This document shows, in pieces, positions 1 to 64,000 of a stretch of DNA of 64,000 nt. Positions within the stretch are counted from its first letter, which is position 1. Every line of letters starts with the position of its first letter. The notes under the pieces were generated by a model, which was not told the DNA's origin, searched no databases, and was given only the letters and a program-made list of their open reading frames with translations. Source of the DNA: Thuidium tamariscinum (Eukaryota; Streptophyta; Bryopsida; Hypnales; Thuidiaceae); contig OZ019759.1 in NCBI GenBank assembly GCA_947034885.2, positions 10,914,501-10,978,500 of the forward strand, in the 5' to 3' direction. Position numbers and translations under genes: made by a program.

Positions 1-790
1 TCTGTTTTTTGTCTTAGTATTGGTTGTTTGAAGGAATTAGTGATGGATGAATAGAACCTTTTTTTATGTAGAGGCTGTGTTTTGGTATATGATGTTAGTA
101 GAAAGAAGGTTGTGAATGGAGTCTTCTCTTGAATTGAATATATGAATGTGTTTTTGGAACAAGTGGTAAGGGGGATGATGAATTCAGTTCTACTTTGAAT
201 TTATTTCTACTTAGTTGTGCAGTCACGTGATTGTGGCAGTGGGTGGTTGATCAATGCAAGTGTGTCGTTACGAAATTTACATGCTCAATTTGCGGAGGCT
301 ATATTTTTTGCAGGATTGAAATGTGGATTGTGAAGTAGGGTAGAAAGATATTGCAGTGCAACTGTGAAGGTATCGCCAAATGTTCTAGCAAGTACTGGTA
401 AGGCAGTAGAAGTTATAGAAATGGAAATGAAATTTGTTATGGTAGTTTGAGCATGTGAAGAAAAGGTGAGTGTAGGACTTCTTTGTTTTTTCATTGTAGT
501 AACAAGTGTAAAATGTAGGGGAAATTCTGATAGTTTCATTCTATCTTGATATTGCTTCCGCAATGTTCTCTGTGTGTAGGGAATGTAATGGTGGAGGTGA
601 ATCAGTAAAAGAATTAAAAGACGAAAGGAATGTAGTGTTCAAAAGAAGATGATATCGTAAAATGTAGGTGCACAATGCTTGTTGTGTAGTGTAGAGAAAG
701 ATGTAGGAATGTTTGTAGACTTTTCTGAAGCAACAATTATAATTGAATTATGTGAAGGAAATGATAATTTTGTTGCCAAATATTCAAAGA
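1..790. other. Flank outside element E1, no gene seen
   Basis: AT-rich sequence left of the E1 terminal repeat. Only short open frames occur, with no recognisable domain and no 21-bp palindromes. This is probably the DNA into which E1 inserted, but the matching right flank lies outside the window, so a target duplication cannot be tested. Confidence 0.4.
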
Positions 791-820
791 AAGGCCATAT
801 TCATTAAATTGAGAAAAAAT
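791..820 (+). repeat. Left terminal inverted repeat of E1
   Basis: It aligns with the E2 terminal repeat at 13932 with a few substitutions in the first 28 bases. The position matches: 519 bp lie between this end and the stop of ORF3, against 516 bp in E2. The mate should lie beyond 64000. Confidence 0.7.
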
Positions 821-1309
821 GGCCATAATGAGAACTTAAGTCTCCTTCATTTCAAAGATAAGTTGTTGAAGGCAAAGATAAATATTTAAGAAGGCCATGA
901 GTACAGAACATTTTCCATGTGGAATGTGCCTTGGATACCAAAAGACTTTGACGATAAGATCAAAACTACAGAAGAGAGTTCCATACAAGGGATTGAAAAA
1001 TATGAAACAATTACAAAAAAAAATTTTACATTGAAAAATATTCTGAAGATGCTTCAAAACTCATGTATACATGAAACTATTTTCCTCACATGTCTATATA
1101 CTTCACTTCTTAAGAAATGAAATCCCAAAACCTATTTGTCATTGATTAGGGTGATGTATTTTATGTCTAAATATAAACGGCACATGCTAATGGATGGGTG
1201 CATTGAAATTTTTCCTAACCAATAAGTGGTTGCATTATATGAATGTATAGTCTATTAATAGGGATAAATGTCAACCAAGGCCCTAGGGATATGGACACAA
1301 ATGTCTCAA
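821..1309. other. E1 left subterminal region, non-coding
   Basis: About 490 bp between the terminal repeat and the stop of ORF3. It is AT-rich with no conserved frame. It probably holds the 3' untranslated region of ORF3 and transposase-binding sequence (inference). Confidence 0.4.
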
Positions 1310-2221
1310 CTACCCATTCTTCTTTGGGGAAGCATGGCTATTACTTTCCTCTTGAGCTTTCAGCTTAGCTAGCCCTCTCAGAATATCCTCGTGGCGAGAA
1401 GGCCTAAATTTAGGTTCCACACTAGGAATGGTCCACATTCCCATCTTCATGAGTTCCATAGCCTCCCTACGATCACTTCGAGGAACGCTTGTGTTTGAAA
1501 GTGACCTGGAATTTTGAGGAGGCCGTTTAGGCAAGGATCTACGGAGGGTATTTACATTAAGATCTGCAGTGGCAGTTGGCCGATCGCCATTCGATTGCTG
1601 GTACCCCGCAAGAACAGCTACGCGCGATAGAGACCCCACGAAAGGCGAAGATTCACACCTTACGAGTGTTGAAGGTGCAGATCCATCAATGCCTTGTAGC
1701 TGCTCAACATCACTGGCACTACGGGAAGCACAAGGTACCTTCCTCTTACGTCCTCTCATCAACAAATCTACCCCAACATCCCATTTGACGATTTCAGGGG
1801 CTTCAGGGGCATTTGCAACCGGAACATCATCTTCGTCTCGAAGATCTTCCGCAACTGCTTCCGTGTCCGCATATAGTTTCCTATGTACAGCCATTTCAAC
1901 ACGGGGAGTCGGCGACTGGGATCGCAGTCGACTGGGCTTGGAGATTGGCCACTTCAGAGGGGATGGTGAGCAGATGGGAGTTCTGGGCGGACCCTTGCTT
2001 GGTGGACTGTCAACTGCATCATCATCTACGTTTCCTTTGGAGAAGTCGATGGCTGTAGATGCCGCATCTGTGGCCGAACACAACATAATAGGTCTCGAAT
2101 CAATAGAAGGCATGTTGCTCCACTCATCGAATTTGGACGTGTCAGACAGCGTTGCGTCCGATCCGGAAAGTAAGCTCCTAGTTAGTGGCTGGGGACGAAC
2201 AGCCTTAAAACCTCCTTCAAT
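1310..2221 (-). CDS. ORF3 of E1: SP/TP-rich protein of unknown function
   Basis: I do not recognise the family. The frame runs from a likely splice acceptor (CTTTTCTAG, exon from 2221) to the stop at 1310. It is colinear with the E2 copy at 14448-15378. Shared blocks are an ATDAAS.AIDFSKGN segment, a VDSPPS...RTPICSPS stretch, SPTP motifs, and a C-terminal block ending REDILRGLAKL. The repeated SP and TP dipeptides look like proline-directed phosphorylation sites and the rest is low complexity, so much of the chain is probably disordered. It follows the FCP1-like gene on the same strand in both elements, so it may be a partner or substrate of that protein; this is inference. The first exon is not located. 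Confidence 0.55.
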   Translation of the reverse strand: MEGGFKAVRPQPLTRSLLSGSDATLSDTSKFDEWSNMPSIDSRPIMLCSATDAASTAIDFSKGNVDDDAVDSPPSKGPPRTPICSPSPLKWPISKPSRLRSQSPTPRVEMAVHRKLYADTEAVAEDLRDEDDVPVANAPEAPEIVKWDVGVDLLMRGRKRKVPCASRSASDVEQLQGIDGSAPSTLVRCESSPFVGSLSRVAVLAGYQQSNGDRPTATADLNVNTLRRSLPKRPPQNSRSLSNTSVPRSDRREAMELMKMGMWTIPSVEPKFRPSRHEDILRGLAKLKAQEESNSHASPKKNG

Positions 2222-2255
2222 CTAGAAAAGGAAAAATGCGAAGGAGTCCCTCCCA

Positions 2256-2276
2256 TTATCCTCGATTCAAAGATAC
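2256..2276. repeat. Diverged 21-bp palindrome upstream of ORF3
   Basis: A left arm TTATCCTCGA is followed by a degenerate right arm. It lies about 35 bp before the ORF3 splice acceptor, probably in an intron, as in other members of the family. Confidence 0.55.
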
Positions 2277-2434
2277 TCAACCAAATCAAGGAGACACTCA
2301 AAAATACCACAGCGCAACCAAGATGAAGTTGAAAATGAAAATCATTATATTTCAAATGGATAATATTTACAAATGAATTCCAACTCTTCTAAATCTAAAG
2401 CTAATTCTACAAATGCGAAATCGCACGGAAGAGA

Positions 2435-3278
2435 CTATGTCCTACATCGCTCTAGTTTGATCACTACGCCCATCCCTGGGAGCACGTAGTTGCACCCAAA
2501 ATTCCTAGCCGACTCCCTCAATCCTTCCAACATATGACCCACGCCATACGAGGAACGCGTCAGCGGGGGTTGACCTATGCGGTTTGCGTCAACAAAATCA
2601 CGCAAGCGCCCGGGGGGACAGTGTTCACTAATTCGCTTGAGCAAGGGGAGGAGGGCTGACATCTACACTTTGTTCCCACGATGGAATTGATTCCACGACT
2701 CCAAAAATATTGCGTTCCCATTGTCATTCAAGATACTCTTTGCCGGGGAGTCATCAATAAGAATAGTGTTGTCCGCGTTAAAATACATGGGATCCGCAGG
2801 CCGCGTGAACAACCGTTCATCGAGGATATTCAAAAACAAATGCTTCGTAGGGTTGAGTCCCTCAAAGAGAAAATTCCCTGGTGAACGCTCAACGGTCTTG
2901 CACTACTCCTGACCGTATACAACGAAGGCCTCTAAGTTGTTCTTGCAGAGAAATCGGACAATGGGTTCGGCGTTCTTGTGGACCATGGAGCTCCAGAATA
3001 CAATACGGTTTGCTAATTGGCCGACTTCCCTCAAGAAGTCCCTCAAATTGGGATGAACAAAGACAGCTTTCGACGCAACTGGCGTGGGAACCCGATCCGA
3101 GAAAACACTGTCCTTTGGAAAATGGACAGGTTCATTCTTATACAAGGTCCTATATATTCTCGCAATGGCAAAGCACTCCGTTCAGGTCAAAGACGAGGTT
3201 CAACCACTTCTTCGGCCTAACAGGTGCTACCGGGGCAACACTTCGAGGAACTCTCTCTCCACTGCTGCCTGTGACTAC
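2435..3278 (-). pseudogene. FCP1/HAD-like protein, decayed E1 copy
   Basis: Homologous to the E2 gene at 15609-16397. The exon appears to start after a CTACCAG acceptor at 3279, matching the acceptor in E2. Visible blocks are KKWLNLVFDLNGVLCH near the start, then ASKAVFVHPN, RIVFWSSM (HAD motif II type) and a C-terminal part from 2662 to 2435. The reading frame is broken at least twice between these blocks, including an early stop soon after the first motif, so it is a pseudogene. The motif I sequence is DLNG rather than DLDE/DxD, the same change as in the better preserved copy, so that change predates the decay. Confidence 0.7.
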
Positions 3279-3898
3279 CTGGTAGAATCAGAAACAAGAG
3301 AGAAGTGGCGTTACCTGATGAAACGCAGACCCAAGTAATCCAAACAACGGCGAACCCCATTGCCCCCCACTAAGCGATTGCAGAATCCCTTCATTAAAAT
3401 CATGTTTGACAAAACATATGCAAAAACAGATGGTTACCAATGACTTGAATTGAACTCTGTACACGAATATTTATTTTCAGAGAATTTAATTTACATGTGG
3501 TAGCACTCTTGCTGAAATTCTAACGTCTCTGTACAATCTAAACCTCGCCTACTATGTGACCTATACTACAACGAATGATTTTAAACGGGAGGTTTGCCGA
3601 CGCAAGTCAATCACTAACTCTGCACTCCCTCCTGTCAACAGGACGAGACGATATAAGAGTCTCTCACTACAAAACGCAACAAGCATCAAAGACAGAACAG
3701 TACTCATCACTCAGAATTCTCAGAGACACAATCAAGACGGTAGGGGTCAGATGTCTACGGCGATACCTGTCCAAACACCAACTCCATGGCATCCTCATTG
3801 CCATCATCGTAATCGACTTGTTCTTCATCTTCGTCGTCGGGTGGGTTTTGAGACTCCGCCTCGTAATTTCGAATGGGAGACATTGTCAGAGGCGAAAC
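3279..3898. other. Spacer between FCP1-like and large gene in E1
   Basis: About 600 bp with short open frames on the plus strand that show no known domain. It should hold the promoter and first untranslated exon of the FCP1-like gene and the 3' end of the large gene. Nothing else is recognised. Confidence 0.35.
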
Positions 3899-3986
3899 TT
3901 ATTCATGCGCCTGCTCATCCCATTCAGCATCAGCGATCGGGGCAGCGCACTCTTGCTCCTGATAATCCTCATCAAGAGGGGTACTG

Positions 3987-4013
3987 GAATTATCCTCGAC
4001 TCGAGGATAATTC
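3987..4013. repeat. Perfect palindrome inside coding tail (E1)
   Basis: Arms GAATTATCCTCGA and their exact reverse complement flank a single C: 13-bp perfect arms around the 21-bp core. On the minus strand it is open in the gene frame and encodes YPRVEDN. On the plus strand it encodes YPRLEDN. Confidence 0.9.
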
Positions 4014-4169
4014 ACACAAGCTACAAGTCTAGCAACGAGACTTGCAGTGCAACCAATCCTTTGTTTGGGACTGGGGTGCTTGTCGTGGAGAGGAAGGGCC
4101 AAATCCTGTGAGTCATCAAGAGGAGGGGAACGCAATTGCCTAGGAGATGGAACGGATTGAGGGAGACCT

Positions 4170-4352
4170 TTATCCTCGCCTCGAGGATAATTGGCAACAA
4201 CAGGAGGAGAACTATTTTGCCTTCTGGGGGAGGGCGAGGGGGTCACTGATTTATCCTCGCCTCGCGGATAATTCGCCACAACAGGAGGAGAGCAGTTCTG
4301 CAATTTGGGGGAGGGCGAGGTTTTTTTTTATTTATCCTCGCCTCAGGGATAA
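4170..4352. repeat. Three palindromes about 81 bp apart in coding tail (E1)
   Basis: Units lie at 4170-4190, 4251-4271 and 4332-4352, spaced exactly 81 bp (27 codons). The surrounding bases are also similar (GGGGGAGGGCGAGG recurs), so an 81-bp segment holding one palindrome was probably duplicated. The first two encode YPRGEDK-type peptides on the minus strand. Confidence 0.85.
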
Positions 4353-5452
4353 TCCCGAACTCTAGCAGCCTCCAACTACATTGACGAACCACTCTTATCC
4401 GGCACATCAGCATTTGCATCATGAGACAATGCTGTAGTCTTGGCATTTTCCGCCTTCAGACGAAGGTTCTCCTCCTTCATCCTCTACAACTCAGCCCGCA
4501 TATTCTCCTTCTCCAATGCCTCTTCCCTCCGAACCCTGGCGATCTCTTCGTTACGTTTTTGCCAGCAGTCGGACTTCTCTTGTTTCACCTCCGTTGCCCT
4601 TGGAGCCAAACCGGTTTGAGAAATCCCGGAATTCTTTTGCGTGTCTGCGATAGGAACCTCCACCGACGTCCCTTGACCTTGCGGTGCAGATGATGTCGCG
4701 GTGTCCGGGATGGGTGCATCGTAATTCAAATGCCTGAGGTCATCGTAAGAGTCCCCTTCGCTTAAATCTATAATTTCCTTGCCTTCGTAATCTGCGGCCA
4801 CCTTCTCAGACGCCATCTGTGTTTCCTCTTCAACCACCGATGACAACAAGCGTTGTCGGGGTCTCACCTCAAAATCATTGGCAGTGAGCTGCAGATCTGA
4901 ATTCTGGACAATGCTGACGTTTGTCCCGAATTCGTTAATGCCAAGTTCAGTTCCTTCTCCCGACAGCACGGAGTCCTCTTTCTCAAGAGATCCCTCACTA
5001 TCCTCTTCCTCGTCCTCCCCAGTTTCGTCCTCTACTGCCTCCTTTCTCCTCTGCAAGACCACTTCCTCCCTGACCACCTCCGCGGGTTCTGTCCCTTCGG
5101 CAAAACCATCTCCCTCTGACAAGTCTGGAGAGGAGTCAGAGTCAGGTTTAGGGGACTGCAACAAACGGGGTCGAACATAATTAGGTTTGTAAGGCGAGTT
5201 GTTGTGCAAAAAGGCATTCATGTCCGCTGCAATGCCACACCTGACAAGTTGTAGGAGCTTCTCCATGTGGTGTCTGTCTGCTACAGCGTAGCAGGAAAAT
5301 GCCGCAAAGCTGCAGCACACGATAGTTGAATTAATAAAGGACCAACTTCTGTATGAATCTAGGCTTACCACGGCTCAGAACTCATAAAGAGAGAGTACCT
5401 TTCACCAGCAAATAACCATATCGATTTCATCAACTCTAAACACACAAGGAGA

Positions 5453-5591
5453 TTATCTTCAAGACGAAGATAAATGATCAAACCTAGAATTTATCTTCGA
5501 CCCAAAGATAAAGCTAGTCTGCTTATCCTTTACATTTTGACTCAAAATGGCTTTTGTCAATTTCACTGGTTTATCCTCGACCCGAAGATAA
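5453..5591. repeat. Three palindromes in the intron after the methyltransferase-like exon (E1)
   Basis: Units at 5453-5473, 5491-5511 and 5571-5591, all with pyrimidine at arm position 6. They lie downstream of the donor at 5618-5619. The corresponding E2 intron (18598-18792) carries two palindromes of the other arm class. Confidence 0.85.
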
Positions 5592-5619
5592 TAAAACGAA
5601 AGAGGTGGAAGATGTTTAC

Positions 5620-6948
5620 CTTTGCGGCAAGTAAAAACTTTGATCCCCCGTAGATGCTGAGGACATTCTCCCCCCTCGTAGCAAAACTTTGAAGAACGTC
5701 GATATAGAACTCCATCCTAAGCTCGCTAGGATGGGATCTGAATTTGGACTCGGTATTAAACCGGAGGTCCTTGTAGAAGGTGCCGTCGGAAGTGGTGTAC
5801 ACCTTCTTTAAAGAACTGTGCTCTATTGGAGCACCGTCTTTGTCTTTTCGAACTAGAAAGAGAAGCTTCACTAGAGGAAGCTCCTTCCGCACTGTGGAGT
5901 TGTTCAACTTCTCAGCCTTGCACTCGATGTAGAGAACGGTCTTCACCACATACTACTTCATTTTCTTCTCCGCGTAAGCTGCAGCCTCCTCGTACTTGAA
6001 AGCATTGGTCGGAATCCACAACCACACATGTGGACTAACCAAATTGGGCCTCATATGGTCGGATAAAAACTTCAGAAGCGGCAACAGTGGATCAGGTTGT
6101 TCTGAGCTCGGAACCGGTCTGGGAAGTTGTCTGAAGTCAATGACTCCAAAAGGAAGCCCTCGCTTCTGGTAAGTCCAAGCATGACTGCTACTGAAGCCTT
6201 GAGGAAAGCATTCGTGCCCACGAATTTGCACTTCCCCTTTAGACGGCTTCACCCTACTCTTCAGGAGAAGAAACCTCTTCAATAGAGGGAAGACTGTAGG
6301 AAATGCCTTGTCCTTATAGTCCACAGTCGTCTTCAACTTCCCCTCGTTGGTTAGACGCTTCACGAAGAAGGGCGCCGGCAATGCGTTCAGCAAAAAATCC
6401 CAAGAAGCTGAACTGAAGAGGTGTTTCTCTTTCCATTCTCTCCAAAGACCGTCCTTTACATCTCCTTCGCGGTCCTTCAGCCTCAAGCTCTTGTCAATAG
6501 CCATGAACTCCTCGAGAACTACCTTCTTCCGCTTCCGACGCTCTACCCAGTCAGCATGGGACATATTATCTTCAACCAAGAACTTCGACTTTCCCACTGA
6601 GACTTTCGGGTATGGCAGAGAGCGACCTGGAGTTTTTCCTAGCAGATGGAGCACATACTCAGAGAGATCATGATGTGTGAAGTGCCCTAAATGCTTGAAG
6701 AATTCTCTCTTCAACTCGAAAGTCTTGAGGTTGAAATTCTTGGCCACCCGATATGACTTCCCTGTGCAGGGATCGATAAGAGTCCCTTCCGTGTGGCGCT
6801 TCAGAAACGTCTCCCATAACAGGTACGTCTCATCATCCAATGTTACTATTCTGATTTCGTTTTTTACGTCGGATTCTTTGTTGACGTTGTTCCCGTCTTT
6901 CTCCGGATTCATGCTCTGGTATCGAAATATCAGAGCGTCTACAAATTT
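5620..6948 (-). pseudogene. Methyltransferase-like exon of the large gene (E1)
   Basis: Exon bounded by an acceptor (GCTACAG, exon from 6948) and a donor (GCAAAG|GTAAAC, exon end 5620). It aligns along its length with the E2 exon 18793-20118: shared blocks include NEIRIVTL, LKREFFKHLGHFT, WVERRKRKKVVL, SASWDFLL, VQIRG, a strand ending VIDFRQLP, and near the end ELRMEFY...LQSFA, then NVLSIYGGSKFLLAAK. The order, a short strand motif followed by a C-terminal F/YxG motif with LAA, resembles beta-class DNA amino-methyltransferases (DPPY first, FxGxG later), but neither catalytic motif is canonical. One in-frame stop interrupts this copy near 5950. Confidence 0.5.
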
Positions 6949-7141
6949 CTGTAGCGTAGCAATCCAAATTTGCGTTAGTATTGGTCCCAAACATAATCTG
7001 ATGAAACTTTGTATTACAGATATCCTCGACCTAGGGATAATCGACACAGTAATAAGCTCAACTAGAAACTGTCATGAAGAAATTAAAACTCTCGATAGAG
7101 ACATTATCTTCGACTTGAGGATAATTACAAAACAGCATTAC
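6949..7141 (-). other. Intron of the large gene with two palindromes (E1)
   Basis: A 193-bp intron (donor CAG|GTAATG at 7141, acceptor at 6949). It holds palindromes at 7020-7040 and 7104-7124, both of the pyrimidine arm class. The orthologous intron in E2 (20119-20332) also holds exactly two, of the purine class, one of them 17-20 bp from the donor in both. Confidence 0.8.
7020..7124. repeat. Two intronic palindromes (E1)
   Basis: Units 7020-7040 and 7104-7124 match the 21-bp family with two or three arm mismatches each. Arm position 6 is C and T respectively. Confidence 0.85.
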
Positions 7142-8060
7142 CTGATAGGCAACCTTGTCGAACTTGGAACCATTATTTCTCTTCTCCAGGTTTGATTCCA
7201 CAACAGTAGGTCTCTTGGAGCTAACCCAGATCGACCGACATAAAGAAATTTGATTGCCCTAGGTTGGCTGACTATGCTTCAGATGGTTAGTCTTATTGTA
7301 CCAGCCCGAAATCTGAGTAAGTTTCTCCGTGCTCAGGCTCCACACTATCGTGGCATCCCATGTCTAGAGTTCTTGTTTTCTTTTTTCACAGCAACCACCT
7401 TTTTGAAGCTGCTTCGATGCAGTGATGATGTGCTGCCCATTGATGATGAAGAAGCTCCCATCTTTAATTTCATCCTAGCTTTTCGGTTGCTCCTTCAAAA
7501 GATTTTTTTTCTCATCAATGGGTGTGAGGCAGATTGTCTGACGCTACCTCTTGTCCGAGAGACCGACCAAGAATTCCCGTGTTTCAGTGACAATCTTTTG
7601 CTCCAACTGCCTGATAATGTATTAAGGCCTTGCTAAGAAGTATTTGTCAATGGATACAGTGAAATTCTGTGGGTCAAAAATAAAGCAATCCTTGCAGTTA
7701 TTCCAGAAGTTCTCTTGGTATGTTGCTGCAAGCTCGTACTTCTTGATAGGTTGGTCGTCACCAATCGCCACAGCTGCCATGGTTGTTAAAGCTGACCCTG
7801 AACTACGAGCCGCTGTAGCTCGACTCGGTGCCGGCACTCTCTGGCAATTACCGCTACTCTCCCCCACCTCTGTAGTGCTCGGTTTACGCTTCCTAGGCTG
7901 AGCTCGAGTAGAACTGGGTCCGCTACCTCGGCTAGCGGAGGTCCCTCTCCCAACTGATGCAGTATGGGATGCTAGTTGGGACTGCTGCCTATTCTGTGAT
8001 ACCCCTCGACCTGTAGCGCCTGACTTCTTGACGTTAGTCAAAGCATATTTCTCTAGATTG
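7142..8060 (-). pseudogene. ParB-like part of the large gene, 3' of the insertion (E1)
   Basis: The first part (8060-7622) is serine-rich and basic (ATGRGVSQNRQ..., PRKRKPSTTEVGESS) and ends in FWNNCKDCFIF, parallel to FWKEHKNCFLF in E2. The second part (about 7635-7142) contains KDGSFFIINGQHIITASKQL followed by TWDATIVWSL, the same ParB/sulfiredoxin-like core as in E2. Several in-frame stops, mostly explicable as C-to-T or G-to-A changes, show this copy is dead. Its 5' part lies at 54851-55345, separated by the nested insertion. Confidence 0.6.
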
Positions 8061-8065
8061 CGTAG
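8061..8065 (+). repeat. Left copy of 5-bp target duplication CGTAG
   Basis: CGTAG occurs directly before the TGT end at 8066 and again directly after the ACA end at 54845 (54846-54850). The E2 copy of the gene is continuous across the equivalent point, which identifies the inserted DNA independently. Confidence 0.75.
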
Positions 8066-9338
8066 TGTCGTAGCACAAGAAAGCACAATTCCTTCTCTAA
8101 GGCGTTAGAATGCACTAATTTAGCCTTAAAGTGACTCGTATATCGTTCCCAAAGGATTTGGTCAAAAGTTGACGAAAGACCGGAATACGTTAGTGGTTAC
8201 CACAACAAAACCCAAGCCAAAGACTCATCCGGTCTTGGTCTAAAGGGTTCCTAGCATTTACCTTGGACCTGATATGAGATCAATCCTTAGACTTCAGAGA
8301 ATTACTTCTTTACTTATACCATCATATTTATCATCTTCTTACTTACTTTTACTGAATATGGGACCGGAGACCGGATACTAAGAGTTGGTCTAGTCCCCAA
8401 ATAGATAACCGAGTGTAGGTTTAACCTCTGTAACAAGAGGATCTGCTTGTTTGGGTATTTAGGAAGGAAGCTTACTCCTACCCTTCAAGTTTTAAAGTGT
8501 CAGAAGCTCTACTTGTAAGGAAAAATGAACTAATACTAAAACAGACTAGAATACTTCACAACTAGACCGAAACTGATCTGGCCCAGCAGGTCACGCAAGC
8601 ACTCCTGCCTAGTCCTAACAAATGCTACAACGACAGATTACCTAGTTAGTCTAAGTCTTGGCAGAACAAGGGCGGTAGCTAGTGTAAGAAAGCTGAATTT
8701 CCTCACTAGTCCTTCTTTCTTCTAAAGAGACCGGATCACCATTCAGTTGGCATTTGGCCGGATGCTCCTGATCTCAAATCCAGACTCTACAAGCGTCTAT
8801 CTCCGTCGATTACTCCCTAGACCTGTTTCGGAAAACACTGTGGGATCTTACACAAATTCCCTATCAAAACCAAATTCACTTTAAGTCCAGTGACCGGATA
8901 AACTGAACATCCGGGCACACACTCATCCACACAAGGCTGCAATCCTAACCGTCACAATAAGACTTTGATAGGGTCCCATACACACAGTCCCCTTCAGAGT
9001 GAACCAGAAAGGCTCTGACTTGTATTTGCAACACAAAAACTTGTGAAAGTAAGATAACATAATGTGCGCCCGGATTCAATTACAAACCGGGTTTAAATAC
9101 TAAACTACGAGCAAACCTAAAAGTGCAAATGGAATCAACACCAACCTCAGAGAATGCCACGTGACATTCCTCTACAACTTGGGTGGGTTGACTTCCACAA
9201 AACTCCAAAAATACCAACAAAATAGGATCTCAGATCCTACAAATCCGGATCCGGTCTAGGTTCAAAACATCTACTCTAAATATAACCTGCTTTGGCTAAA
9301 GGTTAGCCGCCTTTCTATCTACCTAATATTAATGCTCC

Positions 9339-11366
9339 CTACTTCCTCGGCCGCTTGATAGGCAAGGCACCCTTCCGGACTGGCTGCTTCTTCCCGACCG
9401 GAGACCAGTACATCTTGACTGGTCTGGGCTTTGGCTTGGTCTTACCCCGCGCCTTGGCCCTACTCTTCTTGGTCTCCGCCAGTGCCTGGTCTGCATCAGA
9501 GTATTGGTCCAACTCATCACCGGAGTCGGTCTCCTCCTCCAAGTCCTCATCCTCCTCGTCTGACTCATCGTCCTCCTCTTCTACCCGTGCCTTCCACTTC
9601 ACCATGGGGGTCTCCGTGACCTTCCTCTTGAATCCGGTGATCGGCGGATGATGTACTGCCTTGCTCTGTGGGGTCTGCTCCCCCACTCTCTCGACAATCT
9701 GGACTGGTCCCTTGCTTGGCGACCCGGATCCAGATCCGGTCTTCAATATTGGGCGGACTTGCACCGTTTCCTTCACTTCCTCACCAGTCTTCGGTTGCAC
9801 GATGACCGTGGGTGATGACTTGCTTGGGGAATCGCCGATCAAGTTGATGAATTTGGTCTTTTCCCTTGGTGGCGACGTTCCCCTGGCAACTTCCCGCAAC
9901 ACACTCGGCTCCGGTTCCGGTCCCTTGGTCTTCTCGGGCTCGGAAACCCTAGGTTCTTCACTCCGGGTCTGTTGAACGGGCTCCTCCGTCACGGCTTCAG
10001 ACCTCTTCTCTTCTTCCTTCACAAGCTCGGTCACGCCGGCCTCCTCCTTGACTACGACTGGTGGTGGTTGTATCTTCGGTTGCTCCACCTCCACCTTCTG
10101 CTCTTCCGGTCTTGAAACCGGGACAGAGCTAGCTTGGACCTCCATGACCACTACTCGCCACTTCTCCAGTGCTGCCTCCATCTTCTTGTTGTAAACCACC
10201 AACGCCGTGAGCAGCTGGGGGCCTACCATCTTGCCTGCCTCCAACACCTTCTTGTCGAACAGCATGGCCTTGTTGACGACTTCGCCCGAATGAGTGATGA
10301 ACTCCCGGATTTCTCCGAGAGTGTTCCGGGCTTGAGTGGAGAGTCGCTTCTCCTCGTCCAACTCCACTTGCTTCTGATGAAGCTCCTTCTTTAGGGCTGA
10401 GACCTGGTTAGTTATCTGGGTTACCTCTTCCTTGTCTCGACTCTCATGTGCCTCCCGGATCAACTCTCCCAATACCTCCATAACCTTGGAGGGCGGAATA
10501 CTGCCCAGGGCTCTGCACACTCCCTGCAACACCTTTCTCTCCTCCAAGTGGTGCCTTCTGAAGTCATCCAGGTCCTGAATGATCTTCATCAAGGGATCCT
10601 GTCCCCAGACTGGATCCGCTCTTTGGGTCTCTCCTGCAACCACGGGGGCTTCGAGCGGCAGACTATCTCTTCCTACCTCTGGTTCCTCTTGTTGCTCATC
10701 CTGACCCTCTTCCTCCGAGACCTCATCATCCTGGTTCCTATCGGCCTCAGGATCCTCTATCTCGTATTCTATCATGGCTGCTCCTACCTCGTAAGCCTCT
10801 CTCTCTTTCTCCCTCAAGAGATCTAGTGAGTGGTACAAGTGAAACAGGAATGGTGAAATGGGGGAGGGTTTTGACTTCCCAATCCCATTCACCATTTTGA
10901 CCATCTGGTCCCGCATTACTAACCCTCAATCTATCTTCCGGTCTCCCGATAGCGCGCCAAAAATGGTGTTGGCTACGGTGACCGTGATCCTACTTGGCCT
11001 ATCCGGGTTCAGGATTGCCATCATGAATTGCAACAGCCTCTTGTATCTAACTGAGACACACTCCGATACGATGAAGCCATCCTTCGGGTTGGTGGGTCTC
11101 CGGAACTTACCCAGGTGGAACTTGTCCGTCCGGGTGGCTGTCGCATCTCCACCTTGCTCAAACGCATACACCTTGCGCCACATCGCCGCGTTCCACTCCC
11201 TTGGCAGCGCCTGGACCATCCCCTTCCATTTGTTGGTCTGGCCGTCCAGTAACTCCTCCACCATCTCCTCATCCTTAAGATTCCACGGACGAGCCATAAA
11301 CCCCTCGCAACCCATCTGCATGAGGTCTTCCTCCAACTCCAGCTTATCTTGTGCATCCATAAGCAC
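9339..11366 (-). pseudogene. Gag-like open frames of the LTR-like fossil
   Basis: The upstream block (11366-10926) contains WNLKDEEMVEELLDGQ and a GALSGDRKID segment that resembles the putative plant transposon protein domain often found near gag. The downstream block (10916-9339) has an acidic stretch, a heptad-rich central coiled coil, a glutamate/proline-rich region and a basic, proline/lysine-rich C terminus typical of a nucleic-acid-binding gag tail. Base composition is richer in G+C than the surroundings. It is a fossil and is broken. Confidence 0.5.
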
Positions 11367-11901
11367 GACCGGATTGACATTCTAGAAGGCTAGAATTAGT
11401 CCCTCCTGTACCTCACTTGCCATCGCTCGCTCTTCGCTTGCGCTAACTAGGTGTGGTCCAACTTGATTGAACTCTCCGTGCTCAATAATCTCTCAACAGG
11501 TCCCGTGTTACTCACTCAAGTCTGTGCCAGACCGGATTGATAGACCACCTATCTCTCTTCTCTCTCTATAGACCGGATACGCTCTTTCTCTCTGCCGGAA
11601 GACCCTTTCTCTATTTGTGTGCAAGAAAGTGGCAGGACCTGGCCCTACTCTCTAGTCTTATACTTTCCCCTTAACATTAATTACTGACCGTTAGGTTTAA
11701 ACTAGTCTGGTCACGTGGGAGAGTTCCCGACGATCCCTAGGCTCGGTAGCCACTCATTGCCTATCCGGTCTCGGTCGCTAGGTTGGGTGGATCCGGATTT
11801 CTTACTCCATCCCTTAACGTAGTTTTCTGTTTCCGGTCTTAGCCCTAATTGTATGCTAGACTATGAAAACAACAAAAAAATGGGGATTGAATAGATCCCT
11901 T

Positions 11902-11930
11902 CACTAGGAGAAAACCCTGTTTTATTGGAC
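11902..11930 (+). repeat. Left terminal inverted repeat of the CACTA
   Basis: Begins CACTAGGAGAAAACCCTG directly after CTT. It matches the reverse complement of 54763-54791. Confidence 0.85.
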
Positions 11931-13931
11931 GGCGGCATGAACATGCGTTACGTTTAAAAAAACATCAGGCATGTCTACCGTGCATGTCTAGAGAAATCCG
12001 TCAAGTTTGATGGGCAAAAAACATAAGAAAAACGGCTTGTTCGAGGTCTGTTTTCAAGAGGACATCACCGAAAACAGGGTAAAAACTGAGAGCCACCTGC
12101 TCCGAAATTACTTGCCATGTCACTGCCACGTGGGCGCCACATGTAAAGTGGCTGCCACGTCAGGAAAATTGGGTCTGCCCGTCGATGACGTGCACTGTGA
12201 CATCAGCATAACGGAGGGTGAAAACGGGCTGAACAACCTGTTGCGCATCACGTTCTGCTGGATAAGTGCTTGTTTCGAGTGACGTTTTTTTTAATGCACA
12301 GCCTGTCCTACGTCACGTACATTTTACGTATTCCCTAACGTTTAGCATGTTCTGAATTTTAACTTAGTGCTCTGTTTCTTGCTTGCCCGACATGTTGGAT
12401 GCCGCACAGAACATCTTTGAAGCCTTACAGAAAATGAATATTCTGAAAGGGAGCTTTCCTAGAACGGCATTCGTAACGTGTCATGTGCTTCTGTGTGTCT
12501 CATACTTGCACATTTATGGTGTTCTTTGTAGTGATGGAAATTTCTTTACACTTTTATCATGTGCGGCTTTGCGTCTCACTCTTTTACATTTGTGGTGTTC
12601 TCTGTAGCAAGGGGAAATTCTCTAGAGTTTTGTCAGGTCAACCGTAACATGGAGTACTAATTATCATTACAGTGCCTCGTATTATGCTACATAGTTTAGC
12701 ACATTAAGCATGATGTGGGTATCCTGTTTTATATGCAGTCATTTGTTGCATTAATGGATTCTGTGTTCTTAGTGTCATCTAACAAGACAGATATTGGTTA
12801 TTATGAAGTAGCCCTTCTACTTCAGGGCCTGTCCGCTGCAAGCATTTCATGGAACACTCAAGCATGGAACAGAAGTTCTTCATCATGTTCCTGACGCATG
12901 CCAGTGCTACTTGAGAACTATATCTAAATACACGTTCCAACGAGTAACTTCAGCGGTCACTGCTATGTACCACGTTACAGTCACACATTGAAGAATTTCA
13001 TGAACAGTATGTTCCATACAGGAGGACATGTGTGACCTCGGACGTTCATCTTGGTCTCCAATTGTGTTTTACTGTAATGTACAACATTACAGCTCGCCCA
13101 CGTAATTGTAGGACTTACCTTTTACAACATGCCTTTGAAATAGGTTTGGTGTGCTCACTGTGGACAGTACAGGGTCACATAATGACATGCTTCTATAGAT
13201 GTGGTGCATGTGACAATGCCTAGCACTATTATGTACAGAGTTACCCAACTAAGTATGCATGGAGCAATGCATGAAGGTTTCTTTCATGCTCAAAACAAGT
13301 GTGCCTCGCAAGAAATGGATAGTTTCAAACATTGTTTACCATCGTGCACTGGTCTGTGTTCCTGTACATGCTTGTCAATACTCAGTAGAGATATATGTTT
13401 GCACATGCATTCTCAAATGATTGGACATGTTGTTTGCTTCACACGAATTTACAGATGGCGACTTGCACAATCCATATTCATTCCAGAATAACTGGTAGCA
13501 CTTTAGGTACAGAAGTGTGAAAAAATTTAAAGGCCACAATTATCATAAAGCAGTGCTGAGTTCCTAATGAATACCTCCACTGACTACGCCTCACTTCAAA
13601 TATGCTGAACTAGGCAATTCTCTCCAGCAAATAACCTGCCATGCCCAATGGATTTGCAGAGCTATTCAACTACCTTACAAGACTTTGCCACATACAAACG
13701 TGTGTTCACTATTCAAGAGTGAATGAGAAGTTCACACCTTCCTGTTTGCCACATACAAGGCATGCAATGAGTATGCAGTTTTCAGTGATGGTATTCACAT
13801 ACTAGAGAAGTTCGTGCTTCACCTGTACAACTTCATAGCGGAGTGAAGATGCCGAAAACTTAAATTCAGCTGTCTGCTTACTGCAATCATGTCAATGTCA
13901 TCATGTAAGCCCTTTTCATGTAGGAAATGCT
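11931..13931. other. CACTA left subterminal region, non-coding
   Basis: The first 400 bp contain repeated short words (AACATG, CTTGTTC, GCCACGT) also seen in inverse orientation at the right end, as expected of transposase-binding subterminal repeats. The rest (about 12.3-13.9 kb) is non-coding with no recognisable domain and is interrupted by E2 at 13932. Confidence 0.55.
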
Positions 13932-13959
13932 AAGGCCTTATTCGTTAAAATGAGACAAA
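13932..13959 (+). repeat. Left terminal inverted repeat of E2
   Basis: Identical over 28 bases to the reverse complement of 32767-32794 and preceded by TGCT. Confidence 0.85.
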
Positions 13960-14447
13960 ACGGTGATTTTGAGACTTTCAAAAATGACTACGAAGTTGCC
14001 CTTGATGAAGAAGTTGTTGAATCCAACGATAAATAGAGGCGAACTTGACGTCCCTCAAAGAATTCGGGAGACTTATAGAGATAAAAGATAGTTGTTTGCA
14101 CTATGTGATGATGTCATAAATGAAGCCAAAAAAGAACATTGATTTTCGAAGGAATGAAATGAATCAATTACCTTGGGCATTCGCATACACAAGCAATATA
14201 CAACTTTTCTGAACAAGTTTTATTGAAGTGCATGAATTGTGAAATTCTATGATTGATTTCGAATCCAATGAAAGACTTGAACGAGGTCAATGTACAGTCA
14301 AGAAGCCCTCAACTTCTTCCACCTTTTTCTCATGTCATTTGGATACTAAGCTTTAGACCTGACTATACACAAAGGAAGGACCTTCTCAGTCTAAGACGCG
14401 TGAGCTCATAGAACTTTCTATTTATAGTAAAAAGATCTGAAAGCGAT
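13960..14447. other. E2 left subterminal region
   Basis: About 490 bp, AT-rich, non-coding. Same length as the E1 counterpart (821-1309). Probably the ORF3 3' untranslated region and transposase-binding sequence (inference). Confidence 0.4.
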
Positions 14448-15378
14448 TTAGCTTTCAAAGTTGCCTTCTCTTTCTAGGCCATCTCTATTATTTACCGTTC
14501 CTGCTTCTATGCCTCTTAGCTTTGCGAGACCCCTTAAGATGTCCTCGCGTCGAGAGGAATAATGCGACCCCCTTTCTCTGTACAACGTTTTGGTCTCGCT
14601 CATACTATGGCATTCACAGGCTTTTCGTTTTGATGGATTTAGGGTTCTTTGAGGACCTCTTGAAGTGGAGAGAGATTTGGATGGTCTCTGTGGGGGCTTG
14701 GGCAACGAGGCCTTCACACCGGCTATGTACGGAAAGGTATCTCCAACTGACATTGCCTCCAAAGAGCGTCGATGATCTCGAACAATTCGCTGACGGAAAA
14801 GACTGTCCGCCGCCGGCAGACGTCTCGTTCCAGTGGACTTGGAGGATCGTGTTTGGTTATCCTCGACTCGAGGAAGGCGGACAGTTTGTTCGGAAGTGAT
14901 AGGTTCAATCTGGGTCCCTTCCCTCGGTGCACTCGTGGACTTCACTGCGACGGTAGTGTTAGTAGACGTCGGACAGGGAGCCTGGACAGCATCCTCGAGT
15001 CGAGGATGCACTTCCGCCTCTTCGACAGGGAGTTCCAACTTTCGGCTGGTCGCTCCGTCTTTTTGCGGAGTCGGCGACCAGGACCTTCCCCGACTCGAGG
15101 ATGTCTGTTTCAACAGCGACGGCGAGCAGATGGGAGTCCTGCCTGTCGTGCGACTCGGGGGACTGTCGACGACGCCGTCTTCAATGTTTCCCTTGGAAAA
15201 GTCTATGGCGGCGGACGCCGCATCCGTGGCTTCACAGAGCATGTACGGTTTGGACACGGGAATTGTTTCGTAGCTCCCACCTCTAGATTCAGAGGTGCAC
15301 AACGACTGCTTTCTCCGTACCAGAGAGGAGGCTCTTCGTGAGCTTCTCCCTGCCAGGCGTGAAAGGGAAAGCTCCAAC
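14448..15378 (-). CDS. ORF3 of E2: SP/TP-rich protein of unknown function
   Basis: I do not recognise the family. The frame is open from a likely acceptor (CTTTTATTGCAG, exon from 15378) to the stop at 14448. Without splicing it would open further up to 15473. It keeps all blocks of the E1 copy: ATDAASAAIDFSKGN, VDSPPS...RTPICSPS, SWSPTP, and a C-terminal SRREDILRGLAKL. Two palindromes fall in the coding sequence and encode HPRLEDA and LPRVEDN. The conserved blocks separated by variable serine/proline-rich linkers suggest short linear motifs in a disordered chain. It lies only about 140 bp behind the FCP1-like stop. A TATA-like run at 15513-15527 could serve as its own promoter. Confidence 0.55.
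14858..15009. repeat. Two palindromes inside ORF3 coding sequence (E2)
   Basis: 14858-14876 is a partial unit and 14989-15009 is a perfect one (GCATCCTCGA, G, reverse complement). Both are in the open frame and have the pyrimidine arm class, unlike the intronic units of E2. Confidence 0.85.
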
Positions 15379-15512
15379 CTGCAATAAAAGGATAGTTCCA
15401 AATCCAAAGAAATCCGTTCTATGAGTACATAGATGCATGCGGAACGCGGTATCCGTGAGGATTTACGAAGCACAATACTTTGAAAACGAGATAGAATCTC
15501 ATGAAAAATACT

Positions 15513-15527
15513 TTATATATATATATA
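15513..15527 (-). promoter_or_regulatory. Possible TATA box for ORF3
   Basis: A TATATATATATAAAG run read on the minus strand lies in the short gap between the FCP1-like stop and the ORF3 open frame. It could equally be a simple AT repeat. Confidence 0.25.
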
Positions 15528-15608
15528 CCAAAAAACGTAACGTACATACAAAAATTAGATACCATTTGCCTGGACTCCCTCGATGCCTAATTCTACAATC
15601 AAAAAAAT

Positions 15609-16397
15609 CTACTTCCTACAACGCCGACGTCTCTCGACGGTTATGCCCGCCACGGGCACTTCAAAACGAGTGTTCATGCAATCGGCCGACTCCCTCATGA
15701 CCTCAAGGATTTCCCTGAGGTGAAAATGGTCGGGAGAGAGGGGGCTATTGCCTATCCTATTTTCGTCTACATATCGAAGCAGCCCCCCATGGGGGTTGCA
15801 CCCCGAATGCAGCCGTCGGAGCCACGGGAGTAGCTGTCCTATGAGGACGTCATCCCTCCGATCGAGGTAGCTCCACGTCTGGAGGAAGATGGCATTCCCG
15901 GATTCATTGCAGACACTCTTTTCGGGAGAGTCATCAATGAGCAAGGTGTCGTCCGAGGAAAACGACGACCCCGCATTACCGATAGTGTCGAACAGACCGT
16001 GTTTCAGGACTTTCATGTTCAATTCTTTCGGACCACGGTGGAAGAACTTCCCGGGACTGTACTCTATCTTCATGCAGTTTTCCTGTCCTAGGACGTTGAA
16101 GGGCGGCCTGCACCTCGCGAACAAGTGTCCCACGATGGCCTCCGCGTTATACTTATACATGGACGACCAGACCACGACCTTATTCGCGAATTCGGACACT
16201 TGTCTCAAAAACTCGTCGACATTCGGCCTAGCGAAAACGGCCTTGGACGCGATGATGGTCGGGTACCGATGGCTGAGAACATTGTCTTCGACCTTGTAGT
16301 GCTTGAAATCTCTGCCGAATTTCGCCGACGATGAGTGACACAGCACACCGTTGAGGTCGAAGACAATGTTCAGCCACTTCCTCCTCGGCGGAGGCAT
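15609..16397 (-). CDS. FCP1/NIF-type HAD-family protein with DLNG motif
   Basis: A 262-residue protein from ATG at 16397. HAD motif I appears at about residue 12 as FDLNGVL, where active FCP1/SCP phosphatases have DLDxT: the second aspartate is replaced by asparagine. Motif II is VVWSSM at about residue 75, and motif III is LLIDDSPEKS at about residue 145, both well kept. The domain occupies most of the chain. Plants have a known FCP1-like branch with DLNG. The exchange is also present in the E1 copy, so it is a family trait and the protein may be a binding module or a poor phosphatase (inference). An acceptor at 16449-16450 indicates an upstream, probably untranslated, exon. FCP1 relatives dephosphorylate SP motifs of RNA polymerase II, which makes the adjacent SP-rich ORF3 noteworthy. 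Confidence 0.75.
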   Translation of the reverse strand: MPPPRRKWLNIVFDLNGVLCHSSSAKFGRDFKHYKVEDNVLSHRYPTIIASKAVFARPNVDEFLRQVSEFANKVVVWSSMYKYNAEAIVGHLFARCRPPFNVLGQENCMKIEYSPGKFFHRGPKELNMKVLKHGLFDTIGNAGSSFSSDDTLLIDDSPEKSVCNESGNAIFLQTWSYLDRRDDVLIGQLLPWLRRLHSGCNPHGGLLRYVDENRIGNSPLSPDHFHLREILEVMRESADCMNTRFEVPVAGITVERRRRCRK

Positions 16398-17097
16398 GAT
16401 CGGACGCTCGATCCTCCGCACGACCTCTCCTCCTGCCTGCGACACTACCTGATCAAAGAAAAACAACAAAGAATTGGAGTTACCTGAATAATTGTAGGAC
16501 TGGTAAAGCCAAAGTGCGGAGAGACGCATTGCACCTCGCTACTCAATTGCACCCTTCCCTTAGGAATTGGCTTCATGGGTAGCGGGGGATGCAAGCTGAC
16601 ATCTACGTCGAGCTGAGCCAAAAACATCGACAAGGGAATGCAATTAGACACGTTCACTAATGTGGATTGAAAATTTTGCAACTTTTTATTTACATGTTGT
16701 ATAATGTACATCTCCAAAACGTTCAGGCCGCCATAACTGCACATTCTATTACTACTCTACAATATTTACTACACTCTGCCCACCGCGGACGGGTTCTCCG
16801 TTAGCGCCAGGACTTTAAGGAGTGGTGACCCCCCCCTGTCAAACAGCAATAATCGCAATGAGATTTCAAACCCAGTCAGAACTAACTCTGACAAGTCAAC
16901 CACATGATCCCAGGAATATTTAATCAATCCAAAGCATAAGGATTCGGTTGTTCTACCTGCGCGGGTTCAGCTATTTGATGCGCAGATTGCTCCTCTAGCG
17001 CCACCGCACGAGCTTGGAGTTCCTCCTCATCGGGGTCGTTCTCGCCGTAGTCCAACCTCTTCTCCTCTTCGATCGCAAGAGACGTCTCCACAGTCCT
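16398..17097. other. Spacer between FCP1-like gene and large gene tail (E2)
   Basis: Contains the acceptor and presumably the promoter and first exon of the FCP1-like gene, and the 3' end of the large gene. Short open frames show no known domain. Confidence 0.4.
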
Positions 17098-18597
17098 CTA
17101 AACTTCTTCAATGATTTGGGAAGGTGGAGGCGCTGAGGCAATGGGCTCTATCGCGTGAGATTCTTGGATATCGTCGAGTCGACGATAATCCCGAGCTTCC
17201 CCTTCAGTAGGCCCTCGCGTTTGAGGCACGGCAACCTCAAACGAGGCGAGTTCCGGCGAGGATGCTCTTGACCGGAGTTGAGATGCCGGAGTGCATTTCA
17301 CAACCTCAGTCTCCGCCAATGAGACGACTGCGGCAGTATCCTCGACTCGAGGATGCGGAAGCCCTGATACCAATTCCTGGACTCCGGGAGGGACTGGAAT
17401 GGTGGATGTGGCAGGTGACGGAAGGGCGGACGACTAACCCAGTTGAGTGACCATCATCGTCAGTTTTTGCACTTGAAGCTCCAGCGTAGAAAGCTTTTGC
17501 TTGGACTGATTGGACTCCTGAGTGACCGCGATGAGTTCTCGTTTGGTTTCAGCCAACTCCTTGTCCCTGGCCTTCCTCTCGGGCGACCCTTTTCTCCCTC
17601 ACCTCTTCCTCCCTTGCCCAGTAGTCCTTCTCCACCTTAATCGTCTTTCCGCCAGGCAGGATGATCGGTTTCAGTTCAACCTACTTGAAGGTGGCGTCGC
17701 GGTCCTCGTCGTTGTGATCGGATTCGTGCGGATGGTCCATCGGGTCGTCATCATCCCCGAAGTCGTAGTAGAGGGGTTTCCCATCATTGTCGACCTCACC
17801 GACGGGGAGTCTCCTCTCTTGCATCACTACGACCTCGTCGCCGGAAGCCTCCTCGTGTTCATTGGGAGGGTCATTCATAAACGCGTCCTCCTCCCCACCG
17901 AAGCCCAATGAATCGTCCTCCTGCCTCTTCTTCGTCCTCCGCTCCGCCTGCTGCCGTTCCCAATCGGAATCGGTCTCAATGTCCTCGTCTTCGCCCCCGT
18001 CACCTTCTCCCTCCTCGCTTTCTTCCCCATCGCCTTCTCCCCCCTCGCTTTCTTCCCCATCGCCTTCGTTATCTTCATTCTCTTCTTCAGAAGAGGATTG
18101 GGGACGCTACTCTTGGATGGCCTAGACTTCGACCAACTCCAGATCCGTAGCAGCGGGTCGGGAGACAGTACCCGGCGTAGCGGATACGGAGGCAACACCT
18201 GCCACAGCGGGTCGAGAGACATTGCCTTGCGCAGCGGGTGCGGGGACTGCTGCTGGCTTGGACATCCAAAGGTAAATCTGGAACGTGTTCGTTCCATATT
18301 CGTCTATGCCTTGCACCCCTGGATCTACGGTTACGTGGGGGCCGATATTCTCCCGCACCCGAGTGTCTGGTTGAATTTCATCTGCCGGCGACACTAGAGT
18401 CATGGGAGGCGAAGGGGGGGAGTTGAAGTGCACCAACTCCAGTTCACGAGTTTTGGGCTTCACGTACGTCATGGAGTATGGTGAGTTACTCATCATGAAG
18501 TCACGATCATCCATCTTCTTGGCCACAAGGGCAATTGCCTGATATGATTTCACCTCAGACCTATGAACGAATCTATAGTAATACGCCCCGAACATCT
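17098..18597 (-). CDS. 3' exon(s) of the large gene: acidic, low-complexity tail (E2)
   Basis: Exon from a TTGTTGCAG acceptor at 18598. It opens with FGAYYYRFVHRSEV and KSYQAIALVAKKM, which could be the last strand and helix of the methyltransferase-like fold. Then follow NSPYSMTYVKPK and GIDEYGTN, shared with E1. Further on (about 18115-17681) a glutamate/aspartate/glycine-rich run with tandem GDGEESE units and a KKRQEDD stretch appears in a different frame, so an intron or frame change lies near 18120. The last block (17373-17098) carries palindrome peptides HPRVEDT and DYRRLDD. The tail is conserved in style, not in detail, between copies. Confidence 0.45.
17168..17356. repeat. Two palindromes inside the coding tail (E2)
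   Basis: 17168-17188 (core TATCGTCGA, G, reverse complement, perfect) encodes DYRRLDD. 17336-17356 (core TATCCTCGA, C) encodes HPRVEDT. Both lie in the open frame on the minus strand. Confidence 0.9.
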
Positions 18598-18792
18598 GCA
18601 ACAATGAGATAATTATATTTAATTCCAAAACAATACTACGAAGTAAATTACATGCTGTCAAGGTTATCGTCGACTCGATGATAAAATATTTGGTATCTTT
18701 TTGATTGTGTTGGTAGCCCTAAACTAAAGAAGGGAATACGTGAGAAGGTATCGTCGACTCGACGATAACTATAATGGTTTAGGAAATAGTAC
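18598..18792 (-). other. Intron with two palindromes (E2)
   Basis: A 195-bp phase-0 intron (donor AAAG|GTAC at 18792, acceptor at 18598). Palindromes lie at 18664-18684 and 18748-18768, both with G at arm position 6. The E1 intron at the same place holds three of the other class. Confidence 0.8.
18664..18768. repeat. Two intronic palindromes (E2)
   Basis: 18664-18684 has arms TTATCGTCGA and TCGATGATAA, and 18748-18768 has GTATCGTCGA and TCGACGATAA, each with central C. Changes at position 6 of the left arm (C to G) are accompanied by changes of the partner base in the right arm (G to T or C). Confidence 0.9.
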
Positions 18793-20118
18793 CTTTGCGG
18801 CGAGCATGAACTTCGCTCCCGCGAAGACGCCCAGGACGTTCTCTTCAGACACTGCAAAAGCCTGAAGCATTTCTAAATAGAACTCCATACGGAGTTCGAA
18901 AGGCTCGATTCTCCACTTCGCCTCAGTGTTCTTCGCCCACTCGGAGAAGTACACGTTCTGGACGGGACATCTGTACAATGACTTCACCAAGCTTCGGCAT
19001 GATGAAGCAAACTCGTCATTCTTCTTAAAACAGAAGACGAGCGGCACATCTGGAGCTACCCCACGGTTTGTCACGTTGTCGAGCAGCTCCACCCGCGCTG
19101 GTCTATACGAGGACAATACGCAGTCGTAGTTCCTCAGCTTCAATGCTGCGAATGCCGTCGCGGCATTCATGTCTTGCGGCCCCTGCAAGACAAAAAGCCA
19201 GATGCTCGGGGTGGTGATCTTCGGTTCCAGTTTTGCCGACAGAAAGTTCAGTACTTTGTCGACGGCGCTGGTCGTCTCCATGGGCTTCGACCGTGGAGCG
19301 ATTCTCAAGTCCACCAGGGCAAACCTCACATCCCGAGAATTGTACCGATAACTGGAGCTAGTTACCAGCGCCTTCTTTAAGTAGTCCACCCCACGAATCT
19401 GTACACCTCCAGTGAGTTCTGGTAGCTGATACTTCAGCTTCATGAACTTGTTAAACATATACAGGACCCCGGGAAATGCCTTCTCGAGATCCTTCGCTCT
19501 CTTCAGCCAAGCATCGTTTCGCAGGCGTCTCTTGAAGTACTCAGCAGAGGGTTGCGTGAGCAAAAAATCCCAGGAGGCCGAGGTAAAGCGATGTCTGGCT
19601 TTCCAGGCCTTCCAGGTCTTGTCAATAACATCACCACCACTGTTAAAGAAATTGAGATCCGGGTTGATTGCCATCAAGTTTTGGAGGACAACTTTCTTGC
19701 GCTTCCTCCGCTCAACCCACTCCTTGTGGGTCATGTTGTCGGGCACGAGGACTCTCGTCGCAGAGACCGAAACCTTGGGGTACAAGGCTATGCGTCCTGG
19801 AGTTAATCCCAGGAGGTGAACCGCATTTGCACCGAAGTCAACATCCGTGAAATGGCCGCAGTGTTTAAAGAACTCCCTCTTTAGGGACATGCTCTTTATT
19901 TTAAAGCCCTTTCCGGCTTTGTATGGCTCGCATGTCATGGGATCAATCAAATCACCCTCGGAGTGTTGCGTCAAGAAACTCTCCCAGAATGCCCAGAGGT
20001 TATCCAGAAGGGTAATTATTTGGATCTCGTTTTTGAGCTCCGCTGTACCTTTAATCGAAGCGCTGTCTCCTTCAGGATTAATGTTCCTGAATCGCTCGAT
20101 GACAGCATCGGTGAAACT
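18793..20118 (-). CDS. Methyltransferase-like exon of the large gene (E2)
   Basis: Open throughout from the acceptor at 20119 to the donor at 18792. Begins FTDAVIERFRNINPEGD. Later blocks are LKREFFKHCGHFT, WVERRKRKKVVL, SASWDFLL and GVQIRGVDYL, then a predicted strand ending VDLRIAP, a WLFVLQGP strand, LVFCFKKND, and near the end ELRMEFYLEMLQAFA followed by NVLGVFAGAKFMLAAK. The last piece resembles the SAM-binding motif of beta-class DNA N4/N6 methyltransferases (VLDPFAGSGTT..AA), and VDLRIAP occupies the place of DPPY. Both are altered, so catalysis is doubtful. The WVERRKRKK block could contact DNA. The fold assignment is inference. Conservation with E1 across 440 residues shows it was under selection while the family spread. 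Confidence 0.5.
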
Positions 20119-20332
20119 CTAATTGAACAGAGAATAAACAGAATGTCAGCGAAAATTAACATTCTAACACGCTATCATCGACTCGATGATAGGCAGAACA
20201 TTATGAGAAAGATAGAAACCACACCTCAAGGTTTGAATCTCCCCACATCACATCCTCAGAACCAAACACAAATAAACGTGGAATTCATATCGATATCGTC
20301 GACACGACGATAATGGGTCGACTTCAACTTAC
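20119..20332 (-). other. Intron with two palindromes (E2)
   Basis: A 214-bp intron with donor ACG|GTAAGT at 20332 and acceptor TCAATTAG at 20119. It carries palindromes at 20172-20192 (perfect arms) and 20293-20313. Confidence 0.85.
20172..20313. repeat. Two intronic palindromes (E2)
   Basis: 20172-20192 has perfect arms CTATCATCGA around C. 20293-20313 has ATATCGTCGA and ACGACGATAA. Both have purine at arm position 6. Confidence 0.9.
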
Positions 20333-21763
20333 CGTATACTTCTCGAGCTTAAAAACGGCTTGGTTTTTTCTTGTGGCGCCCTCTGAGTGGGTGTCAGTGG
20401 GGCGCTCGTACGTGACCCAGATGCTTCTGCAACTAATAATTTGGTTACCCCACGTCGGCTGCGCGTGGTTCAAATGGTTAGTGCAGTTGTAGAACTTCGA
20501 GATGCTCCTCAGTTTGTTATCGTCGAGCGACCACACGATATATGCATCCCATGTTTGCAGTTCTACTTTTCGAGCCTCTCCACAACCACTTTTCTGAAGT
20601 TCCTGAGAGGCAGTAATGCTGTGTTGGCCGTTTATTATCATGAATTTGCCATCTTTAATTTCATCCCATGTCTTCGGCCTCTCTTCGAGAAGCTTATCTT
20701 GAAGGCCAACAGGGGTGAGGCAAACCTTCTGCCGTTGCTTAGCATCTATCAATTGAACTAGCTGCTTCTTTACGGCATCCACAATATCGCGTTGAAGAGT
20801 ACAAATGACGTACTCTAGCTTTGCCACAATGCACTATTTGATGTCAACTTCTACTGTCTCACTACTGAACAAAAAACAATTTTTGTGCTCTTTCCAGAAC
20901 TCTCTCTGGATGACCGAGAACTTCTCAAAGTCTGTTTTATCAGACTGAGTAGGTGCTGGACCGGCTGACAGCGTTGTAGTGAGCGCCGAACCAGAACTAC
21001 CACCTGTTACTACAGCAGACGAAAGACTTTTCTTCCGTTTCCTGCTTGATTCTCCTTCTCGAGAAGGTGCATCTCGTTTCTTCGGCTCTGAACGTGATTG
21101 ACCGGGCCTCGTCACTTGGCTCCCAGACCGTGAAAGCGTGGAGACTCTCGCGGCCGGAGTTGATGTTTCTTCTCGTTGCCTCTGATTGGTGGGGCGGCCA
21201 AGAATAGGTTGCCTTTGAACATTTTCTAAGGCATACCGGTCCAGTGTCTGAAAAATTAGCCGCAGTCTGCTTGCATTCGACCGGGCCGTGCTGTCTTTCC
21301 AGGGAACAAAGCCAGACTTCACGAACTGCGCGTTCAATGCATCCATTTCACCACCTTCAAGAAAGGTCATGAGCGCATCCAAATCAAATTTCCCGTGGTA
21401 GCCGTTGACGTCTATGACGACAGAATGGCAATGCTCTTTCGATTTTCCATCATTGTCCACCTCCCGCAGCACAATCAAAACATAATTCTTTTGGTGCTCC
21501 TCAATAAGTGTCACTTTCTCCCTGATATTCCAAGGAATATATGTCGTCGTCCCTGCAACCCGGTATCGGAGGTAAACATAATTTCGAAACCGATTCACAC
21601 CAAAGCTCCATGTGTGAATATGGTCCTTGAATTGCCAGAGCGTGTCGTAGCTGTCCTCCATCTCCCCAATGAAGGGCTCGCCGACTAACGGGTTCACAAA
21701 CGGCTGAAGATGGTGCTTAGTCGCAGAGTAGTCGTAGCCGTCGTTTGTCTCCATGGCGGACAT
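20333..21763 (-). CDS. N-terminal and ParB-like exon of the large gene (E2)
   Basis: The ATG at 21763 follows a likely acceptor (CTACAAATACAAG). The first 160 residues form a conserved domain I do not recognise (YDYSAT, GEMEDSYDTLW, GVNRFRNYVYLRYR, VTLIEEHQKNYVL, HSVVIDVNGYHGKFDLDALM), shared with 54851-55345. A basic serine-rich linker (KKRDAPSREGESSRKRKKS) looks like a nuclear localisation signal. After FWKEHKNCFLF the frame meets a stop at 20834-20836. The same frame then continues with VCLTPVGL, KDGKFMIINGQHSITASQEL and WDAYIVWSL. IINGQH resembles the DGHHR/NGQHR core of ParB/sulfiredoxin-fold domains. In E1 a stop lies at the equivalent codon, so either a small intron, read-through or parallel decay is involved. 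Confidence 0.55.
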
Positions 21764-23700
21764 TCTTGTATTTGTAGGACAAAATGTAAGGTCAATTTCT
21801 TCATTCCGCGTATCGTCGACTCGATGATAATCATTTATAATTGATTTGTACCTTCTCAGGTGTATAATTATGGTGAAGACGAATTCTTGGACCTTCATTG
21901 CTTAAGCATAAGATTTCCTCTACGTTCCTATTTTTGAACTAATAGTTTTCTTTTGATTCAGCCATTTTCCTCCCGGATGCCTGTCTACTAATGATAAAGG
22001 ATCTCTTATCATCGGATCGATGATAAGAGAAGCATTATTTCTTCTTCCCCTATATGTAACACTGTTTCTGTACATCATCGGTTCGAGGATAAGCTTTCAG
22101 AAAAACATAAAACGTCACTGTAGTTGGGAGTTCTTTCAATGCTATATTATCGTCGAGTCGATGATAATGGTGAACAATCTAGGGATGGTCTCAACTTACG
22201 AGGTTCACTCTTTCTTCATTATGGACTTTTGTCATATCATCGGGTCGAGGATAAGACACAATTCCCCGAATTAAAGTAATTGCGATATCCAGAATGGGTC
22301 TACATAGAAAATAGTTTCCAAGATATTAGTATTACTAATCCTTGTTTTGAGAATTAAAAACAAATTCATGTACGTAATTACATGGGGTTGACATCATCGG
22401 CTCGACAATAAGCAGTTTCAAGGCGCGGTTGCTTTTATTTGCTTGAGAATTTTGGCTCCGTTACTGTTATCATCGGTTCGATGATAACAGTCGCCTCTCT
22501 TACTGAATTCATTTTCGGTCTCAAATTACAAGTTCCGCTTTATCATGTTATGGAGGTCTTCTTCTTATCATCGGGTCGAGGATATATCACAAAACGCCGA
22601 ATTCGATCATTTCTATTGTTAAACCGATTACCCTAATGCAGTATCGTCGAATCGATGATACCAATTACCCCTGCTGCACTAAACCATAATCCATACGAAT
22701 TCCTCTAGAAGTAATTGATAATGTGCTCTCTTTTAGTGTCCTATAGCCTAAACCCTAATTCCCCTAACAAACTGTACAATACTATTTCACCTGAACCACT
22801 ACACAACTAATTTACAATTCATCTCAGAAGTGATTCAGGGTTCTATTACTGTGTCTATAAGGAACCCTCAGACGTTCCTAAACCCTAAACCCAACGACTT
22901 GAATCCCTGCATTCGCTATGAGAAGCAAAACCCTAAATCCACAGCAAAAAACAAGACTAATTGTGCACATTCTTACCGTCACACACGAAGACAGCGATCG
23001 AAGTTGTTGATGAAGAAAGGGAACCCAAATGAAATCCGAGCCCCTACCAAAGAAAACACATGCCCAGTTACGCACGATCTCACCCAAAAAGAGAATTGTT
23101 ACGATTGCATAACGAAAAGCAAGTTCACAACTAATCAATTTAGCTTAATTACAATCAACTTCGGCTTTCGCAACAAACTTCACATTTCACTCACCTGAAC
23201 TCGTTCCCAACGGGAACTTCAGGAGCTACTCGAAATCGCTCCACCTAAAAGCGCCGCTCGTGCCACTTCCCGCACTCCCCCCACAATACGCTAAGACCTC
23301 CAAACTGAATTACAAAGTTCTTGAAAGCTAACACCCCCGAAACAGAATGGGCGCAATGGTGACGCCGACGCCTAAATCCTCAACGCTTACACCTCAATAC
23401 ACTAAACCGCAAGCATTGTTCACAAACCCTAAACCCTCGTCGCATGCACAAACACACACAATAGAACACAAAGCAGGGCAGAAGGTGACAAGGCGAGCGC
23501 GCGCGAGGGAGAGAGGAAAATGAGCGCGCCCGAAAATGGCTCCCCCAGGTGGAGATGACGACCACCCGACCCTGCCGCTTAGGTTCGGTACCAGACCTAA
23601 GCCTAGGCTCGACATCAGGATCGGTACCGCCGTGCGTGGAGGCTCGGCAACAAAGCAACGCGAGGTTCGGCACCGAACCTGTCGGTTTATAGTTCACGGT
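21764..23700 (-). promoter_or_regulatory. 5' region of the large gene: palindrome-rich leader and CpG-rich promoter zone (E2)
   Basis: Nine palindromes lie between 21810 and 22661. An acceptor sits just before the ATG, so they are probably in 5'-untranslated introns. Farther up, 22740-23480 holds AACCCTAA/AAACCCTAA teloboxes, known plant promoter elements, and 23200-23690 is rich in C+G with GCGCGC runs. The E1 counterpart at 56100-56700 is similar in place and composition. No open frame of note is present. Confidence 0.5.
21810..22661. repeat. Cluster of nine palindromes upstream of the large gene (E2)
   Basis: Units start at 21810, 22006, 22072, 22147, 22234, 22391, 22467, 22565 and 22641, each 21 bp. 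All have purine at arm position 6. 22006 and 22467 extend to 29-bp near-perfect palindromes. A subtype with core ATCATCGGGTCGAGGAT (22234, 22565, again at 28964) has non-matching position 6. Spacing runs from about 65 to 196 bp without a fixed period. Confidence 0.9.
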
Positions 23701-23899
23701 TTATCGAATTAAACTCCTATACATTAAGATTACATTCATGAAGACTTGATGACGAATGCTGTACAATACATTTTCCAATAGAGTGTCCATCCCATTTTTA
23801 CTAGCTTAAGGTACACTGCAACTTGTTTAAATGTTATTTTCTTTAACTTAGGTCCAAGAATAAAATTAAAAAAGATGCCATAATTTTTTTTAAATCTAA

Positions 23900-24170
23900 G
23901 GTAGGTACACCCAAAAGCGCCACTTATTCATGCTGAGCCTAGTTCCTACTATTAATTAGTTCAAATTTGTATGTAGTCTTGTTGGCAAGTGAAAGCATGT
24001 TCCAACACACCAAAGAATGCATGATTTGGATACCGTATGCAAAAGTTATTAACAGTCCAAGTCTGTTTCTAAAAGCGCCATCTACAGTCTGTGAACATGA
24101 CTGATTTCAAAAATGTATGTGCACTGTAGATGGCGCTTTTAGGAACAGGGCGCTTTTGAGTGTACCCACC
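23900..24170. mobile_element. MITE-like element with nested hairpin, copy 1
   Basis: A 271-bp insertion with terminal inverted repeats (GGTAGGTACACCCAAAAGCG against GGTGGGTACACTCAAAAGCG). Inside, 24069-24088 and 24123-24142 form a perfect 20-bp stem around a 34-base spacer. The inner stem carries the same AAAAGCGCC word as the ends. A related diverged copy lies at 44801-45068. The target duplication is unclear. Confidence 0.75.
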
Positions 24171-25269
24171 TATGTACAAATTAAAATTATTACGAAAACC
24201 CATATGAAACTATCATGATTTTTTCAAACATCCTACTATTTTACAAATAAATGTTTTTTTTAATTTAAAAAATTAAAAAGTAGATCAAGGAGAAAAAAGT
24301 GAACTTTTGTATACATATGCTTTTGGAAAAATATCGGAAAGCCTATTAAGAACTTCAGTGTTTCTCGTTCATTGCATGAGCACGGGGTTGCTTCTACGTA
24401 AAATTAAAGAATTTATGAATGATAGGATGCATTGGTATTGTACAAGATTTCTTAAACTCTTACGGATTTCACATGAAAAAAAATCTGAAAAGAACTTGTA
24501 GAAGGGACATTGGCCTTCGTGATACCATGACGACTTCTTATATTGTGCAATTCCAGGGATTTGGTTTACCATTTCATTTGGAATAATGGTTCAATCCTAT
24601 CATTTCTAAAAACTCTTAAAAGAATGAGGTGTTTTGAACTTCATATAAAAAACATACAAAAATAATATGTTAAAGTTAGATTGACATTCAACCATAAGAT
24701 TGCAAGATGAATTCTTTTTTAGTAACTTTGTAATTCGTAAATGACATAATGCATTTTAAAAAGTGGCTTTACCTTTTATCAGTAATTCATATAAATTTTT
24801 TTGGCAACATGAACAAATTTAGCTTCAAGTCATAACAAAAGTCATGGCAATCCCCTCAATTCTTCCATATATGAATGCATTTATATTAAGAAGGTAACAA
24901 GGGTCTTGACGATTGAATTAGTAAAGAACATTATAACTTTACCATAATATTTCTATATATTTTTGAATAATACTGTTTTAGTTAGATGAACAGTTAATTG
25001 CGATATATGTAATCTATAATGTGTACAAATGACAATCATAATCAACAATGAATGCAACAATAATGACAGAAGACATTGCAAAAGACATCAAACAAGACAG
25101 CTAATGTTCTCTTCGAATTTTCATGTCCAAAAATTTATTGTTATATACAAACTTTAAAAGCAAATATTTAAAAAACATTTTTAGAACTTTGTTCTGTAGC
25201 TTGCAAATCATCCCTTCGGCCCTACCCAATAGGATGAATAAACTTGGCCTCCTCATGAAGTAGGATAAA
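24171..25269. other. AT-rich spacer in E2, no gene
   Basis: Very AT-rich sequence with homopolymer runs. I see no conserved frame, no palindromes of the 21-bp family and no repeat. Confidence 0.5.
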
Positions 25270-26690
25270 AAAACATACCAACTTCTTCAAATTTAGTTTT
25301 CCTATTCTCAATGTAAATTGCATGACATTTCTGGTTTTCTTAAGGTTCCGAAAATTTAAAGAAAATGGCAAAGTTTAGGTTCATTTGGTTTATAAATGTA
25401 CATTACGCAATTTGTAGTCAAGAGATGCAAAGGTAATCATAGGAATGACATGTTTAAGGAAATGTCAACTCGAACAAATTTTTTTTGCCTATTGTGAACG
25501 TGACTTCCATGACATTTGTGGTTTCAGGTTTGTAGACAAAAAATGGCAGGGTTTGGGTATTTGGTTTCTCTTCATGTATTTTTGGTTGTTTGTGGTTATA
25601 AATTGAAAATTGCCCATGGAAATCCAATGTTCTAAGACATGCCAACTTGAACAAATTTTTCTTGCCTATTGTGAACGTGAATTGCATGACATTTGTGGTT
25701 TCAGGTGTTTAGACAAAAAATGGCAGGGTTTGGGTATTTGTTTTTTGTTAAAGTATTTTTGGTCGTTTGTGGTTATAAATTGAAAATTGCCCATGGAAAT
25801 CCAATGTTCTAAGACATGCCAACTTGAACAAATTTTTCTTGCCTATTGTGAACGTGAATTGCATGACATTTGTGGTTTCAGGTGTTTAGACAAAAAATGG
25901 CAGGGTTTGGGTATTTGTTTTTTGTTAAAGTATTTTTAGTTGTTTGTGGTTATAAATTGAAAATTGCCCATGGAAATCCAATGTTCTAAGACATGCCAAC
26001 TTCAACAAATTTTTTTTGCCTATTGTGAACGTGAATTGCATGACATTTGTGGTTTCAGGTTTGTAGACAAAAAATGGCAGGGTTTGGGTATTTGTTTTTT
26101 GTTAAAGTGTTTTTGATCGTTTGTGGTTATAAATTGAAAATTGCCCATGGAAATCCAATGTTCTAAGACATGCCAACTTGAACAAATTTTTTTTGCCTAT
26201 TGTGAACGTGAATTGCATGACATTTGTGGTTTCAGGTGTTTAGACAAAAAATGGCAGGGTTTGGGTATTTGTTTTTTGTTAAAGTATTTTTGGTCGTTTG
26301 TGGTTATAAATTGAAAATTGCCCATGGAAATCCAATGTTCTAAGACATGCCAACTTGAACAAATTTTTCTTGCCTATTGTGAACGTGAATTGCATGACAT
26401 TTGTGGTTTCAGGTGTTTAGACAAAAAATGGCAGGGTTTGGGTATTTGTTTTTTGTTAAAGTATTTTTGGTCGTTTGTGGTTATAAATTGAAAATTGCCC
26501 ATGGAAATCCAATGTTCTAAGACATGCCAACTTGAACAAATTTTTCTTGCCTATTGTGAACGTGAATTGCATGACATTTGTGGTTTCAGGTTTGTAGACA
26601 AAAAATGGCAGGGTTTGGGTATTTGTTTTTTGTTAAAGTATTTTTAGTTGTTTGTGGTTATAAATTGAAAATTGCCCATGGAAATGAAAT
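25270..26690 (+). repeat. 177-bp tandem satellite, about seven clear units plus one diverged
   Basis: The word CCAATGTTCTAAGACATGCC recurs at 25624, 25801, 25978, 26155, 26332 and 26509, an exact 177-bp period. GCCTATTGTGAACGTGA recurs with the same period from 25487. Units are nearly identical in the middle of the array. A diverged unit lies at about 25300-25440 and the last unit ends at 26690. The unit is AT-rich and of nucleosome length, like many plant satellites. Minus-strand open frames in it are incidental. Confidence 0.95.
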
Positions 26691-27536
26691 GTTGTAGTAA
26701 TTATTTTGTTTTATGAATGATGAGGCTAACCAGAGCAAACTTCTAAACAAGTAAAATTTTGTATGCATACAAAATACGTAAATTTGATTTTCTTCCTGGA
26801 AAGAAGAAATTAAAGGATTATTGAGGGCCTACAGTTGAAGGACTATTAGTAACAGCTGCAACATTGAAGTATACGTTAAAGGCTTGCAAGGTTTAGAAAT
26901 GTATTTATTTTTTTGAAGAACTCACTCTATTCGTTGGAAGATTGAGTTATACTTACAAGCCTACCATGAAATATTATAATTAATTTTATTATTATTAAGA
27001 ACTAATAATTTTAGTTGTATTTGAATTTTTGTTTGTAAACGAGCATTCCTAACCTGTGAAAGCCTTCCAAGCTTTAGTGCATTCTGTTGAAGAAGACAGA
27101 AAATCACCAAGCTAATGAATTGTGTTTTAGATTTTATAATATGAGTGCACATGAAGTGAAATTGAAGTCCTCTCGAATAAATCAGATTAAAAAAAAATGA
27201 CTCAAGGTTTATATGTATAAACCTCATACATATATGAAATTGCTTTCACATATTCTGAAGTCTGACATCATTTTTGGAAAGAATGAAATGTAGAAATGTT
27301 TGTCATTCTTCACTTTAAAGAATAATTTCAAAAACAATTGAAGTATAAATTTAGATGTAATTTCCCGATTAAAAAATATAACCTATACGAATGGGTTATA
27401 GACAATATATCCTAAACCATCAACTGAAGCACATCTTATGCACAAATATTTGTGAATCCTAAATCATAGAATGGAAGTATAAACCTCAATCACTAAAGCC
27501 TAAAGAACACCAAAGATTGAAGAATATCCCATGAAG
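26691..27536. other. AT-rich spacer in E2, no gene
   Basis: No domain-bearing frame is visible. The sequence is AT-rich and lies between the satellite and the telomere-like repeats. Confidence 0.5.
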
Positions 27537-27732
27537 CTAAACCCTAAACCCTAAAACGGAATCCAAAACTCTACAAATAAATCCTAAACCCTAAACCCTA
27601 CAATTTAACCCTACATCCTAGAAGTACATCTGAATCCCAGAATTGAACCCTAAAACCTAAACGTAGATAGTGAACTCTAGAAATTAGCCCTAAACCCTAA
27701 ACCCTACAAACCCTAAACCCTAAAGCCTAAGG
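27537..27732 (+). repeat. Interstitial telomere-type repeats (CCCTAAA), degenerate
   Basis: Many CCCTAAACCCTAAA runs are interspersed with variants over about 200 bp. The type is the plant TTTAGGG telomere repeat. Its position upstream of the transposase promoter suggests telobox clusters rather than a former chromosome end. Confidence 0.85.
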
Positions 27733-28110
27733 AATAAAAGGTGAACCCTAAACTCCAAAGCAATAAAAGCATAAGACTAAATGAACTGAATTCCCGAGAA
27801 GGCTTGGTCACATTTTTAGAAATCAGTAAATGCAAAGGGAGAAGTTCAGAAGTCAACTGGAGGCATTTGAAGTGGACAACTGTACGAAGTCATGAATTAG
27901 TTAGCCGACAAAAAGATTCCTCTTACCTGTCAGAGGAAGCGCTGAAATTTAGTCATTTGTGGCTGTGGACCGCACGTTGGTGCGCCAAGGCTGCCAACAA
28001 GCGGGGCCGAAAGTTCTGTAATGCCGAAAGTTTTGGAGCACCTACCCAGAATTTTGGGGTTCAGGGCGTGTATGTGGACAGATTTGAAATATGTGCCTTG
28101 CGCGCGTTTT

Positions 28111-28118
28111 TTTCCCGC
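28111..28118 (+). promoter_or_regulatory. E2F-like site TTTCCCGC upstream of E2 transposase gene
   Basis: It matches the E2F consensus TTTSSCGC exactly and lies 1236 bp before the ATG. The E1 copy has the same octamer 1470 bp before its ATG, in otherwise diverged sequence. E2F sites drive S-phase expression in plants. Confidence 0.45.
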
Positions 28119-28518
28119 CCTCGTTGTCTTGGTGCTTCAGCTTCTCTTCTCGCGACCTCACTGATTTCGTCATGCATGAATAATTGATTGTATGCTCACT
28201 GTGTTCTCTTGTGCTCCGTTTTCTCATTTCTCAATCGTGCATTCACTTCTGTAGATTGTATGAACTCATTGGAACTGTACTCAGTTGCTTGTTTTGCGCA
28301 TTGGCGTGGACATTAACATCCTGCTGCGGAGGTACTGTTTTCTATGAACATCATATTTGACCTGTTTTGTCTGCACTTCACTGTTTGCTAAGACAATGTA
28401 CTGTTTCGTAGGATGTGTAATGCAATTGTTTGTGACTTTTACGCAAATGTTGATGAAGTTCTGGTCTACGCTTGCCTCCGAAATAATCGCTGTAAATTAC
28501 GGGATATGTACATGATCA

Positions 28519-29315
28519 TTATCATCGATTCGATGATAACATTCATGTATATCATCGAGTCGATGATAATTACGAGGAACGTAGAAGTAATATAGTATAA
28601 TGCAGGAAGTATCTTCACATCTTAAAAAGGGAGGAATTGGATGGGATGGTCGTGCTCTGCTGATATCTATAACATTTCTTTTGTATAGAAGTTATCCTCG
28701 TGTCGATGATAACTACTCAGTAGACGAAGCACTTCATGTCGCCTTCACTTGAAATGACTAGTGCAGGAGTTTGTTTTGTGGGATTTCTCGGAATCTTGGT
28801 TTACACGTACATTGTAAATTGTCATGGCTTTCTATGGATTATCGTCGAGTCGAGGATAGTTTGCGAACTTGTAATTGTGTGTGTCCTTATTTTCTATGGG
28901 AATTCTTATTTCATTAATGAAATAAAAACCATGAATACTTCAGACATTGTGTATGGGTCACAATTATCATCGGGTCGAGGATAAGTGCATTATCTGTCTG
29001 AATATTTTCTTAGTGCTAGTTCGTTAGAGCAGACACTTTTCTATAATGAATATGTGAGCACATATTGCAGGAGATCTTACTTGTCCAGGTTATCCTCGAT
29101 TCGAGGATAACTGTTATTGTACTCGGTATTGGTTTTTTCTTTGGTTAATCGAAATGATTATTCTTGGACCTAACAGTAGGTTTTACTTCTGATCTCTTCT
29201 AGTTTTATTCATGTTGAGATTCTGTATTCAATTTGATATCCCTCTGGTATGTGTCGTCTGTTTTACGGATATCGATATTTTAAAGATGCATTTGTTATCG
29301 TCGACTTGATGATGT
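28519..29315. repeat. Seven palindromes upstream of the DUF7869-like gene (E2)
   Basis: Units start at 28519 (perfect, TTATCATCGA arms), 28549, 28692, 28839, 28964, 29090 (perfect, TTATCCTCGA arms) and 29295. Arm classes are mixed here, unlike the two pure clusters elsewhere. Confidence 0.9.
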
Positions 29316-29346
29316 TCATTCTGATTGGTGACTTATTTTTTACAGA

Positions 29347-32211
29347 ATGAATTACCATGGGCCAGAGGACTTCACAAATCCAGTTCCGGTACTTCCACTG
29401 GATGTTCGTCTATGCGAGGGGATCCCTCGTGCAAAGTGGGTTACACAGCCCGTGACTTTGCAAAACGAAGATGGCGTGGATATTGCAAGGGGCATTTGTC
29501 AGAATGTTGATCCTGAGCTAGTCTTTGACCAGAATGGGAACTCGCTTGGTGATGATCGAGTCGCCATTCATATTGTAGAGTCTTTGAACGAGGAGCTTTT
29601 CTCATCGGCAAATATGTGGTCTATACGATCTTAGCACATTAGGAGAGTTTTTTTGTATGACGGTGCTTCTTTGTATGACCATGACGAAACACAGAAGTAC
29701 AATACAGCCATGAATCCAAAGAGAGTTCGAAAGGGGGTTCGGTCATATGAATCAACTCGCTTGAGGATGGATCCTGAGGTCCCTCCCAAAAAAGAGTTTC
29801 TCTTGACTATGGAATCGATCACAGCAGTTTCCACGAAAACTTGTTGTGGGAAGATTTGTGTACAACATTTCCCGCGTGCACTTATTCAAGCAATACGGAT
29901 CGAGTTGTATGGTAGTAATGACTTCAAAGCTCGCAACAAGACTTTGTTGGAGGTGCATAGGCAGATCCACAAGGATGCTAGTGGAAAAGAGTGGATCACC
30001 TTGAAAGAGAGGGAAGTCTGTCCTATTGCGTGGTGGATCATTCATGGGATTGCGAAATGTACATTTTATAGGTACAAAGAGAAAGCCAAAACTGGAAATC
30101 AAGCCGATGTCCATGGGAATATGGGAAGTAAGAAGCCTCGAATGCAAACTCTTCAAGCTATTGCCACACTTCGAAGGTTAATTGAGTCAGATGCTGATAA
30201 GATGCCACACAAAACAAGGACATTGGAAACTGGGGAGAAGGTCACTGCCATGGTTCTGCCATCCTTGTTTCGTTGGAGTGATCAACTGAAAACAATCAAT
30301 GAATCCAATGCAAGCTTCAATTTGCCACCAATTTCTTCTAGCGGTTTGAGCAATATTCGTCGTGATTCTTTTCCTGAGTTTGCTGCAAAGGCTCGTGGAG
30401 ATACATTTGCTAGATGTGGTTTGTGTGACAAGTACAACCAATTGAGAAGCGCTTGTGTGGGTGAAGAGGCAAAATCTAATTGGGAACAACTGAAGAAAGT
30501 CCACAATCAGGGGCAATTGGCTCATAGACAACTCTACTACGGACATCGGGATCAATCAGTAAGAACGCCAGATAAGGTGTTGTGCATTATTCACGACAAG
30601 ATGGATCATTCCAAGACTGCTTCTCCTCACTTTTCCCACAAGACTAAAATAACCGAATCCTTCATGAAAATGCTTGTTGCAGTGACCGGTATGATTGCTC
30701 ACGGACATGGTGATGTGCGATATGCACACTATAGTTTGGGCATTTATCCAACAGATTCAAATCATACCATTGGATCGATAGCGAGGTTGTTGCGTGATTT
30801 GGAAGGAGTGCCAAAGAATTCATCGCGTAAGTTATTTTCAATAGAAGACAAGCAATCCACTTTGACAAAGGCACTTTTAAATGGAGCAGAGACTTGTTTG
30901 GATTCCCTCCTTCCACCTCCAGAGGATCCACTTCCAGCTAATCCTCTCCCCCCTGTATTAATATTACAGTTAGACAATTGTTCAGGGGACAACAAGAATC
31001 GTTATGTTTTCGGTTTTTGCTCTATGCTTGTATGCAAAGGTATTTTTCGTGAGGTGTACATCAACTTCCTCATTGTAGGACACACTCATGAAGATATAGA
31101 TGCTCTTTTTGGTTGATGGAGTTCCAGATTGAAGACAAATAACTATCCAACACTTCCGAGGCTCATGAAGTCATTCATGGATTCTGATGAGCACCTTGTG
31201 ATTCCTCATCTCATTGAGGAAGTTCCTGACTTCAAGGCGTTTGTACATGGATACCTCGGCACGGGTGGGGACTTCTTAGAAGGTCATTCTAGATCTCAAC
31301 AATTTAAGTTTTTTAAGGATTCAAATGGATGGCCTCTCATGGAGTATAAGAATTTGTGTACAGATGATAAGTGGTTGCCTGAGGGAGGCAAGGGAATAAG
31401 ATTGTGGTCCGAGACTGCAGATGGGCTTCCTAAAATACCAACAGGTAGTCCTCCACCTCTAGTTCCTGAACTGATGAAGGCGCTTTTAGATGTAAAGAAG
31501 GGTCTGACCGGTTTTGTTGAATACTAGAAGAAAATGGCAAATGACGATTACATAGGAGAATTTAGGCGGAAGAATGGCGCCTTAGAAGATTATTGGAAAG
31601 GCGTTCGAACAGCTTTGGATGCACCTCTTCAAGTGCGTGAAGCGTTACTGGATGGATTTTGGCCGGCTTCTAGGGTTACCCCAGACGAGACAGATCGAAT
31701 GCAAAGAGATGGGACATTGCATGAGGAAGATGCAGAAGATGCACCATTTGTTGGACGGAGGCGTGATCGTCTGCGTCCTTCATTTCGTGTTAATGTGGAT
31801 ACACATGAAGGCTCTTTTATTGCGGTGCGTCCTGCTGATGGTGATCCTAAACCATTTTGGCTTGCTAGAGCCATTACGGCTCCAAGTCCAGATCTAGGGC
31901 ATATGCATATGATTCGAATTCAATATTGGACGCCTGCCTCAAACCGGCACATTAATATGGATACGTATGAGGGCTGGGACTTGAAACAAGGGAATGTATG
32001 GCGTGAAGACTCCGCGATCAAGCCAACCTGGTTAAGTACGGGTTGTATTCTAACAGCTTGGAAGCCTCGTTTAAGAGAGAACACTAAAAAACCAAAAGTG
32101 TCTATTCCAAATTTACAAATTGGAATCATTAAGGCATCTGTGGCAGCCATTACAATCGAAGAACGAAGCAATGATGAAGATGAGGAGGATGAGCCTATGG
32201 AAGAAGAGTGA
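29347..32211 (+). CDS. DUF7869-like protein, candidate transposase of E2
   Basis: Starts MNYHGPEDF just after a splice acceptor, matching the E1 copy at 63317. The N-terminal block (EGIPRAKWVTQPVTL, GDDRVA) is shared with E1. The middle has CGLCDKYNQLR, then HDKMDHSKTASP. Next comes the hallmark LDNCSGDNKNRYVFGF...GHTHEDIDALF of the DUF7869 domain; these three acidic clusters could be a DDE-like triad (inference). The C-terminal third has a chromodomain-like or BAH-like SFIAVRP...FWLARA block that I cannot assign and an acidic end. Three in-frame stops (29632-29634, 31114-31116, 31525-31527) interrupt the chain. Each can be read as a C-to-T or G-to-A change; in E1 the first is a TGG codon. 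So this copy is probably inactive, but only lightly damaged. Confidence 0.7.
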
Positions 32212-32766
32212 ATATTTTATAGTGGTAGTATGTTGGTGTTGCATTGTTGTATTTCAAGTATTAGATTATTTTTTTCATATTGTAGTTTAAAAGTATATTT
32301 ATAAAGTAGAATGGTATTTAAATGCATATATAGTACAAGAATTGGATATGTATTTCATCACAATATTGTGACTATATAGTACATATTGATTTCTATTAAT
32401 AGTAAATATAGTTTTTGCAATTGCATTTCAAACTTGTGTGTACAAAATATTTTCCTGCATGAAGGAGTACGTGAGTACGTGATAAGTTCGTGAAGTCAAA
32501 GTATGATATCATCAAACTTTACATGTGTGTTTCAATAAGTAGAAGTGTCCATTTAAAAAAACACCGAACTTGAAAATGTTTCAAATGAGGTGTTTTGTTT
32601 ACTTATAAAACAATTGGAAGAGGACATTTGAATGTTGATAGTAGATATTTGACACTTGTAGAAGTAAGAAAATAATAATAAAAGTTAATTTTTGGCATTC
32701 TTGAGTCTCAATTTAATGAAGACTTTTTTAGCCTTAAAATAGAAAGTCATTAAAATGAGACCACAA
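32212..32766. other. E2 right subterminal region
   Basis: AT-rich 3' flank of the transposase gene, with no gene. It ends with a second inverted TTAAAATGAGAC word just inside the terminal repeat (about 32750-32762), giving a small foldback at the right end. Confidence 0.5.
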
Positions 32767-32794
32767 TTTGTCTCATTTTAACGAATAAGGCCTT
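32767..32794 (-). repeat. Right terminal inverted repeat of E2
   Basis: Exact reverse complement of 13932-13959, followed by TGCT. Confidence 0.85.
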
Positions 32795-32798
32795 TGCT

Positions 32799-35700
32799 GT
32801 GGTCAGTTCAAAGACATACAACAGCACGTGGTTTGTGGCAATAACATATAAGAAATGAAATGCACTGACTAAGACATTAACTAGTTCCTCAACGTGAAAT
32901 CCCTCTGCATTCGTCATGATGATCATGCTCACTGTCGGACGAGCACTTGTTGAAGTGACCATCTGAGTCCTACACAAGCTACTAATTGTCGAATTCAACC
33001 AATTTAACAAATTACCTCACCAACACTTACTTGGTCTTGAACTGCACCCATCTGCTCAGTCTATTCCATAACTAGCACTCAGAGCTCCTCCCTTCTCGTC
33101 GACGAACATCACACCAGGATCATAGCGCTGCATCTGAGGAACACCACGACCAATGGGAAGTGAGAAACTTGGTTTCCTGCAGTAAACGTTTCTGAATAAG
33201 AGCAACTGCAATTGCTGAGCCAAGAAGCTGCTTGTTGACATAGAAAACCGGTTCTTCAATTCCGTATGCAGCTTCGGAAAGAAACATGTGCGCAGAATAC
33301 TAGAGCAATTTCAGTCTTCATCAAGCTTAATGTTGTGACTAGGGAAGGACTCCACCCTCTGAATTTCAACACTTTCCCATTCAACATTTATAACAAACTG
33401 AAACTGAGATCCTGTTGAGACCACGGCAGCACCTGCTCCTCTTCATCTTGCTGCAATGTAGCTAAATTACCGGAGGTCGCTTTCTACTTCCTGTCGGGGC
33501 TCCCGATAAGGGCCTCACATAGATCATGTGAAAAAAATGTATTCAGCGAGCTTGATCTAATGTATGTAGCCTTAACTAGGGCCGAACGAGAAGTTTCAAC
33601 CTCGGCCATAGCTAACAGTTTCATTCGTTGCTCTGTCCGAGCTTAATCATGGAAAAGCGAGACATTCTTCAAGAGATGTTCAAATATTAGCTCACACACT
33701 GAAGGTCACAATGCCGATGTTCGATTCCACTCGATAAAAATCTACTACACAGGGCAACACCATGCTGCTCTCTGTAGAAAACTTTGGATACTTGTCAACT
33801 AAGCCACAGTAAATTGATATGCCCAAGATGTATACTAGAAAACCAAAAATGTATCAAAGCTACTGGATTGGAACACCATGTACGTCAATTTCTAATGCAA
33901 AACCTGCTAATTGTAAAGCGGTTCGGTTCTCTACGACACCTCCACAACGTGAGTTCTCCGACAGTGAAGCTAAAATAAAAGAAAGATTACCTGACAGGTT
34001 GTTCCTTCCTGGGCCACTAGCAAAGCAAAACCTGAAGAGTCTTTCCAATTCTTCGTGCTCCTCATATCAGATGTTCCTCCATCAAGGGATTCTTCAACAT
34101 TGGTACATCATGTCACAACTTTCGATGCGGCTTCATCTCTGGCCTGCATTCAACATTTGTGCTCAGTAATCAAACTTTGTTTTGCTTAGGGCAATTGGAG
34201 TTCGGGACAACCGACTACTGCAACTACACAACCCTAAACGACCGGACCACCAAACTAATTTTTTCCTCCTCGATACGAGGAGAACTGAGGTGACTCACTT
34301 CGAGAGTCGGCTATCCTTCTAACTTGTTAGCATCCACAGCCAATGCTACTGCTGCAGCACTGTTATCCGTAGTCACATAACAGTCACTATGATGCCTGCA
34401 CCTGCAAAGACTTCCCAAATCAAATCCTTACATCGAAGAAACAACTGAAAAGGTTTATGAAATGCCCCAAACTACAGCAGCCTTGACAGAAAATCAGGCT
34501 CCCTTGTCATGAACTCAACAGAATTAAAACCAAGACTTACGGTTTCCACATTTTGCAATTTTCATCCAACCACTCATCATTTCAAGCTCTGTCTAAGCCA
34601 TGTTCTCAAGCACGAGCTACCAAGGAAACACATACCGCAAATCACAAACGGTATAATGGCATCAGTGATGATTTCGAATAAGCAAGCTCGGAAGACCCAA
34701 CCTATTCACGCACTTTAATTTCTTCATTACAGTCCACCAAAGGCGTGAGATTGGCATGCTCGGTTCCATGGCTAATACAAAATTATAAAAATAGAGCTTC
34801 TTCAGTTGGAATCTCCTTTGATTTGCTCACAATAATAATTCAAAATCTGAGCATTTCCATGATGTCTACTCAACCTAGTGCAATGATGGGTGGTTGTCTT
34901 CAGGGAGATAGTACCCAACAATTCCAATGCAGTTCAAGCAAAATTCAGAAACACTGATCACCCACAGAGGAAGAGGATGCACACTATCCATACAAGGCCA
35001 TACCACTCGGTGGTGTCGTAGCCTTTCACTGTGCTGGTGAATCCGAGGCGCATTCGACCAATTTCTGTAAGGCGGACTTACAATGAGAGCAGTGAAAGAG
35101 TACCATACCCCTTCGCAATTTCACAAACGAGACCAAGCACCAAATGCGGCTGCAGCCACCCACAGAATCGTCAAATGAGAGTCGACCTTTACTTCATAAC
35201 AGTAACAAGAACCACTATCCCTTACAAATAAACAACTCAGAAATGAAAACTTCCATATACCAATCCATAACATTTGTCACTGCCCTTCCAGAAGTCAAAT
35301 CTCCATTGCCAATGTTGACCAATGAACAACCAATACCTTTGGCCCAGTTCAGAAGAAGACTGTCATTCTCAATTCGCTCCCATGGGTTCAACTTCTCTTT
35401 CATGTTAATCGCTCTCTCATCCATTGTGCTAGCACCTGCCACGTTGACAAGTACATAGCACGATTAAGAGAAACTGTCAGGTACATTCATAGACGGTACA
35501 TCAATGTACTGCTTTCTCATCCCGGAGCCTCAAAGATGTAGGAGGGATTACCAACTTCAAGGCTTCCAGTTACCTTCCTGAATCAGTGCACCAAAACAAA
35601 ATCTCAACGACTCATTCACGTCACTTCCCTAGCAAATGAATTGTGCACATAAAGCCAATGTAGAGATAAGATAACCCACTGCATAAGTGCGAGACCTGTA

Positions 35701-38700
35701 CCTTATCCCAATAATAGAAGAAGGTTGTATAAGTAGCGTTGGCTCTGGTGCTCGGACTGAAACAATCAGGTGTATTTGACTGCAATAAGACATAAACGGC
35801 TGAACCACTATTCCATATGGTTAAAAATTCTTCTTCCTGAAGACCAAACAGACACCACACCCTATAATATAAATTCGTGACGCAATAAAAATGCTCAGCA
35901 ATTCATATGGCTTGCTCTTCATCGTTGTCGTAGGTAGCCAGAACCCTAGCGGCACGATCACCTTCGATACCCTTTTCCCGCTTTCGGTTCTAGGAAGATC
36001 AGAATCCAAGAATCTGCACGAGACAAAAATACCATCACAGGTGATCGCCCACTTGGCAGACTGAAATTCTTACTTTCCTTGGGGAATCATGAATCTGTAA
36101 TGCTAATTCAAGGTACACGGCATCCAACATTTTGGCCTCCTCTTTCTCCGGTTTGCATCGACGAAACCGTAGAATCGAGGCTATAGCATCCACGTAGACC
36201 GCACAAAATCTTAGTCCATGAATGCCCAGAAGGTCATCAAAGGCTTCTCAAGTCATAAAACTCAAGTTCAATGCCATATCATGGCATTGAGCATCTGTTC
36301 GTAGAATTGTGACCCCTACTCTAGTTTTTCTTTATATACGGGAGTTGCCCAATCCAAAATTTAATGAAAGCAAGGGACATTTCAGGATTCTAAAAATGCG
36401 ACTTGCATTTCGAATTGACCTTCATCATTTCTTCATTTTTGCGTCGTTTGTTTTTTCAAAAAGACATTCTGTAGGGGGAAGAAGAAGGTGAACATGACAC
36501 TGGGAAACGAGAAAGACTGCATGACGATTCAGGATTAACATTTGTGGTAAACAGAGTTTCAGAGGGGAAAAAAAAAGGACAGCAGACCAAGATGCAGAAG
36601 ATTCTATGCACTCCTACCAAACCAATCAAAGTCATCGCCAGAATCTGAAACCATTCCTGTTTTCAGAGTCCACCCCAACGTTCATCTATGCGTCTTAAGA
36701 CATACCAACAACCTGGCTACAAAGAGCGTACAAGGCTATATATTTTAATGCGACATACATAGGATTGGTGATAGGTGGAAGGAAAAAATTTATCCGTTTT
36801 TACGCTTCTTATATGACGTCCATCTGCACAATGATAAGTTCAGCTCTCACTGAAACAACAAGTGGCAACAGTGATACGACTAATAGTATGAACCCACCTT
36901 GAATTGTTTGTCTCCATACGTTTGGAGACCATACTCAATAGCTTCTTTGCAGTGGCCCATATCAATATACTCGGCTACCGTTGCATCTTCTATCTGTAAA
37001 ATGCACAACATAACATAGCTAAATTCACAGTCACGTACTTTGAACAGAAATAGACACAAGACTGCAGTGGCACATACAGAAAATCAGAGATACTCCTCTC
37101 AGACTGAGAAAATCAAACTTGGCAGTTGATAACACTGTAGGTAGTTTTCAGCAAACAGACGAGTGCCAAACTGATAGACATTTAACCCCCAAGTGCCATA
37201 ATAGCCTAGTATGTTCCGAAGATGCACTTTCAATTAGTGGTTCAGCCACTGAGGACTACATTTACTGGCGTTCTGAAGTCAAAACCGTTTGCCATCATCA
37301 GTACGAATCCATAACATCCGCGACATCACAAGAGAGCTGACTTGCAAACTCAGGGACTCGAGAAATTTCAAATTGGAACTTCTGAAAACAATCCAACTCC
37401 GAGGACTATTGCCAACAGAATGAAGTTACCTCTTCCATGGAGCACACTGTGACATTGCTCCCAGACAGCGCATCAACAAGTCCTGCGAGAGGTGTCAAGG
37501 AAACAAAGCAAGTTGACACTTCAGAGAGATAATTATGATCCCTGAATTGCTTTTGAGGTTGTCAGAAGCACCGATCCATTCAAATAGACATATTGCATCC
37601 AACTTAGCTTCCCCATTGGCTTGCCTGATTTGTGCACCGGAAGCTCCGAGATTAGGATTTTGTTGTAGCTCCGCCTCAGCTAGGATGCGAAGCTCTAAAT
37701 GAAACTCAAAGTGAAATGAGCTCCGAGGCACCTCCCTGCTGTGCATCCATCATTGAGCCTGGAAAAGCGCATTACAGGCAAATCAGAGCTCATGCACGAG
37801 AGTTCTATCATGGAATTAGAAAAAGACTTGGTAGCACTGTAAAGTAGAGCTCACTGTAACAATGCGGAACCTGATCCTGTTTCCAATATAATCACACCCG
37901 TCATCGAAGTCAGCTCACCTATTCATACTCCTCCTTGCATTGATTTGCAAGTGGTTTAACATGACTCGATTGATTATGTGGTCACTGATATTTGCAAGGA
38001 CAGTAGAGTTCGCTATTCTCCGTTGAATACTGGATGGTAACCACTCACTTCGAATGATTGCAGAAGATATACATATGTAGAAAACTCAGAAACGCCTGAA
38101 AATGTCACCAAAAACAAATTCGGGTCTTCCACTCTCCAAAGCTCTACACGCTTGTCTCCCGATGGAAGCACGCTCCTCCATATTGGTAACAATGTCGAAG
38201 GTAATGCAATTAGTATCCTCTACTTCAATCTCCAGAAGATATGGCCAAGTAACGATACATACTTGAAAACATTTAATATCGCCAGGGAAACGAGAATACA
38301 GAGAACGAGGGATACATACAGGCGGACCCACTCGATACATTGGTTTCATGGTCACTTTGAGGACTGTTCCCGATGTTCCACCTGCAAATCCTGCTGTGAT
38401 TACTCTTAGAAGCGGGAAAGACAAAGGGAACTCAATTGGCTGTATTCTAAAAAAATACACTACTTCGGATTCTCAATTAATAGCAGTGAAGCTAAATAGA
38501 AACAAATCAAATGCAATTTACTTGTGATATTAGGCTTACTGATTTATGGCATTCGGTTCCATGCTCACAAGGAAAAGAGGGGCAGGACAGAAGAGATGCC
38601 TGTGGAGGAACTCGTGCCATTGACGACGCTTCTGCTCAGTGCCCGACCCGAGGATAGTACGATCTTGCGTTGCTGTTGGCTTGTAAATAACCACTCCCTA

Positions 38701-40898
38701 CCCCACCCTGATATACAATCCAAAATACCACCACTCTCTCACCCACTGCTTCTTCCATAATCATATTCCACGGTGCTCAAACTCTCATCTTCGACCGCAC
38801 GCCACTATTAGAACCCTCCCACTGACGTCTTGTCTCACTAAGAGAAACCCTAAATCGACGACCACAGAGCTCGCAATTCTCTGAAAACCTGGAAAGGCCA
38901 CTCAAATCCATCGATACACTACCGACACTACAAGTTCACGAATCCAATCCCTAAATTGAAAACCACCGGTCTGGCAACCTCAGAAAACCTGGAAATGCCA
39001 CTGCAAATACTCTGATGTACTACCAGAACTTCCATTTCACCAACCCAAATCCTGAGTTGAGAACCACGCATTTGACAACCTCAGAAGAGAACTGGAAACG
39101 CCCATGAAACCCGGCAATCCCCCATCGCCAATCCAAACCGTCACTTGAAAGCAACGAGGCTCGTGAACTCCAGAAACCTGGGAATGTCAATCAAATCCTC
39201 AGATATCCTAGCAGCACTTCCAATTCAATATTCTCAACCCTCATGTGACGATCAACACATGAGAACCAGTTCAATTGCCATACTAGGAAGGATGGTTTGA
39301 CATGATTGATGCAGGTGCTATGGAATCTGCTCCTTGTTCTGTTGTACCCTGTAGAAGGTCGACAATGCAAGACTAATATTATTGCTGAAGCACTGAACAA
39401 GACTGTGCAGCGTGGAGTAAGTGGCATTTGGCTAAGGCCCACACCTCTTGTTCTGTCTTTTCGGAATGGCTAATCTCATTCTCAAAGAATCGGTAGCCAT
39501 GAGCATTACCTGAAATTTACAAATACAGAATGGTACTACAGAAATGATCTCCAAGAGGGTATACCGAAGTGATCACCGACATTACTGTACTTCACAGCTC
39601 ATCTGCACATCTACATGGACAAAGCGCAATGAGTACCCAAGGTAGGAATGGGCAATTCCACACACAGAGACTACAAGAACCAGAACTTTCCATCCACAGA
39701 GCCGAACTGAAATGCACACTCTGTACCGTCATAGAAAGCCTTGAATAGACAGAATATTTCAAGATGCCTTTCCATTTCACAAGTTCTTGCATACAACTGA
39801 TAATGCCAACTGCTCTATTTCACTGCCGCCAAAGAAATGCTACACCTCGCTATGTACATGAACACAATAACTGTGTCTAATGTTCTGATTCGCCCATTTG
39901 AAGGAGGGACCTTTCTATGCCTTACCTATGTGGAGGCATGCAGCACTAGGCATGGTTGTGCATATTTGTCACAGTATCCTACATTTACCCACTGTACATA
40001 TCATCATCCGAAGAGTCCAGGGAACTTACTTACAAAACTTTCCACACCTGCTAGGGCCCCTAACTGAAACACCTTACAGTTGTCCGCCAAAAATTCAAAA
40101 ACAAAACATCACGAAGGCTTCACTCCGTAGGCACATTCTCTTCAGCTCCAACGCAGCCATCTTGCAACCGCAGTGCACAATCGACAGAGGACCTTCATTT
40201 CTTCTTTGGCGTTTCCACTTTCTTTGCAGATCCCACCTGCATTTCAAGCAGCATGTGTTCTACCGTCATGATTGATAATGTGACGCATGTATGACTGCAT
40301 CTAATACTAAGGAAGAAACATAGAGAGGGTTCGAATTCAGGACATCTGTGGTACGCTAATACAGGCCGACCTTAGGATTGTGACACGTCTGCAATGCGCA
40401 AGCGCTTGCTTCTCCTCATGTCGTGCTACTCACCTTCGTCGGCTTGGACGACCTGCTGGCCTTGGTCGGAACTGGATTCACTTGGCTCCTCACAGTGCGA
40501 CGGACCTGCACAGAAGACTCCCCTCCATCTTTGACATCGCTATGAACCTGCATGTGCTTCTACAACAGCCATGTCAGTAGGCAGGTACAGGGCACTCCTG
40601 CTCCAAGACCTGCTTATTTTTGTTGTGAGTTTCTAAGCCTCCTGTACCAATCGCTCAGCAGAAGCAATGTCAACGCCTGTGTTTGTAATTCTCATTCCAT
40701 TTCCAAGGAACTTGACAACAACTGGGACTATGACATGTGATTAACCTCTGTGGAGTATGCCATTTCTCATGAGTAGCGGCAAGTGACAGCAATAGTTTCC
40801 TTTTGATTGAAATTCAAATCAGGACTGGCACTACAGAGTTGGAAGAATGCATGCTTGCGGGGCCGACATCTCACGGAATTGATTCGACATCGGACAGG
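32799..40898. other. CACTA interior of unknown content
   Basis: Eight kilobases of moderately AT-rich sequence with many short open frames on both strands and none longer than about 125 codons. A few minus-strand frames (38460-38086, 36009-35621) look more protein-like than chance but match no family I know. Exon-like pieces between possible GT-AG sites would fit captured host gene fragments, which CACTA elements often carry. I cannot support any specific gene. Confidence 0.3.
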
Positions 40899-43800
40899 TC
40901 ATGCAGCGGTGTAAGGATAGATGCGGCCTACCTTTCCAGGGGTTGCATCTTCATTGGCAGTAGGAGTTGTTTGCGATCCTGGACTGAGCACTTTCCCATC
41001 AGCAGCTGCAAAAGCATATGTGTCCGGGACCACAGTATTTGAGCCGTTCGCTTCTTTTGCACTCTCAAGCGACTGCAAAGCTCTCCTCAACGATTTCTGT
41101 GCTGGGGTTGCCGTGTCGCTGAGAAAGTTAGTGGCGACCACTACAGGCACAACCTCAACGGCTTCCAATTGTACCATTTCTTCTCCATGTGCCACAATCC
41201 CGGTATTTTCGACTGGCTCTCGCATAACTGAATTCACGAAAGCGTTGACGTCCTCCGATACGCTCTTGCTCCCATCTTTCGGTGAGGCTACAGAATTGTT
41301 TGGCACAGCTGGCACTTCCGGCACCGCAGGCACTGCAGTGGCGCTGGTGGTCCCACGACCCCGCAACAAGTCCGTCAACATGGCCTCCATACGGTCTTGT
41401 GCAGAGTCAACCTTATTCTGGTGCAGCACCATGCACTCCTCCATGGCGAACATGCGTGTGCGAACTAACTCGATTTCTGCCGCATTGTCAGTGGGGACTT
41501 TGAGTCGCTCCTCCTCCCGCCTATAAAACTCTTGAGCTACAGCACGAGTTACCTCCACAGGAAATGGTGCCCGATTATTGCGCAATGTTTGCGTCAGAAC
41601 ATGAAGATGTCATCACAATGTGAGAGAGCACCCACAAATTCAAAGACAGAACACACAACCACCTACGCACGGGGCACCATGCAAGACTACAAACGACTAG
41701 CTCAGTCGCTCACCAGCTGCACCAACATGTCCTTTTCGATTGCCTGCAGCTAAGAAGCTCTAGACCCCTTCCCTTTCGATATGGAGCGCATGTGCTCGGA
41801 CTTCTGCCTGGACGCCTCGCTCTTGCGCTTCTGAACAAGAGTATTCCACTGTTCACGGTCCACCTCCGCTGGTTTCTTCTTCCCAGAGTCTATAACTTGA
41901 TTCACCTTCCAGCGAAGGTGGATTAATGACTTCGTGATGAGTGGACCCAACCACTGTTCACTCAGCTTATTCGATGGACCGATAAGCTCCCACTCTGCGA
42001 AGATTCCAGAACACTAGATTAAATAATGTACATGCTGGAACGATGTCAGTCTGTGCATACACTGATACAAGAGGACCGCCTAACCATGACAGAGTAAAGA
42101 ACGTCAAAAACTTGGACTACCTATTTGGATACAGTCACTTACCTCAGGATATCAGAGATTGACGTGAGAACTGAGGCCACGTTCTTTGCACTTACACGTT
42201 GAGAAATCAAAGAGCATCGTACTGAACAGAAGTAGAGCGTTTTCATGACGCATTACCTTCATACAGTCGTTTGAAAAAACGACGGCGGTCAGCCTTCTCT
42301 TGGCACTCCCACCCAACCGTCAAGTTGAGGTCAGCGCAGAATAGACGAACGTCTTCGCGCAATGACTTCATCATTCTTCCATTCGGAAAGCCAATCTCAT
42401 CAATGGTGATGGGCTTCTTCATGGTCTGCCCACCCACATCAACGAGCTGCTTGACCCGACCACCCGCGTATCGCTCGTCGTCACTACTGTCGTCATTTTC
42501 ATCGTCCGCTTCTGCATGGCTGCCCGACCCGGAGCTACATGACCAAACCACCGAGATTATCAAACTCCATTCTTCCACAGCTGATTATACGGTGCCATGA
42601 CATCGAACATGCATTCTGACACTCATAGCATCAGCTGAACTGAAGCCTGCTTACAATGGCCTTCACATTTGACGTCGCTAAGCTGAAATGAGGAATGCAA
42701 TATAGGCTGTGGGTCCTGACATTTTGGACGTTCTCCTGGACATACGACAACTAAAGTTGAACCAAAAACAGTACATGCTTGCAGGCAGACCGATCCAGTG
42801 AATTACTATGTAGCGGCACGAATAACAGGTAACTAAGCAACGCTGTCCACTGTTCACTGTGCAACGGAGATATCCTAAGTGTGTTCCACGACCTTCACAA
42901 TGACAACACGTCACTGGCCACGCTGAATTGAACATGCTTGTCAGCGGAAGGAACATGGCCTATGTCCAAAAAAACAAAGTTGAAGCACATGAGATTGTGT
43001 CAATCACCTTTCTTTCTCCGCTTTCATCACGTAGCCCCCGGAGTAGCCGGACTGCTCTTCCTCTGAGGATGATCGAGCCTCGGAGTTCCCCGTTTTGCGC
43101 TTCTTCTTGCGTGGTGAGGACGAAGACGCCTTTGCCTTCCCTTTCGCTTTTGTCATAGCGGCTGCTCACTTCTCTTCTAATCTTTTGCTCCTCGCCTCCC
43201 CAACGAGTCGCGATTTCATGTCGCTCTGCCGTGTAGGGCGCTCATCCTCCCGGTAAGTGCTCCCTTTAGGATGTGCCTTTGACGCAGGCAACGTCCGCTT
43301 CATGCCACGAGCAGGTGCCATCGGTTTTTCCTTGAATTTCAAGCGGTCAACGTCGCTCCGCCCAACCTGCACACAGACATCCAAAGCATGTCAGTGACTC
43401 CGACACGTTGACACGCAAGAAGACCGTGAAATCACGGAGTCACCTACAGACAGTGAGCACGCTCAAGCGAATTCGACACAGAAAATGAATATGGGTGTGC
43501 ATCTGCGATTATGAACAGAGTACTTGCAATTGAGCAAGTGAGGCAACAGGCAAGTAGACGGTGACTAGTTGACTGAACCAAATCGCTTGAATCACTGAGC
43601 ATAATGAATTGACAGAATACACAAGCACCCGCATGTGGAACAAACACTGAACCCCTGCACTGAGATCGACAGCGCTAAGCATACATTTCGTAATCATAGA
43701 ATATAGCGAAGCAGTTGGTTGGATATGCCACAGTAGGCTTAAGACATCAACATCACAGCAATGCTAATTATGTTACCAAAAACAAACAGGGCGGAATTTG

Positions 43801-44510
43801 AAGAGAAGCAACGTTGGGAAGAAAGAAACTCACTGCCTCGGAGGATCCACGGAGAAGCGCTGCACAGAAGCTGCGAATCAAGCAAATTTGAAAAGACTAA
43901 GGAAAACCACAGATGGAAATCTAGACTATACTGAGTGTGCAATTGTGTTCTTCTAAACATAGGTGAGGAACATGCATTGTGCAAGCCTTTTTAAGCAGAA
44001 ACTAGTACCTACTCCCGCTCTTTCCCCCCCTTCCACCGCTGAGCCTATTGCCACGATGTGTGCGTCACTGGGGGCTATGACGCAGCCATCGGCATTGATG
44101 GACTGCCATTGGAGCAAGAAAGGTTCCTTGTGCCAGAGCACTGCACACACTTGTGCACGCCATTGCCATTCCACAAGAGTTACAACAAGACATGGCGGTT
44201 AGTGGTAAAGTACCTTACCCTACGTGGCTCGCTGTATGCACCTTGATTGCTCACCAGGGAATCAGCGCCAACTGAGAACCCTACTAATCGGGTGCTTCCG
44301 CCTCCATTTCCCTCGCTTGGAATTGAAGTTCTTCGCCCCGCCGTTGCACCTGCAGACAGTGAGGAAGCGAATTGCTCGATGAAGTGGGCGAACAGAGCGC
44401 AAGCGGACTCTGACACATTTGAATTCTGAGACGGCTGCTTCGGTAAGTGCTGCCCTGCACTTCTTTGTGGAGCTACGGCGCCTTGCTCGCAATGCATTGC
44501 CATCTCTACT
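40899..44510 (-). CDS. ORF1/TNPA-like gene of the CACTA (multi-exon)
   Basis: Minus-strand exon-like blocks in order: 44510-44230 (serine-rich, QPSQNSNVSESACALF), 43370-43180 (basic, PARGMKRTLPASK), 43160-43020 (KAKGKAKASSSSPRKKKRK, then acidic/serine-rich), 42578-42243 (acidic, then FPNGRMMKSLREDVRLF and KADRRRFFKRLY), 41950-41750 and 41585-40899. The 41950 block (QWNTLVQKRKSEASRQKSEH) matches the plant transposase Ptta/En/Spm type domain, and the last block begins with a coiled-coil-like segment. Such proteins bind the subterminal repeats. Exact splice sites were not resolved. The gene is divergent from TNP2, about 1.4 kb away, sharing an intergenic region in which MITE copy 2 has landed. 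Confidence 0.55.
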
Positions 44511-44800
44511 TGCCATCCCTGTAAATTTGAGCGCAAACCTGAGAAGAAGAATGGAATGGGGTTTCCGGTCTTCGAAGTGCACGAAACCCTAAACCCCTTG
44601 CCGGTGTGTGTCCTACGTGGACAGCGCACACGTAGCTGCTGACGTCAGATCATGCCCAAATGTTAGTGGACGTTCTGTACCACGTCAGGGTTTGCTTCTT
44701 TATATTGTAGTCGACGTTTGAGTGGGTTAGGGTGCTTTAAACAAGACAGCGAACAGTAGTCTACAGAAGTGCACTTGTTAGAAAACTGTCAGCACTGAAC

Positions 44801-45068
44801 GTAGGTACCTAAAATCGCCACTTATTCATACATAGCCTAGTTCTTGCTTACAATTAGTTCAAATTTTCATGTACACTTAGTAGCGTGAGAAAGCATGTTC
44901 CAACGCATCAAAGCACGCAAGATTTGGATGTGGTGTGCAGAAGTTATGAACAATCAAAATCTGTTTCTGAGAGCGCCATGTATAGTCTGTGAACATGACT
45001 GATTTTGGAAATGTATGTGCACTGTACGCGACGCTTTTAGGATTAGGACCATCTCGGGTGTACCAACC
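44801..45068. mobile_element. MITE-like element, copy 2 (older)
   Basis: A 268-bp diverged relative of 23900-24170, same order and orientation throughout: GTAGGTACCTAAAATCGCC start, CACTTATTCAT block, GAACATGACTGATTT, GTATGTGCACTGTA, ending GGTGTACCAACC. The inner stem has decayed. It lies in the intergenic region between the two divergent CACTA genes. Confidence 0.75.
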
Positions 45069-46041
45069 TTTAGTGCAGTTCAAATGCATCTTGCATGTGG
45101 ACCACACATTAGGACAGTATTAGAGTTCCAATTGAAACCCTACTACCATGAGCTTCACTGGTTCACACATTTCGATGGATCATGTCCTTCAATGTAAATC
45201 GTGTGTACAATTTTATCTTTGGCTGTCTTCGGAGATGTTCAAATAGTGTATATCTCGAAAGGTGATCCACTCCAATTAAGAGTGCACTCCAACTTTTAGA
45301 AGCTTTAACTAATTCGGAGCAACTAATGAGGGGATGCACTGATGTGCATTGTATAGGAATTATACATGTCTATTAAGGAAATAGTAGGTACAAATGTTTC
45401 TCAGAGATTTTCCTACATAAAATTCCTTTGCAAAGTACTGTCTCCATAGAAGTATTTGTCCATGTTTTTTCTAGAGTCAATTGAGTTTCAATCTTACCTT
45501 GTGATGTGTAGAACCTTCTTTCTTGACACATAGGTTCATACTGCAATCCCTGACCTTACAATAACTTAGCAAAATTATAACTGCATAGAAAACAATTGTT
45601 AGTGCGTACGTTGCTTTGTTAAGCCATATTCATACGACGTTTAAGTAATGATCGGCATTGACCTTCCTAGTAAGAAATGTATGAAATTCAATTGATAAAT
45701 ACAAGTGGATGAAAGTGTGAAAGAGGCTTCTACGGAGCCTTTTTCTTGGACACACATTAGGACATGAACATAGCCGAAATGATTGATGGGCACTAGTTTG
45801 GAAGTTCAAGGTCTTTAGGGGTGCCAACTGTTGTTGATATTTTCAGCAGAAAAGAGAGCTTGTTAAAGGTTTTGTGAAATAGTTCCTTAGTTGTTTTGTT
45901 AGTTTCTTTGAACATTTGGTTCTCAGAAGACGTATTTCAGCATGTCAAATTGAAGGTACATGCATGATAACATGGGAATTCTTCCTTCCAGGTACATACA
46001 AACAGGTGTCACTCACGAAGGCTGCTGTGCAGGAGAAAGAC

Positions 46042-46368
46042 ATGTCGGACATCGAATCTGTAGGTGAGTGCAGTCACGCACCAACTGAATATCCTTTTGA
46101 GCAGTACGAGTTAGATGAAGCAGCATATTTGGAGGAGTTGGTTTAGCAATACACAGATCATATGTACTACTATGAATCTGGAATTATTGGTAGCAAAGAC
46201 TTCCAACCTCGTACCACCGAGGATGTGTACCACCAAAATATGTATACCATATCGTGGTTCTATAGTGGTACGTATCCATTTGACCAGTGGGAGCTAGATT
46301 ATGAGAATTGGCTATACGAACAAGTTTGTTTAGCAATGTCTGAGGAAGAAGTGATAGTGAGATATTGA
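46042..46368 (+). CDS. Small acidic, aromatic-rich ORF in the CACTA
   Basis: About 108 codons from ATG (MSDIESVGECSH), interrupted by a stop at 46144-46146. It contains two copies of a short motif, YPFEQYELDEAAYLEEL and YPFDQWELDYENWLYEQ, one on each side of the stop. I do not recognise it. It may be a first exon of the TNP2 gene or a separate small gene. Confidence 0.35.
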
Positions 46369-47268
46369 GATGCTAGTCCCCGTATAGTAATGTGTTCCCA
46401 AAGTGCTCCACGGAATACATGAGTATGTTGTGGTTGAAAATGTTAGATGTTGGCGAAGTACACATTGTAGTTGCTCTGATTAGACATGATTAGTGTCCAA
46501 GTAAACAGGATAGCTTCTGCAGATACGTACAAAGTAATTTGGACGTGCTTCACCACGTTCATCTACATGATTTGCAATCAAAAATTCACGTTACATCTTA
46601 CGTGTTTTGTAAGCATCAACATGCTAAAACGTCTTAATGTCATGAATGACATGACAAGTAGACAATGCTAACTAAGACAACATAGTTGCACTTACACATA
46701 ATTGTTTCTTCTCTACATTACTTCTCCAATATCATTTCATAGTAATTGGGTGCATTTTAGAAGAAGGAGTGCAATTGAAAGTGATGGTATGTAATGTATA
46801 GCATTTCCCTGAAAGCAGATGCCAAATGTACTATGGAAAGCTTCAGGAAAATTTCGTATTTCTGGTAGTTCGTAGTTTGAACGAGATCCATGAAATGAAC
46901 AACTTGCATCTGCATGTTCCAAAGCCAACTCTAGAAGATGGTCCACAGTATTTGTGTATATTCACATTCACAGAAAACTTTCTTCAAATTATTTTGTAGT
47001 TACAATAAGAAATCGTCTCAGCAGACAGGTTCCACATTTGTAACAGGAGTTCTGCAATACTGAGTGTGAATTCCAAATCATGTGTAGTCAGTCCTCACAC
47101 ATGGAACGCTATCAGCGGTTGTGGAACAACTGTAGTATGAAACAATTTGCTGTTCACAACAATTTTGCCATGCTCAATGAAGATTTCTCATGTGCGGCAA
47201 GTGTTTTTCATGTATAGAGGAGAGACATGCGTGAAGATCATTGCTTGTAGGCAATCAAGACGTACAAT

Positions 47269-50200
47269 ATGAATCAGGCAACGCGAGGGCGTGTGACAAA
47301 AGTGCGAATCGCTACAGACGGTCGTACACTACGTCACATCCCAGCAGGTGATATAATTCTACAGACTGAGTTGCGTGTAGCAACAAAGCGGAACATACGT
47401 GCATTTCCATGTCCTTGCCGAGATTGTCATGGTGGATTACGGAAAAATATAGAAGTCATTCAGAAATAGCACAACGCGGTGGGGCGTGATCCGTTTTTAA
47501 CAAAGTCGATGATTGGTGGGGACCCTGTAGAGGGCTATCCAAGAACTGGGATATGGGTTGAAGATGTATTATATGACGATGATGTTGTCGAAGAGGACGT
47601 GTTGGAAGCTACAACAATTGATGAGATTGAAAATGTTCCCGATGTGAATGACAGGGATGCGACAGACGGAGCAGGTCCAGTGCTAGATGAATTACATGAT
47701 GTGCAACGGCAAGTCATGGAGGCGTTGGATCGAGGAGATGCACTGCACAGAGAGAATTTGAATACCGATAATGTACCTGAGAACGATGATACTGGTAGTG
47801 ACGGTTTGGATGGTTTGGAGCAATTGTATGAAGAAGCGATGACACCGTTGTATGCAGGGTCGAAGACAAGTGTGGTGTCAGCCACTGTTGTCATAATGAA
47901 CATGTGCCATGTTTTTCGCGTCAGCAACAAATTCACAAATGAATTGTTCCATTATTTGTCAGAAGACATGCTACCACAAGACAATAAGCTTCCAAGGAGT
48001 CATTATGCAGCGCGAAAAACAATCCGAACATTGGGTTTGAATTATAACAGTATACATGCCTGTCCAGATGGATGTATATTGTATGATGCAGAGAATGCGA
48101 TGTTGAACAGTTGTCCGAAATGTTTAAGTCACGGTGGTTAGAAGGGAGTACGACAATACCAGCGAAGGTTATTCGACATTTTCCTCTCATCCCACGATTG
48201 AAGCGTATGTGGCGATCAACAGAGATAGCTGCAATGCTCATGGGTTATACGAAGCACATCAGCACTGATGGCATTATGAGGTCAGTAGTAGATAGTCCTG
48301 CTTGGAAACACATTGATACGAATGCCGCATTCGGTAATTTCAGTAGCGATGAGCGCAACATGTGACTAGCACTATCTCTGGACGGCATAAATCCGTTCAA
48401 GTTGAGTAACACAAACTGGTCGACGTGGCCCGTTCTAATATTGATTTATAATTTGGAACCTTGGTTTGTGACAAAGAAATTCTTCATATCCTTGTGCATT
48501 ATAATATCTGGGAAACATTCACCGACAGGCAGGAGTATAGGTGTGTTCCTACGTCCATTATTGAATGAGTTGAACGAACTGTGGAATGGTGTGCTTGCAC
48601 TGGATTTCTCACGACCTGAAGGTTCACGAAGTTTCCAACTACGAGCTGTGTTGATGTGGACAATCTCTGATTTTCCAGCATATGGTCTTATAGCAGGTGT
48701 AGTCTGTAAAGGTTATAAGGGGTGTGTTTCGTGTGGACTTGAAACGGACTCTCGCATGGCGAAGACAAGTGATGTTTCAGTCGATCGTCGTAGTCGTGGT
48801 TCTAAAATAGTATATGGAGGCATGAGAAGGTATTTACTGCGACAGCATCCGTATCATCGAAACAAACGTTTCAACGGCAAGGTCGAACATCGCAATCAAC
48901 CGGCAGTCATATCGGCTCTTGACGTCATGAGGTACGCTACATGGCGACAATCATATCTAGACCTTGGAGGGAAGGAGAACGCAAAGCATGACCCCGTGCA
49001 CTACACAGGAGTGAAAATTCTTCCTGAATTGTTCATTCTCCCTTACTAGCAAGTAAGTATTCAGTCCAAACTTTTGTACATCAATTTCTGTTGCTCATTG
49101 GCAAGCGTTGTTCTCTACAACCATAGATTACAGATTTTTAATGTATTGTTTCACATTATAATTATAGAAATCTTTGTGTGGATTGAACATACCAGCCATG
49201 CTAACGAAGGCAAAATGATGTATTCATTTAGAGAGAAAGTTAGATGATAGATGAGTGGCACTGATGTTGTGAATGAAGAAGTTCGAAGTTCCATTGCAAC
49301 AGCAGAACATGAACCTTATGCACATGACGCTGATTAGTTATGTCTTTCGTCAAAAGCCTGAAGTCAACAAAAATTGAAGCATGTCCAAGAAGTTGTTTTT
49401 CCTCACATAAGTTGCGTGAACTATTATGTAGGATCTGCTAGCGCCGCACATTCTGGATGTCATGCACTGTGAGAAGAATCTATGTGAGAATATGGTGAAG
49501 ACTCTTCTTGGTATGAACGACAGCGCGGGTAGTCGACAAGATGCACAAGATCTGCAAGTACGAGAAGAAATATGGTTGCAACCAGGACGTAGACGTCAAG
49601 AGGAGTTCTACATGCCAGTAGCTCCTTATGTATTGAACCCCGATGAACGAAGGCAATTCGTTCAGATCATAACCGATTTCAAGACTCCAACAAACTATGT
49701 GGGTTCCATTCACAAGCGGTTGAAAGATGGGAAGTTGCAGTACATGAAAACCCATGATTACCACATACTCATGCAGCAGGTACAGTATTTGTTGTACAAC
49801 TGCAATACCCTTTTTTTAGGAATTGAGTTCTCATAAAAAAAAATATGAAACACTTTAGGGAAAGTTAATGAATTATATTTAAAATAACAAATCTGTAGCA
49901 CTCATAGATGGAGACATGTGCATGACTACATTGACTTCTGCAAAAATTGAAAGGAACTGTTTGAACTCATGCACACGGTAGTAGGCTTCAAGTGTGAACA
50001 TGAACAAAATCCATATAAATAAGAGTACAGAACGCCTAAGATGACACAATTATGAACTGCATTTTGCAATTCAAAATGTTCAAATACGAAGTGACATCAG
50101 TACATATGTAACATTCTGAAGATTTGATGTGCACTCAACAGATACTTCCAGTGGCAGTGCGCAATGTATTAGACGAGAATGTTCGACTCGCAATCAGTAG

Positions 50201-51942
50201 CGTCTGTCGAGTATTTCAAAGACTATGTGAGAAAGAGGTTCGTTTGTCAGATGAAGCAGACCTCATGAGAAGTGTTGTGTTAGCAACGTGTATGTTGGAA
50301 AAGGAGTTTCCACCGACGTTTATGAATATCATGTCACACCTACCGGTGCACCTTGTGCAACAGCTATTTATATGCGGACCTGTTCATTGTCGGTGGATGT
50401 ATCCAATCGAGAGGTACATGAAGACCCTGAAGGACCATGTCTGCACGTTAGCGCACCCTAAGGGCAACATGGCAGAAGGCTATAGAATGGAAGAGGCGCT
50501 TGGATTCTGCACAGAGTATTTGAAGGAATATAGAGCAACAAGTCACCGTGTTTGGGACCCCACAGAAGATGCCCGCATGAATGATGAAGTACTGCGTTCG
50601 AATGAGAGGAGATAGCGGAAACTGACGGATGATGTCAGAGCATTTGCACATGCATTTGTCCTAGACAACGCAGCATCACTACAAGAGTGGCGAGAGTAAG
50701 TGTCCACCTAATCTGTTCAATGTGATCGAGTTTCTCTGTTTACAGGTTTGTTGCAACTATTGTGTTCTAGAGAAGCAAAAATAGACAAAAACGTATTGCA
50801 TTATCATGTCGATGACATGATATGGAATGGGAATGAGGTTGATCTCCGAACTGAGGTCACGGTTGCATTCACGACAAGTTCTGTGTAGCATAGAAGTAAC
50901 TCCGTATTGAATGTCCATGTTGGTGTGACGTTTTCTAGTAATTCGTGGCAAAAACAAAGTCCTCTGTACATGAACTACTTCAAACTATAGCAATGGTATG
51001 TTTAATTACTTGAATTTGTCAAGTGAATTAATATGTTTTACAGTGGAATGAAGTTGTCTACGGAATAAGTAATATTCATGTTCTTGAATATGTATTAGAG
51101 AGTACATAGCAGCTAAGGGAAGTAGGTGGGCAGAGCGTGAAGCACATCGTTTGGCAATGCGTCGGCTTCGACCAGCAGTGGCTCTCCGGTATCCACCGGA
51201 ATTGAATGATGTACCACCTTTCTATGAGTGGTTGCGTGCACGGGTGAAGCGACAATTACGTGCAGGTGAGGTTGTGCCAAATGACATTGTACAATATGCA
51301 CAACCACCAGAAAGGTACGCTGTATCACATCGACACATGTATGCATTTGGTATGCATTTGCGTGTTCAGAGCTCAGAAGATGCGTTGGTCACAAGAAACT
51401 GTTCTGTAGTGGCCTCCTTCTCTCGACAGTTGCGTTGGGGTCTTGTGAATGGAACTCCAGTGGAGAGTACGGAGGAATACGTAGGTTTCATTGAAGACAT
51501 ACTAGAATTAGATTATCGAAATCACTGTACAACTGTGCTATTATGCAATTGGGTGAAGGCTGGCCGTGACGTCCGTTACCCAACAATTCAACGAGATCGC
51601 TACAGTTTTAGCATGGCGAACTTCAACCACATGGACGGAAGCGTGCATGCAGATTCTTTCGCATTTCCTTTGCACTGTCAACAAGTCATGCTTTCGGACG
51701 ATCCGAGCAGACGCGGGTAGAAGATAATATGTAGGACTGATGTCAGAGGTAGACGCGGAGAAGTGCAATATGCCGAAATGAATCCGACTGTTGTGCAAGT
51801 GGGAAACGATGAAGACTTCGAAGGGTTGCAACCACCAATGTTAGATGCAGAGCCCATTAGAGAAGCTGCTGTAGAAGGTGGTCAATACATTGGAGCCATA
51901 CAGAATACTAGTGTACAGGAGAACATAGTGCTGTCGGAATAG
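47269..51942 (+). CDS. tnp2: TNP2-type CACTA transposase (multi-exon, interrupted)
   Basis: Blocks in order: FPCPCRDCHGGLRKN (47269-47466), the N-terminal En/Spm zinc-type region; an acidic stretch, then IHACPDGCILYDAENAML.SCPKC (47479-48141); LSLDGINPF, ILIYNLEPWF and TISDFPAYGLIAGV (48360-49049), the catalytic core; DVMHCEKNLCENMVKTLLG (49455-49790); the DUF4218 block FPPTFMNIMSHLPVHLVQQ...GPVHCRWMYPIERYM (50124-50615); and a C-terminal DUF4216-like part (51151-51720, DSFAFPLHCQQVMLSDDP). Introns are evident between 49050-49430, 49790-50140 and 50690-51100. In-frame stops occur (for example near 47467, 48139, 48363, 50613 and 51718), some of which may be intronic. An AATAAA lies at 51950. 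The copy is probably inactive but well recognisable. Confidence 0.8.
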
Positions 51943-52418
51943 TACTGTAAATAAATATGTCTGTTAAAAACAAAAAGACGGAATGTGGAGTGGACGGACA
52001 AGAACTCCAAAGTGATGCGTTTTTGTTAATTTTCTTAACAAATTGTATGAAAGGATGTCTTCATAGGAAGGCGACTTTGAGCATGTTAAAGGATTTAGTG
52101 AAGGTGTGAAGCAGTGGAGGATGTTCAACACATTTTCGGTTCTAGGTCCTGACAGGTTAGGAACGTGCATGCTGTCGTGTGTTGTTGTTGTTAATTGAGT
52201 TCGCAATGTTCGTTGATGGTTCATTGCACGGAAGAGCAGTTCACAAGCATAGCACATAACACATGCCGAGTCAAATATTTCTTGATGAGTATGCTTTAAT
52301 TAGCAAATTCATGTATTAGAAATTCGCCAAACCTATCTACTGAAAAGACGTTTCAAAATAAATCATCCCCTGAAGGGGAAGCGACTAAACATCGAAGAAG
52401 TTGGAGATCTAGAGGAAT

Positions 52419-52582
52419 CACTAGAAGAAATCTGCATTTGCCTCAACAAAACCCACTTGATGTGTTTGTTCAGGCAAACGCAAAAACTACGTTCAAGAAC
52501 GCAGAGGAACACGGATTTAGCGTTTGCCTCAACAAACACATCAAGTGGATTTTGTTGAAGCAAACACAGCTTTCTTGTAGTG
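52419..52582. mobile_element. Foldback CACTA MITE, 164 bp
   Basis: Ends CACTAGAAGAAA and CACTACAAGAAA (read inward), flanked by AAT on both sides (52416-52418, 52583-52585). The two halves pair over about 60 bp with a few mismatches, so nearly the whole element folds into one hairpin. The ends resemble those of the large CACTA around it, so TNP2 of that family could have moved it (inference). Confidence 0.85.
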
Positions 52583-52585
52583 AAT

Positions 52586-54500
52586 GAAATACTTTCTGAA
52601 ATTGGGAACGTTCACTGTATTTCAACATTTCAATTTGTAAATACAAGTGAAAGTGGATTTCGAAGAACGCTCGGAACGGAAATTTCAAAAGGTGTTATGG
52701 TGAAGGCGTTTCACCAAGAGGATTGTAAACAAACCTATAGCCTGCTGCAGAAGGTTTCTTACTATGTTCTCCATTGAATCACAGCAACACATTTTTTTCC
52801 AGTGCAAGTGCAATGTTCGTCAAATGAAATTTGCTTTCAACATATTCAACCACATGTTTGAACGAAGTTGATTCAGAAGGAAGTGGAGAAATGTCCAGGG
52901 ACATTTACCGTGCAGATTGGAACATAAGAACCCATGAACTCGCTAACAACGTTTCAACCAAGAGAGTCCTCTGCAACAGCCATTTCTAATACATGAGCAC
53001 AGTCATTAATATTTTACAAAATTCACTCAAGTAACCATATGTAGGATCTTGTAGTGAGGTGGTTTGTGAACATGTGGAAAATAATCTAGAAAATGGTTGG
53101 GCATTGAAATTACTCATCGAACACACATTGTATCAAAATTTAAAAGAAACAAAATGAAAAGGCCATCCATAGCGAGGTGGCCAAGAAATCTATAATTTAA
53201 AAAAACATTCGTCAAGGGTGTAGGGGTTAACATTTGAACTGCTGAAAGTGTATTCTTCATCCCAGAGAGAATCCAAGAAGCTGTACTGCACAAGCTCACA
53301 TTTGTATGAAAGAATACCCGAAATGATGTTTTCACTGTAAATGCATTCTACAAAACCAGTGTGCAACATGGTATACTAATTCCCTATCATTTGGATTTGA
53401 ACGACGCAGAGGACAGAAATTGTAAGTGCAATTACGTATCAAGAGTTAGGAGATTCGAAATTCTCAAAATTTCGTTAAGAACTGTCGAAAATGTCTATCC
53501 AAATAGTGAACGTTTGGTAATAAACAATCTGAACCTAATGTTTCGGACCATATCCTAATAAATGGACATTAGAATGAAATAGAGCATTACAAACTTTTTT
53601 ATAGAGTAAGAATTCTATAATAATCCACGAACTACCAGAAACTAAGAGTCCTTGTAATTGCTGACTCATTCATCAAAATGGAATGATTAAAAAAGTGCAG
53701 CATAGATAGAAATGTCATAAACAAAATTAAAAAGTTTTTTCCTTAGAAAACAGAATAAATTAAGCAATAATTTCTGCAGCCAATTGAACTCGTAGTGTAG
53801 CACTTTCAAAGAATAAATGTTTCATACAAGATCCTCTAGAACTTGAATTAAGAAGTTCTTAAGAATTTGGGGCCTTCAAGGTATTCTTGCAGTACATGTT
53901 TTGTAAATACACCAAAAATCATTGTGCATGCCTCCAATGCTTGAAATGAACAATCTTATAATGGACGTCTAATTTGTGGTAGGTCTTCATAGCATCAATG
54001 CTATTGTTGAAAATAGACAACAATTATAAGTCATTGCGTGCATGCGATCCTTTAATTAAGAACATTTGCACTTATGATAAGTAGTTCTGGACTCCCTGGT
54101 CGGTAGGGAAATGTAACCAGGGCTTTTCAGAACATAAGCAGTAGGATAAATGAGCTGGTGCATACTATACAGCATTTAATATTCACAACTTCTGTACTAC
54201 ATGAACACATCGACATTCCTGCGTATTTTTCTCTTCAGTGATATTTAACATCCAAATTTAGAATATTTTTAGATACAATTAATAAAAAATAAATGAAGTC
54301 CATCATGAAGTTGAACTCTTCTAAGGAAAAAGCTAGAAGCCCAAAAAGAACCGAAGCCTGATTCCAGTTCAAGTGGAACAGAAACTGAGAAGCATTTCCA
54401 AAATGTACCTTCTTTATGCATCCATGTTATTTTACTTAAAAAAACTCTGCCAAAACTGCCCTTCCAAAGCTTTTGGAAGCTTGGCCCCCAGTTTACCCCC
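52586..54500. other. CACTA right interior, no gene
   Basis: AT-rich, with only short frames and nothing recognised. The last 280 bp before the right end (54500-54790) hold subterminal words shared with the left end. Confidence 0.45.
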
Positions 54501-54762
54501 TCTCCATGAACTTACCCGAATTTACTTGTGCAGCAGGCAAGTTCGGCGCTGACGTGGCACAGCCCTGTTCGAAACAGCGTTCATAAAAACACGACTGTGT
54601 TTTAATGACTGTTCTCAGCAACATGGATGTGCTCATGAACAAGAACTCGTTTTTCTCAGATCATGCAGTCGTTCGGAGAAACATGGCCCTGAATTATTTT
54701 TCTTAGGCCAGCATCCCATCTTCCGCTGGATGTCTACAAGAACAGGCTTGTTTTTCTCGAAC

Positions 54763-54791
54763 ATCCAAAAAAACAGGGTTTTCTTCTAGTG
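54763..54791 (-). repeat. Right terminal inverted repeat of the CACTA
   Basis: Ends CTTCTAGTG, followed by CTT. It matches the left repeat at 26 of 28 bases. Confidence 0.85.
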
Positions 54792-54845
54792 CTTTTTCCC
54801 GTATTTTGTTTAAGAACCTACTTAGGTGAATTCTAGATTGCCACA

Positions 54846-54850
54846 CGTAG
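54846..54850 (+). repeat. Right copy of 5-bp target duplication CGTAG
   Basis: Follows the ACA end of the LTR-like fossil. E1 sequence resumes here. Confidence 0.75.
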
Positions 54851-55345
54851 GAGAAAGTTCAGTCGTTTCGCCATGGATCCAACGTCTTTTCAGAGCCATG
54901 GATGAAACTTCCTGGTCATCTCTCTCGCAAGATTTTCGTGTGCTGCCTCCTGCAAAGACTTGATGAGCTCATCTAAATCGAAATTGGCTGTGTTGGCATT
55001 CTGGTGAAAGACAATCGAGTGAGTGTGCGGGAGTTCCTTGCCCTTGTCATTGACTGCTTCTAGGTTGTGGATGACATATTCTTTTTGGTGATCCTCCACG
55101 AATGCTACCTTCTCACTCACATTGAACAGTTGGAAGTTCGCCGCCTCCTTTATTTTTAGACGAAGGAATACGTAGTTCTTGAATCTGTTGATGCCCATAG
55201 TCCAAGACTCGACGATTGACTTCAGCTTCCACAAGTCGCCATACTGGTCCTCCATGTCCGCGAAGAATGGCGCATCTCCTTGCCACATGAACGGCTCTAT
55301 GAATGGCCTTGTAGCCGAGTAGTCGTAATCACCTTCGGCAGCCAT
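54851..55345 (-). pseudogene. 5' part of the E1 large gene (N-terminal domain)
   Basis: Starts MAAEGDYDYSAT at 55345 behind an acceptor (TTGTGCAG). It parallels the E2 protein from YDYSAT through MEDQYGDLW, GINRFKNYVFLR, VAFVEDHQKEYVI and NFDLDELI to the insertion point. The continuation of the gene is at 8060 and below, separated by the nested insertion. A stop after HPWL also interrupts this copy. Domain function is unknown. The similarity to E2 over about 150 residues, mostly conservative, shows it is a structured domain. Confidence 0.7.
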
Positions 55346-55398
55346 TTAGATATGTCTGCACAATTGTAATTTTTCAAACTATGAGTATAGTGTTCATA

Positions 55399-55525
55399 TT
55401 ATCTTCGGTTCGAGGATAACTTTACTTTCTCTATTGGCCCATGCTTAGAGACTATGATCATTGCTCTTAAGTCGAGCATTGTATGGGTCAAGCAGTTTGA
55501 AGCATTATCTTTGCGTCGAGGATAA
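55399..55525. repeat. Two palindromes upstream of the E1 large gene
   Basis: Units at 55399-55419 and 55505-55525, pyrimidine arm class. Confidence 0.85.
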
Positions 55526-55622
55526 ACTACCCTCTCAGAGGAGTATCGGAGGTTTCGTATTGATTAGCAAGTGGTTCAGTCCTAGGATTGTGAGAGGATG
55601 TGAAGTTTGTCCTCTCTGAGTA

Positions 55623-55727
55623 TTATCTTCGCTTCGAGGATAGTTATCCTCGAGTCGAGGATAGTTATCTTCGAGTCGAAGATAGTTGTCCTCAAGTCGA
55701 AGATAACTATCCTTGACTCGAGGATAA
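55623..55727. repeat. Five head-to-tail palindromes at exact 21-bp period
   Basis: Units start at 55623, 55644, 55665, 55686 and 55707 with no bases between them. Centres are T, G, G, G, C. Each arm differs by one or two bases, and units with C at left position 6 tend to have G opposite, those with T tend to have A. Twenty-one bases equal seven codons, so a plus-strand frame stays open (IVILESR, IVIFESK, IVVLKSK). The period also equals two turns of B-DNA. Confidence 0.95.
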
Positions 55728-56850
55728 CTCTTGCTTTCAGTGTACTACTACCTGTATTCCTGAATGTTCTGGATGTCCACTATGTAGAAACCCTAATTTC
55801 AGTCTTCTATTCTCTTGCACTGTTGTTTGTTTTATTATTGTTTGCAGACTACTTAATAGTTTCAAATACGTATAATGGAATTACTTGTAGAATGAGGTAC
55901 CTGGGATGCTTATACCTGTACCAAAAGGACAGAAATTAGAGTCTGCGATGTCAAGAAAGTGAGAGTGAACAAACGTCAACGCACTTGAAATTGAAGACAC
56001 TATGCATGTGCTGCTTTCTGAAGATCAGCATACAATTCAAAAACAAGAAGCAGGTTCAATGCAGTGTTCAATTCAGAGACGCACTGTGCAAACCATACAA
56101 CAGAATTCTCACCTAGAAATTCACTTCAACCTTGAGCCGCTACCTCGTCACGCAAACTCCTCACCCAGCAAACCCAGCTTCCGTGAGCACATCCGCCAGC
56201 AACAATGTAACCAAATCCGGTATGTCGTCGCCCACGCCCAACCTCGCAACACCTGTGCGCCTCCCAAACAACGTAACAGGCACTGCTCCGGCACGCTACC
56301 GCTACAAACTGGGGTGGACCACGGCGCGCTAAGTCTGCACACTGGGGCGAACCAAGATCCAAAGAAACAAAAAACAAGCAACAATGGAGGCGTGGGGCGA
56401 TGGACACATGCAAGACCAACCACAGGAAAAAACAAAGAAATGCTGAAACGGCAGTGAAGCGCGCTAGGCCCAACTCTCACGAAAGCAATTGAACAACAGA
56501 CGCACAATCTTGTACAAGGAAACACGCAAACGGCGCGCAAACGCGTAGGGCTCCGAATGCAGGAAACGGCGACACCCACGGAACACGGCGCGCGGAGCGA
56601 GAAAACAAGAAAACACAAAACAGGGAATGTGAAACCCTAACCTCGGACAAGAGGTAAGGGTGCTGGTGCAGCCACGTGGATTGCACCCCTTCACCGCGAC
56701 ATTGGGAGCCTACGACCGTGCTTCTGGTCCAATGACTAGGAGGGGTTCAAATTCTCCTAGAAGGGGGGTTTCATTTCTTTTTAATGAGTCTTACCATTCT
56801 AGGGGGTAGTAGAAGCGTTTAACCCTTCAACGATGCTGAAGCCATTTTCT
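55728..56850 (-). promoter_or_regulatory. Upstream region of the E1 large gene, CpG-rich promoter-like zone
   Basis: 56100-56700 is C+G-rich against AT-rich surroundings, with GGCGCGC runs and an AAACCCTAA telobox at about 56630. It sits about 1.2 kb before the ATG, as the similar E2 zone (23200-23690) does. The open frames here show no known domain. Confidence 0.4.
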
Positions 56851-59800
56851 GGTCAATGACCTTCAGGGTTTTCTTTTATATAGGACAAAATTGCAATCAT
56901 TCATCCTCGGAATTACGAGTGGAAGCAAAAGATCTTCTAGTACAGTGCTTTGACTTCCAACGTGTGTTTCTACATTTTTTGTATAACCTATGATTCCCAC
57001 GGTATGAAAATTCCTGAATTGCACGCCCACCAACTCGTCATTTAGGGGTTAATATATTTGCATGCATGAGGTAGCATCCGTTTTCTTGAATGAAAAACTT
57101 CTTTTTTATAAATCTTTAAAGTATTGTACAGCGGTTTAGGTTCTTACCTATAATAATAAATATGAGATGTTGTTCTCTACAATGTCGACAAAGGATTCCT
57201 CATTATCTAAGAACGTAAAACACTAAGGCCCTTAACTATGTTTTTTGGCAACATAGCAATTTTGCACAGCTCACCATGAATGGAGTTTAAGGTTTATTTC
57301 TTTGAAATTTCCACACAACATAGGTCTAAGGAGTACCTTCAAGGCCCAAAAACTTTCGTAACTTTTGAGTACACGGTTGACAAGTTATGGCTTGATATGT
57401 TACTTACTTTGAATTGCAAACAACTAAGGCAACAAGAAAAAATTCTATAAAAATTCCTTTTTCTAATCATAAAAATTCGAAATTGGTTCATTAGATTTTT
57501 ATGTATATGGGAGGCTTTGAATTATTCCATATCAATAAACTAATTAAAATATATGAGGAATTTAAGTTTGGGGCAATTTTTGGGTAGGTGTAGAACCTTT
57601 TTTTTACAAAAAGGTTTCAAATTCTTTATATAATTCAATTTTTAATATTTATGAGAAGAAAAAACATTGGGGGAACATTGTATAATTATGACAATACTTT
57701 CACTATTGAGATTGACATTTTTCATTATTCTAAGTAAATTGTTCACAATTTTGTACTTTAAAGCATTTTCTACTTCTTTCTACTTAGTATTTTTTCCCTA
57801 TATGTTATGCAGTTCCAAATGATTTGAAATTTTTTGAACATATAGCCAACTTGCATTGTAAAATGAATTGAAAGAGTAACCATCATTTTGAGTATTTTTT
57901 CATACAAATATAACCTTGTAAAGGGCAGGTGCCCGAATTTTTACAAGGATAAATACATGATTTATGTCAGTTAACTACAAAATCCTATGATTAAATATGT
58001 TGGGAAAAAAATGCACTTGTATTAGAAATCGCAGTTCTAGAGTGATTTTGGTGGAAACATAATTAGAATAAAACCTTTGTAGGTTAAATGTCCAAGTTTA
58101 TTTTCAATAATGAAATACTAATGCCAAACCCATTCATTTTAGTATTGCGCTAAGTGTACTTTGTGAAAAATTGAAATTGCTTTTAAGAAGTTCAACTTTT
58201 ACAAGACGTCTACTCTTGCTAATTATGTTAGTATAAATTCGAAGATTAAAGAGTTGTACTTTTGTCCTTCCGAAAGTTAATAATATTTAATCATCTATTT
58301 GAAAGACCTCAAATGAATTCAGAAAACCCTAAACTGTAGTCAAAGAAGAATTTGAACTCAAGGATTGACATTGGAATAAGAAGTCAACTATGGAAACATT
58401 GCTAAAGATTTGGAATTTGGTTTCAGATATATATATGTCATTGTTCGAATTCTTTGTTGTTTGTAATAGTATAACCTCATTATCTCAACTTCAAGTTTCA
58501 AGAGTATTTTTGCACAATTTCTTGTTTGATATTGTACCCCGTTTTCCATTTAAAAAAAATACATGCTCTAATTGTACCGAATCCAAAGTTTTAATAGAAC
58601 TACAACTTTCCAAAGTATCCCCAAAAATTAAATTGAATTTCATCCAAATTATAATGAGAAAAAAAATAGATTTATAAACCTATGAAAATGTGGGTCGTTG
58701 GCATTACTTATTTATAGATTCAATTTACAACCAAAATAACAGTGAGTGTGCTAAATTGGTAGAAGGTGGATTCCCTACCTTTTAGTTACAGTTCACATTT
58801 TTCGTAAAGACCCAGGCCTCTAAATCACAGAGTTTGATACTACAATATTTGTATACAATGGATAAATCCGTTTTCGTTTCAATCATGGCTTTTTGGTACT
58901 TCCTAATCTTTATAGGAATTGCATGTATATGGTAGTCTTTTCTACCACGCCATGTGAAAAATTCAATTTCTGCATTTATTATTTATTAGTATTCGGTGCA
59001 TGATGTTATGAGAAAGCATGCTTTCTTTTAAAAAACATGAATCGAAACTTCAAATGTTTTCCTTTTCCATTTTTCCTTTCTACCTCTTTACTCTTCCCAT
59101 TCTCTTTTTCTTTCTATGTAAAAATTGCTTTTCTTACCCACTATTTTCCTTCCCATTTTGTATTTAGGCTTTCATTTTTTTTTTAGTATTTCTATACCTC
59201 CCCATTTTTTTTTCCTCATTTCATTCCCTTGAGTTTCTATACTTCTTCACTTTCCATTCAGTTTCTTCTCCAACTCTTTTCCATTCCAATTTCTTTTCTT
59301 TAAGCATTTTGTGATACTTAGTTATTATTTTTTCATAAAATTTACTACAAATCACTTGTTATATAGGAATTGTGCCATATTGATAGTGTAATTTGGAAAA
59401 GGTAGTGCAATGCAATATATTTTGTTATTTACAGTAAACAATTCCCAGATTTATTATATTTGTAGGAAGGTTTATTTTAAATAAAAATCCTTTAGTTTTA
59501 AGAAAACTAGAAGTAATAGTTCTATCAACAACAACAATAAGAATTGATAAATTAAATGAATAGCAGAACCTTGGAAATGGTGAATCATGTTATGTTGGTG
59601 AATTTTTTTTTATTATTTTCAATATTCTTATGAAGAACAGGAATGATTTAATATGCCATACAGATATCTATGAATCCTTAATGCTAGTAATATAGTTTAT
59701 TATGTTAATTAAAACATCATTTAGGTACAAGAAAAATAATTCTAGGAATAAAATTTGTAGAATCAACTTGCCAATTACAATAAAATGTAGCATTCATTGA

Positions 59801-61800
59801 ATCCTTAGTAGCCTAAGTCTTCTAGGGTGCTAAGGATAAATTCCCTATGCAATGAGCTCTAAATCAAATTCTCAATTATGAAAAATTGGAGAGGTATTTA
59901 ATTTTCAAAGGTTTTAATTCATATATAAGGATTGAGATAGCGTACATAGAAGTTTAAAACCCTTGCAAAGTAATACCAGAAAATCACTTGTGGATGGGTT
60001 AATTAGTAGTAATTTCTCATGTGCACATCAGAAGTTTATAAGTAACTGTTCAAAAGTCTTTTAATGTGATATTCACATGTCGAATTCCCACTTAACAAGA
60101 TAACTTTGTGTATGTTAACAGACGACATGTGTTAGAGTAAATTTTTAAAAATGTAAATGAGTATGGCATCAATATTGAACCAAAATAAACTTTCAATGAA
60201 AACTATTATTGATAATTTTGTATTCATTCTTTGGACAATTTCTTCTTAGTTATATAAAATAGAAGAATGAAAGTTGTTTTCTACTCTACAGTGTACTTTT
60301 CCATTTCAGAAATTTGTAACTAATGATAATCAACAGAAACAAAAAAAATAATTCAAGTTATGAACTTATAGAGTGGCAAAATATTGTCATTTTTTGAATT
60401 TTCTATTTTATGTAAATTTTTAGAAAATCAAATGAGGGATCCAAAATACTCTCACACATGGTGTGTAAAGGTTATTCTAAGGAATTTCCACAAGGTGAAA
60501 TTTTCAGAGAACTTGTCACCAAAAAGTATAAGGTAAAGGGAATTATATGTACACTATCAATTAATTAATTGTTTTTTTATATCTGTTCTTAAGTATTCTA
60601 AGTGAAATAATATCATATGTGATTTTGAATCCAAATTTTAGGGTATTGAAGGCTCATCTCTAAGAATTTTAGTTTCGAAATATTAAGATTTGCAATTGAA
60701 ATTCTGAATTGAAGTCACAATCATTAATTTGGAAATTAAATGACATTTATACTATTAGTCTTCCTAAAAGATCCTTATAATCACATTAAAAACTAGTTTC
60801 CATTTTTTAGTATTATTTAGCTACAAAGTAATCTTTACACTCTAATCTTGTATATTGTGAATTTAAATGATATTCATCTATGTTGATGGAGACATAAGCA
60901 ATAGTTCACTTTGGAAGATTATAAATGTACCAGAGTATACTGAAATGATGTTTTTTTGTACTAATTGAAAAATTTGTTCTTTTGACAATGTATAAATAAA
61001 TTTCACAATAGAGGATCAATCATGGTGAATTTGAAGTGCACAATGGTTACTTTTTGAAATGAGAAGTTTTAGAAAGACTAAAAAGAATAGGAAAACTTTT
61101 TTTTTAATTTTACTTTATTTTTTCATTTATGAGTTGCATCTAATTTTAAAAAAGGCATGGAGAATCACAATGTTAGACTACCTTTCCATTTTAGCCCCTA
61201 AAGAAGCCTAGTCTTTGATGTAATCTTATGCATTCAATGTTTGTTTGAAACGTGAGCCTACTTTGCCATTTCATTTTAAAAAAACTGATCTCCAAAAAAC
61301 ACAAAGATTCAACTTCGTAGATGTGAGATTTGGAAATATATAAGGAAAATAAGTAAACTTTAGGGTTTTAGGAATTAAACTTAAGCATACTATAAGACAA
61401 AAATCAGGATGATAGGATCAGTTTCTCAAATTCCAGAGGAACAAGTAATAGATGTTGGTGGGCCGCCAAAAAAGATGGAATTTTTTTAAGACAATGAAAA
61501 GTTATCTTTATAGGGAGAGGAAGATAAGAAGACACGTAGCCAATATACACAAATGCAGGACGCGCAAATAATTTGGAATGTTATGATTTCCAAATCCGGA
61601 CAGCCGTTGAACTTTGTACCTCTGGCCTGGATGTTATGCCGGCTTAAAAAAAGGTTGCGGCATAAAATTCCCCCAGGTGGATATCGATCGTGCAAGGGAA
61701 TTCTAAAATTCCATGGGATTTGGTGAAAAGTTATTCGGCAATCAAGTTGAATACCATTTAAAGGTGGTTCAGAATTTCAGAGCCCCTTAAACCAGATACT
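56851..61800. other. AT-rich spacer of E1, no gene
   Basis: Five kilobases of strongly AT-rich DNA with only short frames. A pyrimidine-rich tract of about 230 bp lies at 59065-59300 (TTCCTTTTCC, TTTTCTTTCT and similar). E2 has its satellite and telomere-like repeats in the matching place. Neither is seen here. Confidence 0.5.
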
Positions 61801-61846
61801 TCTCCCCTACGTCCGAAGAATCTTTACGATTTAAAATGCCGTCACC

Positions 61847-61854
61847 TTTCCCGC
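61847..61854 (+). promoter_or_regulatory. E2F-like site TTTCCCGC upstream of E1 transposase gene
   Basis: The same octamer as at 28111-28118 in E2, in a short C+G-rich promoter-like stretch (61830-62000). Confidence 0.45.
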
Positions 61855-62365
61855 CCACTTCATCCCACCGCCTTCATTCCATCGTCTCTCTCCCCAGGAA
61901 TGCCATTGCTTCATTTCTGCCTCATTTTGGTGCCTGTTGAAGACGCTGCTCCGCCGGCACCTTGCGGTTCTGCATTCCATTTTCTTCCTGCATTTGCCGA
62001 AGTATTTCCACTTACGCATGTCCCGATTGTTGTATTTTCATGTAGCACTTCTTTTACTCTGCTGCACTTCATCTTTTGTTTTAGGTGTCTTCCATCTTCC
62101 TCACTCCGTATGATTTGTTAATGTCACAGCACATTTCGTTTCTGAACTTACGATTCCTGTTGTTAGTTTGTGTTAATCTTCTCTAAGTATTGATACCACA
62201 ACATGTTTGTTTTTTTCTTGTACGTGTCGTATGTGTCTCGCGAAAGCATTGAAACATGAGTGAGTTCATTATGCTCTTATCTGTCGTGAGAGTGGAAGGC
62301 AGAGCCTTGCGAAAATTACGCCATGAAATTCGGAACAGTGTTTCAGACAAAAGAACTCCTGGAAT

Positions 62366-63277
62366 TTATCTTTGTCTCGAAGATAAAATGTGAAGTACCC
62401 TCTCCTCTCCCCGGTGATCAGGAAATACTTAACCTTTCCGGGAAGACAATACGAGAAGTATCCTCGCCTCGAAGATAAACTAGTACTTATCCTCGATTCA
62501 AAGATCAATTGAATAGTATCAGTACCTAGTGGAAATATTGGATAATATACTTTCTCCATTTATCCTTGAGTCGAAGATAGATGAAATGTATGGAGACTTA
62601 ATACAGCATCAAGTAAGATCGGATTATGCCGTAACACAATAATTAAAGTAATTAAATGCAGTAAACACATACAAGTACACAATACAAGAAGTATCCTCGC
62701 CTCGAAGATAAACTAGTACTTATCCTCGATTAGAGGATAAATTGAATAGTATCTGTACCTAGTGGAAGAATTGGATAATATACTTTCTCCATTTATCTTT
62801 GAGTCGAAGATAGATGAAATGTATGGAGACTTAATACAGCATTAAGTATGATTGGACTATGCCGTAACACGATAATTAAAAGTAATTAAATGCAGTAAAC
62901 ACATACAAGTACATACGTCCTTACGACTTCAGATATCTTCGAGTCGAACATAATTTATTCTTATGTGAACCCTCTACAGAAATGTAGAAGAATATCTTTT
63001 CGGAAAAAGACATTTAGAAGTATGAAATAACTACCTTTCCTTAGTTATCTTCGAATTGAGGATAATTGTGAGTTTGTGACGTGGGGAATATTTGTCACCG
63101 GTATTCAAAACGTTCCTCTATTTCATTATGCAATTTTGATATAAATAATTCTGATGGTTAATATTGTTTGTTATTTTTTGGGGAGTGTTGCAGATTTGGT
63201 CAACTGTAAGAGTTGCTTTATTCAATTAAATGTTCAGAAGATTCTTCTGAAGAATTTATCCTCGAATCGAGGATACG
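62366..63277. repeat. Ten palindromes upstream of the E1 DUF7869-like gene
   Basis: Units start at 62366, 62458, 62487, 62560, 62691, 62720, 62793, 62933, 63045 and 63257. All have pyrimidine at arm position 6. Three belong to each copy of a 233-bp duplication. The last lies about 40 bp before the acceptor at 63313. Confidence 0.9.
62458..62923 (+). repeat. 233-bp tandem duplication carrying three palindromes per unit
   Basis: 62458-62690 and 62691-62923 are near-identical (GTATCCTCGCCTCGAAGATA start, shared GCAGTAAACACATACAAGTA end). Differences include changes within palindrome arms. For example, the degenerate right arm at 62498 corresponds to a better paired one at 62731. Confidence 0.9.
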
Positions 63278-63316
63278 TTTCATTCTCTGACAAATGATGC
63301 TCTGTGTTGCGCAGAA

Positions 63317-64000
63317 ATGGCTACCCCCGAGATGAGTGATTTCATAGGATCTTTGCCAACGTTGCCGGATGGTGTTTCTGCTTGCGAGGGGATCCCTCGA
63401 TCTTCTTGGATCACTAAAGGCGTTACTTTGACGAATGAAGCTGGAGTTGAGGTAGCAAGAGCAATTTGCCACAGCGTCGATGCGTCCCTTGTGATCGACA
63501 TGGATGGGAATCCACTTGGAGATGACCGTGTTGCAGTTCAAATCGCACAGTCTCTAAATGAGGCTAATGTTCTGTCTACTTGGATGTGGTCCATGCGATC
63601 GTGGCCCATTTCACGTGTCTTCCTTCGAGGTGCTAGTTTGTATGATCATGACCAAACTCACATATTCAAGACTGCAACAACTGCATCAGGTTGGCCTGTT
63701 CGAACAGGCGTTTGAACTTATGAGAGCTCTCGTGAGAGAAAGGAGTCAGCAAGTACGCCAAAGAAAGAAGCTCTTTTAATTACTCGAGCCATTTTTGAGG
63801 TGTCCACGGTGGTTTGTTGTAGGTAGAATTGCTTGCAACCATTTCCTCGTGGGGAGATTCAAGCCATATGAAACCAATTGTATGTTCAAGGTGGTGTTTA
63901 CAATCGTCAATCTTGTTTGCTTGGTGTACACAAGCAAATCCACTATGACTCTAATGGAAGGGAGATGATCACTTTAGCATCTTGTGAGGTTTGTCCTACA
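63317..64000 (+). pseudogene. DUF7869-like protein of E1, 5' part, runs off the window
   Basis: Starts MATPEMSDF after a TTGCGCAG acceptor. Shared with E2: EGIPRSSWITKGVTL, GNPLGDDRVAVQIAQSLNE, RGASLYDHDQT and, after frame breaks, KKEALLI, IFEVST, QIHYDS and EVCPT. At least three breaks lie between 63700 and 63900, so this copy is dead. The catalytic part lies outside the window. The near-identical start context in E1 and E2 supports the chosen ATG. Confidence 0.7.

Follow-up and report, generated by a model that had tools for sequence, protein, structure and literature searches.

Short palindromes confined to two nested DUF7869-type DNA transposons and their candidate role as sites for an element-encoded protein

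Results

Nested elements at the locus

The window, i.e. the whole stretch of 64,000 nucleotides that was analysed, holds two large, decayed DNA transposons of the DUF7869 type, here called A and B, with about two dozen short palindromes each. Element B sits inside a CACTA element, which sits inside A. The initial annotation had described two palindrome-bearing elements, E1 and E2; tblastn matches, TSDs and TIRs revealed a nested arrangement instead, in which A, split by nested insertions, supplies the left part of "E1" and, with its right part, all of "E2", while the rest of "E1" is the whole of B. The protein homology of A's ParB-like exon 1 breaks at the same place on both sides of the insertion (tblastn). 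The distance from the left end to the DUF-X gene is 558 bp in A versus 519 bp in B, and A's right end lies beyond the window. The boundaries are as follows.

791–814, plus strand: left TIR of A (AAGGCC...), resembling B's TIR with 4/20 mismatches in the stretch scanned
8052–8061: left copy of the 10-bp TSD TCTAGATTGC; the insertion 8062–54831 splits A's ParB-like exon 1
54832–54841: right copy of the 10-bp TSD of the same insertion into A
11902–54791: CACTA element, which holds B (TSD CTT; TIR 19/20; tnp2 and DUF4218 matches)
13932–32794: element B (TIRs and 4-bp TSD TGCT)
13932–13959, plus strand: left TIR of B (28-bp inverted repeat)
32767–32794, minus strand: right TIR of B (28-bp inverted repeat)

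Genes and palindromes are listed next for A and then for B; L005, L016, L017 and L018 are contigs carrying relatives, described below.

1349–2176, minus strand: A, DUF-X gene (tblastn with B's DUF-X, 35% identity); holds the degenerate palindrome 1827
2256–2276: A, palindrome between the DUF-X and HAD genes (2 mismatches)
2441–3366, minus strand: A, NIF/HAD-type phosphatase gene, in pieces (tblastn with the copies of B and L017)
3990–4352: A, four palindromes between the ParB-like and HAD genes (3990, 4170, 4251, 4332)
4487–5374, minus strand: A, ParB-like exon 3, by place and gene order (reading frame, position relative to exons 1 and 2)
5453–5591: A, three palindromes in ParB-like intron 2 (5453, 5491, 5571)
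5614–6999, minus strand: A, ParB-like exon 2, with an in-frame stop at 5953 (tblastn, 28–43% to L017, L018, L005 and B)
7020–7124: A, two palindromes in ParB-like intron 1 (7020, with 5 mismatches, and 7104)
7130–8061, minus strand: A, C-terminal part of ParB-like exon 1 (tblastn; ends approximate)
54842–55345, minus strand: A, N-terminal part of ParB-like exon 1 (tblastn), complementing 7130–8061
55399–55727: A, seven palindromes 5' of the ParB-like gene (55399, 55505 and a tandem array, 55623–55727, of five 21-bp units)
62366–63276: A, ten palindromes 5' of the transposase gene (62366, 62458, 62487, 62560, 62691, 62720, 62793, 62933, 63045, 63256)
63317–64000, plus strand: A, start of the DUF7869 transposase gene, which runs off the window (start codon by eye; tblastn 63356–63994 with the L016 protein)
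14451–15512, minus strand: B, DUF-X gene (tblastn and frame), with exonic palindromes 14857 and 14989 and degenerate 15084
15612–16538, minus strand: B, NIF/HAD-type phosphatase gene (PF03031, E=5.5e-15)
17168–17356: B, two palindromes between the ParB-like and HAD genes (17168, 17336)
17684–18597, minus strand: B, ParB-like exon 3, by frame and splice site (tblastn matches itself alone)
18664–18768: B, two palindromes in ParB-like intron 2 (18664, 18748)
18790–20118, minus strand: B, ParB-like exon 2 (tblastn), with a methyltransferase-like region near its end (domain evidence from L017 and L018)
20172–20313: B, two palindromes in ParB-like intron 1 (20172, 20293)
20330–21770, minus strand: B, ParB-like exon 1, with an in-frame stop at 20834 (40% to L005 over 519 aligned positions, 21859–20327)
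21810–22661: B, nine palindromes 5' of the ParB-like gene (21810, 22006, 22072, 22147, 22234, 22391, 22467, 22565, 22641)
28519–29315: B, seven palindromes 5' of the transposase gene (28519, 28549, 28692, 28839, 28964, 29090, 29295)
29323–32151, plus strand: B, DUF7869 transposase gene (PF25273, E=3.8e-33), with in-frame stops at 29632, 31114 and 31525

The B transposase shares 45% identity with the intact L016 protein over one tblastn alignment. The start codon of B's ParB-like exon 1 is putative, and the frame stays open upstream through palindrome 21810. An open frame at 3899–4327 spans most of the A sites at 3990–4332 and was matched by 0 of 18 tblastn queries.

A palindrome family confined to A and B

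The refined 21-bp palindrome, TTATCNTCGANTCGANGATAA, has 18 fixed bases. Sites in the window numbered 5, 23, 43, 48 and 52 at 0, ≤1, ≤2, ≤3 and ≤4 mismatches, respectively, against chance means of 0, 0, 0, 0.05 and 0.39 in 100 Markov shuffles of the window. The palindrome family is thus confirmed as real, and the initial estimate of about 50 copies was borne out. Its confinement to the elements was likewise upheld: at ≤3 mismatches, 26 sites lie in A, 22 in B and none in the 28.7 kb that make up the rest of the window. The CACTA element itself is no carrier; the sole ≤4-mismatch site outside A and B (34264, booked as outside the elements) falls in it and is at chance level (0.23 expected). No site was found at ≤4 mismatches in the satellite at 25450–26693, which is within B's bounds, or in the stretches 22671–28500 and 55741–62350. 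Sites 7020 (5 mismatches) and 15084 (6) were left out of the ≤4-mismatch counts.

Arm position 6, initially given as a fixed C, proved variable: the 54 half-sites of A have 28 C and 26 T and nothing else, and the 48 half-sites of B have 21 A, 14 C and 13 G. Site number has grown in tandem, by units of 21 bp (×5), 81 bp (×2.3) and 233 bp (×2); in A, palindromes 4170, 4251 and 4332 are within the 81-bp repeat, and six of the ten sites 5' of the transposase gene are in the 233-bp duplication. Apart from the 21-bp array, no helix phasing between neighbouring sites was seen by eye.

When coding intervals were set by hand from reading frames and tblastn, 47 of the 48 sites with ≤3 mismatches were noncoding. 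Sites occur in introns, in 5' regions and before the transposase gene, as initially described; the DUF-X gene holds three of the 51 element sites at ≤4 mismatches (1827, 14857 and 14989), and the 6-mismatch site 15084 also lies there. The ParB-like, HAD and transposase coding intervals had no site at ≤4 mismatches. At this threshold, the outermost sites of B are 925 bp from its left end and approximately 3.5 kb from its right end, leaving the outer 0.9 kb on the left and 3.4 kb on the right empty, and no half-site was seen by eye within B's 28-bp TIR.

Intron placement and arm covariation

Every visible intron of the ParB-like genes carries sites (9/9), though the word differs, and in all nine introns, from five genes, the first palindrome starts 17–28 nt past the 5' splice site. 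The product of the per-intron chances was 4.5e-7, for a 17–28 window chosen post hoc and introns that are partly orthologous; this test took both introns of A to be 200 nt long. This spacing has no DNA-level explanation.

The palindrome has a folding energy of −10.1 kcal/mol. Sense-strand pairing at position 6 did not differ significantly from expectation in B (14/24 vs 11.1 expected, p=0.12) and A (19/27 vs 18.1 expected, p=0.38), and arm matching at this position in B was borderline (12/24 vs 7.9 expected, p=0.059).

The co-encoded ParB/methyltransferase-like protein

The similarity of the 3-exon protein to ParB consists of one 19-residue motif. The initial label "ParB-like" is backed by this motif and a weak profile match (hhalign score 20.6 vs a shuffle maximum of 16.7, 19 columns, probability 1.4%), and not by Pfam, in which the ParB-like proteins gave no ParB match. 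Similarity to N6/N4 methyltransferases is seen where exon 2 meets exon 3 (PF01555, E=0.00085 in L017 and 0.014 in L018), with scores of 19.8 and 15.8 bits, below the Pfam cut-off of 26.7; the hhalign score of this stretch was 31.1 vs ≤18.6 in 12 column shuffles (probability 27%). Length filters left 26 of 30 ParB rows and 22 of 30 methyltransferase rows in the hhalign profiles. The degenerate N6/N4-methyltransferase-like region is somewhat better supported than the ParB motif. Catalytic motif IV of N6/N4 methyltransferases is (D/N/S)PP(Y/F); by eye, DPPY is not present, and VDFRNTP or VDLRIAP stands at the expected place. The whole spliced protein aligned with five bacterial fusions at an hhalign probability of 1.8%.

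No DNA-binding domain exceeded the Pfam threshold (HTH_Tnp_Mu_2, E=0.086 in L018 exon 2). AlphaFold models of exon 1 and exon 2, built from 3–4 sequences, had pLDDT values of 38 and 31. Solved-structure searches returned nothing relevant, NCBIfam and PHROGs gave no significant match, and no ParA partner was found among the part of the ORFs scanned with Pfam. A literature search found no paper on DUF7869, and one on half-site strings gave no transposon link by title among the matches listed.

Relatives in a cyanobacterial MAG

Exact matches to TTATCNTCGANTCGANGATAA in a prokaryotic genome collection occurred in five records, approximately four being expected by chance (18 fixed bases, 257 Gb). 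Four of these, with a single site each, are probably chance hits, and the remaining record is L005. Among 386 cyanobacterial genomes, DUF7869 was found solely in the MAG holding L005, and the contigs L005, L016, L017 and L018 were therefore taken as eukaryotic contamination, with which the GT-AG introns in L017 and L018 agree.

The transposase and the 3-exon ParB-like protein both have relatives on these contigs, with palindromes of the same word or sister words in matching introns and 5' regions. The L005 ParB-like gene has five sites of the A/B word (TTATC), whereas the ParB-like genes of L017 and L018 carry eight sites each of a sister word, TTCAG..., and L016 has a TTTAG word beside an intact DUF7869 gene (three sites with 0–1 mismatches and three more, downstream of the gene, with 2–4). 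The sister words keep the 10-1-10 plan and a common core, CTCGANTCGAG, for which 18 of 20 matches in the MAG were on these four contigs (reversed control pattern, 7). Since TTTAG and TTCAG are one arm position apart and cross-match in the counts, TTATC versus TT(C/T)AG alone appears to be a clear word difference, in a comparison of six elements or fragments whose MAG contigs possibly come from more than one eukaryote. Transposase identity between lineages was 45–50%, and blastn of the window against the relatives gave no intron match. Neither the transposase nor either of two palindrome words was matched in viral contigs, and of the 169 viral stretches that fit the ParB-like peptide pattern, none was upheld by tblastn.

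Discussion

A protein reading two half-sites fits the palindromes better than hairpins or terminal transposase sites do, since the sites lie in the interior of the elements, almost all of them in noncoding DNA, and their arms lack significant covariation. The dimeric DNA-binding protein proposed in the initial annotation therefore remains the more likely reader, and where the element proteins have relatives, the same motif or a sister motif is present as well. We infer both that the palindromes are bound by a protein and that the co-encoded 3-exon ParB/methyltransferase-like protein does the binding. On balance, we lean slightly towards the palindromes being multi-copy sites for an element-encoded, probably dimeric factor (this protein is the candidate) that, in the manner of VANC, would mark noncoding DNA of the element itself for expression or anti-silencing. 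A sequence-specific protein encoded by the transposon, probably as a dimer, would recognise the palindromes and dock at many sites over the noncoding DNA, keeping the element expressed or unsilenced; the element would thereby target its own copies alone, a behaviour shared with the VANC proteins of VANDAL elements. Sites would multiply through local tandem duplication, with joint drift of spelling and reader within each lineage.

The palindromes could instead serve transposition as DUF7869 transposase sites (internal enhancers or synapsis), like the subterminal TnpA sites of CACTA. They occur densely in the 5' region of the transposase gene in both A and B, and L016 has some there too; the transposase diverges between lineages along with the motif, so that the changing motif is no pointer to the ParB-like protein in particular. 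However, B's end regions and TIR lack sites, which makes end-binding unlikely, and palindromes in cargo-gene introns and intergenic DNA would presumably be unneeded by a transposition complex; overall, we regard a role in transposition as unlikely. Pre-mRNA hairpins just past the 5' splice sites, controlling the splicing of element genes, would account for the spacing in the nine introns and accord with the foldability and the borderline arm matching in B. The opposite letters at position 6, however, show no significant covariation in either element, and the nine and seven sites upstream of B's two divergent genes seem many for a splicing switch, so that we give hairpins a small chance.

Sites 5' of genes and within introns would also suit a reader from the host, either a transcription factor or an insulator protein, with the element having captured host enhancers. 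Against it stand the 28.7 kb outside A and B, free of sites at ≤3 mismatches, the element-specific position 6 within one locus and the different words per lineage in one bin; at least two words in one bin argue against a single host factor if the bin is one eukaryote. We consider a host reader very unlikely. Least probable to us is a tiny mobile or self-copying repeat spreading without function inside the elements: tandem duplications and in-frame exonic copies in DUF-X would be expected of it, but intron positions are similar despite the lack of blastn intron matches, three of the coding regions are site-free and spelling is element-specific.

A bolder form of the favoured reading, in which an element-encoded protein marks the element's own DNA, is that a bacterial or phage-type ParB-methyltransferase fusion, with degenerate methyltransferase motifs, was captured by one lineage of eukaryotic DUF7869 transposons as a self-recognition factor. 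It would load on parS-like palindromes in introns and promoters, spread along the element and keep it open. The system would then be a partition-like counterpart of VANC anti-silencing that had evolved independently, its protein and palindrome co-diverging in each lineage. This proposal is speculative and, in our view, rather improbable.

To our knowledge, VANC in Arabidopsis is the known case of sequence-specific transposon self-recognition. If the favoured reading is true, such recognition arose again in another transposon group, this time with a palindromic site and another protein. The reading would also offer a candidate function for the DUF7869 transposase and its ParB/methyltransferase-like partner, both uncharacterised. 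Because several words share one architecture while each belongs to its own element lineage, whether reader and site co-evolve can be tested directly, and palindrome-protein pairs without cross-reaction may result.

Comparison with known systems

TnpA sites of CACTA elements (En/Spm) are subterminal. The present sites resemble them as many copies of a short motif with a reader that is element-encoded (here putatively), but are internal and in introns and are not clustered at B's ends. Bacterial ParB-parS also uses palindromic sites, and bacterial ParB-N6/N4 methyltransferase fusions (L038, L039, L041, L044 and L045) share with the present protein a ParB-like motif and a methyltransferase-like region in the same order; here, in contrast, there is one 19-residue motif, DPPY is not present and the gene is spliced and carried by a eukaryotic transposon.

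VANDALs are Mutator-like elements with a MURA/VANA transposase, whereas the transposase here is PF25273 DUF7869 and not Mutator-like among the element proteins scanned, and the partner is a ParB/methyltransferase-like protein. Where VANC binds, VANDAL elements lose DNA methylation. VANC/VANDAL is an anti-silencing system of Arabidopsis (PMC5735166, PMC10398659). VANC21 is located in introns and between genes, the density of its motif is important, and its target sites evolve through tandem repeats (PMC5735166). The motif there is YAGTATTAY rather than a 21-bp palindrome, and the VANC21 signal includes terminal noncoding regions, unlike B's site-free ends. Both systems have a short motif repeated in noncoding DNA including introns (47 of 48 sites here), local tandem repeats of the motif, and a motif that varies between related elements along with the element-encoded proteins, here at position 6 and in the TTATC, TTCAG and TTTAG words.

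A palindrome family with two spellings

A scan of the window returned 48 sites matching TTATCNTCGANTCGANGATAA at ≤3 of 18 mismatches, while shuffles gave 0.05. Each site spans 21 bp and consists of a 10-bp arm, one free base and the reverse-complement arm (10-1-10); the words are named here by the start of the arm (TTATC, TTCAG and TTTAG). A motif-free search for near-perfect 10-1-10 palindromes returned 25, of which 19 were family members, and the palindromes are almost certainly a real feature of this DNA. When the arms were folded together, positions 3-5 and 7 (ATC.T) were conserved in 212/216 cells in element A and 190/192 in element B, the two DUF7869-type DNA transposons of the window. 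Losses in the arms of A fell mainly at the CpG of TCG (C8 retained in 45/54, G9 in 49/54), which is consistent with the decay of methylated cytosine. Position 6 was read differently in the two elements: 28 C, 26 T and zero A or G in A, as compared to 21 A, 14 C, 13 G and zero T in B, C alone being common to both. The Fisher test of C/T versus A/G gave p=3.7e-16, a nominal value as half-sites within one element share ancestry.

Nested architecture of the elements

Protein comparison demonstrated that A and B are two copies of one gene set, with the following features.

A and B, minus strand: DUF-X, NIF/HAD phosphatase and 3-exon ParB-like genes (protein comparison)
A and B, plus strand: DUF7869 transposase gene (protein comparison)
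791: start of element A, AAGGCCATATTCATTAAATTGAGA
11902-54791: CACTA element, with duplication CTT and end bases matching 19/20
13932-13959 and 32767-32794: 28-bp inverted ends of element B, AAGGCCTTATTCGTTAAAATGAGACAAA

Element B was flanked by a 4-bp duplication, TGCT. Exon 1 of the ParB-like gene of A was interrupted, its N-terminal part lying at 54842-55345 and its C-terminal part below 8061, and the 10-bp duplication TCTAGATTGC was present at both breaks. The CACTA element sits within the insertion that splits this exon and itself encloses B; this nesting indicates that B arrived later than A. The initial annotation had divided the palindrome-carrying sequence into two elements, E1 and E2. 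These stretches can be mapped onto the left part of A plus B (E1) and the right part of A (E2), but the two-element partition did not survive the protein homology, the duplications and the nested CACTA.

Several other features were observed. Between A and CACTA, 8062-11901 and 54792-54831 together make up an element of ca. 3.9 kb that has a target duplication of 10 bp, shows no obvious terminal inverted repeat and contains two neighbouring long minus-strand frames (9339-11381). Within CACTA, an inverted repeat of 77 bp (52418-52583, 84% complementary) encloses a 12-nt loop. Stretches of ca. 6 kb between the divergent 5′ clusters of the ParB-like and transposase genes (22671-28500 in B, 55741-62350 in A) were palindrome-free; that of B contains seven copies of a 177-bp satellite, CCCTAAA telomere-like repeats and one copy of a 263-bp direct repeat (23909-24171), the other being in the CACTA interior (44807-45069, 79% identity).

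Relatives in a cyanobacterial bin

A pattern scan of a prokaryotic genome collection matched five records. One of these, L005 (CADCWO010000074.1, cyanobacterium bin), carried five palindromes and a ParB-like gene whose product shared 40% identity with that of B over 519 aligned positions. In the same bin, contig L016 had an intact DUF7869 frame (963 aa), and contigs L017 and L018 each had an intact 3-exon ParB-like gene, accompanied on L017 by a NIF phosphatase gene. This CTD-phosphatase-like gene is a cargo common to these transposons (15612-16538 in the window; L017:1365-2219, PF03031). The bin is the GTDB cyanobacterial MAG AVDCRST_MAG81, and its four contigs look like eukaryotic transposon sequence. 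Since DUF7869 was found in only 1 of the 386 cyanobacterial genomes searched, namely this bin (0 of 14 controls), and the introns are GT-AG, the contigs point to contamination from one or more eukaryotes.

No TTATC sites were detected in L017 and L018 at ≤5 mismatches; each contained 8 sites of TTCAGCTCGANTCGAGCTGAA at ≤4 mismatches, and L016 contained 5 sites of TTTAGCTCGANTCGAGCTAAA at ≤3 mismatches. The 10-1-10 plan and the core CTCGANTCGAG were retained in all words. Across the whole bin, 18 of the 20 matches to CTCGANTCGAG fell on the four contigs, and the reversed control pattern gave 7 matches.

Placement of the sites

The sites clustered 5′ of the ParB-like gene (9 in B, 7 in A; such a cluster was also seen in L018 and L005, the 5′ end of the L017 gene lying at the contig end) and 5′ of the transposase gene (7 in B, 10 in A), with others between the ParB-like and HAD genes (2 in B, 4 in A). 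Introns 1 and 2 of the ParB-like gene carried sites in both elements, and in L017 and L018 both introns and the sequence downstream of exon 3 contained sites. Of the 51 sites counted in the elements at ≤4 mismatches, 48 were noncoding and the remaining 3 were in DUF-X. The exonic palindromes at 1827 (A) and 14989 (B) are in frame, reading DLRDED and HPRLED, apparently at the same place of DUF-X by eye; some of the copies in coding sequence may thus be ancient.

Within the introns of the ParB-like genes, the first palindromes lie at these positions.

20293 and 18748: element B
7104 and 5571: element A
L005:820
L017:5828 and 4357
L018:2949 and 4391

These sites start 17, 19, 20, 23, 24, 24, 24, 25 or 28 nt past the 5′ splice site in 9/9 introns (two each in A, B, L017 and L018, one in L005), which are not nine independent events, the introns being partly orthologous and the window of distances set afterwards. 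The spacing holds with either motif word and is unexplained at the DNA level.

What reads the sites

If the palindromes acted as RNA hairpins or cruciforms, the two arms should covary, but arm covariation was not significant in A (15/27 matched versus 13.5 expected, p=0.42) or in B (12/24 versus 7.9, p=0.059). Binding of the transposase at element ends is disfavoured, since the ends of B are without sites. One host factor reading all sites would not readily account for the two words of the bin and the two spellings of the window. A factor encoded by the elements is left as the remaining option, and we consider it likely that the reader is element-encoded, whatever its kind. The strongest candidate is the ParB-like protein, as all the visible introns of its gene contain sites, and we lean slightly towards it as the reader, with a function in regulation or against silencing.

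The ParB-like proteins associated with the TTATC word share 31-59% identity among themselves (exon 1 pieces, 31-54%, with 59% between exon 1b of B and L005; exon 2, 38-43%), as compared to about 26-30% between TTATC-word and TTCAG-word proteins. Their fold is uncertain. A 220-aa stretch spanning the exon 2/3 junction had PF01555 (N6/N4 methylase) as its sole Pfam match, below the curated cut-off (E=0.00085 in L017, 0.014 in L018), and aligned with bacterial methyltransferases at an hhalign score of 31.1 (shuffles ≤18.6, probability 27%). The ParB motif ('KGKFWIINGQHSVAASKAM') scored 20.6 against bacterial ParB (shuffles ≤16.7, 19 columns, probability 1.4%), and bacterial ParB-methyltransferase fusions share the order of this motif and the methyltransferase-like region. 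Since motif IV DPPY is absent from the methyltransferase-like region, this region, if it has such a fold, is probably not catalytic.

Comparison with known systems

DUF7869 was not named in the literature searched, and none of the matches listed for the half-site strings looked relevant by title. Among known systems, VANC/VANDAL is the nearest. According to one report (PMC5735166), VANC21 accumulates in introns, intergenic regions and terminal noncoding regions and binds the motif YAGTATTAY, whose density appears important; its targets evolve via tandem repeats and vary between related elements. The noncoding regions of VANDALs are described as RdDM targets in another (PMC10398659). The palindromes resemble that system in their intronic and intergenic location, tandem growth and lineage-specific motifs, whereas they differ in lacking terminal placement, in transposase family and in motif type. 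The palindrome system is therefore likened to VANC/VANDAL rather than placed within it: it would work in a similar way, yet not as a member.
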